Shown in pieces: positions 1 through 64,000 of a DNA stretch of 64,000 nucleotides (positions are counted from its first letter, which is position 1; every line of letters starts with the position of its first letter). A program made the position numbers and the translations under genes. Under the pieces are notes generated by a model. The model had not been told where the DNA came from and searched no databases. It saw only the letters and a list, made by a program, of their open reading frames with translations. The DNA lies in the NCBI RefSeq assembly GCF_024171955.1, contig NZ_JAMTCS010000002.1, forward strand, positions 359,300 to 423,299, read 5' to 3'. This DNA comes from Promicromonospora thailandica (lineage in GTDB: Bacteria > Actinomycetota > Actinomycetes > Actinomycetales > Cellulomonadaceae).

Positions 1-681
1 CACGTGCAGCGTCCGCGGGCCGTGCACGCCCTCGACCCGGTCGAGCTCGATGTCGCTCGTCGCGCTCGGCCCGCTGATCCAGGTCAGGGGGCGTTCCGGG
101 TGGGCGTCGAGCAGGCGCACGGCCTCCGGCACGGTCTGTACCACCTGGCTCGTCCGCACCACGCACACGTGCACGTCGGGCACCAGGGAGATCGCGCGGC
201 GGCCCTGGTCGGGCTCGCCGTCCAGCACGATCGTGCCGGTCTCGGCCACGGCCACCCGCGCGGCCGTCACCACGGCGCCGACCTCGTCGAGCTCCGTCGC
301 CGCCAGGGGTGCGTCGCGCGTGTCGGCGCGCACGTCGACGTCGGCCAGGCCGGCGAGCCAGGCGGGGTCCAGTCCGGGCGGTACGACGACGGCGCTCCGC
401 GCGCCCCGGGCGGGTGCGGCGCCCGGAACCCTGCCCGAAACCCTGCCCGGCGTCCCGCCGAGCAGGTCCGCGAGCAGGCCCGGAAGCCCGGCCGCGGTGA
501 CCCGGTGCACGTGCGCCCTGTAGTCCTCGAGCCGGTCCACCAGCAGGTCCAGGACCTCGTCCGACCCGGCGGCGTGCTCGCCCGCGGGCCGGTAGGCGCG
601 CGGGATCCGGGCGGGCGTGGGTGCCGCGGCGCCCAGCGCGTCGCGGACCCGGGACAGGATCTCGGACCTCGCGTCGCTCAT
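1..681 (-). CDS. lutC: LutC/YkgG-type lactate utilisation protein (3' part outside window)
   Basis: LUD-domain protein of the LutABC iron-sulfur complex that oxidises L-lactate to pyruvate in the cytoplasm. About 227 residues are visible from an ATG start whose first bases overlap the lutB stop (ATGA). An LUD-type stretch with SATSDIE close to the window edge marks the family; DIE is typical of LutC. The N-terminal third is Ala/Arg/Pro-rich and variable, as is usual. The stop codon lies beyond base 1, so the gene is cut by the window and not broken. It is the last gene of lutA-lutB-lutC. Family assignment is firm from context and motif; the exact length cannot be given. Confidence 0.88.
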   Translation of the reverse strand, partial: MSDARSEILSRVRDALGAAAPTPARIPRAYRPAGEHAAGSDEVLDLLVDRLEDYRAHVHRVTAAGLPGLLADLLGGTPGRVSGRVPGAAPARGARSAVVVPPGLDPAWLAGLADVDVRADTRDAPLAATELDEVGAVVTAARVAVAETGTIVLDGEPDQGRRAISLVPDVHVCVVRTSQVVQTVPEAVRLLDAHPERPLTWISGPSATSDIELDRVEGVHGPRTLHV

Positions 682-2210
682 CGCTCGTCCTCCTGCCGTG
701 CCTGCCGTGCCCGCCGCTCCCACCAGTCGTGGAACGTCTGCCGCGGTGGTTCCGGCAGGTCCCGCGAGCGGGTCCAGAGCGAGCCGGGGAACGGCAGCCG
801 GCGGATCACGCCGTGCCGCGAGATCGCGCGCAGCACCCGCGGCACCCGGGCCGCCCGGCGGAAGCGGTCGCCGTCGGCCATCGCGAACGAGGCCGCCTTC
901 ATGGCGGCCTGCCAGACGCGGTCCGAGGTGTCGGGCGCGGCGCCGCCGAGCTCCACCTCCCGGGCCCGCAGCTCCACGAGGATGGACGGGATGTCGATCT
1001 TGACCGGGCAGACCTCGTAGCACGCGCCGCACAGCGTGGAGGCGTACGGCAGGTCGGACTTCTCGCCCGTGAGCTGCGGGGTGAGGATCGCGCCGATCGG
1101 GCCGGGGTAGACCGAGCCGTAGGCGTGCCCGCCCACCCGCTCGTACACGGGGCACACGTTGAGGCACGCCGAGCAGCGGATGCAGTGCAGGGCCGAGCGC
1201 CCGGCCTCGTCGGCCAGCACCGTGGTGCGGCCGTTGTCCAGGAGCACCAGGTGGAACTCCTGCGGCCCGTCGCCAGGGGTCACGCCCGTCCACATCGACG
1301 TGTACGGGTTCATCCGCTCGCCCGTCGAGGAGCGGGGCAGCAGCTGGAGGAACACCTCCAGGTCGTCGAACGTGGGCACGAGCTTCTCGATGCCCATCAC
1401 GGTGATCAGCGTCTCCGGCAGCGTGAGGCACATCCGGCCGTTGCCCTCCGACTCCACCACGGCCAGCGTCCCCGTGTCCGCGACGGCGAAGTTGGCGCCG
1501 CTGATCGCCACCTTCGCCGAGAGGAACTTGCGCCGCAGGTGCGCGCGGGCCGCCATGGCGAGCTCGCGCGGCACGTCGGTGAGGTCGGGCGGGGCGTCGC
1601 CCATCCGCTCCAGGAAGATGTCGCGGATCTCCGTGCGGTTGCGATGGATGGCGGGCACCAGGATGTGCGAGGGCATGTCGTCGGCGAGCTGCACGATGAG
1701 CTCCGCGAGGTCGGTCTCGACGGCCGCGATCCCGTCCTCGGCCAGCGCCTCGTTCAGCCCGATCTCCTGGGTCGCCATGGACTTGACCTTGACGACCTCG
1801 TCGGTGCCCTTGGCCCGCACGAGGTCCGCGACGATGCGGTTGGCCTCGGCGGCGTCGCGGGCCCAGTGCACGACGCCGCCGCGCGCCGTCACGTTCCGCT
1901 CGAGCTGCTCCAGGAGCTCCGGGAGCCGGGCCAGCACGTCGGCCTTGAGCGCCGACCCGGCGTCGCGCAGCTCCTCCCAGTCCGGGACCTCGCCCACCAC
2001 GCGGGCACGCTTGGCGCGGATCGTGGACGTCGCGTTGCCCAGGTTGCGCCGGAGCTGCTGGTTCGCGAGGGCCGTCCGGGCGGCGTCGGGGAACGAGGCG
2101 CCCCAGTGCAGCGGGTCGTCCGGGCGGCCGACGCCCGCGAGGGTGTCCGGCGCCGCCGCGTCCGGCGCGGACCCGCCACGCGCGGCCGGCATGCCGAGGA
2201 ACGTGCTCAT
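678..2210 (-). CDS. lutB: LutB/LldF iron-sulfur lactate utilisation protein
   Basis: Central subunit of the LutABC lactate dehydrogenase complex, 510 aa from the ATG at 2210. Residues about 70-300 form the LUD domain (DTGTLAVVESEGNGR). Two ferredoxin-type cysteine clusters follow near residues 343-356 (CIRCSACLNVCP) and 394-402 (CGACYEVCP), which bind 4Fe-4S centres. The C-terminus (about 410-510) is the DUF3390-like tail seen in LutB. An upstream in-frame extension is open but belongs to the antisense of lutA. The start overlaps the lutA stop by ATGA and the stop overlaps lutC, so the three are translationally coupled. Confidence 0.95.
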   Translation of the reverse strand: MSTFLGMPAARGGSAPDAAAPDTLAGVGRPDDPLHWGASFPDAARTALANQQLRRNLGNATSTIRAKRARVVGEVPDWEELRDAGSALKADVLARLPELLEQLERNVTARGGVVHWARDAAEANRIVADLVRAKGTDEVVKVKSMATQEIGLNEALAEDGIAAVETDLAELIVQLADDMPSHILVPAIHRNRTEIRDIFLERMGDAPPDLTDVPRELAMAARAHLRRKFLSAKVAISGANFAVADTGTLAVVESEGNGRMCLTLPETLITVMGIEKLVPTFDDLEVFLQLLPRSSTGERMNPYTSMWTGVTPGDGPQEFHLVLLDNGRTTVLADEAGRSALHCIRCSACLNVCPVYERVGGHAYGSVYPGPIGAILTPQLTGEKSDLPYASTLCGACYEVCPVKIDIPSILVELRAREVELGGAAPDTSDRVWQAAMKAASFAMADGDRFRRAARVPRVLRAISRHGVIRRLPFPGSLWTRSRDLPEPPRQTFHDWWERRARQARQEDER

Positions 2211-2992
2211 CGCGCCACCTCCTGGCGCTCGCCGGGCACCACCGGCGCCTCGCGGGTCGAGACGAGGATCTCCGCCAGGTGCATCGGCCGCACGCCCGTG
2301 CCCCCGCGCGAGAGCCCGCCGCCGATGTGCATGAGGCAGGACCAGTCGCCCGCGGTCAGCACCTCGGCGCCGGTGCCGACCACGTGCCCCACCTTGTCCT
2401 GCAGCATCGCCGCGGAGGTGTCGGCGTTCTTGAGCGAGAACGTGCCCCCGAACCCGCAGCAGCCCTCCGCCTGCTCCAGCGGCACCAGCTCCAGCCCGTC
2501 GACGGCGCGCAGCAGCCGCTCCGGCTTGTCGCCCACGCCGAGCATCCGCAAGGAGTGGCAGGTGGGGTGGTAGGTGACGCGGTGCGGGAACCAGGCGCCG
2601 ACGTCGGTCACGCCGAGCACGTCGACCAGCAGCTCGGACAGCTCGTAGGTGCGCTCGGCCACGGCGGTGGCGGCCCGCGCCTCCTGGTCGAGCCCGGCCC
2701 GCTCCAGGACCATGCGCTGCTGGTGCCGGATGGAGCCCGTGCAGGAGCCGGACGGCACCACGACGGCGTCCCACTCGCCGTCCGCCACCGGGGCGAAGGT
2801 GCGCACGTGGTTGCGGACCACGGGTACGGCGTCGGCGAGGTAGCCGGTGTTCACGTGCATCTGGCCGCAGCACGCCTGCGCCGGTGGGAACACCACCTCG
2901 TGGCCGAGCCGCTCGAGCAGCGTGACGACGGCGCGCGGAGCCTGCGGGAACATGGCGTCCGCGATGCAGGTGGCGGCCAGGGCGATGCGCAT
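2207..2992 (-). CDS. lutA: LutA/LldE (Fe-S)-binding lactate utilisation protein
   Basis: First gene of the lactate operon, 261 aa, with the two CCG-domain motifs expected of the heterodisulfide-reductase-like LutA family: CCGQMH near residue 41 and CCGFGG near residue 177. It cooperates with LutB and LutC in NAD-independent oxidation of L-lactate. The ATG at 2992 follows a GAAGGAGAG ribosome site. The 70-bp divergent spacer to the GntR gene carries two GntR-type palindromes, so repression relieved by lactate is likely (inference from family knowledge). Confidence 0.95.
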   Translation of the reverse strand: MRIALAATCIADAMFPQAPRAVVTLLERLGHEVVFPPAQACCGQMHVNTGYLADAVPVVRNHVRTFAPVADGEWDAVVVPSGSCTGSIRHQQRMVLERAGLDQEARAATAVAERTYELSELLVDVLGVTDVGAWFPHRVTYHPTCHSLRMLGVGDKPERLLRAVDGLELVPLEQAEGCCGFGGTFSLKNADTSAAMLQDKVGHVVGTGAEVLTAGDWSCLMHIGGGLSRGGTGVRPMHLAEILVSTREAPVVPGERQEVAR

Positions 2993-3006
2993 GGGCTCTC
3001 TCCTTC

Positions 3007-3046
3007 GAGGTCTGACCTCACCCTAGCCCACTGTGGACAGACCACA
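3007..3046. promoter_or_regulatory. Two GntR (LldR-type) operator palindromes in lutA/gntR spacer
   Basis: GAGGTCTGACCTC at 3007-3019 is a perfect palindrome around one base, and TGTGGACAGACCACA at 3032-3046 has perfect 5-bp arms. They share a GGnCnGACC core, which resembles the TGGTCTGACCA-like sites known for LldR/FadR-type FCD regulators. One lies close to the lutA start and the other close to the gntR start, fitting repression of the operon plus autoregulation. Confidence 0.65.
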
Positions 3047-3062
3047 CACGTACGATGGCGCG

Positions 3063-3761
3063 GTGAGAACCCACGAGCGCGTCCTGGCCCGCATCGAGCA
3101 GGGCCTCGCCGCGGGCACGTGGTCCCTCGGGGACCGCCTCCCGCCCGAGCGGGCGCTCGCGGAGGAGCTCGGCGTCTCGCGCCCCTCGGTCCGCGAGGCC
3201 ATCCGCATCCTGGAGGCGATGGGCATCGTGCGCACCGCCGTGGGCTCCGGGCCCAGCGCGGGCGCCACCGTGATCGACCGGCCCGCCGCGGGCCTGGGTG
3301 CCGCGGTACGGCTGCACGTGGTGTCCGGCACCCTGCCCGTGTCCGACGTCGTCGCCACCCGCGTGCTGCTGGAGTCCGGCGCGGTGCGGGACGCGGCGGC
3401 TGCCGCACCGGACGCCGCCGCCCTCGAGCCCCTGCGCGGGCACCTGGCCACCATGGCCCGGCCCGGCATCGGCGTCGCCGAGTTCCTCGAGCGTGACCAG
3501 GACCTGCACCTGGGCCTGGCCCGGCTGGGCGGCAACCAGCTCGTCGAGGCGGTCCTGAGCGGCATGCGGGCCGCCGTCGCCTCCTACGTCACGGCGGGCG
3601 CGGAGGCGGTCCCGGACTGGCCGCGGACGGCGGCCCGGCTGTGTGCGGAGCACGAGGCGATCGTGGGCGCCGTCGCGCGGCACGACGGCGACGAGGCCGC
3701 CCGCCTGACCCGCGAGCACATCGAGGGGTTCTACCGCGAGGCGGGCCTGGGCGACCGCTGA
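3063..3761 (+). CDS. GntR-family (FCD) regulator, probable lactate-operon repressor
   Basis: 232 aa from the GTG at 3063; an in-frame start at 3033 would place the gene start inside the operator region and is less likely. Residues about 20-60 are a GntR winged helix (DRLPPERALAEELGVSRPSVREA); the remainder is a helical FCD ligand domain. It is divergent from lutABC with only 70 bp between, the same arrangement as lldR/lutR genes elsewhere, so it is probably the lactate-responsive repressor. The 3' end overlaps the convergent MarR gene by 31 bp. Confidence 0.85.
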   Translation: MRTHERVLARIEQGLAAGTWSLGDRLPPERALAEELGVSRPSVREAIRILEAMGIVRTAVGSGPSAGATVIDRPAAGLGAAVRLHVVSGTLPVSDVVATRVLLESGAVRDAAAAAPDAAALEPLRGHLATMARPGIGVAEFLERDQDLHLGLARLGGNQLVEAVLSGMRAAVASYVTAGAEAVPDWPRTAARLCAEHEAIVGAVARHDGDEAARLTREHIEGFYREAGLGDR

Positions 3762-4267
3762 GGGCGCGGGGCGTCCGGGGCCGGCGTCGTCGCCTCGACG
3801 ACGGTGCGGCACGGGTCGGCGTCCGGCCCGGTACCCACCGCGGCCTGCTCCAGCAGCGTGCGGAACAGCGCGCGCTGCTCGGGGTCCAGGCCGGTCAGCA
3901 GCTCGTCCTCCGCCGCCACGACGCGGGCCTCCGCCGCGGCGAGCACCGCCCGCCCGCGGTCGGTGGCCACGATGCGGCGCGCACGCCGGTCGGCGGGGTC
4001 GAGCCGGCGCTCGACGAGCCCGCAGTCCACGAACGCGTCCAGCAGGTAGGTCATCACGGTGCGGTCGATGCCGAGCGACGTGGCGAGCGCCGCCTGGCTC
4101 GGCAGGTTGCCGTGCACCACGGCCGTGAGGAGCTGGTAGCCGCGCGTGCCCTGCGGCAGGTCGTCGGCCGCGGCGTCCACCCGGGCGCTCCACTCGCGCA
4201 GGAGCGTGGCGAGCGACCAGCCGAAGAGGGAGTGCTCGCCGGTCCGCGTCCCCGCCGTGGTGCTCAT
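3731..4267 (-). CDS. MarR-family transcriptional regulator
   Basis: 178 aa. The winged helix is about residues 50-115: helix-turn-helix SQAALATSLGIDRTVMTYLLDAF, then a basic wing DPADRRARRIVATDRG. The N-terminus (GWSLATLLREWSARVD) forms the dimerisation helix. A Pro/Arg-rich C-terminal tail overlaps the end of the upstream GntR gene. It is divergent from the luciferase-like fusion gene, and a palindrome lies between them, so it most likely represses that gene and itself. The inducer is unknown; MarR proteins next to flavin oxidoreductases usually sense phenolic or quinone-like compounds. Confidence 0.88.
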   Translation of the reverse strand: MSTTAGTRTGEHSLFGWSLATLLREWSARVDAAADDLPQGTRGYQLLTAVVHGNLPSQAALATSLGIDRTVMTYLLDAFVDCGLVERRLDPADRRARRIVATDRGRAVLAAAEARVVAAEDELLTGLDPEQRALFRTLLEQAAVGTGPDADPCRTVVEATTPAPDAPRPQRSPRPASR

Positions 4268-4316
4268 GCCGCCATCCTACGGGAATGTGCGGTGGTCCAG
4301 AAGAGTTGTGGATAAG

Positions 4317-4337
4317 ATCATCTGCGAAACAGACGAT
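4317..4337. promoter_or_regulatory. Candidate MarR operator
   Basis: Inverted repeat ATCATCTG-CGAAA-CAGACGAT (7 of 8 bases pair) in the 96-bp spacer between the divergent MarR and oxidoreductase genes, just upstream of the AAGGGA ribosome site of the latter. The spacer is locally AT-rich, as expected for a promoter. Assignment to MarR is by position. Confidence 0.5.
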
Positions 4338-4363
4338 TTGACGATCCAAGGGACGGCTGGCGC

Positions 4364-6646
4364 ATGACCGACTACGGGCACGACCTGCTCTTCGGCACCT
4401 TCATCACCCCGTCGAACAGCGACCCGCAGGGCCCTGTCCGGCTGGCCCGGCTCTCGGAGGAGCTCGGCCTGGACCTGGTCACGTTCCAGGACCACCCCTA
4501 CCAGCCCGCGTTCCTGGACACGTGGACGCTCATGACGTGGGTGGCCGCGCAGACCCAGCGCATCCACATCTCGGCGAACGTGCTGAACATGGGCATCCGC
4601 ATGCCCGCGCACGTGGCCCGGAGCGCGGCGTCGCTCGACCTGCTCAGCGGTGGCCGGTTCGAGCTGGGCCTCGGGTCCGGCGGGTTCAACGACGCGGCTG
4701 TCGCGATGGGCGCGGAGCGCCGCACGCCGGCCCAGAGCGTCACCGCCCTCGAGGAGGCCCTCGAGATCATCCGCGGCGTCTGGGACGCGGACAACCGCGC
4801 GCCGCTGCGCGTGCACGGCGAGTTCCACCAGGTCGACGGCGCCAAGCGGGGCCCGGCCCCGGCGCACGACATGCCGATCTGGCTCGGTGCCTACAAGCCG
4901 CGGATGCTGCGGATCACCGGCGCCCAGGCCGACGGCTGGCTGCCCTCGCTGCCCTACTTCAAGGAGGGCGACCTGGCGCGGGCCAACGCGATCATCGACG
5001 AGGCGGCCCAGGAGGCCGGCCGGTCACCGAGCGCCGTGCGTCGCCTGCTCAACCTGGGCGGGGCCATCACCGACCGGTCGTCCGGCCCGATGCAGGGCCC
5101 CGTGAGCCAGTGGGTCGAGGAGCTCACGCGCATGGCGCTGGACGACGGCGTCAGCGGGTTCATCGCCACGAGCGACGACCCCGACCAGATGCGCGCCTTC
5201 GCCCTGGAGGTCGCACCCGCCGTCCGCGAGGCCGTGGCGGCCGAGCGCCGGTCCGCCGGCACGGTGCCGGCCGCGGCCCGCCGGGGCGCCGCCGCCCTGG
5301 CCGCCCGGCGGCCGGGCATCGACTACGACTCGCTGCCGCCCGAGCTGGCCGCCCGGGCCGTCGAGCCGGGCGACCGGGAGTACGGCTCCGTGCGGCACAA
5401 CTACCTGCGGTCCGGGGCGCCGGGCCTGGTGCTGCGCCCGCAGGACGTCGACGAGGTCGCCGCCGGGCTGGCCTGGGTGCAGAAGCAGGACGTCGAGCTC
5501 GCGGTCCGCTCCGCCGGCCACGGCATCTCCGGCCGCTCCACGAACGACGGCGGCGTGGTGCTCAGCATGCGCGGCCTGCGTTCCGTCGAGGTGGTGGACG
5601 AGGCCACGCGTCGCGTGCGGATCGGCGCGGGTGCCACCTGGGGCGAGGTCGCGGAGGTCCTGGCACCGCGCGGCTGGGCCATCACCTCGGGCGACTACGG
5701 CGGCGTGGGCGTCGGCGGCCTCGCGACCACCGGCGGCATCGGCTTCCTCGGGCGGCTGCAGGGCCTGACCATCGACCACGTGGTGGCCGCCGAGGTGGTC
5801 ACGGCCGACGGGCGCGTGCTGCACGCGTCCCGCGACGAGCACCCGGACCTCTTCTGGGCGCTGCGCGGCGCGGGCGGCAACATGGGCGTGGTCACCTGGC
5901 TGGAGGTCGAGGCGGGGGCCGTGGGCGACGTCGTCTTCTCGCAGATGACGCTCGACGCGACCGACACGGCCGGACTCCTGGAGACGTGGGGCGCCACGGT
6001 CGAGGCGGCGCCGCGCGGGCTCACGTCGTTCATGATCCTGCCGCCCACGCGGCGCGGTCAGACTCCGATGGCGCAGCTCCTGACGGTGTTCGCGGCCGAG
6101 GGCGCGGACGCTGACCCGGACGAGGCGATCGCCCAGCTCGAGCTGCTGGCCGACGCCGGGCCGCTGCTGGGGCACCAGGCGCAGCTCCTGCCCTACTCGG
6201 GTGTGGTGCGCCGGGAGGACGCCCACCACTCCGGCGGCGGCGACCCGTCGGCGCGCTCCGGCCTGCTGGCCCACCTGGACCAGGACACGAGCCGCGCGGT
6301 CGAACGGCTGCTCGGCTCGGGCGAGTCGTACTTCACCGCGATCCGGGCGACCGGCGGGGCCACGAACGACGTCGCGCCCGACGCCACGGCGTACCCGCAC
6401 CGGCACCAGAACTTCGCGCTCTCGGCCCTCGGCGGCGACCAGGGCCGGCTCAACCAGGCCTGGGACGCCGAGATCGGCCCCGTGATGGACGGTTCGTACC
6501 TGTCGTTCGACACCGACAGCCGGCCCGAACGGCTGCTGGAGGCGTTCCCCGAGCCGACGTTCTCGCGGCTGCGGGCGGTGAAGGCGGTCTACGATCCCTC
6601 GAACGTGTTCCGGACGAACTTCCCGATCCCGCCGGCCGAGAGCTGA
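4364..6646 (+). CDS. Fusion: luciferase-like (LLM) flavin monooxygenase + FAD-linked (BBE-type) oxidase
   Basis: A single 760-aa frame joins two enzyme families. Residues 1 to about 290 are a bacterial-luciferase-like domain (start YGHDLLFGTFITPS, then a TIM-barrel pattern ending RAFALEVAPAVREAV), which would use reduced flavin and oxygen. An Ala/Arg-rich linker (about 295-330) leads to a PCMH/p-cresol methylhydroxylase-type FAD domain (about 330-760) with RSAGHG, whose His is in the place of the covalent FAD histidine, then VGVGGLATTGGIGFLGR and the C-terminal BBE signature NVFRTNFPIPP. The cysteine that gives a second flavin bond in BBE enzymes is not seen in GGVGVGGLATTG, suggesting single covalent attachment. 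No signal peptide. Substrate unknown; the divergent MarR suggests induction by an aromatic or xenobiotic. Confidence 0.85.
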   Translation: MTDYGHDLLFGTFITPSNSDPQGPVRLARLSEELGLDLVTFQDHPYQPAFLDTWTLMTWVAAQTQRIHISANVLNMGIRMPAHVARSAASLDLLSGGRFELGLGSGGFNDAAVAMGAERRTPAQSVTALEEALEIIRGVWDADNRAPLRVHGEFHQVDGAKRGPAPAHDMPIWLGAYKPRMLRITGAQADGWLPSLPYFKEGDLARANAIIDEAAQEAGRSPSAVRRLLNLGGAITDRSSGPMQGPVSQWVEELTRMALDDGVSGFIATSDDPDQMRAFALEVAPAVREAVAAERRSAGTVPAAARRGAAALAARRPGIDYDSLPPELAARAVEPGDREYGSVRHNYLRSGAPGLVLRPQDVDEVAAGLAWVQKQDVELAVRSAGHGISGRSTNDGGVVLSMRGLRSVEVVDEATRRVRIGAGATWGEVAEVLAPRGWAITSGDYGGVGVGGLATTGGIGFLGRLQGLTIDHVVAAEVVTADGRVLHASRDEHPDLFWALRGAGGNMGVVTWLEVEAGAVGDVVFSQMTLDATDTAGLLETWGATVEAAPRGLTSFMILPPTRRGQTPMAQLLTVFAAEGADADPDEAIAQLELLADAGPLLGHQAQLLPYSGVVRREDAHHSGGGDPSARSGLLAHLDQDTSRAVERLLGSGESYFTAIRATGGATNDVAPDATAYPHRHQNFALSALGGDQGRLNQAWDAEIGPVMDGSYLSFDTDSRPERLLEAFPEPTFSRLRAVKAVYDPSNVFRTNFPIPPAES

Positions 6647-6743
6647 CCGTCCACGGGCCTGTGGAAAACTCCGCGGGGTTGTCGGTGGCGGCCCGTAGGT
6701 TCGACGCGTTGGCACCACCGTCACGACCACAGCAGGGGGACGC

Positions 6744-7358
6744 ATGAACCTTGTCGCCGCCTCGCGCCTCGCGCGTGAGCTCATGGACCAGCACGGCCTG
6801 AAGGCCTGGACGTTCGAGTTCGACGACGCCGTACGGCGCGCCGGGATGTGCAGCTACACCGCACGGCGCATCAGTCTGTCCGCGCCGCTGACCCGGATCC
6901 ACGACGAGCAGGAGGTGCGCGAGACGATCCTGCACGAGGTGGCGCACGCCCTGGCGGGGCCGGCCGCGAAGCACGGCCCCGCGTGGCGCGAGGTGGCCGT
7001 GCGGATCGGCAGCTCGGGGCGCCGGTGCGTGGACCCGTCCGCCCCGTCCATCGACGGCCCGTGGGTCGGGGTCTGCCCGGCGGGTCACCGCACCACGCGG
7101 TTCCGCCGGCCCGGCGGCCTCATGTCCTGCCGCCGGTGCGCACCGCGGTTCGCGCTCGCGCACCTCGTCGCGTGGACCTACAAGGGCCGCAACGCGGCCA
7201 TGGGGGAGCGGTACGACGCGCAGCTGCTCGGCGCGTCCCGAGAGGTGGGCGAGGTGCCGCGCACGGGACCGGGGGCCGAGGAGCGGATCTCCCGGGCGGC
7301 CCGGGAGCGGGTTCCGGGCCTGAGCGTCGAACCGTTCGACCTGGGCGCGCTACGTTGA
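6744..7358 (+). CDS. SprT-like zinc metalloprotease-fold protein
   Basis: 204 aa with the SprT/zincin motif HEVAH at residues 64-68, the only long conserved feature, followed by a GPAW/GHR segment (HGPAWREVAVRIG) typical of SprT-like domains and a Cys-containing stretch (VCPAGH, MSCRRC) that could be a zinc ribbon. It is small and cytoplasmic with no signal peptide. Function in bacteria is not established; eukaryotic SprT/Spartan members degrade DNA-protein crosslinks. It is 4 bp upstream of the KAS III gene and could be cotranscribed with it. Confidence 0.82.
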   Translation: MNLVAASRLARELMDQHGLKAWTFEFDDAVRRAGMCSYTARRISLSAPLTRIHDEQEVRETILHEVAHALAGPAAKHGPAWREVAVRIGSSGRRCVDPSAPSIDGPWVGVCPAGHRTTRFRRPGGLMSCRRCAPRFALAHLVAWTYKGRNAAMGERYDAQLLGASREVGEVPRTGPGAEERISRAARERVPGLSVEPFDLGALR

Positions 7359-7362
7359 CCTC

Positions 7363-8403
7363 ATGGCTACGTCGCCCGCACTGACACTCCCCACCGGCGC
7401 TGCCGGCTCCCGCATCATCGGCCTGGGCCACCACCAGCCGCCGAAGACGCTCACGAACGAGGACATCGCCCGGCTGGTCGAGACCAACGACGAGTGGATC
7501 CGGTCGCGCACCGGCATCGTGACGCGGCACATGGCCGCGGACGACGTCACGGTGGCCGACATGGCGACCGCCGCCGCGGAGCACGCGCTCGCCGACGCGG
7601 GCGTGGGCTCCGACGCGGTCGACCTCGTGGTGGTCGCGACCGCCACGGCGGACGACCGGTCGCCCAACACGGCGGGCCGGGTCGCCTACGCCCTGCGCAC
7701 CGGCGTGCAGCCCGGCGCCTCCACGCCCGAGGGCGAGGAGGCGCCGGACCTGCGCGACATCGTCGGCCCGGCAGCCATCGACGTCAACGTGGCCTGCTCG
7801 GGGTTCGCGCACGGCGTGGCCCTGGCCGACCAGGCGATCCGCGCGGGCTCGGCGCGGACGGCGGTCGTGATCGGTGCCGAGAAGCTCACCGCCTACACCG
7901 ACTGGACGGACCGCTCGACCTGCATCCTCACGGCCGACGGCGCCGGCGCGGCGGTGCTGCAGGCCGCCGACACGCCCGCCGTCGGCCCGGTCGCGTGGGG
8001 CACGGAGCCCGAGCTCACGCCCGCGGTGCGGATCGAGGTGCCCGAGGTGAAGTTCCAGCAGGACGGCCGGGCGGTGTTCAAGTGGGCCATCACGCGGGCC
8101 GCGGACCGGGCGCGGGACGTCGTGGCGCGGTCCGGGCTGAGCCTCGACGACATCGAGGTGCTCGTGGCGCACCAGGCGAACCTGCGGATCATCGAGCCGC
8201 TGGCCAAGGCGCTCGGCCTGGAGGGCAAGGTCGTGGTCACGGACATCACGGAGTCGGGCAACACGTCCGCCGCGTCGATCCCGCTGGGGCTGTCGAAGTG
8301 GTGGCACGCCGGCAAGATCCCGGCGGGTGCCCCCGCGCTGCTGTTCGGGTTCGGCGGCGGCTTCGCCTGGGCCGGCCAGGTGGTGCTCACCCCGGAGCGC
8401 TGA
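7363..8403 (+). CDS. 3-oxoacyl-ACP synthase III (FabH-like) family protein
   Basis: 346 aa thiolase-fold condensing enzyme with the complete KAS III triad: Cys145 in VACSGF, His270 in AHQANLRI and Asn300 in ESGNTSAAS. The glycine-rich C-terminus (FGFGGGFAWAGQVVL) is also standard. FabH starts fatty-acid synthesis by condensing acyl-CoA with malonyl-ACP. It is about 30 residues longer than E. coli FabH, partly through an insertion at about 112-132 (GVQPGASTPEGEEAPD) in the substrate-entry half. No acpP, fabD or fabF is nearby, so this may be a second, specialised KAS III and not the housekeeping copy. Confidence 0.88.
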   Translation: MATSPALTLPTGAAGSRIIGLGHHQPPKTLTNEDIARLVETNDEWIRSRTGIVTRHMAADDVTVADMATAAAEHALADAGVGSDAVDLVVVATATADDRSPNTAGRVAYALRTGVQPGASTPEGEEAPDLRDIVGPAAIDVNVACSGFAHGVALADQAIRAGSARTAVVIGAEKLTAYTDWTDRSTCILTADGAGAAVLQAADTPAVGPVAWGTEPELTPAVRIEVPEVKFQQDGRAVFKWAITRAADRARDVVARSGLSLDDIEVLVAHQANLRIIEPLAKALGLEGKVVVTDITESGNTSAASIPLGLSKWWHAGKIPAGAPALLFGFGGGFAWAGQVVLTPER

Positions 8404-8447
8404 GCCCGAGGTAGCCGGCTGGTCGGCGGTTCCAGCCGCCCGGGCTC

Positions 8448-8463
8448 GTGGACAGCGCTTTCC
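8448..8463. promoter_or_regulatory. LacI-type operator upstream of Gfo/Idh gene
   Basis: GTGGACAGCGCTTTCC, a near-palindrome centred on AGCGCT, 53 bp upstream of the Gfo/Idh start. It matches 13 of 16 positions of GTGGAGAGCGCTCTCA found at 25916-25931 before the LacI gene at 25950, so that regulator may control this gene too (inference). Confidence 0.5.
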
Positions 8464-8516
8464 GGCCGTCGTATCGTTGCGGCGACGTCGACGACGACCG
8501 AAGGAGCTCACCACCG

Positions 8517-9929
8517 ATGCCCGAGCCGACCCCTGGCCCCACCACCGAGCCCATCACCGGTCCCACCTCGGCGCCCGTGCCGCCGGCTGGCCCGCTCCCC
8601 GAGCAGCGCCGCCGGTACGCCGTGGTCGGCACCGGCCACCGTGCCTCGATGTACGTCGACGCGCTCATCGGTACGCACGCGCCCGACGGCGAGATCGTCG
8701 CCTGGGTCGAGCCCAACCCCGTGCGCGCAGCGGCCTACGAGGCGCGTGTCGCCGCCGCGCTGGGCGGGGTCCGGCCCGTGTACGCGCCGGACGACCTGGA
8801 GAAGGCGATCGCGGAGCAGTCCGTGGACCGCGTCATCGTCACGTCCGTCGACCGCACGCACGCCGACCTGGTCACCCGCGCGCTGCGTGCCGGCGCGGAC
8901 GTGGTGGTGGAGAAGCCCATCGCGGCGCACCCCGACCAGGCCCGGCAGATCGTGGACGCCGTGGCGGAGACCGGCCGCGACCTGGTCATGACGTTCAACT
9001 ACCGCTACTCGCCCCGCAACAGCGCGCTGCGCGAGGTGATCGCGAGCGGCGAGATCGGCCGGGTGCTCTCGGTCCACTTCGACTGGGCGCTGGACACCGT
9101 GCACGGCGCCGACTACTTCCGGCGCTGGCACCGCGAGAAGGTCAACAACGGCGGCCTGCTGGTGCACAAGTCCAGTCACCACTTCGACCTGGTCAACTGG
9201 TGGATCGACGGTGTCCCGGAGCGCGTCTTCGCCACCGGCGGCCGACGCTTCTACGGCGACGACGGCGCGCACGAGTCCGACTACGAGCCCACCGCGGGCG
9301 AGCGCGCCCTGACCGGGCGCGGGGTCGACCCGTGGGCGCTCTCGGTCGAGAAGAACGAGTGGCTCTCCACGCTGTACGGGCCGCAGGCCCAGGCCGTGGA
9401 CGGCTATGTGCGCAACCGGTCCGTGTTCGACCCGGGCATCACCACCGAGGACACGCTCGGGCTCGTGGTCGAGTACGCCGGTGGCGCACTGCTCACCTAC
9501 TCGCTCACCGCCCACTCGCCGTGGGAGGGCTACCGCGTGGTGGTCAACGGCACGCGGGGCCGCGCCGAGCTGGAGGTCACCGAGCGCGGCTCGGTCGAGT
9601 TCGGCGAGGACGGCGTGGCGATCCTGGACCCGAGCGCCACCGAGGTGTTCGAGCGCGACCCGGTGCGGCCCACGGGCGAGCGCCTCGTGGTGCAGCGGCA
9701 CTGGGAGCGGGCCGAGGAGCGGCAGATCGTGCGCGGCGGGGGCGGGCACGGTGGCGGCGACGCGCTGCTGCTCGCCGACGTCTTCGCACCGTCCGCGGAC
9801 CCCGACCCGCTGGCCCGGGCGGCCGGCTACGTCGACGGGGTCCGCGCGTCGGCGGTGGGCTACGCGGGCAACCGCTCGCTGGAGACGGGTGACCCGGTCC
9901 GCATCGAGGACCTAACCCTGGGCATCTGA
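8517..9929 (+). CDS. Gfo/Idh/MocA-family oxidoreductase
   Basis: 470 aa from the ATG at 8517, which has an AAGGAG site 10 bp upstream; an upstream in-frame start exists but would overlap the operator. A Pro/Thr-rich leader (1-32) precedes the Rossmann motif VVGTGHRA (36-43) and the family signature EKP at 132-134. The catalytic region has NYRYSP and HHFDLVNWW. Members are NAD(P)-dependent sugar, inositol or sugar-acid dehydrogenases; this longer form (about 470 aa) belongs to the group often found beside glycan degradation genes. Exact substrate unknown. It ends at a 16-nt repeat array. Confidence 0.85.
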   Translation: MPEPTPGPTTEPITGPTSAPVPPAGPLPEQRRRYAVVGTGHRASMYVDALIGTHAPDGEIVAWVEPNPVRAAAYEARVAAALGGVRPVYAPDDLEKAIAEQSVDRVIVTSVDRTHADLVTRALRAGADVVVEKPIAAHPDQARQIVDAVAETGRDLVMTFNYRYSPRNSALREVIASGEIGRVLSVHFDWALDTVHGADYFRRWHREKVNNGGLLVHKSSHHFDLVNWWIDGVPERVFATGGRRFYGDDGAHESDYEPTAGERALTGRGVDPWALSVEKNEWLSTLYGPQAQAVDGYVRNRSVFDPGITTEDTLGLVVEYAGGALLTYSLTAHSPWEGYRVVVNGTRGRAELEVTERGSVEFGEDGVAILDPSATEVFERDPVRPTGERLVVQRHWERAEERQIVRGGGGHGGGDALLLADVFAPSADPDPLARAAGYVDGVRASAVGYAGNRSLETGDPVRIEDLTLGI

Positions 9930-9939
9930 CCCGCCCGCC

Positions 9940-10022
9940 GAAGTAGAACCGCAGCGAGATAGAACTGCAGCGAGATAGAACTGCAGCCGAGCTGCGGTTC
10001 TATCTCGCTGCAGTTCTACTTC
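9940..10022. repeat. 16-nt inverted/direct repeat array A (3 direct + 2 inverted units)
   Basis: Direct units start at 9940, 9956 and 9972 (GAAGTAGAACCGCAGC, then GAGATAGAACTGCAGC twice). A 3-nt spacer follows, then inverted units at 9991 and 10007. The array fills the convergent gap between the Gfo/Idh gene and the AEC carrier gene and can fold into a long hairpin. TAG triplets of the three direct units fall in three different frames. See arrays at 19538 and 44184. Confidence 0.9.
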
Positions 10023-10043
10023 GGCACGGCGACAGCGGCTGCG

Positions 10044-11081
10044 TCATGCCAGCAGGGCGCCGATCGTGACCAGCACCGGCACGCACAGCGCCGTCGTCCA
10101 GACCGTCGCCCGCGCCGCGACCCCGTCGAACACCCCGTAGCGCGTCGCGTACGTGGTGACGTTCACCGCCGTGGGCAGCGCCGCCATCGTCACCACGAGG
10201 GCCAGCGCCGTGCCGTCCAGGCCCAGGGCCGAGCCCAGCGCCCACGCCCCCAGCGGGTGCAGCAGGTTGCGCACCAGCACCGCGAGCACGATCACCCGGC
10301 CCACCAGGCCCCGGCCCCGGGATGCGGCGGTGCCGAGGTCGGCGTCGGCGGGCGGCAGCGGCACCGCGAGCGTCATGCCGAACGTCAGCAGGCCCAGGGG
10401 CGGTGCGGCGGCGCCGATCAGGTCGAAGGGCAGCAGCACGACGTCGGGCAGGCGCGCCCCCGTCAGCTCGCTCACGACCGCGACGAGCAGGCCGGCCACG
10501 GTGCCGACGGTGATCGGGTTGCGGAACGCCGCGAGGAACACCTGCCCCATCGACCGCCACCCCGACGGCGCGTGCCCGCCCGGAGCCGCACCGGTCGCGC
10601 GGTCCAGCGCCGAGAGGGCCAGCGGCGCCAGCACCAGGAGCTGGAAGAGGAGGGTCGGCACCACGGCGAGCGCGTCGTCGAACAAGTAGACGGCCAGCGG
10701 GATACCGATGTTGCCGCCGTTCACGTAGACCGCGGCCAGCGTGGTCACGGCCGCGGGACCGCCTGGCAGGCGCAGGAGCCACCGCGCCACGACGGCACTG
10801 GCCAGGCCGAGCACCGCGGTCGTGACCCACGTGACCACGGCGCCGCGCGACAGCACGTGCGCCAGGTCCGTCGAGGCGAGCGTGCTGAACATCAGGGCCG
10901 GGGCGCAGATCGTGAACGACAGCGTGGCCAGCACCTGGCGCGCCCCGGCCCCGCCGTCGCCCCCGCCGGGCCGTGCCGGGCGCGGCAGGCCGCGGCCCGC
11001 CAGGAGCCCCGTCCGCTGGACCACCCAGCCGAGCGCGACCACACAGGCCATGGATCCGATGGCGGTCAGGACGGGCAGCAC
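10044..11081 (-). CDS. AEC-family (auxin efflux carrier-like) transporter
   Basis: 345-aa integral membrane protein with about ten hydrophobic segments and the AEC family hallmark NGGNIGIPLAVYLF near residue 120, plus PTAVNVTTYATRYG near the C-terminus. AEC carriers export or import small organic acids (malate, malonate and similar) in bacteria. It lies 24 bp downstream of the Gfo/Idh gene and appears to be the third gene of the leftward LacI-DUF6807 / dehydrogenase / AEC operon, suggesting movement of an acid intermediate of the sugar-acid pathway. Its own substrate is not readable from sequence. Confidence 0.85.
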   Translation of the reverse strand: MLPVLTAIGSMACVVALGWVVQRTGLLAGRGLPRPARPGGGDGGAGARQVLATLSFTICAPALMFSTLASTDLAHVLSRGAVVTWVTTAVLGLASAVVARWLLRLPGGPAAVTTLAAVYVNGGNIGIPLAVYLFDDALAVVPTLLFQLLVLAPLALSALDRATGAAPGGHAPSGWRSMGQVFLAAFRNPITVGTVAGLLVAVVSELTGARLPDVVLLPFDLIGAAAPPLGLLTFGMTLAVPLPPADADLGTAASRGRGLVGRVIVLAVLVRNLLHPLGAWALGSALGLDGTALALVVTMAALPTAVNVTTYATRYGVFDGVAARATVWTTALCVPVLVTIGALLA

Positions 11082-11105
11082 CTCAGCACCCTCCCACGGT
11101 GCGGG

Positions 11106-12251
11106 TCACCGGGGCGGGGCTGTCCACGGAGCGCCCAGCTCGGTGAACGTGCGCTGCTCGCACGCGGCGCGCTCGCACCACGCGGCCACGTCCCGGACCA
11201 CCGGGTGCCGCGTGTCGCCCTCGGGATTACCTTGCCCGACGCCGGCCTCGGCCCACCGCACGAACTCGTCGGCGATCGGAGCCGGGTCGGGCGCCGTCCG
11301 GACCGCCTCGAGCACGCGCATGAACGCCCCGGTGTCGCGCACGTCGCACAGCAACGGCTCGCCCGTGCGCGCCCGCAGCAGGTTCTCCAGCAGGCCCGTG
11401 CGCCCGTAGCGCTTCTCGGCCGTGCCCCGCCCGGTACGCAGCCGCACCACGTCGTTCTCGTACTCCAGCTCGATCTCGCCCGCGGTGCCCCGCACCACCA
11501 CCCGGGCGGGGGTGCGCTCCGCGGCGCAGAGGGTGAGCCCGAACCCGTACCGGGTCCCGTCCGTGCCGACCACCCGCAGCGACGAGGTGTCGTCCGCCTC
11601 GATCGGGTTGGCGCGCCACAGGTCCGGGTGCACGGAGGCGACGTCGTCCGCGGTGCGCGCGCCGCCCACCCGGAGCGCGGAGGCGACGGCGTGCGCAAGG
11701 GGGTTGGTCACCACGCCGTCGACCACCGCACGGTCGCCCAGGCGCCGCCGGCCCGCCCAGGGCGAGCGGGTCCAGTACGCGGCGGTCCGCACCCACGTGC
11801 CGACGGCGCCGATGCCGGTCACCTGCCCGATCTCACCGCGTGCGACCAGGTCGGCGACGGTGGGCAGCGCGTGCGACCCGAAGGTCTGGAAGCCCACCTG
11901 GCACAGCCTCCCCGTCCGCTCCGTCACGGCGACGAGCTCGGCGTGCTCCGCGAGCGAGGCCGTGGTCGGCTTCTCCAGCAGCACGTCGATGCCGGCCTCC
12001 AGGGCGGCCCGTGCCAGCGGCAGGTGCGTGTGGATCGGTGTGGCGAGCACGACGACGTCGGGCAGCCCCGTGTCCGCCGAGAGCAGGTCGCCGAGGCTCG
12101 CGAACCACGGCGCCGGGGCGGCGGCCGGCTCCCTCGGGTCGACGACGGCGCTCAGCCGCGCCAGTCCCCGCTGCTCCAGCTCGGCGACCGCGCGCAGGTG
12201 CGACCCGCCGTGCCCGTGGATGCCGACCACGGCGACCCGCGCGGGTGTCAC
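11106..12251 (-). CDS. Gfo/Idh/MocA-family oxidoreductase (sugar-acid locus)
   Basis: 381 aa from a GTG at 12251 that overlaps the upstream stop as GTGA, so translation is coupled to the LacI-DUF6807 gene. N-terminal Rossmann motif VAVVGIHGHGGSH (residues 6-18), LLEKPTT near 97 and the family C-terminal beta domain (VVRGTAGEIELEYEND). A large open frame extends far upstream in this register but is antisense composition only. Probably an NAD(P)-dependent dehydrogenase for the sugar or sugar acid imported by the divergent ABC system; substrate not assigned. Confidence 0.86.
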   Translation of the reverse strand: MTPARVAVVGIHGHGGSHLRAVAELEQRGLARLSAVVDPREPAAAPAPWFASLGDLLSADTGLPDVVVLATPIHTHLPLARAALEAGIDVLLEKPTTASLAEHAELVAVTERTGRLCQVGFQTFGSHALPTVADLVARGEIGQVTGIGAVGTWVRTAAYWTRSPWAGRRRLGDRAVVDGVVTNPLAHAVASALRVGGARTADDVASVHPDLWRANPIEADDTSSLRVVGTDGTRYGFGLTLCAAERTPARVVVRGTAGEIELEYENDVVRLRTGRGTAEKRYGRTGLLENLLRARTGEPLLCDVRDTGAFMRVLEAVRTAPDPAPIADEFVRWAEAGVGQGNPEGDTRHPVVRDVAAWCERAACEQRTFTELGAPWTAPPR

Positions 12252-14320
12252 CGGCGTACACCGCCTGACGCGTCCCCGCCCGCGGCCACGCCCTCGTCCG
12301 GCAGGCCGCCGTCGGTGAGACCCGCTGCGAGCTCCGTCGCCGCCGTGGCGGTCAGCGCGCTGTCGAGCAGCACGGCCACGAGGTCGAGCCGCGTGGCGCC
12401 GCCGTCGGGCACGAGGAGCGGTGCGTCCCAGGCGAGCGCCGGGCAGGCGCCCGGGTACTCCGCGGAGCGCAGGAACCAGGGTCGCACCTGCCCCGGCTGC
12501 ACGAGCAGGAGCGTCGTGGACCGGCCGCCCTGCCGCTGCACGAACGCCACCCACGGCGAGGTGCTGCCGTGCGCCCGGGTCTCGCCCGTGCCCGCCGCGG
12601 ACAGGACGGTGGTGCTCTCGGCGATCGGCAGCCGCCAGAACAGCCCGCCGTAGCCCGCGCCCGGACGGCCGTTCGTGGCGGGGGAGCGGATCTCCAGGGG
12701 GCCGTGGTCGGCGTGCAGCGTGGAGCGCCAGTCGAGCACCCAGCCGGGGGCGGCGTCGGACCCGGGCCTCGGGGGGAGCAGCCGGGCGGTCACGCGCCGT
12801 TCCTCGCGGAGCTGCGGAGCGCCGTGCTCGTCGGACCAGATCACGTCCTCGACGAGCGTCCGGCCCGCCCCGGGGTCGTCGGTGCCCTCGATGCGCACCC
12901 CCGTGGAGGTCTGCCGGCCGTGGTTCTTGAGCAGCGTCGGGCCCACGTCCTCGATGAAGGTGCGGCCACCCCAGTAGCTGGTGCCGTTCACGTCCGGCAC
13001 CGCGATGCCGACGCCGTAGTGGTGCCGGTGGTCCACCGGGCTCACGTCCGTGAGCGGTACCCCCGCGAGCGTGTGCACGGGGTGCAGGTAGGGCCGGCGG
13101 GCGTGCACCTGGGGCATGCGGTCGCCGGTGTCGTGGCGGGCCAGCTCGAGCCCGTCGCCGCAGGTCAGCACAATCGCGTCGGCCCCGGTGCCGGTAGGGA
13201 GCACCCAGGTGGGTGCCGCGGCGGGGATCTCCTCCGGTGGGGGGACGACGGCGTCGTCGTCGGTCACGTGCACGCGTTCCGGGCCCTGGGGCACGGGGCC
13301 GGTGCTGCCGCGCACCTCCAGGCTCGGGGTGAACCGCGCGGAGCGTGCGGGGTGGGCGTCGTCGTCGATCACGGCGTGCAGCTCCCTCCAGGCGTGCCGG
13401 CCGAGCTCGGCCTGGGGTACGGCCACGGTCGTCAGGGCGGGTGTGGCGTAGCGGGACAGCTCGATGTCGTCGAACCCCGCGACCGAGATGTCGGCGGGTA
13501 CGGCGACCCCTGCCTCGTTCAGGCCCGCGAGCAGGCCGAACGCGACCAGGTCGTTGAAGGCCACCGCGGCGGTGGCGCGTGTCGCCAGGACGGCGGGCGC
13601 CGCGGCGTGGCCCGCCTGGATGTCCGGCCCGGCGGGCAGGTCGAGGATCTCCAGGTCGGGGTGCTGCGCGCGGGCGCGGGCCAGCCCGGCGCGGCGCAGC
13701 TCGTCGGACGCGCTGCGCACGGGCCCGCCGAGGTACACGATGCGCCGGTGCCCGAGCGCCACGAGGTGCTCGACCACCTGGAGCGCGGCGTCCTCGTAGT
13801 CGACGACGAGGCTGGGCGCGGCGCCACCGGCGTCGCGGTTGACCAGCACGACCGGCTCGACGTCGGCCACGAGCGCGCTCAGCTCGGCGTCCCCGATGCG
13901 GGGCGAGACCAGCACGAGGGCGTCGCAGCGCAGCCGGGCCTCCAGCGCGATGGCGCCCTCCTGCTGGTCGTCCTCGACGGTGTCGGCGACGAGCACGCGG
14001 TACCCGTCCTCGGCAGCGCCGGCCATGACGCCGCGCAGGATCTGCTGGAACACGGGATTGCCCAGGTCGGGCACCACGAGGGCCACCGTCTGGGTGCGGC
14101 CGAGCGCCAGGCTGCGCGCCGCGTTGCTGGGGCGGTAGCTCAGCTCCGCCGCCACGTCGCGCACGCGTTCCGCGATGGCGGCGTCGACGGTGCTCCGGCC
14201 GTTCATGACGCGGGAGACGGTCGCGCGCGACACCCCGGCCGCTGCGGCGACGTCCCCGATCGTGGCGACGGCGCGGCGCTGCCCCGCGCGCTGACCGTCC
14301 CGTGGGCTGCGGCTCACCAT
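12248..14320 (-). CDS. LacI-type regulator fused to DUF6807 (PmoA-like) domain
   Basis: 690 aa from the ATG at 14320 (CGGAG site 8 bp before; a GTG at 14338 is the alternative). Residues about 15-65 are a LacI HTH (TIGDVAAAAGVSRATVSRVMNG), about 70-345 the periplasmic-binding-like sugar domain (ends RSARFTPSLEVRGS). A 30-residue linker leads to a DUF6807/PmoA-family domain (about 360-670; HRHHYGVGIAVPDVNG, GYGGLFWRLP, WFLRSAEYPG). DUF6807 proteins are usually separate and occur beside Gfo/Idh genes; their activity is unknown to me. The fusion would put a potential catabolic domain on the repressor. First gene of the leftward operon, facing three ACCGGT sites. Confidence 0.85.
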   Translation of the reverse strand: MVSRSPRDGQRAGQRRAVATIGDVAAAAGVSRATVSRVMNGRSTVDAAIAERVRDVAAELSYRPSNAARSLALGRTQTVALVVPDLGNPVFQQILRGVMAGAAEDGYRVLVADTVEDDQQEGAIALEARLRCDALVLVSPRIGDAELSALVADVEPVVLVNRDAGGAAPSLVVDYEDAALQVVEHLVALGHRRIVYLGGPVRSASDELRRAGLARARAQHPDLEILDLPAGPDIQAGHAAAPAVLATRATAAVAFNDLVAFGLLAGLNEAGVAVPADISVAGFDDIELSRYATPALTTVAVPQAELGRHAWRELHAVIDDDAHPARSARFTPSLEVRGSTGPVPQGPERVHVTDDDAVVPPPEEIPAAAPTWVLPTGTGADAIVLTCGDGLELARHDTGDRMPQVHARRPYLHPVHTLAGVPLTDVSPVDHRHHYGVGIAVPDVNGTSYWGGRTFIEDVGPTLLKNHGRQTSTGVRIEGTDDPGAGRTLVEDVIWSDEHGAPQLREERRVTARLLPPRPGSDAAPGWVLDWRSTLHADHGPLEIRSPATNGRPGAGYGGLFWRLPIAESTTVLSAAGTGETRAHGSTSPWVAFVQRQGGRSTTLLLVQPGQVRPWFLRSAEYPGACPALAWDAPLLVPDGGATRLDLVAVLLDSALTATAATELAAGLTDGGLPDEGVAAGGDASGGVRR

Positions 14321-14392
14321 TCGCACTCCGTCCGTCACCTGACCCGGTACCCGGGCAGGCCTCGCGCCCTCGTTGGCGCGGCGGCCGGCGGT

Positions 14393-14472
14393 ACCGGTTT
14401 CCCGAGGTGACCGTACACCATGGGAAACCGGTTCCTCCTGTGGTACGTTCCTGCCCCAGAGACCGGTTTCTC
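14393..14472. promoter_or_regulatory. Three ACCGGT-centred LacI operators in the divergent promoter
   Basis: Sites at 14393-14403 (ACCGGTTTCCC), 14422-14435 (GGGAAACCGGTTCC) and 14461-14472 (GACCGGTTTCTC) are partial copies of a common GGGAAACCGGTTTCCC palindrome, 30-40 bp apart. They lie between the LacI-DUF6807 gene and the ABC operon. Position and symmetry point to binding by that LacI protein and control of both directions. Confidence 0.65.
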
Positions 14473-14515
14473 ATGGACGAGGCCGGGGATCGACGACGAT
14501 CCGGAGGACACCGCG

Positions 14516-14596
14516 ATGCGCCAGCCGAACCGCGAGCCCGGACCCTGGTGGTCCGCGCCCCCGCCCGTCCGGACGGGGGTGCACCCGTGTCGGTGA
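14516..14596 (+). CDS. Possible 26-codon leader ORF coupled to ABC permease
   Basis: An ATG at 14516 with a good GGAGGA site 5-8 bp upstream opens a 26-codon frame (begins MRQPNREPGPWW, Pro/Trp-rich). It ends in TGA at 14594-14596. That stop overlaps GTG at 14593 (GTGA), one of the two candidate permease starts, the same coupling geometry used elsewhere in this window. The permease itself has no comparably strong ribosome site. No homologue is known to me, and the frame could be a translational entry device instead of a functional peptide. Confidence 0.4.
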   Translation: MRQPNREPGPWWSAPPPVRTGVHPCR

Positions 14597-15522
14597 TCCA
14601 GGAGCTGTCCCGCGACCGCCGGTCCCGTGACCAGGGCGTCAGCCCGCGCAGAAAGGGCGACGGGCGCTGGGCGCTGTTCTTCCTCGCGCCCTGGTTCGTG
14701 GGGCTGGTGCTCATCACGGCCGGGCCCATGGGCGCGTCGCTGTACCTGTCGTTCACGGACTACGACCTGCTCTCCGCACCGCAGTGGGTGGGGTTCGAGA
14801 ACTTCACCCGGATGTTCGAGGACCCGCGCTTCCTCGGCTCCCTGGGCGTCACGTTCACCTACGTGTTCGTGTCGGTGCCGCTGCAGCTCGCCGCGGCGCT
14901 GGGCCTGGCGCTGCTGCTCGACAAGGGCATGCGCGGCCTGGCCCTGTACCGGTCCGTGTACTACCTGCCCTCCCTGCTCGGCGGGTCGGTCGCCATCGCC
15001 ATCCTGTGGCGGCAGATCTTCGGCGCGGACGGCCTGGTCAACCAGGTCCTGGCGCTGTTCGGCGTGCAGGGCCAGGGCTGGGTGTCGCACCCCGACTACG
15101 CGCTCGGCACCCTCATGGCGCTCAACGTCTGGACGTTCGGCGCGCCGATGGTGATCTTCCTGGCGGGCCTGCGCCAGATCCCGCGCATGTACTACGAGGC
15201 GGCGGCGATCGACGGCGCGGGCCGGTGGCGGCAGTTCCGTTCCATCACGCTGCCCCTGCTCACGCCGATCGTGTTCTTCAACCTCGTGCTGCAGCTCATC
15301 GAGGCGTTCCAGTCGTTCACGCGGGCGTTCGTCGTCAGCGGGGGCAACGGCGGACCGTCCGACTCGACGCTGCTCTACACGCTGTACCTCTACCTCAAGG
15401 GGTTCGGCTCCCTCGACATGGGCTACGCCTCGGCGATGGCCTGGTTCCTGCTGCTGATCATCGGCGGCATGACGGTCGTCAACTTCCTCGCCTCCAAGTA
15501 CTGGGTCTTCTACGATGACTGA
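14587..15522 (+). CDS. Sugar ABC transporter permease (MalF-type)
   Basis: About 311 aa (GTG at 14587, or GTG at 14593 coupled to the leader frame). Six hydrophobic segments beginning ALFFLAPWFVGLVLI, and the permease EAA loop YYEAAAIDGAGRWRQF near residue 205, which contacts the ATPase. Partner of the next permease, which it overlaps by 8 bp, and of the binding lipoprotein at 16509. No ATPase gene is present, so a shared MsiK-type ATPase is presumed. The downstream uxaA suggests import of a hexuronate or uronate oligomer. Confidence 0.92.
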   Translation: MSVIQELSRDRRSRDQGVSPRRKGDGRWALFFLAPWFVGLVLITAGPMGASLYLSFTDYDLLSAPQWVGFENFTRMFEDPRFLGSLGVTFTYVFVSVPLQLAAALGLALLLDKGMRGLALYRSVYYLPSLLGGSVAIAILWRQIFGADGLVNQVLALFGVQGQGWVSHPDYALGTLMALNVWTFGAPMVIFLAGLRQIPRMYYEAAAIDGAGRWRQFRSITLPLLTPIVFFNLVLQLIEAFQSFTRAFVVSGGNGGPSDSTLLYTLYLYLKGFGSLDMGYASAMAWFLLLIIGGMTVVNFLASKYWVFYDD

Positions 15523-16471
15523 CGCCTCGACACAGACCGCCTCGACGTCCCGGCCCGCGCCGGCGGTACGGACGGCGACGCCGTCGTCGGCCCGCCGTGC
15601 GCCAGGGGAACCGCGGCCCGTGCGGCCGCGGGGGCCGCGGCTGCGCGCCCGGATCGGCAGCGTGCTCAAGCACGCGGGCCTCATCGCCCTCGGGTTCGTG
15701 ATGCTCTACCCGCTGCTGTGGATGGTGGCCAGCTCGTTCAAGCCGAACGCGCTGATCTTCCGCGAGCCCGGGCTGATCCCCACCGAGATCGACCTGACCA
15801 ACTACACCGACGGCTGGAACGCGCTGCTGCACCCGTTCAGCCACTACCTGATCAACTCGGCGATCGTGGTGCTGGGGTCGCTGCTCGGCAACCTGCTGTC
15901 GTGCTCGATGGCGGCGTACGCCTTCGCGCGGCTGGAGTTCCGCGGCCGGCGGTTGTGGTTCGCCGTCATGCTGATGTCGATCATGCTGCCGATCCACGTG
16001 GTGATCGTGCCGCAGTACGTGCTGTTCTCCCAGCTCGAGTGGATCAACACGTTCCTGCCGCTGATCGTGCCGAAGCTGCTGGCCACGGACGCGTTCTTCA
16101 TCTTCCTCATGGTCCAGTTCTTCCGGGGCATCCCCCGGGAGCTCGACGAGGCGGCCACGCTCGACGGCGCCAACCACCTGCGCGTCTACCTGCAGATCAT
16201 GCTGCCGCTGTCGCTGCCGGCCCTCGCCACCACGGCGATCTTCACGTTCATCTGGACGTGGAACGACTTCTTCAGCCAGCTCATCTTCCTCACGCGGCCC
16301 GAGATGTACACCGTGCCGATCGCGTTGCGCACGTTCGTCGACGCCACGGGCGAGAGCTCGTGGGGGTCGCTGTTCGCGATGTCGATCGTGTCGCTCGTCC
16401 CCGTCTTCATCGCCTTCCTGTTCGGCCAGAAATACCTGGTCAAGGGCATTGCCACGACCGGCATCAAGTAA
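15515..16471 (+). CDS. Sugar ABC transporter permease (MalG-type)
   Basis: 318 aa, ATG overlapping the preceding gene by 8 bp. A 45-residue Ala/Pro/Arg-rich cytoplasmic leader precedes six membrane segments (IALGFVMLYPLLWMVASSF first). The EAA motif is LDEAATLDGANHLRVYL near residue 210. Second half of the heterodimeric pore of this importer. Confidence 0.92.
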   Translation: MTDASTQTASTSRPAPAVRTATPSSARRAPGEPRPVRPRGPRLRARIGSVLKHAGLIALGFVMLYPLLWMVASSFKPNALIFREPGLIPTEIDLTNYTDGWNALLHPFSHYLINSAIVVLGSLLGNLLSCSMAAYAFARLEFRGRRLWFAVMLMSIMLPIHVVIVPQYVLFSQLEWINTFLPLIVPKLLATDAFFIFLMVQFFRGIPRELDEAATLDGANHLRVYLQIMLPLSLPALATTAIFTFIWTWNDFFSQLIFLTRPEMYTVPIALRTFVDATGESSWGSLFAMSIVSLVPVFIAFLFGQKYLVKGIATTGIK

Positions 16472-16508
16472 CGCCCCGCGACAACGACGTCACCCGAAGG
16501 AGAAGCAC

Positions 16509-17855
16509 ATGCGCATCACCCGTACCGGACGACCCTCAGGGCGTGGCAGGAGGCTCGTCGCCCCGGCCGCGGGCGTCGCCGCGCTCGCCCTCACCCTCGC
16601 CGCCTGCGGCGGCGGGGACTCGGGCCTGGGCGGGGGCGGCGACGAGCCGCCCGCCGCGCAGGAGTGCCCCTGCGAGATCCGGTTCGCGTGGTGGGGGTCC
16701 GACACCCGCCACGAGTCCACGCAGCAGATCATCGAGGCGTTCGAGGCCGAGAACCCGGACATCACCGTGGTGCCGGACTTCACCGACTGGGACGGCTACT
16801 GGGACAAGCTCGCGACCTCCGTGGCCGCCGGCGACACCCCGGACGTCATCACCCAGGAGGAGCGCTACATCTCGGACTACTCGACCAAGAACGTGCTGGC
16901 CGACCTGGGCGCCCTCGACATCGACACGTCGAAGATCGACGACGGCGTGCTGGGTGGCGGCCAGATCGACGGCACGCAGTACGGCATCCCCACGGGCATC
17001 AACGCGTACGCCATGGTCGCGGACCCGGAGCTGTTCGCGGAGGCCGGCGTCGACGTGCCGGACGACGCGACCTGGACGTGGGAGGACTACGTCAGCACGG
17101 CGAACGCCGTCGCGAAGGGTGCAGGCGACGGCGTCTGGGGCACGCAGGACTACGGCTTCAACGAGGCGGGCCTCAACGTGCTGGCGCGCCAGCGCGGCGA
17201 GACGCTCTTCACGCCCGAGGGCGAGCTCGGCGTCTCCGAGGAGACCGTGGCCGACTTCTTCCAGGTCTCGCTCGACCTGATGGCGGGTGGGGGCCAGCCC
17301 GACGCCGCGCGCACCGTGGAGTACCAGGCGGCCGGGCCGGAGGGCGGCCTGCTCGGCACCAACCAGGGCGCCATGGGCATCTGGTGGACCAACCAGCTCG
17401 GCGCGCTGACCGAGTCGTCGGGCCACGAGCTCGAGCTGCTGCGCCTGCCCGGCGAGGCGGAGGGCGAGCGTACCGGCATGTACTACAAGCCGGCGATGTT
17501 CTACTCCGTCTCGGCGGACACGCAGTACCCGCAGGCCGCGGCGAAGTTCGTGGACTTCCTGCTGAACTCCGAGGAGGCGGCGAAGATCATGCTGACCGAC
17601 CGCGGCCTCCCGGCGAACACCGAGGTGCGCGAGGCGATCCTGGACGACCTCTCGCCGACCGACCAGAAGGTGGCCGACTTCATGGCGGACATCGAGGACG
17701 AGATCGTGGACACCCCGCCGGTGCCGCCGCACGGCTCGGCCGAGCTGGCCGACATCATGGAGCGCATCAACACCGAGGTGCTCTTCGAGCGCATCACCCC
17801 GCAGGAGGCCGCGACCCAGCTCATCGAGGAGGTCACGGCGGCCACGTCCTCCTGA
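16509..17855 (+). CDS. Sugar ABC transporter substrate-binding lipoprotein
   Basis: 448 aa from the ATG at 16509, preceded by GAAGGAGA. Lipoprotein signal peptide with Arg-rich n-region and lipobox LAAC, Cys33 being the lipid anchor, then a Gly-rich flexible stretch. The mature part is an extracellular-solute-binding protein of the sugar (family 1) type: IRFAWWGSDTRHE start, DTPDVITQEERYI, GIWWTNQLGALTE and MYYKPAMFY. It captures the substrate outside the membrane for the two permeases upstream. Substrate predicted as a uronic acid or uronate oligomer only from the neighbouring uxaA. Confidence 0.92.
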   Translation: MRITRTGRPSGRGRRLVAPAAGVAALALTLAACGGGDSGLGGGGDEPPAAQECPCEIRFAWWGSDTRHESTQQIIEAFEAENPDITVVPDFTDWDGYWDKLATSVAAGDTPDVITQEERYISDYSTKNVLADLGALDIDTSKIDDGVLGGGQIDGTQYGIPTGINAYAMVADPELFAEAGVDVPDDATWTWEDYVSTANAVAKGAGDGVWGTQDYGFNEAGLNVLARQRGETLFTPEGELGVSEETVADFFQVSLDLMAGGGQPDAARTVEYQAAGPEGGLLGTNQGAMGIWWTNQLGALTESSGHELELLRLPGEAEGERTGMYYKPAMFYSVSADTQYPQAAAKFVDFLLNSEEAAKIMLTDRGLPANTEVREAILDDLSPTDQKVADFMADIEDEIVDTPPVPPHGSAELADIMERINTEVLFERITPQEAATQLIEEVTAATSS

Positions 17856-17862
17856 CCCCGTC

Positions 17863-17896
17863 CGACCCCCTTGCGCCCCTCGGCGCAGGGGGGTCG
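17863..17896 (+). terminator. Hairpin between binding-protein gene and uxaA
   Basis: 15-bp stem (17863-17877 with 17882-17896, one G-U pair) and a 4-nt loop, directly after the binding-protein stop and without a U-tract. It may partially terminate or protect the ABC mRNA so that uxaA is expressed at another level. Confidence 0.6.
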
Positions 17897-17901
17897 TAGG
17901 A

Positions 17902-17913
17902 TGAAACGGTTCA
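17902..17913. promoter_or_regulatory. Candidate operator before uxaA
   Basis: TGAAACGGTTCA, symmetric in its outer four bases on each side, 11 bp upstream of the uxaA start. It resembles the GAAACCGGTTTC sites at 14393-14472 but is one base shorter at the centre, so it may be a weak site of the same regulator or belong to another one. Confidence 0.35.
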
Positions 17914-17923
17914 AAGAGGAGAG

Positions 17924-19531
17924 GTGCCAGAGGTGACACAGGATCTGCTCGTGCTCCGGGAGGGCGACGACGTCGCCGTCGCCACGCGGGACCTCGGCCC
18001 GGGGGACCAGGCCACGGTCCCCGGCGCCGGCCCGGTCGCCGTCGGGCAGCCGGTGCCACGCGGGCACAAGGTCGCCCTGCGGGCCGTCCCCGCCGGCGGG
18101 CAGGTGCACAAGTACGGGCAGGTCATCGGGGTCGCCACCGCCGACATCGCGCCCGGCGACCACGTGCACGCGCACAACCTGGGCTTCGAGGAGGGCGACC
18201 GTGAGGCGCCGCTCGGCGGCACGCACACCGACCTCACGGTGCCCGACGACGAGCCCCGGCCCACCTTCCGCGGCTACCGCAGGGCCGACGGGCGGGTGGG
18301 CACCCGCAACGTCGTCGCGATCCTGACCAGCGTGAACTGCTCGGCGTCCACCGCGAAGATGATCGCCGACCAGTTCCGGGGCACGGTCCTGGACGAGTTC
18401 GAGAACGTCGACGGCGTCATCGCCCTGACCCATACCTCGGGCTGCGGCCTGGTGCCCGACTCCGAGGGCGGCCAGGTGCTGCTCCGCACCCTGCGCGGGT
18501 ACGCCGCCCACCCGAACGTCGCCGGCCTCCTCGTGCTGGGCCTGGGCTGCGAGATGGTGCCGGGCGCGGCGCTGTCGGCGCGCTCGGGCCAGGTGGCCGA
18601 CCTCGGCATGCCCACGGTCGGCCCGCCCGACGACGCGAAGCAGGGCCTGCTCGCCGCGATCCCCGACGACACGGTCGTGCGGAGCCTGACCATCCAGGAG
18701 ACCGGCGGCGTGCGGGCCTCGGTGCGGGCCGGCGTCGCCGCCGTCCGCGAGATGCTGCCGTTGGTGAACGCGCGCGAGCGGGTCGAGTGCGACGTGTCCG
18801 AGCTGGTGCTCGCCCTGAACTGCGGCGGGTCGGACGGCTACTCCGGCATCACCGCCAACCCCGCCCTCGGCTGGGCCTCGGACCGGCTGGTCGCCTACGG
18901 CGCCACGTCCGTGCTGGCCGAGACGCCCGAGGTCTACGGAGCCGAGCACCTGCTCACGGCCCGCGCGACCGGGCCGGCGGTGGCCAAGAAGCTGCTGGAC
19001 CGCATCGACTGGTGGCGCGACTACGTCCGCGCGGGCGGGGGCACGCTGGACAACAACCCGTCGCCCGGCAACAAGGCCGGCGGCCTGACGACCATCCTGG
19101 AGAAGTCCCTCGGCGCGGTTGCCAAGGGCGGCCAGGCCGACCTCGGCGCCGTGTACGAGTACGCCGAACCGATCACCGAGCGCGGGTTCGGCTTCATGGA
19201 CACCCCGGGCTACGACCCCGTGTCGGTGACGGGGCTGGTGGCGGGCGGCGCCAACGTCGTCGTCTTCACCACGGGCCGCGGGTCGGTCTTCGGGTGCCGC
19301 CCCACGCCGTCGATCAAGGTCGCGACCAACACGCCGATGTACTCGGTGATGTCCGAGGACATGGACCTGAACGCGGGCGTGATCGTGGACGGCACGGCGA
19401 CCGTGGCCGAGGTGGGCCGGCAGATCTTCGACCGCATCCTCGCGGTCGCCTCGGGGGAGCGGACGGTCAGCGAGGAGCTCGAGATCGGTGCCGAGGAGTT
19501 CATCCCGTGGCACCTGGGCGCGGTCACCTGA
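17924..19531 (+). CDS. uxaA: Altronate dehydratase (UxaA family)
   Basis: 535 aa from GTG at 17924 (GTG at 17933 has better spacing to GAGGAG and is the alternative). N-terminal SAF-type substrate-binding domain (about 1-100) followed by the large catalytic domain (about 115-535) with GTRNVVAILTSVNCSAS, THTSGCGL, LALNCGGSDGYSG and NPSPGNKAGG, the conserved parts of UxaA/GarD dehydratases. It converts D-altronate to 2-keto-3-deoxygluconate in the galacturonate branch of hexuronate catabolism. Family members also act on galactarate or other sugar acids, so the substrate is probable and not proven. Isomerase, KDG kinase and aldolase genes are not in the window. Confidence 0.88.
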   Translation: MPEVTQDLLVLREGDDVAVATRDLGPGDQATVPGAGPVAVGQPVPRGHKVALRAVPAGGQVHKYGQVIGVATADIAPGDHVHAHNLGFEEGDREAPLGGTHTDLTVPDDEPRPTFRGYRRADGRVGTRNVVAILTSVNCSASTAKMIADQFRGTVLDEFENVDGVIALTHTSGCGLVPDSEGGQVLLRTLRGYAAHPNVAGLLVLGLGCEMVPGAALSARSGQVADLGMPTVGPPDDAKQGLLAAIPDDTVVRSLTIQETGGVRASVRAGVAAVREMLPLVNARERVECDVSELVLALNCGGSDGYSGITANPALGWASDRLVAYGATSVLAETPEVYGAEHLLTARATGPAVAKKLLDRIDWWRDYVRAGGGTLDNNPSPGNKAGGLTTILEKSLGAVAKGGQADLGAVYEYAEPITERGFGFMDTPGYDPVSVTGLVAGGANVVVFTTGRGSVFGCRPTPSIKVATNTPMYSVMSEDMDLNAGVIVDGTATVAEVGRQIFDRILAVASGERTVSEELEIGAEEFIPWHLGAVT

Positions 19532-19537
19532 CCCCGC

Positions 19538-19667
19538 GAGATAGAACTGTGGCGAGATAGAACCAGGGCGAAGTAGAACCCCCGCGAAGTAGAACCGTAG
19601 CGAGATAGAACCGCAGGTAGCTGCGGTTCTATCTCGCTGCGGTTCTATCTCGCCCTGGTTCTACTTC
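19538..19667. repeat. 16-nt inverted/direct repeat array B (5 direct + 3 inverted units)
   Basis: Direct units start at 19538, 19554, 19570, 19586 and 19602, all of the form GARRTAGAACYNNNNN. After a short loop come inverted units at 19620, 19636 and 19652. It fills the convergent gap between uxaA and the beta-helix protein gene. The outer units differ in positions 3-4 (AG, GA) and in the last five bases, while TAGAAC is invariant. Confidence 0.9.
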
Positions 19668-19679
19668 GCGGGGGTGGGG

Positions 19680-21902
19680 TTATGGGTAGGTCACCACCTT
19701 TGCCGGGATCGTTTCCGTCCCGCTTGCCCGCGGGCCGACGCCGTTGATGACGTGCTCGTACGTGCCCACGCCGCCCAGCGACACCGTGAGCAGCGAGTGC
19801 ATCCGCACGCCGGGCGTGACCGGCACCTCGAAGCCGTTGTCGGAGGTGATCGACGCGTCCGACGTGAACACGCAGTACGACCCCAGACCCCAGGCCTCGT
19901 GCTGCGTCACACCGTCCGCGACCTTGTAGGCGGCCCACCCGCGGATCCCGTCGTGGTTCCACGCCGCCTGGTTCGGCGGGTCGTACGGCAGCTCGTTCTG
20001 GTAGAAGATCGTGCGGCCGCGCTCCCCGGTCCACAGGGTGTTGTACTGCTGGTAGTGCTCGACGAAGAGGCCGTACCCGTCCACGTCGTCGCCGTTCACG
20101 ACCAGGCCGTTGCGCGCCCGGTTCACGTCCCAGCCGACGCCGTCGCCGTGGTCGCCGCGCCATGACCAGATGTGGTCGACGATCGTGTCGTCCGCGTTCA
20201 CGACGATCGCCTGGTCCACCCGGCCGACGTGCGCCCCGCCCACGCGCACGAACACGTCGTGCAGCGAGATCGGGTCGTCCGCGTGGTCCGCCGTCGACCC
20301 CGCCGTGCCCACGGTGAGCATCGAGGGCGACTCCGTGGCGCCGGCGTCGAACAGCACGCCCGCCACACGGACGCCGTCGACGTCGCCCACCCGCATCGCC
20401 GTCTGCCCGGCCGTCGGCACGATCGTGGCGTAACCGAGCCCGAGCACGACGGTGTCGGCGCGGTCCACCTCGATGGTCCCCGTCGTCTCGTAGACGCCCG
20501 GCGTGAGCAGCAGGTGCAGGCCCTGGTCCAGTGCCGCGTTGATCCGCTCGGCGGAGTCGCCGGGGCGGGCCACGTAGAACCGGTCCAGCGGGATCGAGGT
20601 GCCCGACGTCGTCCCGCCGTCCCACGTCGCACCCCGCGTCCCGGACCGTGCCGACGGTACGAACACCGCGTAGTCGTCCCCGTCGAGGTACAGGTACGGC
20701 TTCTCCCGGATGGTGCCCGTGGTGTCGAGCGTGGTCACGGCGGGTTCGGGGAACGACGTCGGCGGCGCGTTCTCGGTGCCGGAGAACACCATGTTCCACA
20801 GGGTCCCGGCCCAGCCGCCCGTGAGCGTCGAGTCGCGGGTGTACCACTGCTGCTGCGTCCAGGCGCGGACCTCGCCGTCGACCACGGAGTCGGCGATGTA
20901 CCCGCCCGACGCCCAGCCGTACCGCGACGAGTGCAGCATGAGATTGCCGCGCACGTGCACGCGGCGCATCGGCGCGGCCTGGGAGACCGCCCACCGCATG
21001 TCGCCGCCCGACGGCGTCACCGCGAGGTTCTCGACCGAACGCCAGAAGTTCTGCGTGGCGTTGCCCTCGAACCACTCGGCGTCGGCCCAGACGCCGCCCG
21101 TGATGTTCACGTCGTCGGGTCGCGCACCGAGGCCGGAGATCGCGGTGTGGAACCCGGCGTTGACGTGCACGGGGTAGGTACCGGGCTCGAACAGGAGCTG
21201 GTGCCGCCCGTCGCCGAACTGGTCGGCCTCCTGCTGGTCGTAGACGGCGTCGACGGTGGCCTGGACCTGGTCGGCCGGCGTGTCCGGGCCGAACACGTGC
21301 ACGTTGGGCCCGAGGTCACCGCCGCCCGGGATCGGGTCGCCGGGGTCGGTGGAGCCCTGACCCGTGAACACCTTCAGCTCGAACAGCGAGTAGCCGTACC
21401 CCGTGCCGCGCTCGGTGCCGGTCAGCCGCACGTGCCGGCCGGAGCCCCCGACGTCGAGCGACTGCGTACCGCCCGTGCCGTTCGTGACGGTCGCGAGCGT
21501 GCGCCACGTGGCGCCGTCGTCGGACGCCTCGACCCGGAAAGCCTTGCCGTACGCGGCCTCCCACACGAGCTCGACGCCGCACAGGTCCTGCACGGAGCCG
21601 AGGTCCACCCGGATCCACTGGGGGTCCGAGTGCTCGCTGCCCCAGCGCGTGCCCGGGTCGCCGTCGACCGCCAGCGCCGCGCCGAACGGGCCCTCGGTGG
21701 ACGACGCGGTCGCCGTCCGCCCGAGCGCCGCGTTCGCGGTGCCGCACGCGGCGACCGCGGCCGCCGCGCCCGACGGCGCCGCTGCCGCCGCCGACACCGC
21801 CGACGGCGCCGCTGCCGCCGCCGTCAGCGGCGCCGCCACGCAGGCGGTGACCGCCGCGACGGCCAGCCAGGCACGGCCGGCCGTGGACGGGGCCGTCCTC
21901 AC
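19680..21902 (-). CDS. Secreted F5/8 type C + parallel beta-helix (pectate-lyase-like) protein
   Basis: 740 aa from a GTG at 21902 overlapping the upstream stop (GTGA). Signal peptide about 1-35, then an Ala/Pro low-complexity stretch, an F5/8 type C (CBM32-like) domain (about 55-195: GDPGTRWGSEHSDPQWIRVDLG to YGYSLFELKVF) and a long repetitive domain (about 215-740) starting GPNVHVFGPDTPADQVQATVDAVYDQQ. The latter has right-handed beta-helix character (ITGGVWADAEWF, VENLAVTPSGGDMRW, VNADDTIVDHIWSWRGDHGD). Relatives are often annotated as coagulation-factor 5/8 or, misleadingly, adenylyl cyclase proteins and recall GH55-type helices. Probably a polysaccharide-active enzyme; linkage unknown. 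Confidence 0.75.
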   Translation of the reverse strand: MRTAPSTAGRAWLAVAAVTACVAAPLTAAAAAPSAVSAAAAAPSGAAAAVAACGTANAALGRTATASSTEGPFGAALAVDGDPGTRWGSEHSDPQWIRVDLGSVQDLCGVELVWEAAYGKAFRVEASDDGATWRTLATVTNGTGGTQSLDVGGSGRHVRLTGTERGTGYGYSLFELKVFTGQGSTDPGDPIPGGGDLGPNVHVFGPDTPADQVQATVDAVYDQQEADQFGDGRHQLLFEPGTYPVHVNAGFHTAISGLGARPDDVNITGGVWADAEWFEGNATQNFWRSVENLAVTPSGGDMRWAVSQAAPMRRVHVRGNLMLHSSRYGWASGGYIADSVVDGEVRAWTQQQWYTRDSTLTGGWAGTLWNMVFSGTENAPPTSFPEPAVTTLDTTGTIREKPYLYLDGDDYAVFVPSARSGTRGATWDGGTTSGTSIPLDRFYVARPGDSAERINAALDQGLHLLLTPGVYETTGTIEVDRADTVVLGLGYATIVPTAGQTAMRVGDVDGVRVAGVLFDAGATESPSMLTVGTAGSTADHADDPISLHDVFVRVGGAHVGRVDQAIVVNADDTIVDHIWSWRGDHGDGVGWDVNRARNGLVVNGDDVDGYGLFVEHYQQYNTLWTGERGRTIFYQNELPYDPPNQAAWNHDGIRGWAAYKVADGVTQHEAWGLGSYCVFTSDASITSDNGFEVPVTPGVRMHSLLTVSLGGVGTYEHVINGVGPRASGTETIPAKVVTYP

Positions 21903-23335
21903 GAAGCCACCTCCTCGCGGGCGGCGGGCTCGGGCACGAGCTCGTAGTTCTGGTCGAGCACCGTGCCCCGGTGCGGCTTGTACAGGTCGTAGCCGCGCGG
22001 GTTGCACTGCAGGCCGCCGTTGATGCAGTGCTCCACCAGCCGGCGCAGCACCTCGGGGTCCCAGGCGTTGACGAAGTCGTAGTGCCACGACTGGTCGGAG
22101 CCGCTCACGAGCGCGACGTCGGACATGTCACCGCTGACCGGCCACGCGATCTTGAACTCCAGCATCGGCACGGCGACCGGGTGGCTCATGGGGCACTGGC
22201 CGTCGACGGGGTAGGCCATGTGCGAGCCATGACCCATGTGCGCCGACTCCTCGGGCGTCAGGTGCATCCCGTCCCAGCAGCTCGGCGCCTGGTAGCGGAT
22301 GTTGAGCTGCGTGCCCTCGGGGCAGTAAGCCGGGATCTCCCAGCTCTTGGAGATGTCGCCGCACTCCCAGCCCTCGACGGCGCCCGGCGCGGTCCGGAAC
22401 TCGTCGACCGTGGCCATCATGTCTCCGGTCACGAACTGGAGCCCCTCCGGGAAGGGCACCACGTCGGTGTAGTCGTCGATCCCGGACTTGTAGTACACGG
22501 TCATCGGGATGTTCGGCTCCACGGGTACACCGGCCTTGGTGATCGCCGGGAACCAGTAGGCCGAGTGGTCCTGCGGCACTGTGCAGGTGCTCTCGGGCAT
22601 GGCGTGCAGGCTCGTCGGCGTCGTGAACGCGTCCGTCGACCGGTTGCCGATGAACGTGTGCAGGTGCGACCGGCCGGGCTGGTTGGGGTACACGATCGAG
22701 TCGTCCGGCAGGAAGTGCGAGAAGGTGCAGTTGGCCTGGAACTCGTGGTGCGTCACCTCGTCGTCCGGGAAGGGCGGCGGGTCTTCCGGGCCGCCCGCCT
22801 CGCCGTCGCCGAACACCTGGAGCTCCAGGAGCGAGTAGCCGTAGCCCGTGCCGCGCGCCGTGCCGACCATCTGCACGTACCGGCCGGTCGCGGTGACGTC
22901 GTACACCTCCGTGCCACCGTTGCCGGCCCCCTCGGTGGCCACCGTCGTCCAGCTCTGGGCGTCCTGCGAGACCTGCAGCGTGAACGCCGCGCCGTAGGCG
23001 GCCTCCCACTCCAGGGCGATGTGGTCCAGGGTGTAGGACCGCCCCAGGTCGATGCGGATCCACTCGTCGTCCGTGGGGTTGCTGGCCCAGCGCGTGCCGC
23101 GGTCGCCGTCGACGGCGAAGCGCGGGCCCAGCCCGCCGGACTCGGAGCTGGACGCCGCCGTGAGCGCGCCCTGGGACAGGAGCGTGTTCGGTTCGGCGGA
23201 CGCCGTCGTGGCGCCCAGGGTGCTCGCCGCGCTCAGGGTCGAGGCGAGCAGGGCCGTGGCAAGGGCCGCCGCGAGGACGCGGGGCCGGTGGTCACGCGGT
23301 CTGACGGCGCGGGCAGTGCTGAGTGCTGTGCGCAT
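21899..23335 (-). CDS. Secreted F5/8 type C + DUF1996 protein
   Basis: 478 aa from the ATG at 23335 with an excellent GAAGGAGGA site. Signal peptide to about 48 (TTASAEP), an F5/8 type C domain (about 50-185; DEWIRIDLG, YGYSLLELQVFG), then DUF1996 (about 200-470) with its His/Cys-rich signatures NCTFSHFLPDDSIVYPNQPG, SHLHTFIGN, SAYWFP and CWDG. DUF1996 is common in fungi and actinomycetes; its activity is not established. Transcribed leftward after the GH2-like gene and translationally coupled to the beta-helix gene, so the three secreted proteins probably act on the same polysaccharide. Confidence 0.82.
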   Translation of the reverse strand: MRTALSTARAVRPRDHRPRVLAAALATALLASTLSAASTLGATTASAEPNTLLSQGALTAASSSESGGLGPRFAVDGDRGTRWASNPTDDEWIRIDLGRSYTLDHIALEWEAAYGAAFTLQVSQDAQSWTTVATEGAGNGGTEVYDVTATGRYVQMVGTARGTGYGYSLLELQVFGDGEAGGPEDPPPFPDDEVTHHEFQANCTFSHFLPDDSIVYPNQPGRSHLHTFIGNRSTDAFTTPTSLHAMPESTCTVPQDHSAYWFPAITKAGVPVEPNIPMTVYYKSGIDDYTDVVPFPEGLQFVTGDMMATVDEFRTAPGAVEGWECGDISKSWEIPAYCPEGTQLNIRYQAPSCWDGMHLTPEESAHMGHGSHMAYPVDGQCPMSHPVAVPMLEFKIAWPVSGDMSDVALVSGSDQSWHYDFVNAWDPEVLRRLVEHCINGGLQCNPRGYDLYKPHRGTVLDQNYELVPEPAAREEVAS

Positions 23336-23376
23336 GGTTCCTCCTTCGATAGTGGTGGTGTGCCGTGCTGACCCGG

Positions 23377-25641
23377 TCACCGCTGGTAGATCCCGACCTC
23401 GTACAGGGAGTAGCCCCACTCGGTGCCGCGCTCGGTGAGGTTCAGGCGCACGTACCGCCCGCGGGCGTCGACGTCGAGGCTGTCGACGCCGCCGTTGCCG
23501 CCCGTCACCGTGCGCACCGTGGTCCAGCTGCTCCCGTCGTCGGAGACCTGGACCTCGTAGGCCTTGCCGTAGGCCGTCTCCCACACGAGCTGGACGTGGT
23601 CGAAGGACTGGACGGAGCCCAGGTCCACCTGCCACCAGGCGGACGGCCCCCACTCGCTGGCCCACCGCGAGGTCGCGTCGCCGTCGACGGCGCGGCCCGG
23701 CGTCCAGTCGCCGTTCCACGGGTCGAAGCTCGACGCCGTCGCCGTCTTCCCGCGGGCGATGTTCGTCCCGTCGACCGGCGGCGCGACGACGCGGAACGAG
23801 CGTGTCTCCACGCCCACGTTCCCGTTGCCGTCCTCCGCGAAGACGTAGACCTTCCAGACGCCGAGCATCTCCGGCGCGGTGACCCGGAACGTCCCGGGCC
23901 CGGTCTGCGTGAACTGCGCCTGCGCGATGCCGCCCGCGCCGTTGACGTACTTGCTGTTCAGCATGACGTTCGCGTCGATCGCGTCGCCGTCCGGGTCGCT
24001 CACCGCGACGTCGACGGTGAACTCCCCGCCCGCCGCCACCGACGTCGAGCCGGGCACGGTCATCGACGTGATCCGCGGCGGGGTGTTCATCCCCGACGTG
24101 TCCACGCCCCAGGCGCGCGCGATCGAGTAGTAGCCGAGCCGCCGGTTGTCCCCCGGGATGACGTTGAACCACACGCCGCCGAAGTCGCCCTCGATACCGA
24201 AGTGGAAGAACGTGGCGCCCAGCGCGACGCCGTCGTGCTCGCGCAGGCACCGCCACGAGTCCACGTACGCCTGCTCCTTCTCCAGGTCGGACGGCTCCTC
24301 GGGCACGCCGTTCGCGTCGTCCGGCACCTCCCACTCACCGGCCGCGCCGCCCTCGGTGATCAGGTACGGCCGGTCGTAGCCGCCCTGTTCCCACGCCGTG
24401 GGCACGTTGCACAGGTCGCCGTACGCGTTGACCGACAGCAGGTCCAGGTCCGGGGCGTTGCGCTCGAAGTACGGCCAGGCGCCCACCCACGCGTCGGTGC
24501 TCGTGGTCGGGTGGTTCGGGTCGGCCTGGTGCACGGCCACGCTCACCTCGTTGACGAACGCCGCGTAGGCGTTGCGGATCTCCTCCAGCTCGGTGCCGGA
24601 GTAGCAGTTCTGCAGGCCCAGCAGCGACTCGTTGCCGATGTTCCACAGGAGCACGCCCGGGTGGTCCTTGTAGGCAGCGACCTGGCTCAGGATGTCCGCC
24701 TTGGTGTTCGCCTTGTACGTCTCGTCCGTGCGGTAGTCGATGCAGCCGCCCGACCCGGGCCCGCCACCGGGCAGCAGCCAGAAGCCCATCACCACGCGGA
24801 CGTCGTGCTCGGCCGCCGCGTCGAGCAGCTCGCGGGTGTCCGCGCCGGTGCCCCACGTGCGGATCGTGTTGGCGTTCATCGCCGTCAGGGTCGGCAGGTA
24901 GTGGTCCGCCGCGCTGAACGCCGGACCCCACGTGAACCCGCGCACGGTGTACGGCTGCCCGTCGACGCGCAGGTCCCAGTCGCCGTTGCCGCCCACCACC
25001 TCGACCGTGCTGGCGCCCGAGTCGCGCACGGGGACGTTCGGGTGCCCGGGGTCCACGTAGTCCGGGCCGCCCGGATCGCCGGGGTCGCCCGGGTCGGTGC
25101 TGCCGCCGGCCTCGCCGAACACGCGCAGCTCCCACAGCGAGTTGCCGTAGCCGCCCGACCGCGCGGTGGACAGCAGGCGCACGTGGCGGGCCGTCGCCTC
25201 CACGTCGAACGTGTCCGTACCGCCGTCGCCCGAGCTCGTCGAGTACACCGTCTCCCACGACGATCCGTCGGCCGAGACCTGGAACTGGTACGTGGTCGAG
25301 TACGCCGACTCCCAGACCAGCTCGACGCGGTCCAGCGTCGCGGCCCGGCCCAGGTCGACCCGGATCCACTGCGGGTCGCTGAACTCGCTCGCCCAGCGCG
25401 TGCCGAGGTCGCCGTCGACGGCGGCGCTCGCGGGCGTGTAGTCGGGGTTCTCCTCGGAGGAGGCGGTGGCGGTGCGGCCCTGCGACAGCAGGACCGGCTC
25501 CGCCTGTGCGGTGGTGGCCGGCACGACGAGCGCCGCCGCGGCCAGGAGGCCGGCCGCCAGGGTGGCGGCGCCGGCGCGCCTGCCACGCCTGCGCCGCACG
25601 GCCCGGGCGCCGGTGGGTCCGGTGGGTCCGGTGGTGGTCAT
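23377..25641 (-). CDS. Secreted GH2-like glycoside hydrolase with two F5/8 type C domains
   Basis: 754 aa from the ATG at 25641 (GAGAGGAAC site). Signal peptide to about 45 (TTAQAEP), F5/8 type C domain (about 48-190), Gly/Asp/Pro linker, TIM-barrel of glycoside hydrolase family 2 type (about 215-510) with candidate acid/base Glu in NIGNES and nucleophile Glu in LITEGGA, an Ig-like segment (about 515-615) and a second F5/8 type C domain (about 620-754). The GH2 sandwich domain before the barrel is very short, so the enzyme may belong to a neighbouring GH-A clan group. Exported hydrolase; sugar specificity not readable. First gene of the leftward secreted operon, behind two LacI operators. Confidence 0.8.
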   Translation of the reverse strand: MTTTGPTGPTGARAVRRRRGRRAGAATLAAGLLAAAALVVPATTAQAEPVLLSQGRTATASSEENPDYTPASAAVDGDLGTRWASEFSDPQWIRVDLGRAATLDRVELVWESAYSTTYQFQVSADGSSWETVYSTSSGDGGTDTFDVEATARHVRLLSTARSGGYGNSLWELRVFGEAGGSTDPGDPGDPGGPDYVDPGHPNVPVRDSGASTVEVVGGNGDWDLRVDGQPYTVRGFTWGPAFSAADHYLPTLTAMNANTIRTWGTGADTRELLDAAAEHDVRVVMGFWLLPGGGPGSGGCIDYRTDETYKANTKADILSQVAAYKDHPGVLLWNIGNESLLGLQNCYSGTELEEIRNAYAAFVNEVSVAVHQADPNHPTTSTDAWVGAWPYFERNAPDLDLLSVNAYGDLCNVPTAWEQGGYDRPYLITEGGAAGEWEVPDDANGVPEEPSDLEKEQAYVDSWRCLREHDGVALGATFFHFGIEGDFGGVWFNVIPGDNRRLGYYSIARAWGVDTSGMNTPPRITSMTVPGSTSVAAGGEFTVDVAVSDPDGDAIDANVMLNSKYVNGAGGIAQAQFTQTGPGTFRVTAPEMLGVWKVYVFAEDGNGNVGVETRSFRVVAPPVDGTNIARGKTATASSFDPWNGDWTPGRAVDGDATSRWASEWGPSAWWQVDLGSVQSFDHVQLVWETAYGKAYEVQVSDDGSSWTTVRTVTGGNGGVDSLDVDARGRYVRLNLTERGTEWGYSLYEVGIYQR

Positions 25642-25735
25642 GGTGTTCCTCTCCGTCCGCTCGTCGGCCCGTGCGAGGGCCGGGGCGCGGTTCGTCGTTG
25701 AGCCTGCGCTCGCGGCGCTCCGGTGCGTCGCGAGT

Positions 25736-25931
25736 TGGGAGAGCGCTCTTACCCGCCTCATCCTCGACCTGCGCCGAGGCCAGCGTCAAGGGTCCGGACC
25801 GTGTCGGGGCACCCACTCTTGATGCTCGCCAATCGTTTTTCCAGGGATTTCAGGCTGTTTGGCCGTGCGGGTGTGCTCGGGCGAATCTGCTTCCGCCTCA
25901 CCCCGCGACCACCCTGTGGAGAGCGCTCTCA
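25736..25931. promoter_or_regulatory. 308-bp divergent control region with two LacI operators
   Basis: The region 25642-25949 has no gene. It holds TGGGAGAGCGCTCTTA at 25736-25751 and GTGGAGAGCGCTCTCA at 25916-25931 (GAGAGCGCTCTC at 25919-25930 is a perfect palindrome), 180 bp apart, with an AT-richer stretch around 25820-25860 between them. One site is near the secreted-hydrolase promoter, the other 20 bp before the LacI start; looping between them is possible. Confidence 0.75.
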
Positions 25932-25949
25932 CTCTGTTACCGTCGCTCT

Positions 25950-26996
25950 GTGAGCAAGGACCTGCGGCGCGCTGCGCCGACCCTGGAGGACGTGGCGAAG
26001 GTCGCCGGCGTCTCGCGCGCGACCGTGTCCCGCGTGATCAACGGCAAGCGCAAGGTCGCGCCCGCGGTCCAGGAGGTCGTGCTGGAGGCGGTGGCCGAGA
26101 CGGGCTACGTGCCCAACCGGGCCGCGCGGTCCCTCGTCACGCGGCGCACGGGCACGGTCGCCGTCGTCATCTCGGGTGCCGACGCCGACCCCGACGGCGA
26201 GCTCGACCTGTCCGGCGTCTTCTCGGACCCGTTCTTCGGCCGGGTGGTCGGGTCGCTCGTGCGCACCCTGCGGCCGCACGACGTGCACCCCGTGCTGATG
26301 TTCGCCGACGACGAGCAGACCCGCGCCCAGGTCGTCTCCTACCTGCGGTTCGGCAACGCGGACGGGGCGCTCCTGGTGTCCACCTACGCCGACGACCCGC
26401 TGCCCGAGGCGCTCATCGGCACCGGCAGCCCCATCGTGCTCTTCGCCCGGCCGAGCCACCCGATCCCGGCGAGCTACGTGGACCTCGCCAACGCGGACGG
26501 CGCCCGCCTGGCCGCCAACCACCTGCTCGACCGCGGCTGCCGCACGCTCGGCGTGATCTCGGGTCCGCTCGACGTGCCCTCCGCGCGCGACCGGCTCGAC
26601 GGCTTCCGCGACGCCGCCGCCCGCCGGGGGCACGCGTTCGTGCCGAGCGTGGCGGGATCGTTCACGTTCGAGAGCGGCGAGACGGCGATGACCGAGCTGC
26701 TCGCCGCCACCCCGGACCTCGACGGTGTGTTCGTCTCGAACGACCTCATGGCGCAGGGGGCGATCCATGTGCTCCAGGAGCACGGGCGGCGCGTGCCCGA
26801 CGACGTCGCGATCGTCGGCTTCGACGACAGCCCCGTCGCGCTGCAGACCCGGCCACGGCTGACGACCGTGCGCCAGCCTGTGGAGCAGATGGCCCAGGAG
26901 ATGGCGCGCATGCTGCTGGAGCAGATCGACGCCGACGAGCCGGCGGTGCGCTCGTCGATCTTCGAGCCGGTTCTGGTGGTGCGCGACTCGGCCTGA
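25950..26996 (+). CDS. LacI-family regulator of the F5/8-domain hydrolase locus
   Basis: 348 aa from GTG at 25950. HTH at residues about 12-35 (TLEDVAKVAGVSRATVSRVINGKRK), then a sugar-binding core (PVVLF-type FARPSHPIPASYVDLANADGARLAA, GVFVSNDLMAQGAIHVL, VGFDDSPVALQTRPRLTTVRQP). Divergent from the three secreted F5/8-domain genes and flanked by two matching palindromes, so it most likely represses them and itself until a breakdown sugar binds. A similar site at 8448 suggests a wider regulon. Confidence 0.9.
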   Translation: MSKDLRRAAPTLEDVAKVAGVSRATVSRVINGKRKVAPAVQEVVLEAVAETGYVPNRAARSLVTRRTGTVAVVISGADADPDGELDLSGVFSDPFFGRVVGSLVRTLRPHDVHPVLMFADDEQTRAQVVSYLRFGNADGALLVSTYADDPLPEALIGTGSPIVLFARPSHPIPASYVDLANADGARLAANHLLDRGCRTLGVISGPLDVPSARDRLDGFRDAAARRGHAFVPSVAGSFTFESGETAMTELLAATPDLDGVFVSNDLMAQGAIHVLQEHGRRVPDDVAIVGFDDSPVALQTRPRLTTVRQPVEQMAQEMARMLLEQIDADEPAVRSSIFEPVLVVRDSA

Positions 26997-27023
26997 CGGG
27001 GTCAGCCGGACATGTTCGATGAC

Positions 27024-27085
27024 TTAACACGTCCTGCGGACGTGTTAAAAAAAGCGCGAAAATCTAACACGTCGCGCTGCGGACG
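27024..27085. repeat. Perfect 11-bp palindrome with a degenerate second copy
   Basis: TTAACACGTCC (27024-27034), TGC, GGACGTGTTAA (27038-27048), followed by an A run and 18 bp later a partial copy (AACACGTC ... GGACG, 27066-27085). It is locally AT-rich compared with everything around. The A-tract is on the wrong side for a rightward intrinsic terminator, so operator or structured RNA are alternatives. Lies between the LacI gene and the chitinase gene. Confidence 0.55.
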
Positions 27086-27231
27086 CTTCCCCGGGCTCGA
27101 GGCAGAGGCCATCCCGTACGGGTCGTGCGTGTGGAAATCCCTCACTCCCTGGGGCGACGCACCTTGCTAGGTTCCTGAACAAATCGGCCGCGGAGTCCGG
27201 CGGCCCAGGACCCGAAGCGAGGTGGTTCCCC

Positions 27232-28170
27232 ATGAGATCTCGTCGCATACCGCTCTTCGTCGCAAGCCTTGTCGCTGCCCTCCTGACCACAGGTGCCGTG
27301 GCCGTCCCCGGTGCGGCCGCGCCCGTCGCCCCGGTGGCGCCGGCCGCCGTCGCCGACTGCAGCGCCCCCGCGTGGAGCAGCACCGCCGTGTACGTGGGCG
27401 GCAACCTGGTCACCCACGCGGGTGCCTCCTGGCGGGCCAAGTGGTGGACCCAGGGCGAGACGCCCGGTACCACCGGCGAGTGGGGGGTGTGGGAGCGGGT
27501 CGGCACGTGCGGCGGCGGCCCGACCGACCCGACGGACCCGCCCGGCACCGAGGACTTCCCGGTGAGCCAGGCGCAGTTCAACCAGTTCTTCCCGAACCGG
27601 AACTCGTTCTACACCTACCAGGGGCTGATCGACGCGCTGAGCGCCTACCCCGGCTTCGCGAACAGCGGCAGCGAGACCGTGCAGAAGCGGGAGGCCGCGG
27701 CCTTCCTCGCCAACGTCTCCCACGAGACCGGCGGGCTCGTCCACATCGTCGAGCAGAACACGGCCAACTACCCGCACTACTGCGACCGGAACCAGCCGTA
27801 CGGCTGCCCGGCGGGCCAGGACCAGTACTACGGCCGCGGCCCTGTCCAGCTCAGCTGGAACTTCAACTACAAGGCGGCGGGTGACGCCCTCGGCATCGAC
27901 CTGCTGAACAACCCGAGCCTGGTCGCGACCAACTCGGCCATCGCCTGGAAGACCGGCCTCTGGTACTGGAACACCCAGAACGGTCCGGGCACCATGACGC
28001 CGCACAACGCCATCGTGAACGGTGCCGGGTTCGGCGAGACGATCCGCAGCATCAACGGCTCGATCGAGTGCAACGGCGGCAACCCCGCCCAGGTGCAGAG
28101 CCGCGTCGACACCTACCTGCGCTTCACGAGCGCGCTGGGTGTGGACCCCGGCGGCAACCTGTACTGCTGA
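27232..28170 (+). CDS. Secreted GH19 chitinase with CBM5/12 domain
   Basis: 312 aa. Signal peptide to about 30-40, a CBM5/12 chitin-binding module (about 43-93; APAWSSTAVYVGGNLV, WWTQGETPG), a Pro/Thr linker, and a bacterial-type GH19 domain (about 110-312). Catalytic residues visible are Glu165 in SHETGG and Glu174 in HIVEQ; YYGRGPVQLSWNFNY is the substrate-cleft signature. Extracellular endochitinase that hydrolyses beta-1,4-GlcNAc chains with inversion; also able to attack fungal walls in related actinomycetes. Length is typical of short streptomycete ChiC/ChiG types. Own 235-bp upstream region and a strong hairpin after the stop, so monocistronic. Confidence 0.95.
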   Translation: MRSRRIPLFVASLVAALLTTGAVAVPGAAAPVAPVAPAAVADCSAPAWSSTAVYVGGNLVTHAGASWRAKWWTQGETPGTTGEWGVWERVGTCGGGPTDPTDPPGTEDFPVSQAQFNQFFPNRNSFYTYQGLIDALSAYPGFANSGSETVQKREAAAFLANVSHETGGLVHIVEQNTANYPHYCDRNQPYGCPAGQDQYYGRGPVQLSWNFNYKAAGDALGIDLLNNPSLVATNSAIAWKTGLWYWNTQNGPGTMTPHNAIVNGAGFGETIRSINGSIECNGGNPAQVQSRVDTYLRFTSALGVDPGGNLYC

Positions 28171-28175
28171 GCCGG

Positions 28176-28212
28176 GCCGTTCCCTGGTGCGCGTGGCGCA
28201 CCAGGGAACGGC
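28176..28212 (+). terminator. Strong hairpin after chitinase
   Basis: Perfect 16-bp stem (28176-28191 with 28197-28212) and 5-nt loop starting 5 bp after the chitinase stop. No U-tract, which is common for actinomycete terminators. Confidence 0.8.
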
Positions 28213-28318
28213 AGGTCCGTGGGCATGTCGGTGGGCAAGGAGAGCGCGGCGACTAGGTTCATCCAGAGAGGGTGAGAAGGAAGCCGCCGCATGGCCTCGC
28301 CCGGCCCCGACCCTAGCG

Positions 28319-30484
28319 TCAGGAGGGCACGAGGTCGAGCAGGTTCTCGGGCGTCACGACGCGGGAGCCCTCGGGCAGGCCCTCCGGGGCGGCGAACCCG
28401 AGGTAGGTCACCGGACCCGGGCCGGTGGGCACGCCGTCGTGCACCGGCACGCCGTCGGTCTCGAGCAGGTCCGCCAGGTACCGCACGGTCACATGGCGGC
28501 GCGCGATCGCGTCCCGCAGCAGCGTGCGCGTGGTGACCCGGTGGCCCTCGACCGTGTTGAGGCCCGAGGCACCGCGCGGGTTGAGGTGCAGCCAGAGCGC
28601 CTCCCATCCCGCGGGCCCGCGCAGGAACGCCATCGGGATCAGCACACGGCCCGCACCGCCCAGGTCCGACTTCATGCGCACCGTCGCGGGCTCGAACGGC
28701 AGGCCCGCCTGCGCGCGGTCGCGGGACATGAACCCGAAGAAGCCCTCGGCGAGCTGGTCGAAGGTCTCGCCGGAGTACACGTGTACCTGGGGCACCACCA
28801 CGTCCCGGCGGATCGCGGAGATCCGCACGTCCACGAGCTCGGTCGCGCCGTCGGGGGCCTCGGTGAGGTCGCCGGAGTGCACGAACCCCTCGCCCCGCAG
28901 CCGCGTCCAGGACACGTGCTCGGCGGTCGTCAGCCCGCGGTCGAGGAGCAGGCAGGACAGGTCGAGGTCCGTGTCCCGGCTCGCCTGCCGCCAGTGCACG
29001 AAGAACCGCAGGCTGTCGCCCGTCACGGGGGTGCGCGACCCGCGCGGCAGCAGGCCGACGCCGCCCGGACGGGCGCGACCGGACAGCGGCAGCGCCACGC
29101 CCAGGAGGTCCGGGTCGACGACGAGCTCGCCCGGCCGGGGCAGGCGCCGGAGCACCTCGGCGTCGCAGGCCCCCACCAGGTCGGCGAGCGCGCCGTCGGG
29201 CAGGGGCGCGCGGGTGTCGGGAGCGCTCCACCCGCCGCCGGCCCGGTTGACGAACAGCCGCCGGCCGGCGGACCCGAGCCGGGCCCGGTCGCCGAGATGC
29301 TCGCGGAGCCCCAGCACCACGCGGCCGGCGACGTCGGGCAGGGCCTTCTCGACGGCGGCGACCACGGCGGCGGCCTCGGCGTCGTCGGCCGCCGTGCGCA
29401 GCAGGTGGTCCACGCGGCGCACCAGCATCCCGGGCGCGACCGTGAGCAGGCCCAGCGCCTCGTCGCGCGCGCCCGTCGCGAGCGACCGCTCGACGCGGGC
29501 CGCGAGCGACGCCGCCCCCTCCGCGCCGCGGGCCACGGCGAACACACGCGCGGCCGACGGCGTCCCCGGGTGCTCGTGCGGGTGGAGCCGCTCACCCAGC
29601 CGCTTCCACGCCTCGCGGTGCCGCGCGACGTCGCCCAGCCTGGCGGGGGAGTCGCCGACCACGCGGTCCAGGGCGCCGAGCAGGGTGCGGCGCACGGGCC
29701 GGGGCAGCGAGCGGAACCGGGTGGGCGTCTCCAGGGTGACGTCCCCGCCGGACAGCGCGCACGCCAGCCGCAGCACGTCGGTCACCGTGTCCACCTGCGG
29801 CTCGCGCCCGTACAGCACGTGGGCCGCGTTGACGACGGCGCGGGCCGTCCGCACCGGGACCGCCGCGGGCTGCTCCATGGACCCGCAGTGGCCGGCCAGC
29901 AGCGTGAGGGCCGCGAGGTCGTCGTCCGACAGGGGCGTGGTGCTACCGGCCAGGTGCAGGTAGAGCCGGTGGGCCTCCTCGTCGAGCGTGCCGCCCACGT
30001 CCAGCACGGTGCGCCGGTCGGTGAGGGCGGGCAGGAGCTCGTCGTGCGCCGCGACCATCTCCTCGTAGGTGTGCTGGTAGCGGCCGTAGCGCGGCAGGCT
30101 GAGCAGGTTCGTCGCCCCGCGCGCGAGGACCTCCTCGGCCCGCTCGGCGGACGGCGTGCCGCGCAGCGCGTCCCGGAGGCACGAGACCCAGAAGTCGAGG
30201 GTGTCGGGCACGTTGTCGGGGAAGCTCTCGAAGTAGGCGGTGTGCTGCACGTGGTCCCCGACGGCCTCGCGCACGACGCCGAGCACCCGGACGGCGACCA
30301 GCCGGGCGTCCTGCGGAGCCAGGGAGCCGACGTAGCCCAGCAGCCGGCCCGACGCGGCGAACCCGGAGCGGAGGAGCACGCCGTCGAACCGGCGTGCGAC
30401 GGACGCCGCGTCGCCGGCCGAGACCTCGGTGAGCGGCACACGCCACGTCCGGCGCACCACCAGGTCGAAGATCTGCTGAGACAT
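28319..30484 (-). CDS. MXAN_6230/SCO0854-family-like protein with TerD-like C-terminal region
   Basis: 721 aa from ATG at 30484 (ATG at 30493 is the alternative; neither has a strong ribosome site). The C-terminal third (about 490-700) reads as a TerD-like calcium/stress domain: DTDLDLSCLLLD, GFVHSGDLTEAPDGATE, VHVYSGETFDQLAEGFFGFM and PFEPATVRMKSDL. The N-terminal two thirds are helical, Arg/Leu-rich and of unknown fold. Similar large proteins in Streptomyces and Myxococcus are named MXAN_6230/SCO0854 family; function unknown, possibly linked to tellurite-type stress operons. I do not see the RING-like cysteines reported in that family name. Stands alone here. Confidence 0.65.
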   Translation of the reverse strand: MSQQIFDLVVRRTWRVPLTEVSAGDAASVARRFDGVLLRSGFAASGRLLGYVGSLAPQDARLVAVRVLGVVREAVGDHVQHTAYFESFPDNVPDTLDFWVSCLRDALRGTPSAERAEEVLARGATNLLSLPRYGRYQHTYEEMVAAHDELLPALTDRRTVLDVGGTLDEEAHRLYLHLAGSTTPLSDDDLAALTLLAGHCGSMEQPAAVPVRTARAVVNAAHVLYGREPQVDTVTDVLRLACALSGGDVTLETPTRFRSLPRPVRRTLLGALDRVVGDSPARLGDVARHREAWKRLGERLHPHEHPGTPSAARVFAVARGAEGAASLAARVERSLATGARDEALGLLTVAPGMLVRRVDHLLRTAADDAEAAAVVAAVEKALPDVAGRVVLGLREHLGDRARLGSAGRRLFVNRAGGGWSAPDTRAPLPDGALADLVGACDAEVLRRLPRPGELVVDPDLLGVALPLSGRARPGGVGLLPRGSRTPVTGDSLRFFVHWRQASRDTDLDLSCLLLDRGLTTAEHVSWTRLRGEGFVHSGDLTEAPDGATELVDVRISAIRRDVVVPQVHVYSGETFDQLAEGFFGFMSRDRAQAGLPFEPATVRMKSDLGGAGRVLIPMAFLRGPAGWEALWLHLNPRGASGLNTVEGHRVTTRTLLRDAIARRHVTVRYLADLLETDGVPVHDGVPTGPGPVTYLGFAAPEGLPEGSRVVTPENLLDLVPS

Positions 30485-30596
30485 GAGGCGCATCGTGGCA
30501 CAGGAGAGCCGCAGAACGGACATGTCGGACTCTCTGGCGACCGGCGGGTCGCGGGCGGTGTCCGGAGCGCCGTGCCGGGCGTGCCACGATGGCGCC

Positions 30597-31652
30597 ATGC
30601 CTCTCGCACCCCGGTACCTCGCCGCCGAGGACCGTTACGACTCCATGCAGTACCGCCGCACCGGCCGGTCGGGGCTCGACCTCCCCGCGCTGTCCCTCGG
30701 CCTCTGGCACAACTTCGGCGACACCAGCCCGTTCGACACCCAGCGCGCCGTCCTGCGTCGCGCCCTCGACCTGGGCGTGACGCACCTCGACCTGGCCAAC
30801 AACTACGGCCCGCCGTACGGCTCCGCCGAGCAGAACTTCGGGCGGCACCTCGCCGCGGACCTGCGGCCCTACCGGGACGAGCTCGTGCTGTCCACGAAGG
30901 CCGGCTACGACATGTGGCCCGGCCCCTACGGCGACCACGGGTCGCGCAAGTACCTGCTCGCCTCGCTCGACCAGTCGCTCGGCCGCATGGGCCTCGACTA
31001 CGTCGACATCTTCTACCACCACCGTCCCGACCCCTCGACACCGCTCGAGGAGACCATGGGTGCGCTGGCCACCGCGGTCCGGCAGGGCAAGGCCCTCTAC
31101 GCGGGCGTCTCGAACTACTCGCCCGCCCGCACACGGGACGCCGCCCGGATCCTGGCCGACCTCGGCGTGCCGCTGCTCATCCACCAGCCCTCCTACTCGA
31201 TGTTCAACCGGCACATCGAGGACCCCGCGCACGACGACGCCTACGACGGACCCCAGAGCGAGTCCCTGCTCGACGTCGTCGGCGAGCTCGGGATCGGCAC
31301 CATCGTCTTCTCGCCCCTGCAGCAGGGCCTGCTCACCAGCAAGTACCTCGCCGGCGCGGTCCCCGAGGGGTCCCGGGCGGCCCGCTCCGACTCGCCCTTC
31401 CTCTCGTCGGCCGCCCTCACCGACGACTACCTGCGGCGGGCCAGGGCGCTCGACGAGATCGCGGCCGGCCGCGGGCAGACCCTCGCTCAGCTCGCCCTCG
31501 CCTGGGTGCTGCGCGACGAGCGCGTCACCTCCGCCCTCGTCGGCGCCTCCTCCGTCGCCCAGCTCGAGGACAACGTCGCGGCGCTCGCGGCAGGCCCGCT
31601 GAGCGACGACGAGATCGCCGCGATCGAGCCCCTGGCGCGTCCGCTCGGCTGA
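30597..31652 (+). CDS. Aldo/keto reductase, YghZ/GPR-type
   Basis: 351 aa from the ATG at 30597; upstream in-frame codons are antisense to the neighbour's start. AKR TIM barrel with the catalytic tetrad visible: Asp and Tyr in DLANNYGPP, Lys in LSTKAGYDMW, His in FYHHRPD. The start YLAAEDRYDSMQYRRTGRSGL is typical of the L-glyceraldehyde-3-phosphate reductase (YghZ/GpR) subgroup, which uses NADPH to reduce toxic aldehydes such as methylglyoxal. Divergent from the SCO0854-like gene. Confidence 0.9.
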   Translation: MPLAPRYLAAEDRYDSMQYRRTGRSGLDLPALSLGLWHNFGDTSPFDTQRAVLRRALDLGVTHLDLANNYGPPYGSAEQNFGRHLAADLRPYRDELVLSTKAGYDMWPGPYGDHGSRKYLLASLDQSLGRMGLDYVDIFYHHRPDPSTPLEETMGALATAVRQGKALYAGVSNYSPARTRDAARILADLGVPLLIHQPSYSMFNRHIEDPAHDDAYDGPQSESLLDVVGELGIGTIVFSPLQQGLLTSKYLAGAVPEGSRAARSDSPFLSSAALTDDYLRRARALDEIAAGRGQTLAQLALAWVLRDERVTSALVGASSVAQLEDNVAALAAGPLSDDEIAAIEPLARPLG

Positions 31653-31806
31653 CGCCCCGGGAGTGACGGATCCCACACCCTGAGTTCGCAGTCATTTCAC
31701 GAGGAGGTCGCGCCGAATCCCCCCGGCGGGCGGACGATGGGCACATCGCCGCTCGACGGGGAGAGGCGCGGGAAGGGGCTGCACGCGCGCGAGAGGGAGC
31801 AACAAC

Positions 31807-33042
31807 GTGCCAGACACGAAGAACGTCGTCATCGTCGGGGCCGGCATGGTCGGCCTCGCCACCGCGTGGCACCTGCAGGAGCGCGGGGTGGAGGTGACGA
31901 TCCTCGACCGGCGCGGCGTCGCCGCCGGGGCCTCGTGGGGCAACGCGGGATGGCTCACCCCCGGCATGGCGATGCCGCTGGCCGACCCGTCCCTCTGGGC
32001 CTACGGCCCGAAGGCGATGCTCGACCCCGACGCCGCCCTCAGCGTCCCCTTCCGCTTCGACGGCGCCCTGTGGGCCTTCGTCGCGCGGTTCATGGCGCAC
32101 GCGACGCCGAGCGCCTGGCGGCGGGCCATGGACGCGCTCACCCCGATCGACCGGGTGGCGCTCGAGGCCTACGACGAGCTCGAGGCCGGCGGCGTGCACG
32201 CCACGTCGTACCCCAGCCGCTGGGTGATCGGCTTCGAGAAGGAGCGGGAGTCGGTCCCGTTCGTCCACGAGCTGCGCAACGTCGCCAAGGCCGGCCAGGA
32301 GATCAGTCTCAGGCGCCTGCCCGACGGCGTCCGCGTGCCGCACCTCTCCCCGGCCGTGCGGTCCACCTGGGAGCTCGGCGGGCAGCGGTACATCGAGCCC
32401 GGCCCGTACGTCGAGGCGCTCGCGACGTCGGTCAGCGCGCGGGGCGCCAAGGTGCTCACCGACGCCCGGGTCACGGCAGTCCGCGCCGTGCCCGGCGGCA
32501 CCGAGGTCGAGGTGCAGGGCCACGACACCCTGCGGGCCGACGCCGTCGTGGTCGCCACGGGCGCCTGGCTCCCCGACCTGGTGCGCCCGCTGGGCGTCCG
32601 CACCCGGGTGCAGGCCGGGCGCGGCTACTCGTTCAGCGTGCCGGTCGACGGTCCGCCCATCGACCACCCGGTGTACTTCCCGGCCCGGCGTGTGGCCTGC
32701 ACCCCGTACCAGGGGCGGCTGCGGGTCGCGGGCACCATGGAGTTCCGCGGTCCCGACGAACCCTTCCAGCCCGGCCGGGTCCGCGCCATCGTGAGCTCCG
32801 TGCGTGGGCTGTTCGAGGGCGTCGACCTGGACGACCGTGCCGACGAGTGGGTCGGCTCGCGGCCGGTCACGCCCGACGGCCTGCCGTTGGTGGGCCGCAC
32901 CGCCGCACCCGGCGTCTTCGTGGCGGGCGGGCACGGCATGTGGGGCATCGTGCTGGGGCCGGCGACGGGACGCGCGCTCGCCGAGCAGATCACCACGGGG
33001 CACACGCCGCGCGAGATCCTGCCCTTCGACCCGCTGCGCTGA
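31807..33042 (+). CDS. FAD-dependent D-amino acid dehydrogenase-like oxidoreductase
   Basis: 411 aa from GTG at 31807 (GAGAGGGAG upstream). N-terminal FAD Rossmann motif VVIVGAGMVGLATAWHL at residues 7-23 and DAO-family core: GASWGNAGWLTPGMA, the strand VVATGAWLPDL, and C-terminal GHGMWGIVLGPATGR. It resembles DadA-type enzymes that deaminate D-amino acids at the membrane, but related proteins oxidise glycine, sarcosine or opines. No racemase or aldehyde dehydrogenase is adjacent, so substrate is open. Confidence 0.85.
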   Translation: MPDTKNVVIVGAGMVGLATAWHLQERGVEVTILDRRGVAAGASWGNAGWLTPGMAMPLADPSLWAYGPKAMLDPDAALSVPFRFDGALWAFVARFMAHATPSAWRRAMDALTPIDRVALEAYDELEAGGVHATSYPSRWVIGFEKERESVPFVHELRNVAKAGQEISLRRLPDGVRVPHLSPAVRSTWELGGQRYIEPGPYVEALATSVSARGAKVLTDARVTAVRAVPGGTEVEVQGHDTLRADAVVVATGAWLPDLVRPLGVRTRVQAGRGYSFSVPVDGPPIDHPVYFPARRVACTPYQGRLRVAGTMEFRGPDEPFQPGRVRAIVSSVRGLFEGVDLDDRADEWVGSRPVTPDGLPLVGRTAAPGVFVAGGHGMWGIVLGPATGRALAEQITTGHTPREILPFDPLR

Positions 33043-33045
33043 CGC

Positions 33046-33777
33046 TCAGCGCGCCTCGCGCTGCGCCAGCCGCTCGAGCCCGTCCAGGATGAGATCGAGG
33101 CCGAACTCGAACTCGGTCTGGTCGTCGCACCAGCCCAGGGTCGATTCCGGGTCCTCGTGCGCGACCTCCGCGAGCATCGCCACGATGTGCGGGGCCTCGT
33201 CCGCCATCCGGGCGAGCAGGGCCTCGTCGTCGGCGGTGGGGGCCGGGTCGCCGCCGGGCCCGCTCGGGTCGAAGAGCTCCTGGGAGAAGCCGAGCGCCCG
33301 GCTGCCCAGGGCGTGCATGGCGTGGTGCACCAGGTCGTACGACAGCCCGCCGCGGCGCAGGAGCGCGACGAGCGCGTCGTGGTAGCGCACGACGTGCGGG
33401 CTGAAGCCCGTGCGTGTCTCGAGCACCGCCGGCGCCCACGGATGGCGCAGCAGCACGGAGCGCGCCGTGAGGATGCGGCGGCGCAGCGCGTGCTTCCAGT
33501 CCGACGGCGGTGTGTCCTCCGGCGCCGGCTCGATCCCGGCGACGGCCGCCTGGATCTCCTGCACGACGAGGTCGGTCACCCCGTCGAGCAGGTCCTCCTT
33601 GCTGGCGACGTGGTGGTACAGCGACATCGCCTCGATCCCGAGCTCGCGGGCCAGGCTGCGCATCGTGAGCGCCCCGACGCCCTCCCGGTCGGCCAGCGCG
33701 ACGGCGGACGCGAGCACCCGGGCGCGCGTCAGCGTGCTGCGCGCGGTCTGCGAGGTGCTCGTCTGCGGGGTGCTCAT
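33046..33777 (-). CDS. TetR-family regulator (TetR_C type)
   Basis: 243 aa. N-terminal HTH about residues 17-62 (RVLASAVALADREGVGALTMRSLARELGIEAMSLYHHVASKEDLLDG), followed by a helical ligand domain ending in an acidic/hydrophobic tail. Divergent from the deazaflavin oxidoreductase-MDR operon; two identical-type palindromes in the spacer are its likely operators. Confidence 0.9.
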   Translation of the reverse strand: MSTPQTSTSQTARSTLTRARVLASAVALADREGVGALTMRSLARELGIEAMSLYHHVASKEDLLDGVTDLVVQEIQAAVAGIEPAPEDTPPSDWKHALRRRILTARSVLLRHPWAPAVLETRTGFSPHVVRYHDALVALLRRGGLSYDLVHHAMHALGSRALGFSQELFDPSGPGGDPAPTADDEALLARMADEAPHIVAMLAEVAHEDPESTLGWCDDQTEFEFGLDLILDGLERLAQREAR

Positions 33778-33832
33778 CGTCTCGCGATCCTACGTCGGTC
33801 TCACCCTTGACGGCCCCCGCCCCCGGGCCTAC

Positions 33833-33859
33833 CTTACGGCGTAAGGCTTACAGCGTAAG
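33833..33859. promoter_or_regulatory. Tandem TetR operators
   Basis: CTTACGGCGTAAG (33833-33845) and CTTACAGCGTAAG (33847-33859): two copies of CTTAC-N3-GTAAG, 14 bp centre to centre, 23 bp upstream of the deazaflavin oxidoreductase start. Spacing of about 1.4 turns suggests cooperative TetR dimers. Confidence 0.75.
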
Positions 33860-33881
33860 GTCGACCGGAAGGTGGTACGCC

Positions 33882-34379
33882 ATGTGGATGTGGATCCTCG
33901 GGGTGGTCGGCGGGCTGGTGGTGCTCGTGCTCGTCGCGCTCACCGGGCTGGTCGTGTCCATGCGGACCAAGAACCGGCGTGGCCTCGCCGTCGTCCGGCG
34001 GCTCGGCCGGTTCGGCCGTCCGTCGGCACTGCGCGCGGGCGCGGGGGAGCCCGGCACGCGGACGTCGGTGATCCACCACGTCGGACGACGCTCCGGCACG
34101 GCGTACTCGACGCCGATCGGGGTCTACCCGATGGACGGCGACTTCCTCGTCTTCCTCCCGTACGGCCCGGACGTCGACTGGCTGCGCAACGTGCTGGCCG
34201 CGGGCGCCGCCGAGCTGCGGACCGGCGGGGAGACCCACCAGGTCAGGCCGCGCCTGGCCGAACCCGCCGAGGCGCAGCCGTACCTGTCGGCGTGGGACCG
34301 GCGGGTGGTGCGGCTCTTCGGCGTCACGGACTTCCTGGTCCTGGAGCGGGTCCGTGCCGACGTGGAGGGGACGCCGTGA
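33882..34379 (+). CDS. Membrane-anchored deazaflavin (F420)-dependent nitroreductase family protein
   Basis: 165 aa from ATG at 33882 (GGAAGG site). One N-terminal membrane helix (MWMWILGVVGGLVVLVLVALTGLVV) followed by the Ddn/PNPOx-like split beta-barrel: SVIHHVGRRSGTAYSTPIGVY and FLVFLPYGPDVDWLRNVLAAG are the family hallmarks. Such proteins reduce quinones or nitro compounds with F420H2. Translationally coupled (GTGA) to the MDR dehydrogenase, and controlled by the divergent TetR. Confidence 0.88.
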   Translation: MWMWILGVVGGLVVLVLVALTGLVVSMRTKNRRGLAVVRRLGRFGRPSALRAGAGEPGTRTSVIHHVGRRSGTAYSTPIGVYPMDGDFLVFLPYGPDVDWLRNVLAAGAAELRTGGETHQVRPRLAEPAEAQPYLSAWDRRVVRLFGVTDFLVLERVRADVEGTP

Positions 34380-35347
34380 GGGCGCTCGTCCGCGACCGGT
34401 ACGGCACCGCGGACGTGCTGCGCGTCGCGACGGTCGACGACCCGGTCCCGGGGCCGGGCGACGCGGTGGTCCGGGTGGCGGCGGCGTCGCTGAACACGGC
34501 CGACCTGGACCACCTGCTCGGCATGCCGTGGGCGGCGCGGGTCGCCACGGGCCTGGTCCGTCCCGCCCACCGCCGGGTCGGTCTCGACCTGACCGGCACG
34601 GTCGAGGCGGTCGGGTCCGACGTCACGACGCTCCGGCCGGGCGACCGCGTCTGGGCCGACCTGTTCGACAGCGGCCACGGGGCGTTCGCCGACCGGGTGC
34701 GGGTGCCGGCGTCGGCCCTCACGCCGTTGCCGGACGACGTCGCGTTCGAGGCGGCCGCGACCGTGCCGCACTCCGGGACGCTCGCGCTGCAGAGCCTGCG
34801 TTCCGTCGGGCCGGTCCGCGAGGGGGAGCGGGTGCTGGTCAACGGGGCGGGCGGGTGCGTCGGGCCGTTCGTGGTGCAGCTGGCGAAGGCCCGTGGCGCC
34901 GTCGTCACGGCCGTCGACCACGGGGGCAAGCTCGCGTTCCTGCGCGAGCTCGGCGCCGACGAGACCGTCGACCACACGCACCAGGACGTCACGCGGGGCG
35001 GGCGCCGGTTCGACGTCGTGGTCGACATCGCCGACACGCGCCCCTTCCTGGCGTTCCGCCGCTGCCTCGCTCCGGGCGGCCGGTACGTGCTCGTCGCGCG
35101 CCGGCTCGGCTCGTTCCTCGGTACCGCCCTGCTCGGGCCGCCGGTGGGCGCCCTCGCGGGCGTCCGCACGGGTACGTTCGCCTGGCGGCCCAACCAGCGG
35201 GCCGACCTCGACGAGCTGGCCGGGCTCCTGGCCTCGGGCGCGGTCCGCCCGCGGGTCGACCGTACGTACCCCCTGGCCGAGGCGCCCGACGCGTTCCGCG
35301 CGCTGGCGGCGGGCACGCCCCGCGGCAAGCTCCTGATCGTCCCCTGA
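34376..35347 (+). CDS. MDR-family NAD(P)-dependent alcohol dehydrogenase/quinone reductase-like
   Basis: 323 aa from GTG at 34376. GroES-like N-terminus (GPGDAVVRVAAASLN), cofactor Rossmann motif VNGAGGCVGPFVVQLAKARG at about 158-177. Structural and catalytic zinc cysteines are missing, so this is a zinc-free member close to quinone oxidoreductases or reticulon-4-interacting-protein-like reductases. Together with the F420-type protein it forms a two-gene TetR-controlled redox operon, likely for detoxification of an electrophile or quinone (inference). Confidence 0.87.
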   Translation: MRALVRDRYGTADVLRVATVDDPVPGPGDAVVRVAAASLNTADLDHLLGMPWAARVATGLVRPAHRRVGLDLTGTVEAVGSDVTTLRPGDRVWADLFDSGHGAFADRVRVPASALTPLPDDVAFEAAATVPHSGTLALQSLRSVGPVREGERVLVNGAGGCVGPFVVQLAKARGAVVTAVDHGGKLAFLRELGADETVDHTHQDVTRGGRRFDVVVDIADTRPFLAFRRCLAPGGRYVLVARRLGSFLGTALLGPPVGALAGVRTGTFAWRPNQRADLDELAGLLASGAVRPRVDRTYPLAEAPDAFRALAAGTPRGKLLIVP

Positions 35348-35371
35348 CGACACACTCGGCGAGCGCCGGGT

Positions 35372-35427
35372 CGAACGTAGGGTTCGTCGGCGCATGAGGC
35401 GCGTTCGGCCGACGAACCCTACGTTCG
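35372..35427. repeat. 20-bp perfect inverted repeat
   Basis: Arms 35372-35391 and 35408-35427 are exact reverse complements (CGAACGTAGGGTTCGTCGGC), with a 16-nt loop, between the co-directional MDR and ThuA genes. Acts at least as a potential terminator of the TetR-regulated operon; its length and lack of U-tract are like the other intergenic palindromes here. Confidence 0.8.
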
Positions 35428-35458
35428 GCGTCGGCTGCGGGATGGGAGGATCGGCGGC

Positions 35459-36124
35459 ATGACACGACGGATCGTGGTGCTCGCCGGGCGCGGGCGGTAC
35501 GAGGACCCCTGGCACGACCACGCGGCGACGTCGCACGCGGTGGCCGGCGTGCTCGGCGCCCTGGGCGTGGTCGAGGTGCGCGGACTGTTCCGCGACGCGC
35601 TGGACGACCTCGGTGCGCACGACCTCCTGGTGGTCAACAGCGGCACGGGCCGGCGGGACGCGGACTTCGACGGGTCCGACGACGACTGGCGCCCCTTCCA
35701 CGACCGGCTCGCGGCCTGGGCGCGCGCGGGCGGCGCGGTGCTCGGGCTGCACCAGGCGGTGAACACGTTCTACGACGCCCCGGAGTGGGAGTCCGTGCTG
35801 GGCGGCCGGTGGATCCCCGGCGAGTCGATGCACCCGCCGATCGGCCCCGCACGGTTCGAGCTGGCGCAGGGACACCCGGTCACGGAGGGCCTGGACGCGG
35901 TCGAGGCCTTCGACGAGCGGTACTGCCGGCTACGGGTGGGCCCGACCGCGCGGGTGCTGGGCACCACCACGGACGACGACGGCGCCGAGCACCCGGTCCT
36001 CTGGGTCGACGAGGCGCACGGCGGTCGCACCGTGTACTCGGCACTGGGCCACGACAGCCGCTCGTTCGCGGCGGAGGGACACCAGGCGCTGCTGCGCCGG
36101 TCGGCGTCCTGGCTGCTGTCCTAG
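35459..36124 (+). CDS. ThuA-like (trehalose utilisation) domain protein
   Basis: 221 aa, whole protein a class-I glutamine-amidotransferase-like ThuA fold: VVLAGRGRYEDPWHD start, VVNSGTGRRD, GAVLGLHQAVNTFYD, WIPGESMHPPIGPARFEL and VYSALGHDSRSF. No catalytic Cys is seen at the amidotransferase elbow (GLHQA), as usual for ThuA. ThuA proteins are linked to sugar metabolism, often next to Gfo/Idh genes, but have no settled activity. Flanked by palindromes on both sides. Confidence 0.85.
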   Translation: MTRRIVVLAGRGRYEDPWHDHAATSHAVAGVLGALGVVEVRGLFRDALDDLGAHDLLVVNSGTGRRDADFDGSDDDWRPFHDRLAAWARAGGAVLGLHQAVNTFYDAPEWESVLGGRWIPGESMHPPIGPARFELAQGHPVTEGLDAVEAFDERYCRLRVGPTARVLGTTTDDDGAEHPVLWVDEAHGGRTVYSALGHDSRSFAAEGHQALLRRSASWLLS

Positions 36125-36171
36125 GTTGCCTGCGCTGAGCTCGGTCCGTTGCGCCGCGGCCCGGGCCCACT

Positions 36172-36229
36172 TCGGTCAGTTGCCTCGAGATCGGTCCATC
36201 AATGGACCGATCTCGAGGCAACCGACCGA
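36172..36229. repeat. Near-perfect 58-bp palindrome
   Basis: GTTGCCTCGAGATCGGTCCAT (36179-36199) is followed after only two bases by its exact reverse complement (36202-36222). Beyond one mismatch the symmetry continues six more bases on each side (TCGGTC at 36172-36177 with GACCGA at 36224-36229). A degenerate copy of its words (CTCGGTCCGTTGC) lies at about 36140-36152. Confidence 0.8.
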
Positions 36230-36278
36230 TCTCACGGCCGGGGGCGAGGCAGGGGACCGAACTCGAGTGGGCGGTAGG

Positions 36279-36301
36279 TTGACCTCAACCGTTGTTCAGG
36301 T
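36279..36301 (+). promoter_or_regulatory. MerR-type promoter/operator before VOC gene
   Basis: TTGACC (36279-36284) overlaps the palindrome ACCTCAAC-CGTT-GTTCAGGT (36282-36301, one mismatched pair). A -35 box running into an ACCTnAAC palindrome is the arrangement of SoxR/MerR-type promoters. The -10 region is not convincing and no merR gene is in the window. Confidence 0.45.
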
Positions 36302-36315
36302 TGTTGGCTGGCCGC

Positions 36316-37059
36316 ATGCAGATCACGAGCGTCGACACGGTCACCCGGTCCCTGGCGGACACCGCCGCGTACTACGAGACCGTGCTCGGACTCCCGGTGC
36401 GCACGGAGATCAGGGCGGTGGAGGTGTCCGTCGGGGCGTCGGTCGTCCGGTTCCGGGAGGACGTGGACGCCCCGGGCGACCAGCACCTCGCGTTCCTCGT
36501 CGACGACGCCCGGTTCGACGCCGCGCGCCGGTTCCTCGAGACGGGGCCCGGCCTGCTCGCGGACGGCGACCGCACCGAGTTCGAGGCGCAGCCCGCCTGG
36601 AACGCGCGGTCGCTGTACTTCCCGGGACCGGACCGGTCGGTCCTGGAGCTCATCGCGCGCCGTGACCTGCCCCAGACGCTGGGCGCCGGGACCGTGCCGG
36701 GGGCGAAGGCCTCGAGCCCGGCCGGCCCCGGGGCTCAGCCCCTCCCGTTCGGCCCCGACGACCTGCTGGCGGTGAGCGAGGTGGGGGTCGCCGTGCCCGA
36801 CGTCGTGGCCACCGCCGACCGCCTCGCCGCGGCGGGCATCGGCCGGTACCCCGACGGGTCGCCCACGTTCACGCCGTCGGGTCAGGTCGATGGCATGCTC
36901 ATCCTGGTCAGCCCCGGGCGGGCGTGGTTCCCGACGTCGGACCGTGTGGTGGGCGAACCGCCCGTGACGGTCGTGGCGCAGGCGGGTCCGGCGAGCCCCG
37001 GCGTGGTCCCGGGGCGGTACGAGCTGGCCCCGGGTCGCGTCCTCGTCGTCCGCCCGTAG
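36316..37059 (+). CDS. VOC (glyoxalase/bleomycin resistance) family protein, two domains
   Basis: 247 aa from ATG at 36316; upstream in-frame codons overlap the promoter palindrome. Residues 1-120 form a clear VOC module (ITSVDTVTRSLADTAAYYETVLGLPVRTE, LYFPGPDRSVLELIAR); the second half (about 150-247) is a weaker VOC-like segment (VGVAVPDVVATADRLAAAGIGRY). Metal-dependent lyase, dioxygenase or drug-binding role cannot be separated from sequence. Convergent with trmL. Confidence 0.82.
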   Translation: MQITSVDTVTRSLADTAAYYETVLGLPVRTEIRAVEVSVGASVVRFREDVDAPGDQHLAFLVDDARFDAARRFLETGPGLLADGDRTEFEAQPAWNARSLYFPGPDRSVLELIARRDLPQTLGAGTVPGAKASSPAGPGAQPLPFGPDDLLAVSEVGVAVPDVVATADRLAAAGIGRYPDGSPTFTPSGQVDGMLILVSPGRAWFPTSDRVVGEPPVTVVAQAGPASPGVVPGRYELAPGRVLVVRP

Positions 37060-37062
37060 CCA

Positions 37063-37094
37063 CTCCCCTTCGAGACCTCGGTCTCGAAGGGGAG
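37063..37094. terminator. Bidirectional hairpin between VOC and trmL genes
   Basis: Perfect 14-bp stem (CTCCCCTTCGAGAC, 37063-37076, with 37081-37094) and tetraloop CTCG in a 66-bp convergent spacer. Confidence 0.8.
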
Positions 37095-37125
37095 CGAGCG
37101 GCGGACGACGACGGGACCGCGCGGG

Positions 37126-37626
37126 TCAGGCGCCCTCGGGGAAGCCGAGCTGCCGCCACACCTCGTAGACCGCGATCGACGCCGCGTTCGTGAGGTTGAG
37201 CGACCGTCGGCCCGGCAGCATCGGGATGCGCAGCTCGTCCGTGACGCGCGGGTGCGCCAGGGCCTCCGGCGGCAGGCCGGTGGGCTCCGGTCCGAAGAGC
37301 AGCACGTCGCCCGGCCGGTACTCCACGTCGGTGAACCGTGTGGTTGCGCGGGTCGTGAAGGCGAAGACCCGGGCGTCCGGCAGCGCATCGAGCGCCACGT
37401 CGAGCGAGGGGTGCACGTCCATGACGGCGAGGTCGTGGTAGTCCAGCCCTGCGCGCTTGAGCTTGGCCTCCGAGAGGTCGAACCCGAGGGGTTCGACCAG
37501 GTGCAGCCGCGCGCCCGTGACGGCCGCGAGCCGGATCGCCGACCCGGTGTTCCCCGGGATGCGGGGCTCGAAGTACACGACGTGGGCGAGCGGGGGCGGC
37601 ATGGGGGCGTCAGCGGAGTGCGGCAC
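37126..37626 (-). CDS. trmL: tRNA (cytidine/uridine(34)-2'-O)-methyltransferase TrmL
   Basis: 166 aa SPOUT methyltransferase of the size of TrmL. Visible motifs: EPRIPGNTGSAIRLAA (SPOUT motif 1), LLFGPEPTGLP (motif 2) and IPMLPGRRSLNLTNAASIAVYEVWRQLGF (motif 3, forming the AdoMet knot). Methylates the ribose of the wobble base in tRNA-Leu. Housekeeping gene at the 3' side of a convergent pair. Confidence 0.92.
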   Translation of the reverse strand: MPHSADAPMPPPLAHVVYFEPRIPGNTGSAIRLAAVTGARLHLVEPLGFDLSEAKLKRAGLDYHDLAVMDVHPSLDVALDALPDARVFAFTTRATTRFTDVEYRPGDVLLFGPEPTGLPPEALAHPRVTDELRIPMLPGRRSLNLTNAASIAVYEVWRQLGFPEGA

Positions 37627-37736
37627 GGGCCCATTGTCGCCCGTCGTCGGGCCGGGACCGGTCCCGGGGTCGCGTCCCTACGGTGGCCGGGCGTGCGACC
37701 CGCACGCACAGGGATCGGAACAGACCCGGGGGAGAC

Positions 37737-38234
37737 ATGATGAGCACACTGCACAGGACGTGGGGGCGGCGAGCCCTGACGCTGGTCACGGCGCTGGCGG
37801 TGGCGCTGCCCGGCGCCGCTGCCGTGGCGGCGCCCGCGAGCGCGTCGCCGGTGGCACGGACCGCCGCGGTCCGGGCGCTGCCCACCCCGAAGGCCGTGGC
37901 GCCGGCGGCCTCGGCCTGTCCCGGCACGCGGATCGTGAAGAAGGCGATCAAGTCGGGCACGCACACCGTCGCCTGGCTGAACGTGTACCACGACCGCGGC
38001 TCGGGCCGGAAGTGCGCGGTGACCTCGCACGCGGGGCAGAGCTGGGGCAAGTGGGCCTACACCAAGGTCGACATCTGGACGAAGAACGGCTCGTCCGGCG
38101 TGAGCGGCGACTACCGGTACCGCACCGGCCCCGCCTCGATCGGCGGCGCGAACGGCGTGTGCGTCGGTGCGCGGGGCACCATCACGTGGGCCGGGAAGGC
38201 TCGGGTGGTCACGGCGCGCATGCTCTGCGGCTGA
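37737..38234 (+). CDS. Small secreted protein of unknown function
   Basis: 165 aa from ATG at 37737 (ATG at 37740 has the better spacing to GGGGGAG). Signal peptide with RR at 12-13 and cleavage near 35-38 (AAPASAS). The mature part of about 125 residues has four cysteines (SACPGTR, RKCAVTS, NGVCVGA, MLCG) that could form two disulfides, and repeated short strands with many Thr, Tyr and Trp (HTVAWLNVYHDRGSGRKCAV, WGKWAYTKVDIWTKNG). This looks like a compact secreted beta protein such as found in many actinomycete spent-medium proteins (spore-associated protein A-like), but I cannot name it with certainty. Confidence 0.75.
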   Translation: MMSTLHRTWGRRALTLVTALAVALPGAAAVAAPASASPVARTAAVRALPTPKAVAPAASACPGTRIVKKAIKSGTHTVAWLNVYHDRGSGRKCAVTSHAGQSWGKWAYTKVDIWTKNGSSGVSGDYRYRTGPASIGGANGVCVGARGTITWAGKARVVTARMLCG

Positions 38235-38264
38235 GGTGCCGGAAGAGGCCCGGGACAGAAGAGA

Positions 38265-38358
38265 TCCCCGGCCGGGCTGCCTCGACCCGGCCGGGGAAAC
38301 CTGTCCGGACGGCCGGCGGCGCGACGGGTAGCCACCCGAGGAGGTCGCGCTGCCGGCC
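38265..38358. terminator. Two consecutive hairpins in convergent spacer
   Basis: Hairpin 1: 12-bp stem 38265-38276 with 38286-38297. Hairpin 2: 15-bp stem with one wobble, 38311-38325 with 38344-38358. They end 8 bp from the pckG stop and separate the secreted-protein gene from pckG. Confidence 0.7.
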
Positions 38359-38366
38359 GGCCGAAG

Positions 38367-40265
<1,899 letters not shown>

Positions 40266-40371
40266 GTTCGCTCCGATCGTCAGACTGCGCGGCACGTTTG
40301 CGGGCCTGTTTCCACTCTGGTGCGCAGATCCGCCCGATTTCCAGCGCTAGGTCTGTCAAGAATCGCGAATC

Positions 40372-40386
40372 TTCACGTATTGTGAA
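40372..40386. promoter_or_regulatory. Palindrome in pckG/ScfR divergent spacer
   Basis: TTCAC-GTATT-GTGAA, perfect 5-bp arms, in a locally AT-rich part of the 193-bp spacer, 73 bp from the regulator start and 107 bp from pckG. It does not match the corynebacterial RamB core AACTTTGCAAA, so either the site has diverged or another factor binds. Confidence 0.5.
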
Positions 40387-40458
40387 GGAGCGGATTCCTG
40401 CTGGGCCGTCCCGGGTGCGCCCGGGTGACGGCCGTCACACCACCGGACGGAGGGCGAC

Positions 40459-41931
40459 GTGCCGAGCTCGGGCCTCGAGACCGACCTGATCACGCTGGGC
40501 CGGCGTATCCGGCACCTGCGCACGGCGCGCGGGCTCACGCTGGACGCGCTCGGGGAGCGGGTGAGCTCGGCCCCCAGCCTGCTGTCGCTCGTGGAGAACG
40601 GCCGCCGCGAGCCGCGCCTGGGACTGCTGCGCTCCATCGCCGAGGCGCTCGACGTGCCGGTGAGCGAGCTGCTCAGCCCCGAGCCGCCGTCGCGCCGCGC
40701 GGCCCTGGAGATCGCGCTCGACCGCGCGCAGCGCGCGCCCCTGTTCACCACCCTCGGCGTGCCGGCCGTGAAGCCGAGCCAGAAGCTGCCGATGCCGGTG
40801 CTGGAGCAGCTCGTGGGCCTGCACGAGGAGCTGGCGCGCCGCGAGCAGCTCGCCATCGCCACGCCGGAGGAGGCGCGCCGGGCGAACACCGAGCTGCGCC
40901 TGGAGCGCGAGGCCCGCGACAACCACTACCCGCAGTTCGAGGCCGTGGCGGAGCATCTGGTGCGGGCCGCCGGGTACACGGGCGGGGCCCTGACCCACCG
41001 CACGGTGGCCCGGATGGCGGAGCAGATGGGGTTCACGCTGCTGCACGTGGACGACCTGCCCCGGTCCGCGCGCTCGGTGACGGACCTGCGCAACGGGCGC
41101 ATCTACCTGCCCCCGGCGTCGACCCCGGGCGGGCACGGGCTGCGGTCGCTCGCGCTGCAGGCGCTGGCCCACCGGGTGCTGGAGCACGACCGGCCGCGGT
41201 CCTACGGGGAGTTCCTGCGGCAGCGCGTCGAGATCACCTACTTCGCCGCCGCCTGCCTCGCGCCCCAGTTCGTGGCCGTGCCGTTCCTCCAGGAGCGCAA
41301 GCGCGACCGCGACCTCGCCGTCGAGGACTTCCGGGACGCCTTCGGCATCACGCACGAGGCCGCCGCCATGCGGCTCACCAACCTGGCCACGCACCACCTC
41401 GGCATCCCGCTGCACTTCCTGCGCGTCGGGGCCGACGGCGCGCTGTTCCGCGGCTACGCCAACGACGGCCTGCCGTTCCCGCAGGACGTCACGGGCGCCA
41501 TCGAGGGGCAGCTCATCTGCCGCCGCTGGGCGGCGCGCGAGGCCTTCGAGCGGCGCGACCGGGCCACCGAGTTCTACCAGTACACCGACACCCCCGCGGG
41601 CACGTTCTGGTGCTCCACGCAGACGGGGTCGATGTCGCCGTCTGGCGGGCCGGACGGCGGGTCGGGCGCGTTCTCCATCACGGTCGGCGTCCCGTACGCG
41701 CACGCCAAGTGGTTCCGCGGGCGGGACACGCAGGTGCGGCGCACGTCCACCTGCCCGGACCCGGCGTGCTGCCAGCGCCCGGCGCCCCAGCTCACCGAGC
41801 GCTGGTCCGGTGAGGCCTGGCCGTCGGGGCGCATGCACCAGCAGATCCTCGCGGCCCTGCCGCGCGGCGCCTTCCCGGGCGTGGACGACGCCGAGGTCTA
41901 CGCCTTCCTCGACAAGCACGCCCCGGACTGA
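40459..41931 (+). CDS. XRE-family regulator with ImmA/IrrE-like domain (ScfR/RamB type)
   Basis: 490 aa from GTG at 40459 (CGGAGG site). N-terminal XRE HTH (about 10-65: LGRRIRHLRTARGLTLDALGERVSSAPSLLSLVENGRREPRLG), middle helical/IrrE-like zone (about 150-290; LPRSARSVTDLRNGRIYLPP, YGEFLRQRVEITYFAAACLAPQ) and a C-terminal Cys-containing domain (CSTQTG, STCPDPACCQRP) like the DUF2083 region of short-chain fatty-acyl-CoA regulators. RamB and related ScfRs control acetate, propionate and glyoxylate genes. Divergence from pckG fits a carbon-switch regulator. Confidence 0.88.
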   Translation: MPSSGLETDLITLGRRIRHLRTARGLTLDALGERVSSAPSLLSLVENGRREPRLGLLRSIAEALDVPVSELLSPEPPSRRAALEIALDRAQRAPLFTTLGVPAVKPSQKLPMPVLEQLVGLHEELARREQLAIATPEEARRANTELRLEREARDNHYPQFEAVAEHLVRAAGYTGGALTHRTVARMAEQMGFTLLHVDDLPRSARSVTDLRNGRIYLPPASTPGGHGLRSLALQALAHRVLEHDRPRSYGEFLRQRVEITYFAAACLAPQFVAVPFLQERKRDRDLAVEDFRDAFGITHEAAAMRLTNLATHHLGIPLHFLRVGADGALFRGYANDGLPFPQDVTGAIEGQLICRRWAAREAFERRDRATEFYQYTDTPAGTFWCSTQTGSMSPSGGPDGGSGAFSITVGVPYAHAKWFRGRDTQVRRTSTCPDPACCQRPAPQLTERWSGEAWPSGRMHQQILAALPRGAFPGVDDAEVYAFLDKHAPD

Positions 41932-41986
41932 CCCCAGCACGCTGTCGCCGCGTCGTCGGCCCGGCTCCGGGTTAGCGTAGGCAACC

Positions 41987-42661
41987 GTGGCATCGAATCT
42001 GGCTTGCATCGGACTGAACGTCTGGCGACGCAGCGACTTCCGCGACATGGTCGCGGCGGCCCGCTCGGAGGCGGAGACCATCGCGAAGGACGGCGAGGTC
42101 GGCGTGCACATCTGGACCGACCCGTCCGGCGCGCGCCTGGTCATCACCACCGAGGGCGACCTGGTGCGCGTCGTCACGCCCACGTTCTACGCCGCGCCCG
42201 GCGCCGTCATGTCCGAGCCGCAGGCGGTCGACGGCGGCCTCGTGCTCGCCGAGCTCGTCAACGACCAGGACGAGGTGATCACCGAGATCGCCTGCCAGCT
42301 CGAGGAGCTCTCCCTGCTCGGGGCGGCGGTGCCGCCCATCGAGGCGCCCGTGTCGGTGGTGGTGCTCGGCAACGCCGTCCGCGTCACCGGCCGGTCCGAC
42401 GGCGTCCCGCCCGGCCTGGTCTTCGAGCCCGTCGGGGCCTACGCCGCCTCGACCGACGCGACCGCGCACCTGACCGGCGTGGTGGTGGCCGTCGAGGAGC
42501 GCACCGTCGGCCGCACCGGCCAGGGCTTCACGGCCGCGCGCGTGCAGACCGACGGCTTCCAGGTCACCCTCTGCGTCCCGGCCGGGGAACCGCACCTCGC
42601 GGCGGGCGACGTCGTCGACGTCGAGGGCTACGTCGTGGGGTCCATCCCGTCGCTGCGCTGA
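41987..42661 (+). CDS. Conserved hypothetical cytoplasmic protein
   Basis: 224 aa from GTG at 41987. No signal peptide or membrane helix. The sequence is acidic and beta-rich, with two regions: 1-125 (VGVHIWTDPSGARLVITTEGDLVRVVTPTF) and 130-224, which repeats short Val-rich strands (VSVVVLGNAVRVTG, HLTGVVVAVEERTVG, VVDVEGYVVGSIPSL) compatible with an OB-like fold. Codon use and composition match its neighbours, so it is a real resident gene. I do not recognise a family. Confidence 0.7.
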   Translation: MASNLACIGLNVWRRSDFRDMVAAARSEAETIAKDGEVGVHIWTDPSGARLVITTEGDLVRVVTPTFYAAPGAVMSEPQAVDGGLVLAELVNDQDEVITEIACQLEELSLLGAAVPPIEAPVSVVVLGNAVRVTGRSDGVPPGLVFEPVGAYAASTDATAHLTGVVVAVEERTVGRTGQGFTAARVQTDGFQVTLCVPAGEPHLAAGDVVDVEGYVVGSIPSLR

Positions 42662-42785
42662 GCCGCGGGCCCCGACCGCAGGGCTGCGGGAATCACTGAT
42701 GACAGGGGGCGCGGCGCGCTGGTGTGATGGCGTCCGGCCCGCACGACCACGGCCGGTCCGGATCGCCCCGAGGAAGGTCCCGCCG

Positions 42786-44171
42786 ATGAGAGCCTCCCGA
42801 CGTCCGTCCGCCGTCGTCGCCTCCGTGGTCGCCGGCATGCTGACGGCGGCCGCCGTCGGCGCACCGCCGGCCCTGGCCGCGTCCGCCGGGCAGGAGCTGC
42901 CGCCCGCCGGGGTCTACTACCTGCAGAGCGCCACGACCGGCCTGAACGCGGCCGACGCCGGGGGCGCCGTCGAGCAGCACCGGCCCCAGGGCGACGAGGA
43001 CCACCAGCAGTGGTCGCTGCGCACGGGGGCGACCACCGTGCTGGAGAGCACGGACACCGCGGGCCGCTGCCTGGGTCGCTCCGGCGACCAGGCGGTGACC
43101 GTCGGGTGCGGGGAGCCGGGCGCGGCCTGGGAGCTCGTCGACCTCGGTGCCGACCGGTACCGGGTCCAGGTGCCGGGAACCGAGCGCTACCTCGCCGTCG
43201 GGCCGCGGCCGGGCGGGGCGAACTACCCGGACCGGCTGGTGCTCGGCGGCGGCGACGGGCTCGCGGCGTGGTACCTGACCCCGGTGGGCCCGGTGACCCG
43301 CCCGATGCCGCCCGCCGACCGCCGCACGCTCGACCAGATGTCGTTCCTCACGGCGCACAACGCGTACGCGAACGGGGTGGACGGCGGCTTCGCGCCGCCG
43401 TTCGTGAACCTCGCGCCCAACCAGGTGCGCGGCATCGAGCAGCAGCTCGCGGACGGCGTGCGCGGGTTCCAGCTCGACATCCACCAGACGCCCGACGGCG
43501 CCATCCTCTGCCACAACAGCTGCACCCTGGTCAGCCGGCCCGTGGCGCTGTGGGTGGACCTCCAGCGCATCGTCGACTTCCTGCGGGCACACCCCGACCA
43601 GTTCGTCACGGTGTTCCTGGAGGACTACGTCGAGCCGGCGGTGCTGCGCGCCGAGCTCGACCGCGTGACCGGCCTGGCGGACGTGCTCTACCGGCCCGAC
43701 CGCACCGGCGTCCGCGAGCAGGGCTGGCCCACCATGGCGCAGCTCGTCGCGGAGAACGACCGCCTGCTGATCCTCAGCGACCACAGCCGGTCGGCCGACG
43801 AGGCCGCGGGGCTGACCCGGGAGAGCTTCGGCGTGCTGTACCAGCGGGAGTGGACGGTGGAGAACTACTGGTCGATGGGTCCGGGCATCGGCACCTCCGA
43901 CTGGTCGTGCTGGAGCCGCTGGTACGACGCGGGCACGAACATCCCGCTGACGGAGCCCGGCACCGGGTTCCGTCCGCTGTTCGTGATGAACCACTTCCGC
44001 GACGTGCCGGTCGAGGTGACGGCGCGGACGGACAACGAGCGGCTGCTGGACCGGACCCAGCGGTTCTGCCAGCCGGCGGCCCGCAAGAAGCCGAACTTCC
44101 TCGCGGTCGACCGCTACGACGTCGGCGACCCGTTCGCGGCGCTGCGCACGCTGAACACGTACACCTACTGA
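42786..44171 (+). CDS. Secreted phosphatidylinositol-specific phospholipase C-like protein
   Basis: 461 aa from ATG at 42786 (GAGGAAGG site). Signal peptide to about 32 (ALAAS), an N-terminal module (about 38-165) with ricin/beta-trefoil character (GVYYLQSATTGLNAADAGG, DHQQWSLRTG, RYLAVG), and a PI-PLC X-type TIM barrel (about 180-460). Catalytic candidates: His191 in LTAHNAY, Asp231/His233 in LDIHQ and His243 in LCHNSC. C-terminus VDRYDVGDPFAALRTLNTY is typical. It would cleave phosphoinositide-like or glycosyl-inositol phospholipids outside the cell. Ends in the convergent repeat array at 44184. Confidence 0.87.
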   Translation: MRASRRPSAVVASVVAGMLTAAAVGAPPALAASAGQELPPAGVYYLQSATTGLNAADAGGAVEQHRPQGDEDHQQWSLRTGATTVLESTDTAGRCLGRSGDQAVTVGCGEPGAAWELVDLGADRYRVQVPGTERYLAVGPRPGGANYPDRLVLGGGDGLAAWYLTPVGPVTRPMPPADRRTLDQMSFLTAHNAYANGVDGGFAPPFVNLAPNQVRGIEQQLADGVRGFQLDIHQTPDGAILCHNSCTLVSRPVALWVDLQRIVDFLRAHPDQFVTVFLEDYVEPAVLRAELDRVTGLADVLYRPDRTGVREQGWPTMAQLVAENDRLLILSDHSRSADEAAGLTRESFGVLYQREWTVENYWSMGPGIGTSDWSCWSRWYDAGTNIPLTEPGTGFRPLFVMNHFRDVPVEVTARTDNERLLDRTQRFCQPAARKKPNFLAVDRYDVGDPFAALRTLNTYTY

Positions 44172-44183
44172 CCCCGCCGCGCC

Positions 44184-44331
44184 GAAGTAGAACCAGGGCG
44201 AGATAGAACCGCAGCGAGATAGAACCGCAGCGAGGTAGAACCCCAGCGAGGTAGAACCGCAGCGGGAGCTGCGGTTCTACTTCGCCCTGGTTCTACTTCG
44301 CCCTGGTTCTACCTCGCCCTGGTTCTACCTC
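44184..44331. repeat. 16-nt inverted/direct repeat array C (5 direct + 4 inverted units)
   Basis: Direct units start at 44184, 44200, 44216, 44232 and 44248; after GGGA, inverted units start at 44268, 44284, 44300 and 44316. Units follow GARRTAGAACCNNNNN with last five bases AGGGC, GCAGC or CCAGC. The last inverted unit contains CTA at 44325-44327, which is the TAG stop of the leftward hydrolase gene, so the array overlaps coding sequence. Largest member of the family with 9940 and 19538. Confidence 0.92.
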
Positions 44332-45629
44332 GGCGAGGGGAGCGGGCCGCCGCGGGCGTCCAGGCGGTCCAGCAGCTTCGGCAGGACGTCGCCGAGCCGC
44401 AGGCCGTCGTGCTCGAACTCGTTGGTGACCCACGGCTCGACGTTGCCCACGTGCGCGGCGGTCTCGAGCGAGAGCGACGCGTCGACGAACATGTCGTCGA
44501 AGTACACGGCGGCCTCGACGGGCACCTCGTTCTCCGCGAGCCGGTGCAGGTCGTACAGGTCGCGCCAGTCCTGCCGCTCCGCCAGTGCGTGCGCGGCGCC
44601 CTCGAACGGCCGCAGGGCCCGGATCTCCGAGAACATCCAGGGGTAGATCATCTCGCCGGTCAGCAGCAGCGGGCGGGCGGTCTCCGCGAAGGCGGGGTCG
44701 GAGTCGCGCACCGACTGGGCGGCCCACGCCGTGGGGCCCGTGTGGGACTGGGCGTAGATGGACTCGTGCAGCACCGCGTACAGCGGGTTGGTCGCGAACG
44801 AGGTCTCGGCGGCGACGGTGGCGAGGAAGGTGTCGCTGAGCGGGCCGCCGTGCGGGGAGTCGAACGCCTCGTCGACGATCCAGTGCACGCGCTCGAACCC
44901 CGGCTTCATGCCGAAGTCCATGCCGAGCGTCTGGAACCGGCGCGTGGTCAGCACGTCGCCGCCGGGCTCGGTCACCCCGCCGGACGCCAGCCGGTCGGCG
45001 ATCTGCCCGAGCGTCTTCACGGCATGGGGATAGCGCGCGCGGAACCGCTCGTTCTTGGCCGCCACGCGCGGCTGGGTGCGCTCGTAGACCTCCCGGGCCG
45101 ACGCCGTCAGCCCGGGCAGGCCGCCGGTGACCAGGCTCGCGTTCAGGCCCTCCGGGGCGAACGACAGGTACGTCATGGTGATGAAGCCGCCGTACGACTG
45201 CCCGAGCGACGTCCAGCGGCGGCCCTCGAAGAGCGTCTGCCGCACGTGCTCGGCGTCGTGCACGATGTTGTCCGCGCGGAAGTGGGACAGGTACTCGGCC
45301 TGCTGCTGCGCGGTGCCGAGGGCACGGAGCGCGGAGGCCCGGACCGGGGTGGACCGGCCGGTGCCGCGCTGGTCCAGCAGGATCACGCGGAACCGTTCGA
45401 GTGCGGCACCCACCCAGCCGTCCGGGCCGGTCGGGCGCGGGCCCTTGCCGCCGGGGCCACCCTGCAGGAACACGAGGAGCGGCAGGTCCTCGGTGCGGCG
45501 GGCCGGGTCGACCAGCTCGCGGGCGAAGACGGAGATCGCGGGCGATCCGTCGGGTTGGGACCAGTCGAGCGGCACGTCGACGGAGTGGTCGGTGACGTGG
45601 ACCCCGGGAAGGGAGTAGCTGATGGGCAC
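44325..45629 (-). CDS. Alpha/beta hydrolase, proline iminopeptidase-like (S33)
   Basis: 434 aa. Motifs of the S33 peptidase group: oxyanion QGGPGGKG at 56-63, DQRGTGRST at 86-94 and nucleophile Ser145 in GQSYGG. A large cap domain (about 180-330) and C-terminal region with YFDDMFVD follow, and the expected acid/His are probably near TGEMIYPWMF and HVGNVEPWVTNEFEHDGLR. Predicted to remove N-terminal proline or similar residues from peptides; cytoplasmic (no signal). Its stop codon TAG is provided by a unit of repeat array C. The downstream-oriented Fic gene ends 16 bp upstream of its start. Confidence 0.85.
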   Translation of the reverse strand: MPISYSLPGVHVTDHSVDVPLDWSQPDGSPAISVFARELVDPARRTEDLPLLVFLQGGPGGKGPRPTGPDGWVGAALERFRVILLDQRGTGRSTPVRASALRALGTAQQQAEYLSHFRADNIVHDAEHVRQTLFEGRRWTSLGQSYGGFITMTYLSFAPEGLNASLVTGGLPGLTASAREVYERTQPRVAAKNERFRARYPHAVKTLGQIADRLASGGVTEPGGDVLTTRRFQTLGMDFGMKPGFERVHWIVDEAFDSPHGGPLSDTFLATVAAETSFATNPLYAVLHESIYAQSHTGPTAWAAQSVRDSDPAFAETARPLLLTGEMIYPWMFSEIRALRPFEGAAHALAERQDWRDLYDLHRLAENEVPVEAAVYFDDMFVDASLSLETAAHVGNVEPWVTNEFEHDGLRLGDVLPKLLDRLDARGGPLPSPR

Positions 45630-45645
45630 GGGCCAACGCTATCGG

Positions 45646-46842
45646 TCAGGCTCGTCGGCCCGCACGCCGCGCGAAGTCGTCCATGGCAGCGAGGACGGAC
45701 GACGCCTGCCAGACGCGGTGCCGACGCTGGGACGTGCTCGGGGCCAGGACGCCGTCTCGTTCGAGGACGGCGATCGCGTTCCGCGCGGCGCGATCGGTGA
45801 CGCCGAGCGTGGACGCGACGTACTCGGCGTTGACGACCGGTTGCTCGAACAGCGCGTCCGCGAGACGCCAGGCGGTGGAGTCGGAGCGCGCCGTGATCCG
45901 CGAGAGCCAGGCCGTCCGGAGCTCGACGACGTCCTCGGCAAGCCTCCGCCCGTTGTTCGTGGCCAGCAGTGCGGCCTCGGCGACCTGGACCACTATGCGG
46001 TCCGGGTCGCCCGCCCGGTACGCCGTCAGGGCGTCGAAGTAACGTTCGGGGTCGCGCAGGAGCCCCGCGGACACCGGCACGGTGGTGGTGCGGATGAGTC
46101 CGTGCCTGCGCAGGACGGACTGCAGCAGCACGCGTCCGGTTCGGCCGTTCCCGTCCACGAAGGGGTGGATCGTCTCGAACTGGGCGTGGACGAGCGCGGC
46201 GTGGACGAGCGCGGGAAGGTCGTCTCGGGCGGCGAACGCGACCAGGTCGTCGATCGTGTCGGCGAGCCGGTCGTGGTGCGGTGGGATGAAGTCGGCGTCG
46301 TGCGGGCTCAGGGCACTCGAGCCCACCCACACCTGTTCGGTCCGCCAGTGGCCGGCCACGTCGGGATCCGACGACGACAGCAGTGCCCGGTGGATCGCGA
46401 GGATCGCCTCGGGTGTCACGTCGTCACCGATCGTGAGCGCCTCGGTCATCGCGCGGACGTTGGCTGCCACCAGCTCGGCATTCTGCTTCGCGCCCACACC
46501 GAGACTCGCCATGGCGAGGTTGCGTGCGTCCGCGGTCAGGTGCTCGATCTGCGAGCTGGACGACGACTCCGAGCGCAGAAGCACGGCCGGCATCGCCACG
46601 GGCAGTGCGGCCATCTGCACGTCGAACCTGGCGATGTCCGCCGTCGCCTCCTCGGCGGCGGTGCTCGCGGCGCCGGAGAGGGCAGGGAGAAGGTGCGCGA
46701 TGCGCGGCAGTACCGCAGCCTGGTACGGCCGCGAGAACCGGTGGCGCTGCCAGACGTCGAGGTGCCCGTCGCCTCTGGCGGCGGTCCACTCGCGCGGTTC
46801 GGTCGTGATCGCCGGCCACACCTGGGTCGGGTGTGCGGTCAT
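45646..46842 (-). CDS. Fic/DOC-family protein with C-terminal winged helix
   Basis: 398 aa. Fic active-site motif HPFVDGNGRTGR at 226-237 is complete (His226, Asp230, Arg237), so it should transfer AMP or another nucleotide to a protein Ser/Thr/Tyr. An N-terminal helix with SSSQIEHL (Glu100) matches the S/TxxxE inhibitory motif of class II Fic proteins, so it is probably self-inhibited. DUF4172-like N-terminus (DVWQRHRFSRPYQAAVLP). The C-terminus (about 335-365, NAEYVASTLGVTDRAARNAIAVLERDGVLA) is a winged HTH, implying DNA binding. Four TGAAGG half-sites sit before the gene. No antitoxin-like small ORF is seen upstream. Confidence 0.92.
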   Translation of the reverse strand: MTAHPTQVWPAITTEPREWTAARGDGHLDVWQRHRFSRPYQAAVLPRIAHLLPALSGAASTAAEEATADIARFDVQMAALPVAMPAVLLRSESSSSSQIEHLTADARNLAMASLGVGAKQNAELVAANVRAMTEALTIGDDVTPEAILAIHRALLSSSDPDVAGHWRTEQVWVGSSALSPHDADFIPPHHDRLADTIDDLVAFAARDDLPALVHAALVHAQFETIHPFVDGNGRTGRVLLQSVLRRHGLIRTTTVPVSAGLLRDPERYFDALTAYRAGDPDRIVVQVAEAALLATNNGRRLAEDVVELRTAWLSRITARSDSTAWRLADALFEQPVVNAEYVASTLGVTDRAARNAIAVLERDGVLAPSTSQRRHRVWQASSVLAAMDDFARRAGRRA

Positions 46843-46912
46843 CCTTCAGTCCTCGTCCGCATTGTTGAAGGGTACAACGGTAGCCTTCACTATGCGTGGG
46901 TCTCCCTGAAGG
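46843..46912. promoter_or_regulatory. Symmetric array of four TGAAGG/CCTTCA half-sites
   Basis: CCTTCA at 46843-46848, TGAAGG at 46866-46871, CCTTCA at 46884-46889 and TGAAGG at 46907-46912. Gaps are 17, 12 and 17 bp, so the whole array is palindromic. It occupies the AT-rich spacer between the divergent Fic and YqeB-like genes. The first copy overlaps the Fic ribosome site. Likely operator of the Fic protein's own winged helix (inference). Confidence 0.6.
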
Positions 46913-46953
46913 TTGTCTTGTTTTCCTGGAGTCGCTACTCCAATAATGAGTCC

Positions 46954-47676
46954 ATGACCTCCACCCAGGTGCGGCAGCCCGCCGCGCTCCCCGTCCTGAT
47001 CGGCGTGGGCACGCTCGCGGTCGGCCTCGTGCTGGGCTGGTTCGCGCCCGCGCTCGCCCGCGGCCTGGCCGACGTCATCGGGGCCACACCGCTGCCGGTG
47101 CCCGGCGTGGTACGCCTGGTCGGCACCCTGGAGCTGCCGTGGACCCTCGGCATCCTGGGCGGCCTCGGCCTGCTCGGCGGTGCCTTCCTCGCGGTCGTCG
47201 TCGTGGGCGAGGCCCCCGTGCTGACGGTGGCCGGCGACCACCTGGAGCACGAGCAGGAGGAGCGGGCGGTCTGGGTGGAGCGGTCCGACGTCGGCGCCGC
47301 GTTCCGCGACGGGAACGACCTCGTGCTGCTCCGGCCCGGCGGCGGGCTGCGTGCCCGGCTCGACGTCGACACCCTGTCCGGCGCGCGGGTGCGCGACGCG
47401 CTGACGGCACACCACTGGCCCTGGTCCGAGGGCGACCCGCACGAGGGGGAGTTCGAGCGCTGGATCGACGGGCGACCGGGTCTCACGGCGGGCGAGAACG
47501 AGGTGCTCCGCCGTCGGCTCGCCGAGCGCAAGGACGCCGCCGCGCGGCGGCGCGCGGACGAGGAGCTGGACGCGCTCGGGCTCGTGGCCCGGGTCCGGGA
47601 CGACCGGCTCCAGGTGCGCCGGTCGGCGTCGGCCACCGGGCGGGCCACCGAGGGTGCGCGTGGCACGGACCGTTGA
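46954..47676 (+). CDS. YqeB-like membrane protein
   Basis: 240 aa from ATG at 46954. Two N-terminal membrane helices (PVLIGVGTLAVGLVLGWFAPALA; WTLGILGGLGLLGGAFLAVVVV), then a cytoplasmic domain with VTVAG-type strands (PVLTVAGDHLEHEQEERAVWVERSDVGAAFRDGNDLVLL) and a C-terminal helical region containing HWPWSEGDPHEGEFERWIDG and LRRRLAERKDAAARRRADEELDALGLVARVRDDRLQVRR. This layout is that of actinobacterial YqeB-family proteins of unknown role. It overlaps the TetR gene by 23 bp, so the two are one unit. Confidence 0.75.
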   Translation: MTSTQVRQPAALPVLIGVGTLAVGLVLGWFAPALARGLADVIGATPLPVPGVVRLVGTLELPWTLGILGGLGLLGGAFLAVVVVGEAPVLTVAGDHLEHEQEERAVWVERSDVGAAFRDGNDLVLLRPGGGLRARLDVDTLSGARVRDALTAHHWPWSEGDPHEGEFERWIDGRPGLTAGENEVLRRRLAERKDAAARRRADEELDALGLVARVRDDRLQVRRSASATGRATEGARGTDR

Positions 47677-48253
47677 CCCGGCCCGGCACGAGGCGCGCCG
47701 GCTGGTCATCATCGACGCCGCACTGACCGTCTTCGCGCAGCACGGCTACGACGGCGCGACCACCGCTGCGATCTGCCGGCAGGCGGGCATCGGCTCGGGC
47801 ACGTTCTTCCACTACTTCCCGACCAAGCGCGACGTGCTGCTGGCGATCCTGACGCTCGGCGTGGGCGACGTGCGGGACCGCGCGGAGCGGTACGCCGGGC
47901 GCACCGACGCCCTCGGCGTGCTCCTGGACATCGTCCGGAGCGGCGCCGAGGACGCTGCCGACCCCCGCATGCCCGGGTTCGTGCGCGCGGTGGGCGGCAT
48001 CATGCAGCAGCCGGACGTCGCGGAGAAGCTGGACGAGGACACCCGGGCCCAGCGCGACCTCATGCTTCCGTGGGTGGAACGGGCGCAGCGGGCGGGGGAG
48101 ATCCGGACCGACCTCGACCCCGGCCGCATCACCTCGTGGCTCTACCTGCTGACCGACGGGTTCCTGGGCCGGGCGGCGTCCGAGGAGGCGTTCTCCGTCG
48201 TGGCGGAGACCGAGACGCTGGTGGACACGGCCCGCCGCTTCCTGGCCCCCTGA
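47654..48253 (+). CDS. TetR-family regulator
   Basis: 199 aa from GTG at 47654 (GTG at 47660 possible), overlapping the end of the YqeB-like gene. HTH at about 17-62 (RLVIIDAALTVFAQHGYDGATTAAICRQAGIGSGTFFHYFPTKRDVL). Ligand domain without recognisable binding motif. Translational coupling suggests it regulates its own operon with the membrane protein. Confidence 0.9.
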   Translation: MRVARTVDPARHEARRLVIIDAALTVFAQHGYDGATTAAICRQAGIGSGTFFHYFPTKRDVLLAILTLGVGDVRDRAERYAGRTDALGVLLDIVRSGAEDAADPRMPGFVRAVGGIMQQPDVAEKLDEDTRAQRDLMLPWVERAQRAGEIRTDLDPGRITSWLYLLTDGFLGRAASEEAFSVVAETETLVDTARRFLAP

Positions 48254-48266
48254 CCCCGCACGTGCC

Positions 48267-48300
48267 GGACGCCCAGGCCGCCGGGGCGACCTGGGCGTCC
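48267..48300. terminator. Hairpin between tetR and glpK ends
   Basis: Perfect 11-bp stem GGACGCCCAGG (48267-48277) with CCTGGGCGTCC (48290-48300), 12-nt loop, in a 66-bp convergent spacer. Confidence 0.75.
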
Positions 48301-48319
48301 GACATGTGCGACGGGTGGG

Positions 48320-49834
48320 TTACTGGACGTCCTCGTCGACCCAGTCGAACGTCTTGGTCACGGCCTTCTTCCAGCTCCGGTAGAGGCGGTCCCGCTCGGT
48401 CTCGTCCATCGACGGCTCCCAGCGGCGGTCCTCCGCCCAGTTCGCGACCACGTCCTCCTCGCCCTTCCAGAAGCCGACGGCAATCCCCGCGGCGTAGGCG
48501 GCGCCGAGCGCCGTCGTCTCCGCGACCACGGGCCGCACCACGGGCACGCCGAGCTGGTCGGCCTGGAACTGCATGAGCAGCTCGTTGGCGACCATGCCGC
48601 CGTCGACCTTGAGCTCGGTGAGGTCCACACCGGAGTCGGCCTTCATGGCGTCCATGACCTCGCGGGTCTGGAACGCCGTCGCCTCCAGGGCCGCTCGCGC
48701 GATGTGGTTGCGGTTGACGTAGCGCGTCAGGCCTACGAGCGCGCCGCGTGCGTCCGGCCGCCAGTACGGCGCGAACAGGCCGGAGAAGGCCGGCACGAAG
48801 TACGCCCCGCCGTTGTCCTCGACCTTGCGGGCGTACCACTCGACGTCGGGCGCGTCGTGGAACAGGCCCAGGTTGTCGCGCAGCCACTGCACCAGCGACC
48901 CCGTGACGGCGATCGACCCCTCCAGCGCGTAGACGGGAGCGGAGTCGCCGATCTTGTAGCAGACCGTGGTGAGCAGCCCGTTCTCGGACGGCACCTTCTC
49001 GGTGCCCGTGTTGAGCAGCATGAAGTTGCCGGTGCCGTAGGTGTTCTTCGCGGTGCCGACGTCGAAGCACGCCTGGCCGAACGTCGCGGCCTGCTGGTCG
49101 CCGAGGATGCCCGCGATGGGCACGCCGGGCACCATCCCGCGGGGGCGGCCGTTGCCGTACACCTCGGAGGAGGAGCGGATCTCGGGCAGCATCGACAGCG
49201 GGATGCCCATGTCCGCCGCGATGTCCTCGCGCCAGGACAGCGTGTCGAGGTCCATGAGCATGGTGCGCGACGCGTTGGTCACGTCGGTGACGTGCACGCC
49301 GCCCTCGGGACCGCCCGTCATGTTCCACAGCACCCACGAGTCCGTGTTGCCGAAGAGCAGGTCGCCGCGCTCCGCCGCCTCGCGGGCGCCCTCGACGTTG
49401 TCCAGGATCCACTTCACCTTGGGGCCCGAGAAGTAGGTGGCCAGCGGGAGGCCCACGACGGCCTTGTACTTGTCCGCTCCCTCGGAGCCGCCCAGCTCGT
49501 CGACGATGGCCTGCGTCCGGGTGTCCTGCCAGACGATCGCGTTGTAGACGGGCTTCCCGGTGGTCTTGTCCCACACCACGGTGGTCTCGCGCTGGTTGGT
49601 GATGCCCACCGCGGCGAGGTCGGTGTGGTTCAGGTTGGCCTTGGTCAGCGCGAGGCCGACCACCTGACGCGTGTTGTCCCAGATCTGCTCCGGGTTGTGC
49701 TCCACCCAGCCGGCCTTGGGGAAGATCTGGTCGTGCTCGAGCTGGCCGGTGGACACGATGGTCCCGGAGTGGTTGAACACGATCGCCCGGGTGCTGGTGG
49801 TGCCCTGGTCGATCGCGAGTACGTAGTCAGCCAT
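48320..49834 (-). CDS. glpK: Glycerol kinase
   Basis: 504 aa, standard length. FGGY kinase with N-terminal [16 protein letters not shown] (phosphate-1), [24 protein letters not shown], glycerol contact region NAIVWQDTR and C-terminal GDQQAA and [19 protein letters not shown] signatures. Phosphorylates glycerol to sn-glycerol-3-phosphate in the cytoplasm. Third gene of the leftward glpD-glpF-glpK unit, 51 bp after glpF with an AAGGGA site. Confidence 0.97.
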
Positions 49835-49885
49835 CGGTGTTGACTCCCTTGTCTGTGTCGAGGTCTGGGGGTGGTGGCCGGGGCG

Positions 49886-50617
49886 TCAGGCGACGGCGGC
49901 GGCGAGCAGACCGCCGAGCGCGCCACCCACCAGCGGGCCGACCACCGGGACCCACGAGTATCCCCAGTCGCTGGACCCCTTGCCGGGGATCGGCAGGACG
50001 AAGTGCGCGATGCGCGGGCCGAAGTCGCGCGCCGGGTTGATCGCGTACCCGGTCGGGCCACCGAGGCTGGCGCCGATGCCGACCACGAGCAGCGCGGCGG
50101 CCAGCGGGCCGAGGTCGCCCGGCCAGTTCGCGAACGACAGGATGACGAAGACGAGCATGAAGGTCGCGATGACCTCGGTCACGAAGTTCCACGCGTACGA
50201 GCGGATCTCCGGGCCCGTGGAGAAGACGCCGAGCTTGACGGCCGGGTCCGCGTCCAGGTCGAAGTGCCGCTTGTAGGCCAGGTACGCCAGGACCGCGCCG
50301 ACGAAGGCGCCGACGAGCTGGGCGACCCAGTACAGCAGCAGGTTGCCGAACGTGGCGGGCACGCCCTCGGCGAACTCCTCCGCGCCGCTGGACAGGATGC
50401 CGAGCGTGACGGCCGGGTTGATGTGCGCGCCGGACCGCATGGACACGAACACGCCGGCGAAGACCGCCAGGCCCCAGCCGAAGTTGATCATCAGCCAGCC
50501 GCCGTTGAACCCCTTGTTCCTGGGCAGGATCGCGTTGGCCACCACGCCGGCTCCACCGAGGATCAGGATCATGGTGCCGAGGAGCTCGGGGACCAGGATG
50601 TCCGAGAATGCGTTCAT
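49886..50617 (-). CDS. glpF: Glycerol facilitator (aquaglyceroporin)
   Basis: 243 aa from ATG at 50617; a TTG further upstream is unlikely. MIP channel with six membrane helices and both NPA boxes: HINPAV (67-69) and YAINPARDFGPR (194-198). The Asp after the second NPA (NPARD) marks a glycerol- and not a water-selective channel. A short hairpin (7-bp stem, 50634-50651) lies just before the start and could affect translation. Works with glpK for uptake and trapping of glycerol. Confidence 0.95.
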   Translation of the reverse strand: MNAFSDILVPELLGTMILILGGAGVVANAILPRNKGFNGGWLMINFGWGLAVFAGVFVSMRSGAHINPAVTLGILSSGAEEFAEGVPATFGNLLLYWVAQLVGAFVGAVLAYLAYKRHFDLDADPAVKLGVFSTGPEIRSYAWNFVTEVIATFMLVFVILSFANWPGDLGPLAAALLVVGIGASLGGPTGYAINPARDFGPRIAHFVLPIPGKGSSDWGYSWVPVVGPLVGGALGGLLAAAVA

Positions 50618-50729
50618 CGCTGACTCGCTTTCTGCCGACAACGCTGTCGGCGTACGGGGGTGAACCCGGCGGCTCCGCGGGCGGTAGCTCGTCGGCGGTC
50701 GTGTTCGGTCGGTCGGTGTGGGTCTTTCC

Positions 50730-52475
50730 TCAGCTCCGGAGCGGCTGCATGGCCGCCACGTCAGGGGTGGTCAGGCGGGCCTGTTCAGCGGTCTCGTCGT
50801 CGGGAGCCTGCTCAGCGTGGCGCTCGGCGTCGATGCGGGCCTGCCAGGACCGGAGCTCGCGCTCCGTGTCCGACGCGTCCCAGCCGAGCAGCGGCGCCAC
50901 GAGGGCGGCCACCTCCTCGGCTGCGCCCGTGCCGCGGTCCGGCACCTCGTAGACCAGGCGGGTGCGGTGCGCCAGGACGTCCTCCAGGTGGAGGGCGCCC
51001 TCGTGGCTCACCGCGTAGTGCACCTCGGCCCGTAGGTAGGCGGGGGCGTGCTCGAGCGGTACGGCGAGCGACGGGTCGGCGTCGCACAGCTCGACGATCT
51101 CGGTCAGGTTCGCGCCGTACCGGTGCAGCAGGTGGTCGAGCAGCGGGGGAGACCAGCCGAACCGCTTGCCCCACGTGCGCGCCTGGCGCTGCACGGCCCG
51201 CAGCCCGACGGCGCCCGTCAGCGGGATCTGGTGCGTGATCGACGGCAGCGCGGCGGCCCGCTGGCCGATCGCGAAGTCGACCGCGTCCTTGGCCATGACC
51301 CGGTAGGTGGTGAGCTTGCCGCCCGCGATCACGGTCAGGCCGGGTGTCGGCGAGGCGACGGTGTGCTCGCGGCTCACCTTGGCGCTGCTCGTGCCCGCCT
51401 TGGTGCCCGGCTGCAGCAGCGGCCGCAGCCCGGCGTAGGTGCCGATGATGTCCTCCCGGCTCAGCGGGTGTGCCAGGACGGCGTTGGCGTGGTCGAGCAC
51501 GTAGTCGATGTCGGCGCTCGTGGCGACCGGATGGGTCGGGTCGAGGTCCCACGGGGTGTCCGTGGTGCCGATGATCCAGTACCGGCTCCAGGGGATGACG
51601 AACAGCACCGACTTCTCGGTCTGCAGGATCAGGCCCGCGTTGCCGCGGATGCGCTCGCGAGGGACGACGAGGTGCACGCCCTTGCTGGCCAGCACCCGCA
51701 GGCCGCCCTCCGAGCCGGCCAGGGCCTCGGTCTCCTCGGTCCAGACGCCGGTCGCGTTGATGACCGACCGCGCCCGCACGGTGATCTCCTTGCCCGTCTC
51801 CAGGTCCACCACCACCGCGCCGTTCACCGCGCCCGTCGCACCCTGCGTCAGGCTCACGACCTGGGTGCGGCTCGCGGCGTGCGCGCCGTAGCTCGCGGCG
51901 GTGCGGATCAGGGTGGCGACCAGGCGGGCGTCGTCGACCGACGCGTCCCAGTACTGGACGGCTCCGACGGCGGCGTCGTGCGCCAGGTCGGGGAACTTCG
52001 CCTCCATCTGGCTCTTGCTCAGGTGCCGGTGGAAGGGCATCGGACGGCGGCCGGGGGTGAGCGTCGCGAGCACGTCGTAGAGCGCGATGCCCGTGCCGAC
52101 GTAGGCCCGCTCCCAGACACGGTGCTCCAGCGGATACAGGAACGGGACCGGTCGCACCAGGTGCGGTGCGAGGTCTCGCAGGAGCAGGTCGCGCTCGGTG
52201 AGCGCCTCGTGCACGAGCTCGAAGTCGAGCATCTGCAGGTACCGGAGCCCGCCGTGGACCAGCTTGCTGCTGCGGCTGGAGGTGCCCTGCGCCCAGTCCT
52301 GCGCCTCGACGACTGCGGTGGACAACCCGCGCGTCACCGCGTCGAGCGCTGTCCCCGCGCCCGTGACACCACCCCCGATCACCAGCACGTCGAGCTCTGC
52401 CGAAGGGCTCACGCTGGCCTCGAGGGCCGCCAGCGCTTGGGCCCGTGCGTCTGCGGTCAGGCGTGTGGATGCCAT
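50730..52475 (-). CDS. glpD: Aerobic glycerol-3-phosphate dehydrogenase
   Basis: 581 aa. FAD Rossmann motif VLVIGGGVTGAGTALDAVTRG (about 30-50) and DAO domain, with GTSSRSSKLVHGGLRYLQ and IGTTDTPWDLDP, then the helical C-terminal GlpD domain (about 400-540, LLDHLLHRYGANLTEIVELC, LRAEVHYAVSHEGALHLEDVLAHRTRL). Membrane-associated, oxidises glycerol-3-phosphate to DHAP and passes electrons to menaquinone. First gene of the glp unit, 112 bp before glpF. Confidence 0.96.
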   Translation of the reverse strand: MASTRLTADARAQALAALEASVSPSAELDVLVIGGGVTGAGTALDAVTRGLSTAVVEAQDWAQGTSSRSSKLVHGGLRYLQMLDFELVHEALTERDLLLRDLAPHLVRPVPFLYPLEHRVWERAYVGTGIALYDVLATLTPGRRPMPFHRHLSKSQMEAKFPDLAHDAAVGAVQYWDASVDDARLVATLIRTAASYGAHAASRTQVVSLTQGATGAVNGAVVVDLETGKEITVRARSVINATGVWTEETEALAGSEGGLRVLASKGVHLVVPRERIRGNAGLILQTEKSVLFVIPWSRYWIIGTTDTPWDLDPTHPVATSADIDYVLDHANAVLAHPLSREDIIGTYAGLRPLLQPGTKAGTSSAKVSREHTVASPTPGLTVIAGGKLTTYRVMAKDAVDFAIGQRAAALPSITHQIPLTGAVGLRAVQRQARTWGKRFGWSPPLLDHLLHRYGANLTEIVELCDADPSLAVPLEHAPAYLRAEVHYAVSHEGALHLEDVLAHRTRLVYEVPDRGTGAAEEVAALVAPLLGWDASDTERELRSWQARIDAERHAEQAPDDETAEQARLTTPDVAAMQPLRS

Positions 52476-52505
52476 GCGCCAAACTCACCACGCATTCCGC
52501 TGCTT

Positions 52506-52594
52506 GGCAAGACCTTTGCCCTGTGTCGTGGGGTGTGTCGGGATGTTCTTTTGCTCACTTCCCGTTCCGCCGGGATTCGGTCAGGCAATTTGCC
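52506..52594. promoter_or_regulatory. Two GGCAA...TTGCC palindromes before glpD
   Basis: GGCAA-GACCT-TTGCC at 52506-52520 and GGCAA-T-TTGCC at 52584-52594, in the 215-bp spacer between divergent glpD and GNAT genes, which is AT-richer than average. They could be operators for glycerol or carbon-source control; arm spacing differs, so they may not bind the same factor. No glp regulator gene is in the window. Confidence 0.4.
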
Positions 52595-52690
52595 CTTTTC
52601 GGCGTGCGAAAGGTGTGGGTCGACGGAAGACTCGCGCGCGTGGGGCGGGCGCGGGCGCACCGGCGGGTGGTGTGGCCGTAGTGTGGCGCC

Positions 52691-53224
52691 GTGACGACAC
52701 CCGGGGCGCCCGCCGCGCCCGTCATCCGGCCCGCCCTGCCCGCGGACGTGCGCACCATCCGCGACCTCGTCGAGCCGCTCAGCCGCCAACGCATCCTGCG
52801 GCCGTACGAGATGGTCGGGTACTTCGAGGCCGTGCAGGAGTTCCTGGTGGCGACCGACCCCGGCGCCCCGGCCGACGCGCCCGCCGTCGGCTGCGGGGCG
52901 CTGCACGTGATGTGGGACGACCTCGCCGAGGTGCGCACGCTCGCCGTGCACCCCGACTGGCGCGGCCGGCACGTGGGTCACGCGCTCCTGGAGGCGCTCG
53001 TCGAGCGGGCCCGTGCGCTGGGCCTCCGCCGGGTGTTCTGCCTGACCTTCGAGGTCGAGTTCTTCGGCGCGCACGGGTTCCGCGAGATCGACGGCACGCC
53101 GGTGACCCCCGAGGTGTACGCCGAGCTGCTGCGCTCCTACGACGAGGGCGTGGCCGAGTTCCTCGACCTGGCCCGGGTCAAGCCGAACACGCTCGGCAAC
53201 TCGCGGATGCTGCTGGAGCTGTAG
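52691..53224 (+). CDS. GNAT N-acetyltransferase, ArgA-like (NAGS) type
   Basis: 177 aa from GTG at 52691. Single GNAT domain: IRPALPADVRTIRDLVEPLSRQRILRPYE, acetyl-CoA loop VHPDWRGRHVGHALLEALVERA and FCLTFEVEFFGAHGFREIDGTPV. The sequence pattern is that of short actinobacterial N-acetylglutamate synthases (first step of arginine synthesis) like mycobacterial ArgA. The rest of the arg genes are elsewhere, so acetyl acceptor is by family resemblance. Confidence 0.8.
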   Translation: MTTPGAPAAPVIRPALPADVRTIRDLVEPLSRQRILRPYEMVGYFEAVQEFLVATDPGAPADAPAVGCGALHVMWDDLAEVRTLAVHPDWRGRHVGHALLEALVERARALGLRRVFCLTFEVEFFGAHGFREIDGTPVTPEVYAELLRSYDEGVAEFLDLARVKPNTLGNSRMLLEL

Positions 53225-53236
53225 GCCCGCCGCGGG

Positions 53237-54133
53237 CTACCGCGGCAGGTGCAGGCGGCCCGCGTCGTCCTGCTCGGCCAGCCCGTCCTCGACCAGGCCG
53301 GCGACGGCGCGGTCGAGCTGGGCCCGGTCGGCCCACAGGCCGGCCAGCACGGCGGGGTGGGTCGGTTCGTCCGCCTGCCGGAGCTGTGCCATGACCCGGC
53401 CGCGCACCTGCCGGTCGGTGCCCGCCCAGGCCTGCGTGCGCCGCTTGCCCGCGTGCGCGTCCGGGGGCGACCCGGCCCGGCGCCACGCGCACAGCTCCGC
53501 GACCGGGCAGGCGCCGCACCGCGGCGCCTTCGCCGTGCAGACCAGCGCACCGAGCTCCATCGAGGCGGCGGCCCAGCGCGCCGCCGCCGCGTCGTCCTCG
53601 GGGGCGAGGGCCGTCGCCAGCGCGCGCTCGGCGGCCGTGTACGACGGCGCGGGCAGGGCCACCCCGCCGATCGCCCGGGCCAGGACCCGGCGCACGTTGG
53701 TGTCCACCACGACGGACCGCCTGCCGTAGGCGAACGCCAGCACGGCGGCCGCCGTGTACTCCCCGACCCCGGGCAGGGCCCGCAGCTCGGCCTCGGTGCG
53801 CGGGACGACGCCGTCGTGCCGCTCGACGACCGCCCGCGCGCACTCCTGGAGCCGGAGCGCCCGCCGCGGGTAGCCGAGGCGGCCCCAGGCGCGCAGCACG
53901 TCGGCGGTCGGGGCCTGGGCGAGGTCGGCGGGCGTGGGCCACTGCTCCTGCCAGGCCCGCCAGGCGGGCTCCACGCGCACCACCGGCGTCTGCTGCAGCA
54001 TGACCTCGCTGACCAGCACACCCCACGGCGTCCGGTCCGGCGCGCGCCAGGGCAGGTCGCGTGCGGCGCCCTCGAACCAGTCCACGACCACGGAGCGCAC
54101 CTCGCTGCGCCGTGCCGCCTCCACCACTGTCAC
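53237..54133 (-). CDS. mutY: A/G-specific adenine glycosylase
   Basis: 298 aa from GTG at 54133; an upstream in-frame start gives an unusual Trp/Cys leader. HhH-GPD fold with catalytic Glu43 in SEVMLQQTP, HhH motif LPGVGEYTAAAVLAFA near 120-135, catalytic Asp144 in VVDTNVRRVLAR, and the 4Fe-4S loop Cys199-x6-Cys206-x2-Cys209-x5-Cys215. The NUDIX-like C-terminal domain of longer MutY is replaced by a short helical tail, usual in actinomycetes. Removes adenine mispaired with 8-oxoG. Confidence 0.94.
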   Translation of the reverse strand: MTVVEAARRSEVRSVVVDWFEGAARDLPWRAPDRTPWGVLVSEVMLQQTPVVRVEPAWRAWQEQWPTPADLAQAPTADVLRAWGRLGYPRRALRLQECARAVVERHDGVVPRTEAELRALPGVGEYTAAAVLAFAYGRRSVVVDTNVRRVLARAIGGVALPAPSYTAAERALATALAPEDDAAAARWAAASMELGALVCTAKAPRCGACPVAELCAWRRAGSPPDAHAGKRRTQAWAGTDRQVRGRVMAQLRQADEPTHPAVLAGLWADRAQLDRAVAGLVEDGLAEQDDAGRLHLPR

Positions 54134-54321
54134 GGGGCACCATCCTGCCCCACCGCGCACGCGGCCCGGCCCGAAGGGGACGGCGGGGTGAACCAGGACA
54201 CGTGACCGACTCGGCGGCGCGGCTGCCGTCCGGGCGGTGCGGTACGTCGTATTTTGGGTGCGCGAGACGTCGCCGCACGTCAGGCCGTCTCGCCGGACCG
54301 TTTCACCAGGGGGATCAGCAG

Positions 54322-55026
54322 GTGGTCAGTGCACCGGAGCGAACCGACAGGTCCCTGGGCCCGGACGAGGTGCCGGCCGCACCGCGCCCGCGCCGCGGGC
54401 GGGCGATCGCCGTGCTGGTCGTGCTCGCGCTCGGCGCCGCCGGGGTGGCTGTGACGTGGCCGCGGGCGGAGCCGTCCATCGTGTCCGACAAGATCGAGCC
54501 GCCGGCACCCGTGGACCCGAACGCCGCCGCGGCGTCGTGCACGGCCGAGGACCTGGACGTCGGCCTGGCCGCCGACCGGCTCGCCGTCACGCCCGGTGTG
54601 CCGGTGCGGTTCACCGTCTCGGTGCGCAACGAGAGCGAGGTGCAGTGCCTCGTGGAGGCTCCCCGCCGGAGCCTGGCCGTGACCGTCTACCAGGGGGAGG
54701 CCGGCGAGGCGACGGCCGAACGGGTGTGGTCCTCGGCCGACTGCGCGGACCAGGAGGAGGAGCGGCTGCTGCTGCTCGGCCCGGGCGACGTCGACGTCAC
54801 CGAGGCGAGATGGTCCGACGCCCGGTCCGTGCCGGGCTGCGAGCCCGGGCAGCCGCGGCTCGTGGCGGGCGCGTACACGGCGCAGGTCACGCTCGCGGAG
54901 GTCGAGGGCGCGGCGAGCGACGTGGTGCGGCTGACGTACACGATCCCGGAGCCGACGCCGTCTCCGACGCCGACTGCCACCCCGACGCCGTCTCCATCCG
55001 CTTCTCCGACCGGGCCCACCCCCTGA
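54322..55026 (+). CDS. Single-pass membrane-anchored extracytoplasmic protein
   Basis: 234 aa from GTG at 54322. Short cytoplasmic N-terminus (about 1-30, Pro/Arg), one membrane helix (RAIAVLVVLALGAAGVAVTW), then an extracellular beta-rich domain (about 65-205) with four cysteines (ASCTAED, VQCLVEA, SADCADQ, VPGCEPG) probably forming two disulfides, and a Pro/Thr/Ser tail (about 208-234) like a wall-spanning stalk. The core resembles an adhesion-type beta sandwich. No family recognised. Upstream 188 bp to mutY hold nothing I can name. Confidence 0.72.
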   Translation: MVSAPERTDRSLGPDEVPAAPRPRRGRAIAVLVVLALGAAGVAVTWPRAEPSIVSDKIEPPAPVDPNAAAASCTAEDLDVGLAADRLAVTPGVPVRFTVSVRNESEVQCLVEAPRRSLAVTVYQGEAGEATAERVWSSADCADQEEERLLLLGPGDVDVTEARWSDARSVPGCEPGQPRLVAGAYTAQVTLAEVEGAASDVVRLTYTIPEPTPSPTPTATPTPSPSASPTGPTP

Positions 55027-55068
55027 CCGAGCCCGCCGAGGTGGTCACGCGGCGACGGGCCGGCCCCG

Positions 55069-56151
55069 TCAGACGTAGCGCTCGAGGATGCTCGACTCGG
55101 CGAGCCGGGACAGCCCCTCGCGGATGGTCCGGGCGCGCTGCTCGCCGACGCCCTCGACCGACATCAGGTCGTCCACGCTGGCGGCGAGCAGCTTCTGCAG
55201 GCTGCTGAAGTGGCCCACGAGGCGCTCTATCGTCGTGCTGGGCAGGCGCGGCACCTTCGACAGCAGCCGGTAGCCGTGCGGGGCCACGGCTGCGTCGAGC
55301 GCGTCACCGCCGCCGGGCAGGTCGAGGATGCGGCCGATCTGGCTCATGTCCAGCAGCTGCTGGGACGTGAGGTCCGACAGCTCGGACTGGACGTCCGCGA
55401 GCGTGCGGTCCTTGCGGCCCAGCACGTAGTCGCGGATCACGAACTCGCGGTCGGAGCCGACGTCGCCGATGAGCTCGTCGAGCTGGAGGGCGAGCAGACG
55501 GCCGTCCACGCCGAGCTCGATCACGTAGCCCGCGATCTCGTCCGAGATACGGCCCACCATCTCCAGACGCTGCACCACGGAGCACACGTCGCGCACCGTG
55601 ACCAGGTCCTCGATCTCCAGCGCGGACAGCGTGCCGGACACCTCGTCGAGGCGCGCGCGGTAGCGCTCGAGCGTCGCGAGGGCCTGGTTGGCGCGGCCGA
55701 GGATCGTGTCCGAGTCCTCCAGGACGTGCCGCTGCCCGCCCACGTAGAGCGCCACTATCCGCATGGACTGGCTCACGGAGATGACCGGGAAGCCGGTCTG
55801 CTTGGCCACCCGCTCGGCGGTGCGGTGCCGGGTGCCGGACTCGGTGGTCTCGATGGTCGGGTCGGGCAGCAGCTGGACGGCGGCGCGCCGGATGCGGGTG
55901 GCGCCCCGGTCGAGCACGACGGCACCGTCCATCTTGGACAGCTCGCGCAGCCGCGTCGCCGAGAAGTCGACGTCGAGCGCGAACCCGCCCGAGCAGATCT
56001 GCTCGACGGTCTGGTCCAGGCCGAGCACGATGAGCGCGCCGGTACGGCCGCGCAGGATGCGCTCCAGGCCGTCGCGGAGCTCGGTGCCGGGCGCGACGGC
56101 GGCCAGGGTCTCCCGGAGCAGCTCGTCAGGGTGCGAGGAGGTCGTGGCCAC
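55069..56151 (-). CDS. disA: DNA integrity scanning diadenylate cyclase DisA
   Basis: 360 aa. N-terminal DAC domain (about 10-150) with active-site motifs DGA (75-77) and RHRTAE (108-113), which condense two ATP into c-di-AMP. Central helical domain and C-terminal HhH DNA-binding region ([41 protein letters not shown]). Monitors branched DNA and lowers c-di-AMP when bound. Lies immediately downstream of radA, the conserved radA-disA pair. Confidence 0.97.
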
Positions 56152-56226
56152 GAAGAAATCCTACGCTGTGCGCCGGGTCACAAGTCGTTCGTTTCACGAA
56201 CCGGTCATTCGGTGTCCATCCTCGCG

Positions 56227-57675
56227 TCAGCTCCCCGGCCGGCCTGCCGCGTCGCCCCCGCGGTCGGTCCCCTGCCCGGCCGACTGCGCCCACTCCACGG
56301 CCTCCCGGATGTGCGCCGCCTCGATCAGCGTGAGCCCGTCGGGCGCCTTGACCCCCGTGCCGTGCGGTACGACGGCGTGCTCGAAACCGAGCCGTGCCGC
56401 CTCGCCCAGACGGCGGTCGAGCCCGGTGACCGGGCGCAGGTCGCCGGCCAGGCCCACCTCGCCGATGGCGACCGTCGCGCCGGGCAGGGGCCGGCCCGTC
56501 CGTGCCGACACCAGGGCGAGCGCGGCCGCGAGGTCCGACGCCGGCTCGGTGATCCGCGCCCCGCCCACCGTGGACGCGTAGACGTCCTGGTCCGCGAGCC
56601 GGAGCCCGCCGTGCCGGTGCAGCACGGCCAGGATCATGGCGAGCCGGCTGGAGTCGACGCCGCTGGTGGCGCGGCGCGGGTTGTTCAGCGGGCTGGGCGC
56701 CACGAGGCCCTGGACCTCGACGGCGAGCGGCCGTCGTCCTTCCAGGGTCACGGTGATGCAGGACCCGGCCACGCCGGAGCCGGCGTGCGACAGGAACAGG
56801 CCGGACGGGTCGGGCAGGCCGACGATGCCGTCCTCCGACAGGTCGAAGCAGCCCACCTCGTCGGTGGGCCCGTACCGGTTCTTCACCGCCCGGATCATCC
56901 GCAGCCGGGAGTGCCGGTCGCCCTCGAACTGGCAGACCACGTCGACCAGGTGCTCCAGCGTGCGCGGCCCGGCCACGGAGCCGTCCTTGGTCACGTGCCC
57001 GACGAGGATCGTCGGGATCTGCCGCTCCTTGGCCACGGCGATCAGCGCCGCGGCGACCTCCCGCACCTGCGAGACGCCGCCCGGGGCGCCGTCCACCTGG
57101 GCGGACGCGACGGTCTGCACCGAGTCCACGATGAGCATGTCGGGCTGGTTGGCCTCCAGGTGGCCGAGCACCGTGCCGAGGTCGGTCTCGGCGGCGAGCA
57201 GCAGCGTGGGCGACAGCGCCCCGATGCGCTCGGCGCGCAGCCGCACCTGGCCGGCGGACTCCTCGCCGGTCACGTACAGCACGGTGCGCGGCGACTCGAA
57301 GCCGTCCGGCCCCAGCGCGCCGTCCGCCACGTTGCTCGCGACGGCGAGCAGGAGCGTCGACTTGCCCACGCCCGGCTCGCCCGCCAGCAGGATGACGGCG
57401 CCCGGCACGAGGCCGCCGCCGAGCACGCGGTCCAGCTCCCCGACGCCTGTGGGGTTGGCGCGGGCCGACTCCACGTCGATCTCGGCGATGGGGCGCGCGG
57501 GCTCGCGGGCGGGGGACACGGCGGCCGTGCGGGGGCCGGCGGCCGGCGCCCCGTCCTCGCTGACCGTGCCCCACGCCTGGCACTCCCCGCAGCGGCCGAC
57601 CCACTTCACGGTGGTCCAGCCGCACTCGGCGCAGCGGTAGGCGGGCCGGGCCCGCTTGGAGGTCGATGAGGTCAC
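56227..57675 (-). CDS. radA: DNA repair protein RadA/Sms
   Basis: 482 aa from GTG at 57675 (GTG at 57684 also possible); a longer upstream open frame is antisense. Zinc finger Cys15/18/29/32 (CAECGWTTVKWVGRCGEC), Walker A GEPGVGKST at 99-107, RadA-specific KNRYG at 265-269, and the C-terminal Lon-protease-like domain (about 300-482; LAVEVQGLV, TVAIGEVGLAGDLRPV). Hexameric DnaB-like helicase for recombination-branch migration. First gene of the radA-disA pair, 75 bp apart. Confidence 0.96.
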   Translation of the reverse strand: MTSSTSKRARPAYRCAECGWTTVKWVGRCGECQAWGTVSEDGAPAAGPRTAAVSPAREPARPIAEIDVESARANPTGVGELDRVLGGGLVPGAVILLAGEPGVGKSTLLLAVASNVADGALGPDGFESPRTVLYVTGEESAGQVRLRAERIGALSPTLLLAAETDLGTVLGHLEANQPDMLIVDSVQTVASAQVDGAPGGVSQVREVAAALIAVAKERQIPTILVGHVTKDGSVAGPRTLEHLVDVVCQFEGDRHSRLRMIRAVKNRYGPTDEVGCFDLSEDGIVGLPDPSGLFLSHAGSGVAGSCITVTLEGRRPLAVEVQGLVAPSPLNNPRRATSGVDSSRLAMILAVLHRHGGLRLADQDVYASTVGGARITEPASDLAAALALVSARTGRPLPGATVAIGEVGLAGDLRPVTGLDRRLGEAARLGFEHAVVPHGTGVKAPDGLTLIEAAHIREAVEWAQSAGQGTDRGGDAAGRPGS

Positions 57676-57837
57676 GGGCGTCACGCTACGTGCCACCACT
57701 GACACGCGGGACCGGGACGGGCGGCCAGGCCGCGTGCCTCCGCGCGAATGTCGGTGGCGCGACATAAGGTGCCGACTGAGCCGCCGCGCCGTACCCGGCA
57801 GCAGGAGCACAGCGGCAGGAGTCCAGGGGAGCCAGAC

Positions 57838-58491
57838 ATGTCGGACCAGCGTGTGAGGTCGCCGCGCACCGGTGCCACCGCATCGGTCGCGCCGAGGAAG
57901 ACGTCGCCCGCCGTGTACCGCAGGCGGCGCCTCGTCGTCCTCGTCGGACTGCTCCTCGTGGTGCTCGCGGCGGTCCTCGTCGGAGGCTTCGTCTGGCCCG
58001 GGTTCTGGCGCGCCGCGAGCACGCCCGAGCCCGTGCCCACCGTGACGGTCACGGCCCCCGCGCCCACGCCGACCGTGAAGGCGATGGAGCGCGCGGAGGA
58101 CGAGACGGCGTTCCAGAAGGCGCTGCCGTCCTCGGTGCTGCAGTACGCGCTCGGCTCGCTCGAGGCGGCGAAGGAGGCCAAGGAGCAGGGCGCGCTCGAG
58201 GCGTGGGACGCCGGGTACGCGGACGGTGGCCCGGGCGAGGTCACGCTCCGCGCGGGCCAGTGGGCGACGGCCGACGAGGCCGCGACCGCCGCCACGGCCT
58301 GGACCAAGGCCGCCGGCGAGGCCGACAAGGAGGGGGACGTGAAGGTCGGCAACAAGGTCGTGGGCCGCTACGCGATCGTGCCCGGCGACGCCGGCACGGC
58401 GGTCGTCGTCTGGCAGAACGGCACCGCGGTGCTGCAGGCCACCGGTCCCGCCGACGCGATGGAGGACTTCTACGCGGCGTTCCCGCTGTGA
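57838..58491 (+). CDS. Membrane-anchored protein of unknown function
   Basis: 217 aa from ATG at 57838 (GGGGAG site). Cytoplasmic N-terminus of about 35 residues (Pro/Thr/Arg), one membrane helix (LVVLVGLLLVVLAAVLVGGFVW), a Pro/Thr linker (about 65-85) and an alpha/beta extracytoplasmic domain (about 88-217; ASSVLQYALGSLEAAKEAKEQG, AVVVWQNGTAVLQATGPADAMEDFYAAFPL). No catalytic motif seen. Divergent from radA and followed 25 bp later by proC. Family not recognised. Confidence 0.75.
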   Translation: MSDQRVRSPRTGATASVAPRKTSPAVYRRRRLVVLVGLLLVVLAAVLVGGFVWPGFWRAASTPEPVPTVTVTAPAPTPTVKAMERAEDETAFQKALPSSVLQYALGSLEAAKEAKEQGALEAWDAGYADGGPGEVTLRAGQWATADEAATAATAWTKAAGEADKEGDVKVGNKVVGRYAIVPGDAGTAVVVWQNGTAVLQATGPADAMEDFYAAFPL

Positions 58492-58516
58492 CCTCGCCGC
58501 GGGGGACAATGTCCGC

Positions 58517-59320
58517 GTGAACCAGCGACTTGCGGTGCTCGGCGCCGGCAACATGGGCGAGGCGGTGCTCGCGGGTGCGCTCTCCGCGGGCTGGGCGGCG
58601 TCCGACGTGGTGGCCACCATCCGTACCGAGACGAAGGCCCAGCACCTGCGCGAGACCTACCAGGTGGCCACGACGAGCGACAACGCCGCCGCGGTCCGGG
58701 GCGCGGGCCTCGTCCTGGTGGGCGTCAAGCCCAAGGACGTCGGCGCGCTGCTCGACGAGATCGCCCCGGCGGTCGACCCGCAGGCGGTCGTCGTCACGGT
58801 CGCCGCCGGGCACCCGACGTCGTTCTACGAGGACCGCCTGCCCGCCGGGACCCCCGTCGTGCGGACCGTGCCCAACACGCCGGCGGCGATCGGTGCGGGC
58901 ATCACGGCGATCGCACCAGGGGCGGCCGCGACCGAGGCGCACCTCGCCGCGGTGGAGCACCTGCTCGCCGGCACGGGCGCGGTCGTGCGGGCCGCCGAGA
59001 AGGACCTCGACGCCGTCTCGGCGATCTCCGGCTCGGGGCCCGCCTACGTCTTCTACGTGGCGGACGCGCTCGCCGAGGCCGGCGTGCTGCTCGGGCTGAC
59101 GCGCGACGTCGCCCGCCGCCTCGCGACCCAGACGCTGCTCGGCGCCTCCCGCCTGATGGACGAGTCGGGCGAGCACCCCGTGCTCCTGCGGGAGAAGGTC
59201 ACCTCGCCGGGCGGCACGACGGCGGCCGCGCTGCGGGCGCTGGACGAGGGCAGCGTGCGGGCCGCGTTCCTCGCCGCCGCGACGGCCGCGCGCGACCGGG
59301 CCGTGCAGCTGGGTGGATGA
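58517..59320 (+). CDS. proC: Pyrroline-5-carboxylate reductase
   Basis: 267 aa from GTG at 58517. NAD(P)-binding Rossmann motif AVLGAGNMGEAVLAG at residues 5-19, the core KPKDVG, VRTVPNTPAAIGAG, and the dimerisation signature SGSGPAYVFYVADALAEAGVLLGL near 173-196, with KVTSPGGTTAAAL. Reduces P5C to L-proline, last step of proline synthesis. Overlaps the LacI gene start by 8 bp. Confidence 0.96.
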   Translation: MNQRLAVLGAGNMGEAVLAGALSAGWAASDVVATIRTETKAQHLRETYQVATTSDNAAAVRGAGLVLVGVKPKDVGALLDEIAPAVDPQAVVVTVAAGHPTSFYEDRLPAGTPVVRTVPNTPAAIGAGITAIAPGAAATEAHLAAVEHLLAGTGAVVRAAEKDLDAVSAISGSGPAYVFYVADALAEAGVLLGLTRDVARRLATQTLLGASRLMDESGEHPVLLREKVTSPGGTTAAALRALDEGSVRAAFLAAATAARDRAVQLGG

Positions 59321-60368
59321 TCTCCCGGTGACGATCTCCCGACCCGCGACGGCGCGGCCGCCGGCCATGGCCGACGTGGCGGCGCTCGCCGGCGTGTCCC
59401 ACCAGACCGTCTCCCGCGTGCTCAACGGCCACCGCAGCGTGCGCCCGGCCACGCGCGAGAAGGTGCTGGAGGCCATCGCCGAGCTCGGCTACCGCCGCAA
59501 CAGCGCGGCGCGGGCCCTCGTCACGGCGCGGTCGGCCACGGTGGGCGTGGTGACCACGGGGTCGCCGCTGTTCGGCCCGTCGAGCACGCTCATCGCCGTC
59601 GAGGAGGCCGCGCGCGAGCAGGGCTGGTACGTCAGCGTCGCCACGCTGCGCCGCTACGACGCCGAGACCCTGCACGACGCCCTGGAGCACTTCATGGACC
59701 AGGCGGTCGAGGGCATCGTGGTGATCGCGCCGCACACCGACGTGGCCGACGCCGTCGAGTCGTTCCGCGCGCCGGTGCCCGTCGTCCTCATCGCGGCCCG
59801 CGAGCTGCGGCCCGACGTGCCGGTCATCCCCCTGTCCGTGGACCAGCGGGCCGGGGCGCGGCTCGCCGTCGAGCACCTCGTCGAGCTCGGGCACCGGCAC
59901 ATCCTGCACGTCGCCGGACCACCGGACTGGCTGGACGCCGTCGAGCGCGAGGAGGCCTGGCGCGCGGTGCTCGCCGAGCACCGCCTCCCCGTGCCGGACC
60001 CCGTGGTCGCGAGCTGGACCGCGGACAGCGGCTACACGGTGGGCCTCGACCTCGCGCAGCGGATCAAGGCGGGCGACGGCCCGACGGCGGTCTTCACGGC
60101 CAACGACCAGCTCGCCCTCGGGCTGCTGCGCGCCCTCTGGGAGTGCGGTCTGTCCGTGCCGGACGACGTGTCGGTGGTCGGGTTCGACGACATCGACGGC
60201 TCCGGCCACTTCATCCCGCCGCTGACCACCGTGCGGCAGCCCTTCGTGGCCCTCGGCCGGCGCAGCGTGGCGCTGCTGCTGGCGGCGGTGGACGGCGGTG
60301 GCCCGGCGGCCGAGCTCATCGCACCCGAGCTGGTGGTCCGCCGCAGCGCGGCGGCGCCGCGCCGGTAG
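59313..60368 (+). CDS. LacI-family regulator, probable pentose (arabinose-type) repressor
   Basis: 351 aa from GTG at 59313 (GTG at 59328 equally possible; neither has a clear ribosome site). HTH about 19-42 (MADVAALAGVSHQTVSRVLNGHRSV), sugar-binding core with GVVTTGSPLFGPSSTL, VEEAAREQGWYVSVATLRRYD, VFTANDQLALGLLRAL and VVGFDDIDGSGHFIPPLTTVRQPF. Genes downstream are a sugar ABC importer and a ribulokinase-type kinase, and two matching operators lie before them. Confidence 0.88.
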   Translation: MDDLPVTISRPATARPPAMADVAALAGVSHQTVSRVLNGHRSVRPATREKVLEAIAELGYRRNSAARALVTARSATVGVVTTGSPLFGPSSTLIAVEEAAREQGWYVSVATLRRYDAETLHDALEHFMDQAVEGIVVIAPHTDVADAVESFRAPVPVVLIAARELRPDVPVIPLSVDQRAGARLAVEHLVELGHRHILHVAGPPDWLDAVEREEAWRAVLAEHRLPVPDPVVASWTADSGYTVGLDLAQRIKAGDGPTAVFTANDQLALGLLRALWECGLSVPDDVSVVGFDDIDGSGHFIPPLTTVRQPFVALGRRSVALLLAAVDGGGPAAELIAPELVVRRSAAAPRR

Positions 60369-60431
60369 CGCCGGTCCCGAACAGGGCGTTGACAGCCGTC
60401 CGCGGCGGATGGCAGAGTCGCCGCGCACAGG

Positions 60432-60447
60432 ATGTTCACGTTCACAT
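60432..60447. promoter_or_regulatory. LacI operator before pentose ABC operon
   Basis: ATGTTCACGTTCACAT, palindromic except at four inner bases. It shares ATGTTnnCGnnCACA with the site at 63801-63816 (read on the minus strand), so both are likely bound by the LacI protein encoded upstream. Confidence 0.6.
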
Positions 60448-60533
60448 TCTGTCGTCGTGCGGTGCCGCGCGACAGTGTTTCCGGGACATCGACGTCCAGG
60501 TGAGTCCGGACGACGCCGTCCGGGGGAAGGGGT

Positions 60534-61427
60534 GTGCCCGTGCCAGGCCGCCGCCCACCGAGCCGCCGCGTCTCCGCGGCCGGCTGGAGCTTCGTGACGC
60601 CGTTCCTCGTGGTGTTCGCGCTGATGATCGTGACCCCGCTCGTCTACTCGATGTACCTGAGCCTGTTCCGCAACCAGCTCATGGGCGGGACGACGTTCGC
60701 GGGGTTCGCCAACTACGTCACCGCCCTGACCGACCCCAAGCTGTGGGACGGCGCGGGCCGCGTGGGCCTGTTCCTGCTGGTGCAGGTGCCGATCATGCTG
60801 GCCCTCGCGCTCGTCGCGGCCCTGGCCATCGACAGCGGCCGGCTGCACGGCCGGAGCTTCTTCCGCGTGGGCCTGTTCCTGCCCTACGCGGTGCCCGGCG
60901 TCGTGGCCGTGCTGATGTGGGGCTACATGTACGACGACCGGCTGGGCCTCACGGCGAGCGTCAACGACCTGGTGGGCTTCGCGCTCCTGGACCCCTACAC
61001 GAAGCGATGGATCCTCACGGCCATCGGCAACATCGTGACCTGGGAGTTCGTCGGCTACAACATGCTGATCCTGTACTCGGCGCTCAAGACGGTGCCGACC
61101 GAGATCTACGAGGCGGCGGCCATCGACGGCGCCGGCCAGTTCCGCATCGTGCGCTCCATCAAGCTGCCGGCGGTCCGCGGGGCGCTGGTGATCGCGACGA
61201 TCTTCTCGATCCTGGGCAGCTTCCAGCTCTTCAACGAGCCCAACATCCTCAAGGAGATCCAGCCGGCCCTGATCTCGTCGTACTACACCCCCAACATCTA
61301 CGCCTACAACCTCACGTTCGTGGGCAACCAGGTGAGCTACGCGGCCACGGTCGCCATCGTGATGGGCCTGGTCACCGCCGTGATCGCGTACATCGTGCAG
61401 CTCCGCGGGACCCGGAGGGAGGCGTGA
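60534..61427 (+). CDS. Sugar ABC transporter permease (MalF-type)
   Basis: 297 aa from GTG at 60534 (GTG at 60540 is better spaced from GGGGAAGG). Six membrane helices (FVTPFLVVFALMIVTPLVYSMYLSLF first), EAA loop YEAAAIDGAGQFRIVRS near 200. Overlaps the next gene by a TGATG junction. Without an ATPase gene, like the system at 14587. Confidence 0.93.
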   Translation: MPVPGRRPPSRRVSAAGWSFVTPFLVVFALMIVTPLVYSMYLSLFRNQLMGGTTFAGFANYVTALTDPKLWDGAGRVGLFLLVQVPIMLALALVAALAIDSGRLHGRSFFRVGLFLPYAVPGVVAVLMWGYMYDDRLGLTASVNDLVGFALLDPYTKRWILTAIGNIVTWEFVGYNMLILYSALKTVPTEIYEAAAIDGAGQFRIVRSIKLPAVRGALVIATIFSILGSFQLFNEPNILKEIQPALISSYYTPNIYAYNLTFVGNQVSYAATVAIVMGLVTAVIAYIVQLRGTRREA

Positions 61428-62290
61428 TGGCGGGCTATTCGTACCTGCGGCCGCGCAAGTCGGTGACGCTGACGGTGCTGCTGGGCTTCCTCATCGTGTA
61501 CTCGCTGCTGCCGCTGGTCTGGATGTTCTTCAGCATCACCAAGACCCAGGGGGAGCTGCTGAGCTCGTTCGGTCTCTGGTTCTCCGGGCCGTTCGCGCTC
61601 TTCGACAACATCCAGCAGGTCCTCACCCACGACGACGGGATCTTCGTGCGATGGTTCGCCAACACGCTCCTCTACGTGGTGGTGGGCGCCGGCGGCGCGA
61701 CCATCCTCGCGACGGCGGCCGGCTACGGGCTCGCCAAGTACCGGTTCCGCGGCCGCAACGCGGTGTTCGCCACCATCCTCGGGGCGATCGCCGTGCCGGG
61801 GACGGCGCTCGCGGTCCCCACGTTCCTGCTGTTCAGCCAGGTGGGCCTGACCAACACGGTGTGGGCGATCATCCTGCCCTCCCTGGTCTCGCCGTTCGGC
61901 CTGTACCTCATGTGGGTGTTCTCGGCGGAGGCGGTGCCCACCGAGATCCTCGAGGCGGCGCGCGTGGACGGCTCCGGCGAGTGGCGCACCTTCTTCACGA
62001 TCTCCCTGCGGCTGCTCGCCCCGGGGATCGTCACGGTGGCGCTGTTCGCGATCGTCGCCACGTGGAACAACTACTTCCTCCCGCTCATCATGCTCAACGA
62101 CCCGGACCTGTACCCGCTCACGCTGGGCCTGTACCAGTGGCTCGCGGACGCCTCCGGCATCGGGGCCCAGCCCGTGTTCAACCTGGTCATCACAGGATCG
62201 TTCCTGACCATCGTGCCGATCGTCATCGCGTTCCTCCTGCTGCAGCGGTACTGGCAGTCCGGGCTGAGCGCGGGCGGCGTGAAGGCCTGA
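61427..62290 (+). CDS. Sugar ABC transporter permease (MalG-type)
   Basis: 287 aa from ATG at 61427, start overlapping the preceding stop. Membrane helices from LTVLLGFLIVYSLLPLVWMFF, EAA loop LEAARVDGSGEWRTFFTI near 185. Partner of the preceding permease. Confidence 0.93.
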   Translation: MAGYSYLRPRKSVTLTVLLGFLIVYSLLPLVWMFFSITKTQGELLSSFGLWFSGPFALFDNIQQVLTHDDGIFVRWFANTLLYVVVGAGGATILATAAGYGLAKYRFRGRNAVFATILGAIAVPGTALAVPTFLLFSQVGLTNTVWAIILPSLVSPFGLYLMWVFSAEAVPTEILEAARVDGSGEWRTFFTISLRLLAPGIVTVALFAIVATWNNYFLPLIMLNDPDLYPLTLGLYQWLADASGIGAQPVFNLVITGSFLTIVPIVIAFLLLQRYWQSGLSAGGVKA

Positions 62291-62339
62291 CCCGACCTTC
62301 GAAGACCTGAACTACGACGACGTGGAAGAGGGAAAGACC

Positions 62340-63683
62340 ATGACCATCACCCGCAACCGCCGTGTCGCGCTCGGCGCCATGACCGCGCTGCTCGCCGCCT
62401 CGCTCACCGCCTGCTCGGGCGGCGGGGACGGCGGCGGCGGTGGCGGCGAGGGCGCGAGCGCCGAGGAGATCGAGGCGGCCCTCCAGGAGGGCGGCAGCCT
62501 CACCTACTGGACGTGGACCCCGCAGGCCGAGAAGCAGATCGAGGAGTTCGAGAAGGCGTACCCGGACGTCGACGTGACGCTCGTGGACACCGTGGGTGCC
62601 GGCGACGCCAACACGAAGCTGCAGAACGCGATCGCGGCGGGTGACGGCGTGCCCGACGTGGTGCAGATCGAGTACCAGTCGATCCCGCAGTTCCAGCTCC
62701 CCGGCCAGCTCACGGACCTCACGCAGTACGGGTTCGCCGAGCTCGAGAGCCTGTACACGGCCTCGACCTGGGGCTCGGTCTCGCAGAACGGCGGCATCTG
62801 GGGCTTGCCGCAGGACTCCGGCCCCATGGCGTTCTTCTACAACCAGGAGGTGTTCGACGCCGCGGGGGTCGAGGTGCCGGCCACGTGGGACGAGTACGTC
62901 GAGGCGGCGCGCACCATCAAGGAGCACGACGCCGACACGTGCCTCGCCAACGACTCCGGTGACCCCGGCTTCACGACGAGCATGATCTGGCAGGCGGGCG
63001 GTACCCCGTTCCAGAACGACGGCGAGTCCGTGACCATCGACCTGGCCGACGAGGGCACCACCCGGTTCGCCGAGATGTACCAGCCGCTCATCGACGACGA
63101 GCTGCTCTGCCAGCTCCCGGGCTGGAGCGACGAGTGGTACGCGGCGCTGAACGACGGCACGATCGCGTCGGTGGCGCTGGGCGCATGGATGCCCGGCATC
63201 CTGGAGGACGGCGTGCCCGACGGCGCCGGCAAGTGGCGCGTGGCCCCGATGCCGACCTACGACGGCCCGCCGACCAACGCCGAGAACGGCGGCAGCACCG
63301 AGTCGATCCCGGAGGCGTCGGAGAACAAGCTGCTCGCCGCGGGCTTCCTGAAGTGGCTCAACGCCAGCGACGAGTCCATCCAGGCCTTCATGGAGACCGG
63401 TGGCTTCCCGGCCACGGTCGAGCACCTGGAGTCGGAGGAGTTCCTGGGCTACGAGTCCGAGTACTTCGGCGGCCAGAAGATCAACGAGGTGCTGGCCGCG
63501 GGCGCCGCCGACGTCAACGAGGGCTGGCAGTACCTGCCCTGGCAGTCGTACGCCAACAGCATCTTCGCGGACACGGTGGGTCAGGCGTGGCTCGACCGCA
63601 GCTCGCTGCTGGACGGCCTGGCCGCCTGGCAGGAGGAGAACGTCGCCTACGGCACCGACCAGGGCTTCACGGTCAACGGCTGA
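62340..63683 (+). CDS. Sugar ABC transporter substrate-binding lipoprotein
   Basis: 447 aa from ATG at 62340. Lipobox SLTAC with anchor Cys25 and a Gly-rich linker, then family-1 solute-binding protein: LTYWTWTPQAEKQIEEFEKAYPDV, GDGVPDVVQIEYQSIPQF, MAFFYNQEVFDAAGVEVPATWDEYVEAA and VALGAWMPGILED. Binds the pentose or pentose oligomer for the permeases upstream. Followed by a strong hairpin, so it ends the ABC operon. Confidence 0.93.
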   Translation: MTITRNRRVALGAMTALLAASLTACSGGGDGGGGGGEGASAEEIEAALQEGGSLTYWTWTPQAEKQIEEFEKAYPDVDVTLVDTVGAGDANTKLQNAIAAGDGVPDVVQIEYQSIPQFQLPGQLTDLTQYGFAELESLYTASTWGSVSQNGGIWGLPQDSGPMAFFYNQEVFDAAGVEVPATWDEYVEAARTIKEHDADTCLANDSGDPGFTTSMIWQAGGTPFQNDGESVTIDLADEGTTRFAEMYQPLIDDELLCQLPGWSDEWYAALNDGTIASVALGAWMPGILEDGVPDGAGKWRVAPMPTYDGPPTNAENGGSTESIPEASENKLLAAGFLKWLNASDESIQAFMETGGFPATVEHLESEEFLGYESEYFGGQKINEVLAAGAADVNEGWQYLPWQSYANSIFADTVGQAWLDRSSLLDGLAAWQEENVAYGTDQGFTVNG

Positions 63684-63707
63684 CAGGCCGAGGGGCCCGA
63701 GGGGCCT

Positions 63708-63769
63708 CCTCGAGAACGACCTGCGGGACGGATTCCGGTGCGGATCCGTCCCGCAGGTCGTTCTCGAGG
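63708..63769 (+). terminator. 26-bp perfect hairpin
   Basis: Arms 63708-63733 and 63744-63769 pair without mismatch around a 10-nt loop, 24 bp after the binding-protein stop. No U-tract. Strong terminator or mRNA stabiliser separating ABC genes from the kinase gene. Confidence 0.85.
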
Positions 63770-63800
63770 GCGACTCGTGGCAGCCGCGCAGTCAGGTATC

Positions 63801-63816
63801 GTGTGAGCGCTAACAT
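63801..63816. promoter_or_regulatory. LacI operator before kinase gene
   Basis: GTGTGAGCGCTAACAT (TGTGAGCGCTAACA core), centred on AGCGCT with TGT/ACA ends. Reads ATGTTAGCGCTCACAC on the other strand, like 60432-60447. 60 bp upstream of the kinase start, at the expected promoter position. Confidence 0.65.
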
Positions 63817-63876
63817 CCACGAGATCGAGTACGAGCAACGCCCCGCGACGGTGCGGGCAGGACGGAGCGGCAGGCG

Positions 63877-64000
63877 ATGGTGCAGCGGCAGGACGACAGC
63901 GCGGCGCACGGCGGGCTCCAGGAAGCGATAGCGCAGGGCCGCACCGCCCTCGGCATCGAGCTCGGGTCCACCCGCATCAAGGCGTGCCTGGTGGGTCCGG
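63877..64000 (+). CDS. FGGY-family carbohydrate kinase, ribulokinase-like (5' part)
   Basis: Only 41 codons are visible. After a short helical N-terminus the phosphate-1 motif LGIELGSTRIKACLVG is clear and typical of the actinobacterial FGGY group that contains L-ribulokinase-type enzymes. The gene runs off the window. With the upstream LacI, ABC importer and operators it points to L-arabinose or a related pentose. Which pentulose it phosphorylates cannot be decided here. Confidence 0.75.
   Translation, partial: MVQRQDDSAAHGGLQEAIAQGRTALGIELGSTRIKACLVGP

What the first reader, a model, noticed from the sequence alone, without database searches (positions are those of the whole stretch)
9940..44331. 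Family of 16-nt-unit arrays placed in three convergent gene ends
Arrays at 9940-10022, 19538-19667 and 44184-44331 use the same unit GARRTAGAACYNNNNN. Each array has direct copies first, then inverted copies, giving a nested hairpin. All three lie exactly between convergent genes (Gfo/Idh and AEC; uxaA and beta-helix protein; PI-PLC and hydrolase). No copy was found in codirectional or divergent spacers. Unit number differs (3+2, 5+3, 5+4), so arrays appear to grow or shrink by whole units. Seen directly in sequence; a role as dedicated gene-end element is inference.
Basis: partly seen in the sequence, partly recalled or inferred. Interest (0 to 1): 0.82.

Follow-up and report, generated by a model that had tools for sequence, protein, structure and literature searches.

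The report
Stacked hairpin repeats at gene ends
In some soil bacteria of the genus Promicromonospora, a 16-letter repeat is stacked into long hairpins placed just after stop codons, probably as two-way signals that end genes, although no RNA experiment has yet tested this.

Summary
The three arrays are real and belong to a genome-wide family. I examined 45 arrays in the host genome: 33 lie between convergent genes, 12 between codirectional genes, none between divergent genes and none inside a called gene. In each, direct copies come first and inverted copies follow. Of 81 neighbouring gene 3' ends, 77 lie within -23 to +26 nt of the outer unit. It is thus a 3'-end element, not a convergent-only one. 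Tandem units were found in 10 of 13 genomes of the genus and in no other of 221 family genomes. At six orthologous sites in 12 relatives, 48 of 53 intact spacers keep a strong hairpin, mostly of other sequence. So the hairpin is conserved and the repeat is exchangeable. Best reading: bidirectional 3'-end hairpins, probably terminators, enlarged by a REP-like repeat. Each unit carries TAG at period 16, so three units block all three frames; 14 of 81 gene ends use an array TAG. Selection for that is not shown: the neighbouring CGA is equally conserved. No RAYT transposase; no Rfam match in the window. Termination is untested.

The parts
8517..9929 (+). Gfo/Idh/MocA oxidoreductase gene ending in TGA 10 nt before array 1
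   Evidence: gene call, distance, Pfam
9940..9982 (+). array 1, direct arm: 3 units
   Evidence: exact matches; sequence
9996..10022 (-). array 1, inverted arm: 2 units; the stretch 9983-9995 lies between the arms
   Evidence: exact matches; fold
10044..11081 (-). AEC/Mem_trans family transporter gene, convergent, ends 21 nt after array 1
17933..19531 (+). altronate/galactarate dehydratase-like gene (uxaA-like), ends 6 nt before array 2
19538..19612 (+). array 2, direct arm: 5 units
19625..19667 (-). array 2, inverted arm: 3 units
   Evidence: fold
19680..21902 (-). gene with F5/8 type C domains, convergent, ends 12 nt after array 2
42699..44171 (+). gene of unsettled function (sub-threshold RicinB_lectin_2), ends 12 nt before array 3
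   Evidence: frame, distance, Pfam
44184..44258 (+). array 3, direct arm: 5 units
44273..44331 (-). array 3, inverted arm: 4 units; the outermost unit supplies the TAG stop (44325-44327) of the right-hand gene
44325..45629 (-). alpha/beta hydrolase gene whose reading frame ends at the TAG of the array's outermost inverted unit

Best explanation
The arrays are bidirectional 3'-end hairpins, most likely factor-independent transcription terminators that also protect mRNA 3' ends. They are built from a genus-restricted 16-nt repeat, SCGARRTAG + dialect triplet (AAC or TCA) + four variable bases. Direct copies followed by inverted copies make a stem of about 55 pairs that can form in RNA from either strand. 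The selected feature is the hairpin at the gene end. The repeat collects around gene-end hairpins by whole units, and is replaced or decays without loss of the hairpin. Two by-products of the unit may make it well tolerated there. TAG recurs every 16 nt, so three units stop translation in all frames from either side. In the AAC dialect, the inverted unit (GTTCTAYYTC) follows the inner hairpin as a T-rich tail. Shown here: architecture, placement, hairpins kept at orthologous gene ends, whole-unit variation, use of the array's TAG as a stop codon. Inferred: that RNA polymerase stops there; that units were added around older core hairpins (suggested by sites C and D); how units spread.
For: 45 arrays: 33 convergent, 12 codirectional, 0 divergent, 0 inside called genes (L101 moved to codirectional because its left neighbour is tRNA-Leu). 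Convergent against other spacers p about 5e-18; no divergent array although divergent spacers hold 30% of spacer bases, p about 2e-7. 77 of 81 adjacent 3' ends within -23 to +26 nt. 282 of 288 exact GARRTAGAAC in 844 kb lie in arrays and the other 6 are inside genes, so no solitary spacer copies there. Orthologous spacers: 48 of 53 intact ones keep a hairpin at z <= -4, mostly of other sequence families. Non-array convergent spacers of the same genome fold at least 15 kcal/mol better than one shuffled copy in 46% of 41, against 1% of 89 divergent. The two arms of an array agree at variable sites, 0.70 counted from the inside against 0.45 between random arrays; a permutation test of the outside register (0.62) gave 0 of 2000. 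Hairpin plus >= 5 T of 8 occurs in 73% of 63 array strand-spacers against 5% of 60 other convergent hairpins.
Against: No RNA data. The T-rich tail is not general: 0 of 30 strands in the TCA dialect and 26% of 58 in P. panici/soli/sukumoe loci reach 5 T of 8. At site D the core hairpin stays in G461, G462 and G466 while the units have decayed, so the units are not essential there. Four of 13 genomes have no AAC tandem pair and three have no pair of either dialect. Five of 53 intact orthologous spacers have no strong hairpin, and the six sites were chosen because G000 has arrays there. Outside G000 the anchoring is looser: 8 of 97 3' ends lie outside -29 to +39 nt and 2 of 23 in the TCA set lie 97 and 132 nt away. 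Avoidance of genes and promoters by a selfish repeat could give part of the placement.
Confidence: 0.62

Rival explanations
1. A selfish, REP-like mobile repeat without function of its own: it inserts or is copied by an unknown enzyme, and survives only downstream of stop codons because elsewhere it would break genes or promoters.
For: Genus-restricted, 0 to 243 tandem pairs per species; two dialects that do not follow the species tree (G460 is sister to G000 with full support but carries TCA; G461/G462, also TCA, lie elsewhere); units decay at site D while the core stays; codirectional arrays show it is not tied to convergent pairs.
Against: No RAYT (PF01797) in any of 13 genomes; no solitary spacer copies in the 844 kb examined; in codirectional spacers of G000 the arrays sit next to the upstream stop codon even when the spacer is long (e.g. 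17 nt from the stop and 449 nt from the next start), which mere avoidance does not predict; the arms co-vary.
Confidence: 0.25
2. A combined transcription and translation stop: the 16-nt period (one base more than a multiple of 3) and the TAG are kept by selection so that any frame entering the array from either side ends within three units, keeping ribosomes out of the hairpin.
For: TAG kept in 40 of 41 units of the TCA set while the next triplet is TCA in 28 of 41 (p 0.0007); 108 of 110 against 97 of 110 in P. panici/soli/sukumoe (p 0.006); 14 of 81 gene ends in G000 use an array TAG, 11 at the first unit, 3 at the second, 0 at the third (p 0.001); 18 of 97 listed 3' ends in other species stop in the first unit.
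Against: With slots not chosen for TAG, positions CGA are about as conserved as TAG in every dialect, and in G000 so is AAC, so the constraint is not specific to the stop codon; 28 of 92 arm slots, two of them the empty arms of the split array, have fewer than three units; most genes (67 of 81) keep their own stop.
Confidence: 0.2
3. Binding-site clusters for a DNA-binding protein (nucleoid or recombination factor), with gene ends merely the permitted place.
For: Conserved CGARRTAG block at fixed 16-nt spacing and a dialect switch, as expected for a binder and its site.
Against: In G000 units never occur alone in the spacers examined and always form inward inverted arms; orthologous sites without units mostly keep hairpins.
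Confidence: 0.07
4. DNA uptake sequences doubling as terminators, as in Neisseria and Pasteurellaceae.
For: Inverted pairs of a short motif at gene 3' ends, as described for those genera (PMC1852404, passages seen).
Against: In Neisseria uptake sequences are mostly not in hairpins and many are intragenic (PMC1852404 Table 4); here 282 of 288 copies in the sample are in about 45 arrays and the other six look like chance matches in genes. Competence was not examined.
Confidence: 0.02

Closest known systems
REP / BIME elements (repetitive extragenic palindromes, GTAG and CGTC families; PMC3733652, passages seen; BIME order from PMC2817692, passages seen)
   Same: Multi-copy palindromic repeats, mostly extragenic, mainly between convergent and unidirectional genes and downstream of coding regions; grouped in opposite orientations that can fold together; suggested roles in termination and mRNA stability.
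   Different: Unit is not itself a palindrome; direct-then-inverted order rather than alternating; 16-nt period without spacer DNA; no RAYT in 13 of 13 genomes; no solitary copies in the spacers examined.
Uptake-sequence hairpin terminators of Neisseria and Pasteurellaceae (PMC1852404, passages seen)
   Same: A short repeated motif in inverted pairs supplies gene-end hairpins, enriched in tail-to-tail spacers.
   Different: No scattered single copies in the spacers examined; tandem multi-unit arms; no evidence of uptake.
TAACTGA direct repeats of marine Beggiatoaceae (PMC4679880, passages seen)
   Same: Tandem, mostly intergenic repeats whose period is one more than a multiple of 3, giving stop codons in all three frames; some overlap gene ends.
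   Different: Heptamer, in most sets oriented toward a downstream gene; one inverted repeat among 170 sets, so not a mirrored hairpin family.
Hairpin terminators without U-tract and clustered hairpins (PMC8355165, passages seen)
   Same: Gene-end hairpins for which a U-tract is not always needed; clusters act together.
   Different: Here mostly one nested stem built from a repeat family and symmetric for both directions.

Membership tests
REP/BIME with RAYT | repeat unit is a short palindrome with an unpaired GTAG or CGTC tag at one end | tested here: not met
   units are non-palindromic 16-mers; hairpin only from inverted arms
REP/BIME with RAYT | REP-associated tyrosine transposase (Y1_Tnp, PF01797) in the genome | tested here: not met
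   0 of 13 genus genomes; 5 of 14 control genomes ring
REP/BIME with RAYT | extragenic, biased to convergent and unidirectional spacers, multi-copy | tested here: met
   33 convergent, 12 codirectional, 0 divergent of 45 arrays
intrinsic (rho-independent) terminator | GC-rich hairpin just after the stop codon | tested here: met
   44 arrays folded with flanks: median -106.8 and -105.2 kcal/mol on the two strands; 77 of 81 3' ends within -23 to +26 nt
intrinsic (rho-independent) terminator | U-rich tract after the stem | tested here: inconclusive
   73% of 63 strand-spacers in G000; 58% of 88 strands in G000, 26% of 58 in panici/soli/sukumoe, 42% of 24 in G465/G469, 0 of 30 in TCA species
intrinsic (rho-independent) terminator | transcripts end there | not testable with these tools
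   no RNA data
DNA uptake sequence | hundreds of dispersed single copies, also in genes | tested here: not met
   6 of 288 exact copies outside arrays, in 844 kb
known Rfam RNA family | covariance-model match above gathering score | tested here: not met
   0 in the window

The most novel reading that the evidence does not exclude
A separate class of bacterial repeat that lives on terminators. A 16-nt unit is repeatedly added around ancestral gene-end hairpins, in mirrored fashion on both arms, turning a simple terminator into a nested two-way stop for RNA polymerase and, through TAG at a frame-shifting period, for ribosomes in all frames. Two sequence dialects are exchanged at the same sites and spread genome-wide by a mechanism that does not use RAYT.
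Probability: 0.3. Interest if true: 0.75.

Novelty: new variant of a known kind. Interest (0 to 1): 0.52.

Why it matters
It offers a natural series of gene-end hairpins that differ by whole 16-nt units at the same gene pair in related species. That allows a direct test of how hairpin length, tail composition and in-frame stop codons set termination in high-GC actinobacteria, where many terminators lack a U-tract (recalled; in this genome 5% of 60 other convergent hairpins had one). It also shows different repeat families at the same gene ends in different species while a hairpin is kept, which bears on why REP-like repeats gather there.

Tried and rejected
Convergent-only placement: rejected, 12 of 45 arrays are codirectional.

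Stop codon as the single conserved feature: first supported, then weakened when slots were not chosen by TAG: CGA is as conserved.

Nested U-tail terminator as the general mechanism: strong in G000 but absent in the TCA dialect, so kept only as a dialect feature. A consensus scan of window 8000-24000 had pointed to it: 9 terminator-like sites against 2.0 in shuffles, 7 of them inside arrays 1 and 2.

RAYT-driven REP: no PF01797 in 13 genomes. Rfam family: none in the window.

Phage carriage: the single viral-contig hit (L075) has only direct copies of a different 16-mer and no inverted arm, in a contig with phage head genes. I judge it a chance match.

Dialect as a clade marker: rejected, TCA is polyphyletic on a tree of gene-end sequences.

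A first version of the unforced TAG tally had a coding error and found almost no units; one search replaces it. One search counts unit clusters of at least three units, two of which are halves of one split array (L177); 2 clusters at locus edges were dropped. One search dropped 1 edge cluster, and two of its arrays (L248, L249) are also (as L212, L184). tRNA neighbours were checked only for the window and the 40 G000 stretches; L259 lies beside a tRNA-like sequence (seen by eye) but is counted there as convergent.

Literature: searches, of which I saw the listings only, showed no description of this repeat in Promicromonospora in the open-licence library; subscription journals are largely not covered.
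Full report
Observation. All 22 exact copies of GARRTAGAACY in the window fall in them. Counting up to one mismatch there are 24 matches, against a shuffle mean of 0.85 and maximum of 4. Folding both strands gives -74 to -112 kcal/mol, z -11 to -15. No Rfam family reaches its gathering score in the window.

Genome-wide family. The window lies in G000:C2:359300-423299 of a 5.38 Mb genome. Tandem pairs of the unit occur 79 times forward and 72 times reverse, against 0 for the reversed control pattern. I fetched 38 stretches covering the listed arrays outside the window and two control stretches on contig C8, in which no array was found. With the window this is 844 kb, in which I called genes with a script of my own. 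One search lists all its 86 matches; one search lists 100 of 105, so an array or two on contigs from C14 onward may be missing. There are 45 arrays (46 clusters, one array being split). In all of them the direct arm comes first and the inverted arm second. By gene clusters are convergent and 11 codirectional. After merging the split array and moving L101, whose left neighbour is a tRNA-Leu gene, the count is 33 convergent, 12 codirectional, 0 divergent, 0 inside called genes. Background adjacent pairs are 121 convergent, 471 codirectional, 115 divergent. The stretches were chosen for arrays, so convergent spacers are if anything over-represented in the background. Enrichment p about 5e-18; absence from divergent spacers p about 2e-7 by length and 0.0008 by count.

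Anchoring to 3' ends. Of 81 gene 3' ends facing an array, 77 are within -23 to +26 nt of its outermost unit. The four exceptions are 58, 127, 1306 and 1313 nt; the 127 is the tRNA case and the last two are the split array. In the 12 codirectional spacers of G000 the array sits within 25 nt of the upstream gene's stop whatever the spacer length, up to 449 nt from the next start. 282 of 288 exact GARRTAGAAC lie in arrays; the six others are inside genes. Outside G000 the anchoring is looser: 89 of 97 ends within -29 to +39 nt, and 21 of 23 within -7 to +31 nt in the TCA set.

Other species. The pattern TAGAACN6GARRTAGAAC is found in 9 of 221 genomes of the family, all in the same genus, and the GARRTAGAACY pair in only the own genome of 297 sampled from the order. 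A scan of the GTDB collection for four units gave 29 stretches, all in Promicromonospora: 24 P. panici, 3 P. soli, 2 P. sukumoe. Contig lengths tie G464, G465 and G470 to these three, which is how the genus is named. A generic pattern with the triplet after TAG left free finds 10 of 13 genus genomes and no other of the 221. It reveals a second dialect, TAGTCA, in G460, G461 and, with few copies, G462. In 55 further unit clusters 42 are convergent, 13 codirectional, 0 divergent, with 50 of 55 strictly inward. In 16 arrays of the TCA species 7 are convergent, 9 codirectional, 0 divergent, with 14 of 16 strictly inward; two of these are also.

Orthologous sites. For six arrays of G000, chosen because arrays are there, I fetched the corresponding gene ends in 12 relatives. 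Of 72 ends examined 59 fold at z <= -4. Where the gene pair is intact with a spacer of at most 300 nt, 48 of 53 do. Most of these hairpins are not made of the 16-nt unit. They have other sequences, one of which (CCTAAGTTTCTTCGCTTTG-N8-palindrome) is itself a repeat family, with 90 exact copies in 6 of 13 genomes. At site C a nearly identical core hairpin is shared by G000, G460, G463, G466 and G470. It is flanked by AAC units in G000, by TCA units in its sister G460, and by no intact units in G463, G466 and G470. At site D the core is shared widely; arms are 4+3, 3+3, 2+2 and 2+2 in G000, G469, G464 and G465 (some units mutated), and decayed in G461, G462 and G466. Whole-unit change is therefore seen, the hairpin core is the more stable part at these two sites, and the units look exchangeable. 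A tree of about 4.4 kb of flanking coding DNA puts G460 beside G000 with support 1.0 and G461/G462 elsewhere, so dialects do not follow the species tree.

Unit anatomy. Slots tallied without requiring TAG show CGA-RR-TAG conserved in all dialects, the next triplet dialect-specific, and four variable bases. The arms agree at the variable sites: identity 0.70 counted from the inside and 0.62 from the outside, against 0.45 for random arrays; a permutation test on the outside register gave 0 of 2000. TAG at period 16 meets all three frames within three units; 64 of 92 arm slots have at least three. Fourteen of 81 gene ends use an array TAG, 11 in the first unit, 3 in the second, none in the third. 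At site C, 12 of 12 relatives end the same gene at another stop: TGA in ten, TAA in one, TAG in one; that TAG (G464) lies just outside the outermost unit (sequence). Against a specific role of TAG, CGA is as invariant.

Tail. In G000, a hairpin of at least 9 pairs followed by at least 5 T of 8 occurs in 73% of 63 array strand-spacers, against 5% of 60 other convergent hairpins. The tail is the next inverted unit. It is weaker in P. panici/soli/sukumoe loci (26% of 58 strands) and absent in the TCA set (0 of 30).

Reading. What is mostly kept across species is a strong hairpin right after the stop codon, which for a high-GC actinobacterium fits a terminator or a 3'-end stabiliser. The 16-nt repeat is one of several repeat sequences in the genus that furnish it. 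Similar placement is known for REP/BIME (PMC3733652), for uptake-sequence hairpins (PMC1852404) and for stem-loops in general (PMC1590033). A three-frame stop repeat is known in TAACTGA (PMC4679880). Of all these papers I saw passages only. The combination, a non-palindromic tandem unit mirrored around a gene-end hairpin with exchangeable dialects and no RAYT, I did not find described (listings of searches). Function in termination remains inference.

Noticed in passing
L084 9361-10708 (G000:C1 about 167060-168407): One array is split: its direct arm (3 units) and inverted arm (4 units) flank about 1.25 kb holding an open frame of 303 aa at 9676-10587 without Pfam or NCBIfam match; my gene caller did not call it.
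   Followed up: partly
L111 9619-9694; also G000:C15:33614, G000:C2:87991, G465:C2:258822: A second palindrome family in the same genome: 38-nt arms, 97% complementary, no loop.
   Followed up: partly
G463, G467, G468, G469, G470, G471 (L214-L218 and listed places): A palindrome CCTAAGTTTCTTCGCTTTG-N-CAAAGCGAAGAAACTTAGG with an 8-nt (once 9-nt, in the places listed) variable centre, 90 exact copies in 6 of 13 genomes, occupying site A in G463, G467, G469 and G470 where G000 has a 16-nt array.
   Followed up: partly
L075 507-565 and 1783-1809 (IMGVR_UViG_3300041097_000033): A phage contig has direct repeats CCCGAAGTAGAACTTA with the same 16-nt period but no inverted arm; probably coincidence.
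   Followed up: partly
L086 10000-10086: ARAGORN calls a tRNA-Thr inside an array hairpin; probably a false positive caused by the palindrome.
   Followed up: no
L220, L221, L224-L228, L231 (site E in eight relatives): Eight relatives have about 1.1 kb, perhaps an extra gene, between the gene pair that in G000, G462, G463, G469 and G470 is separated only by a hairpin spacer: gene ends with these hairpins may be sites of gene gain or loss.
   Followed up: no
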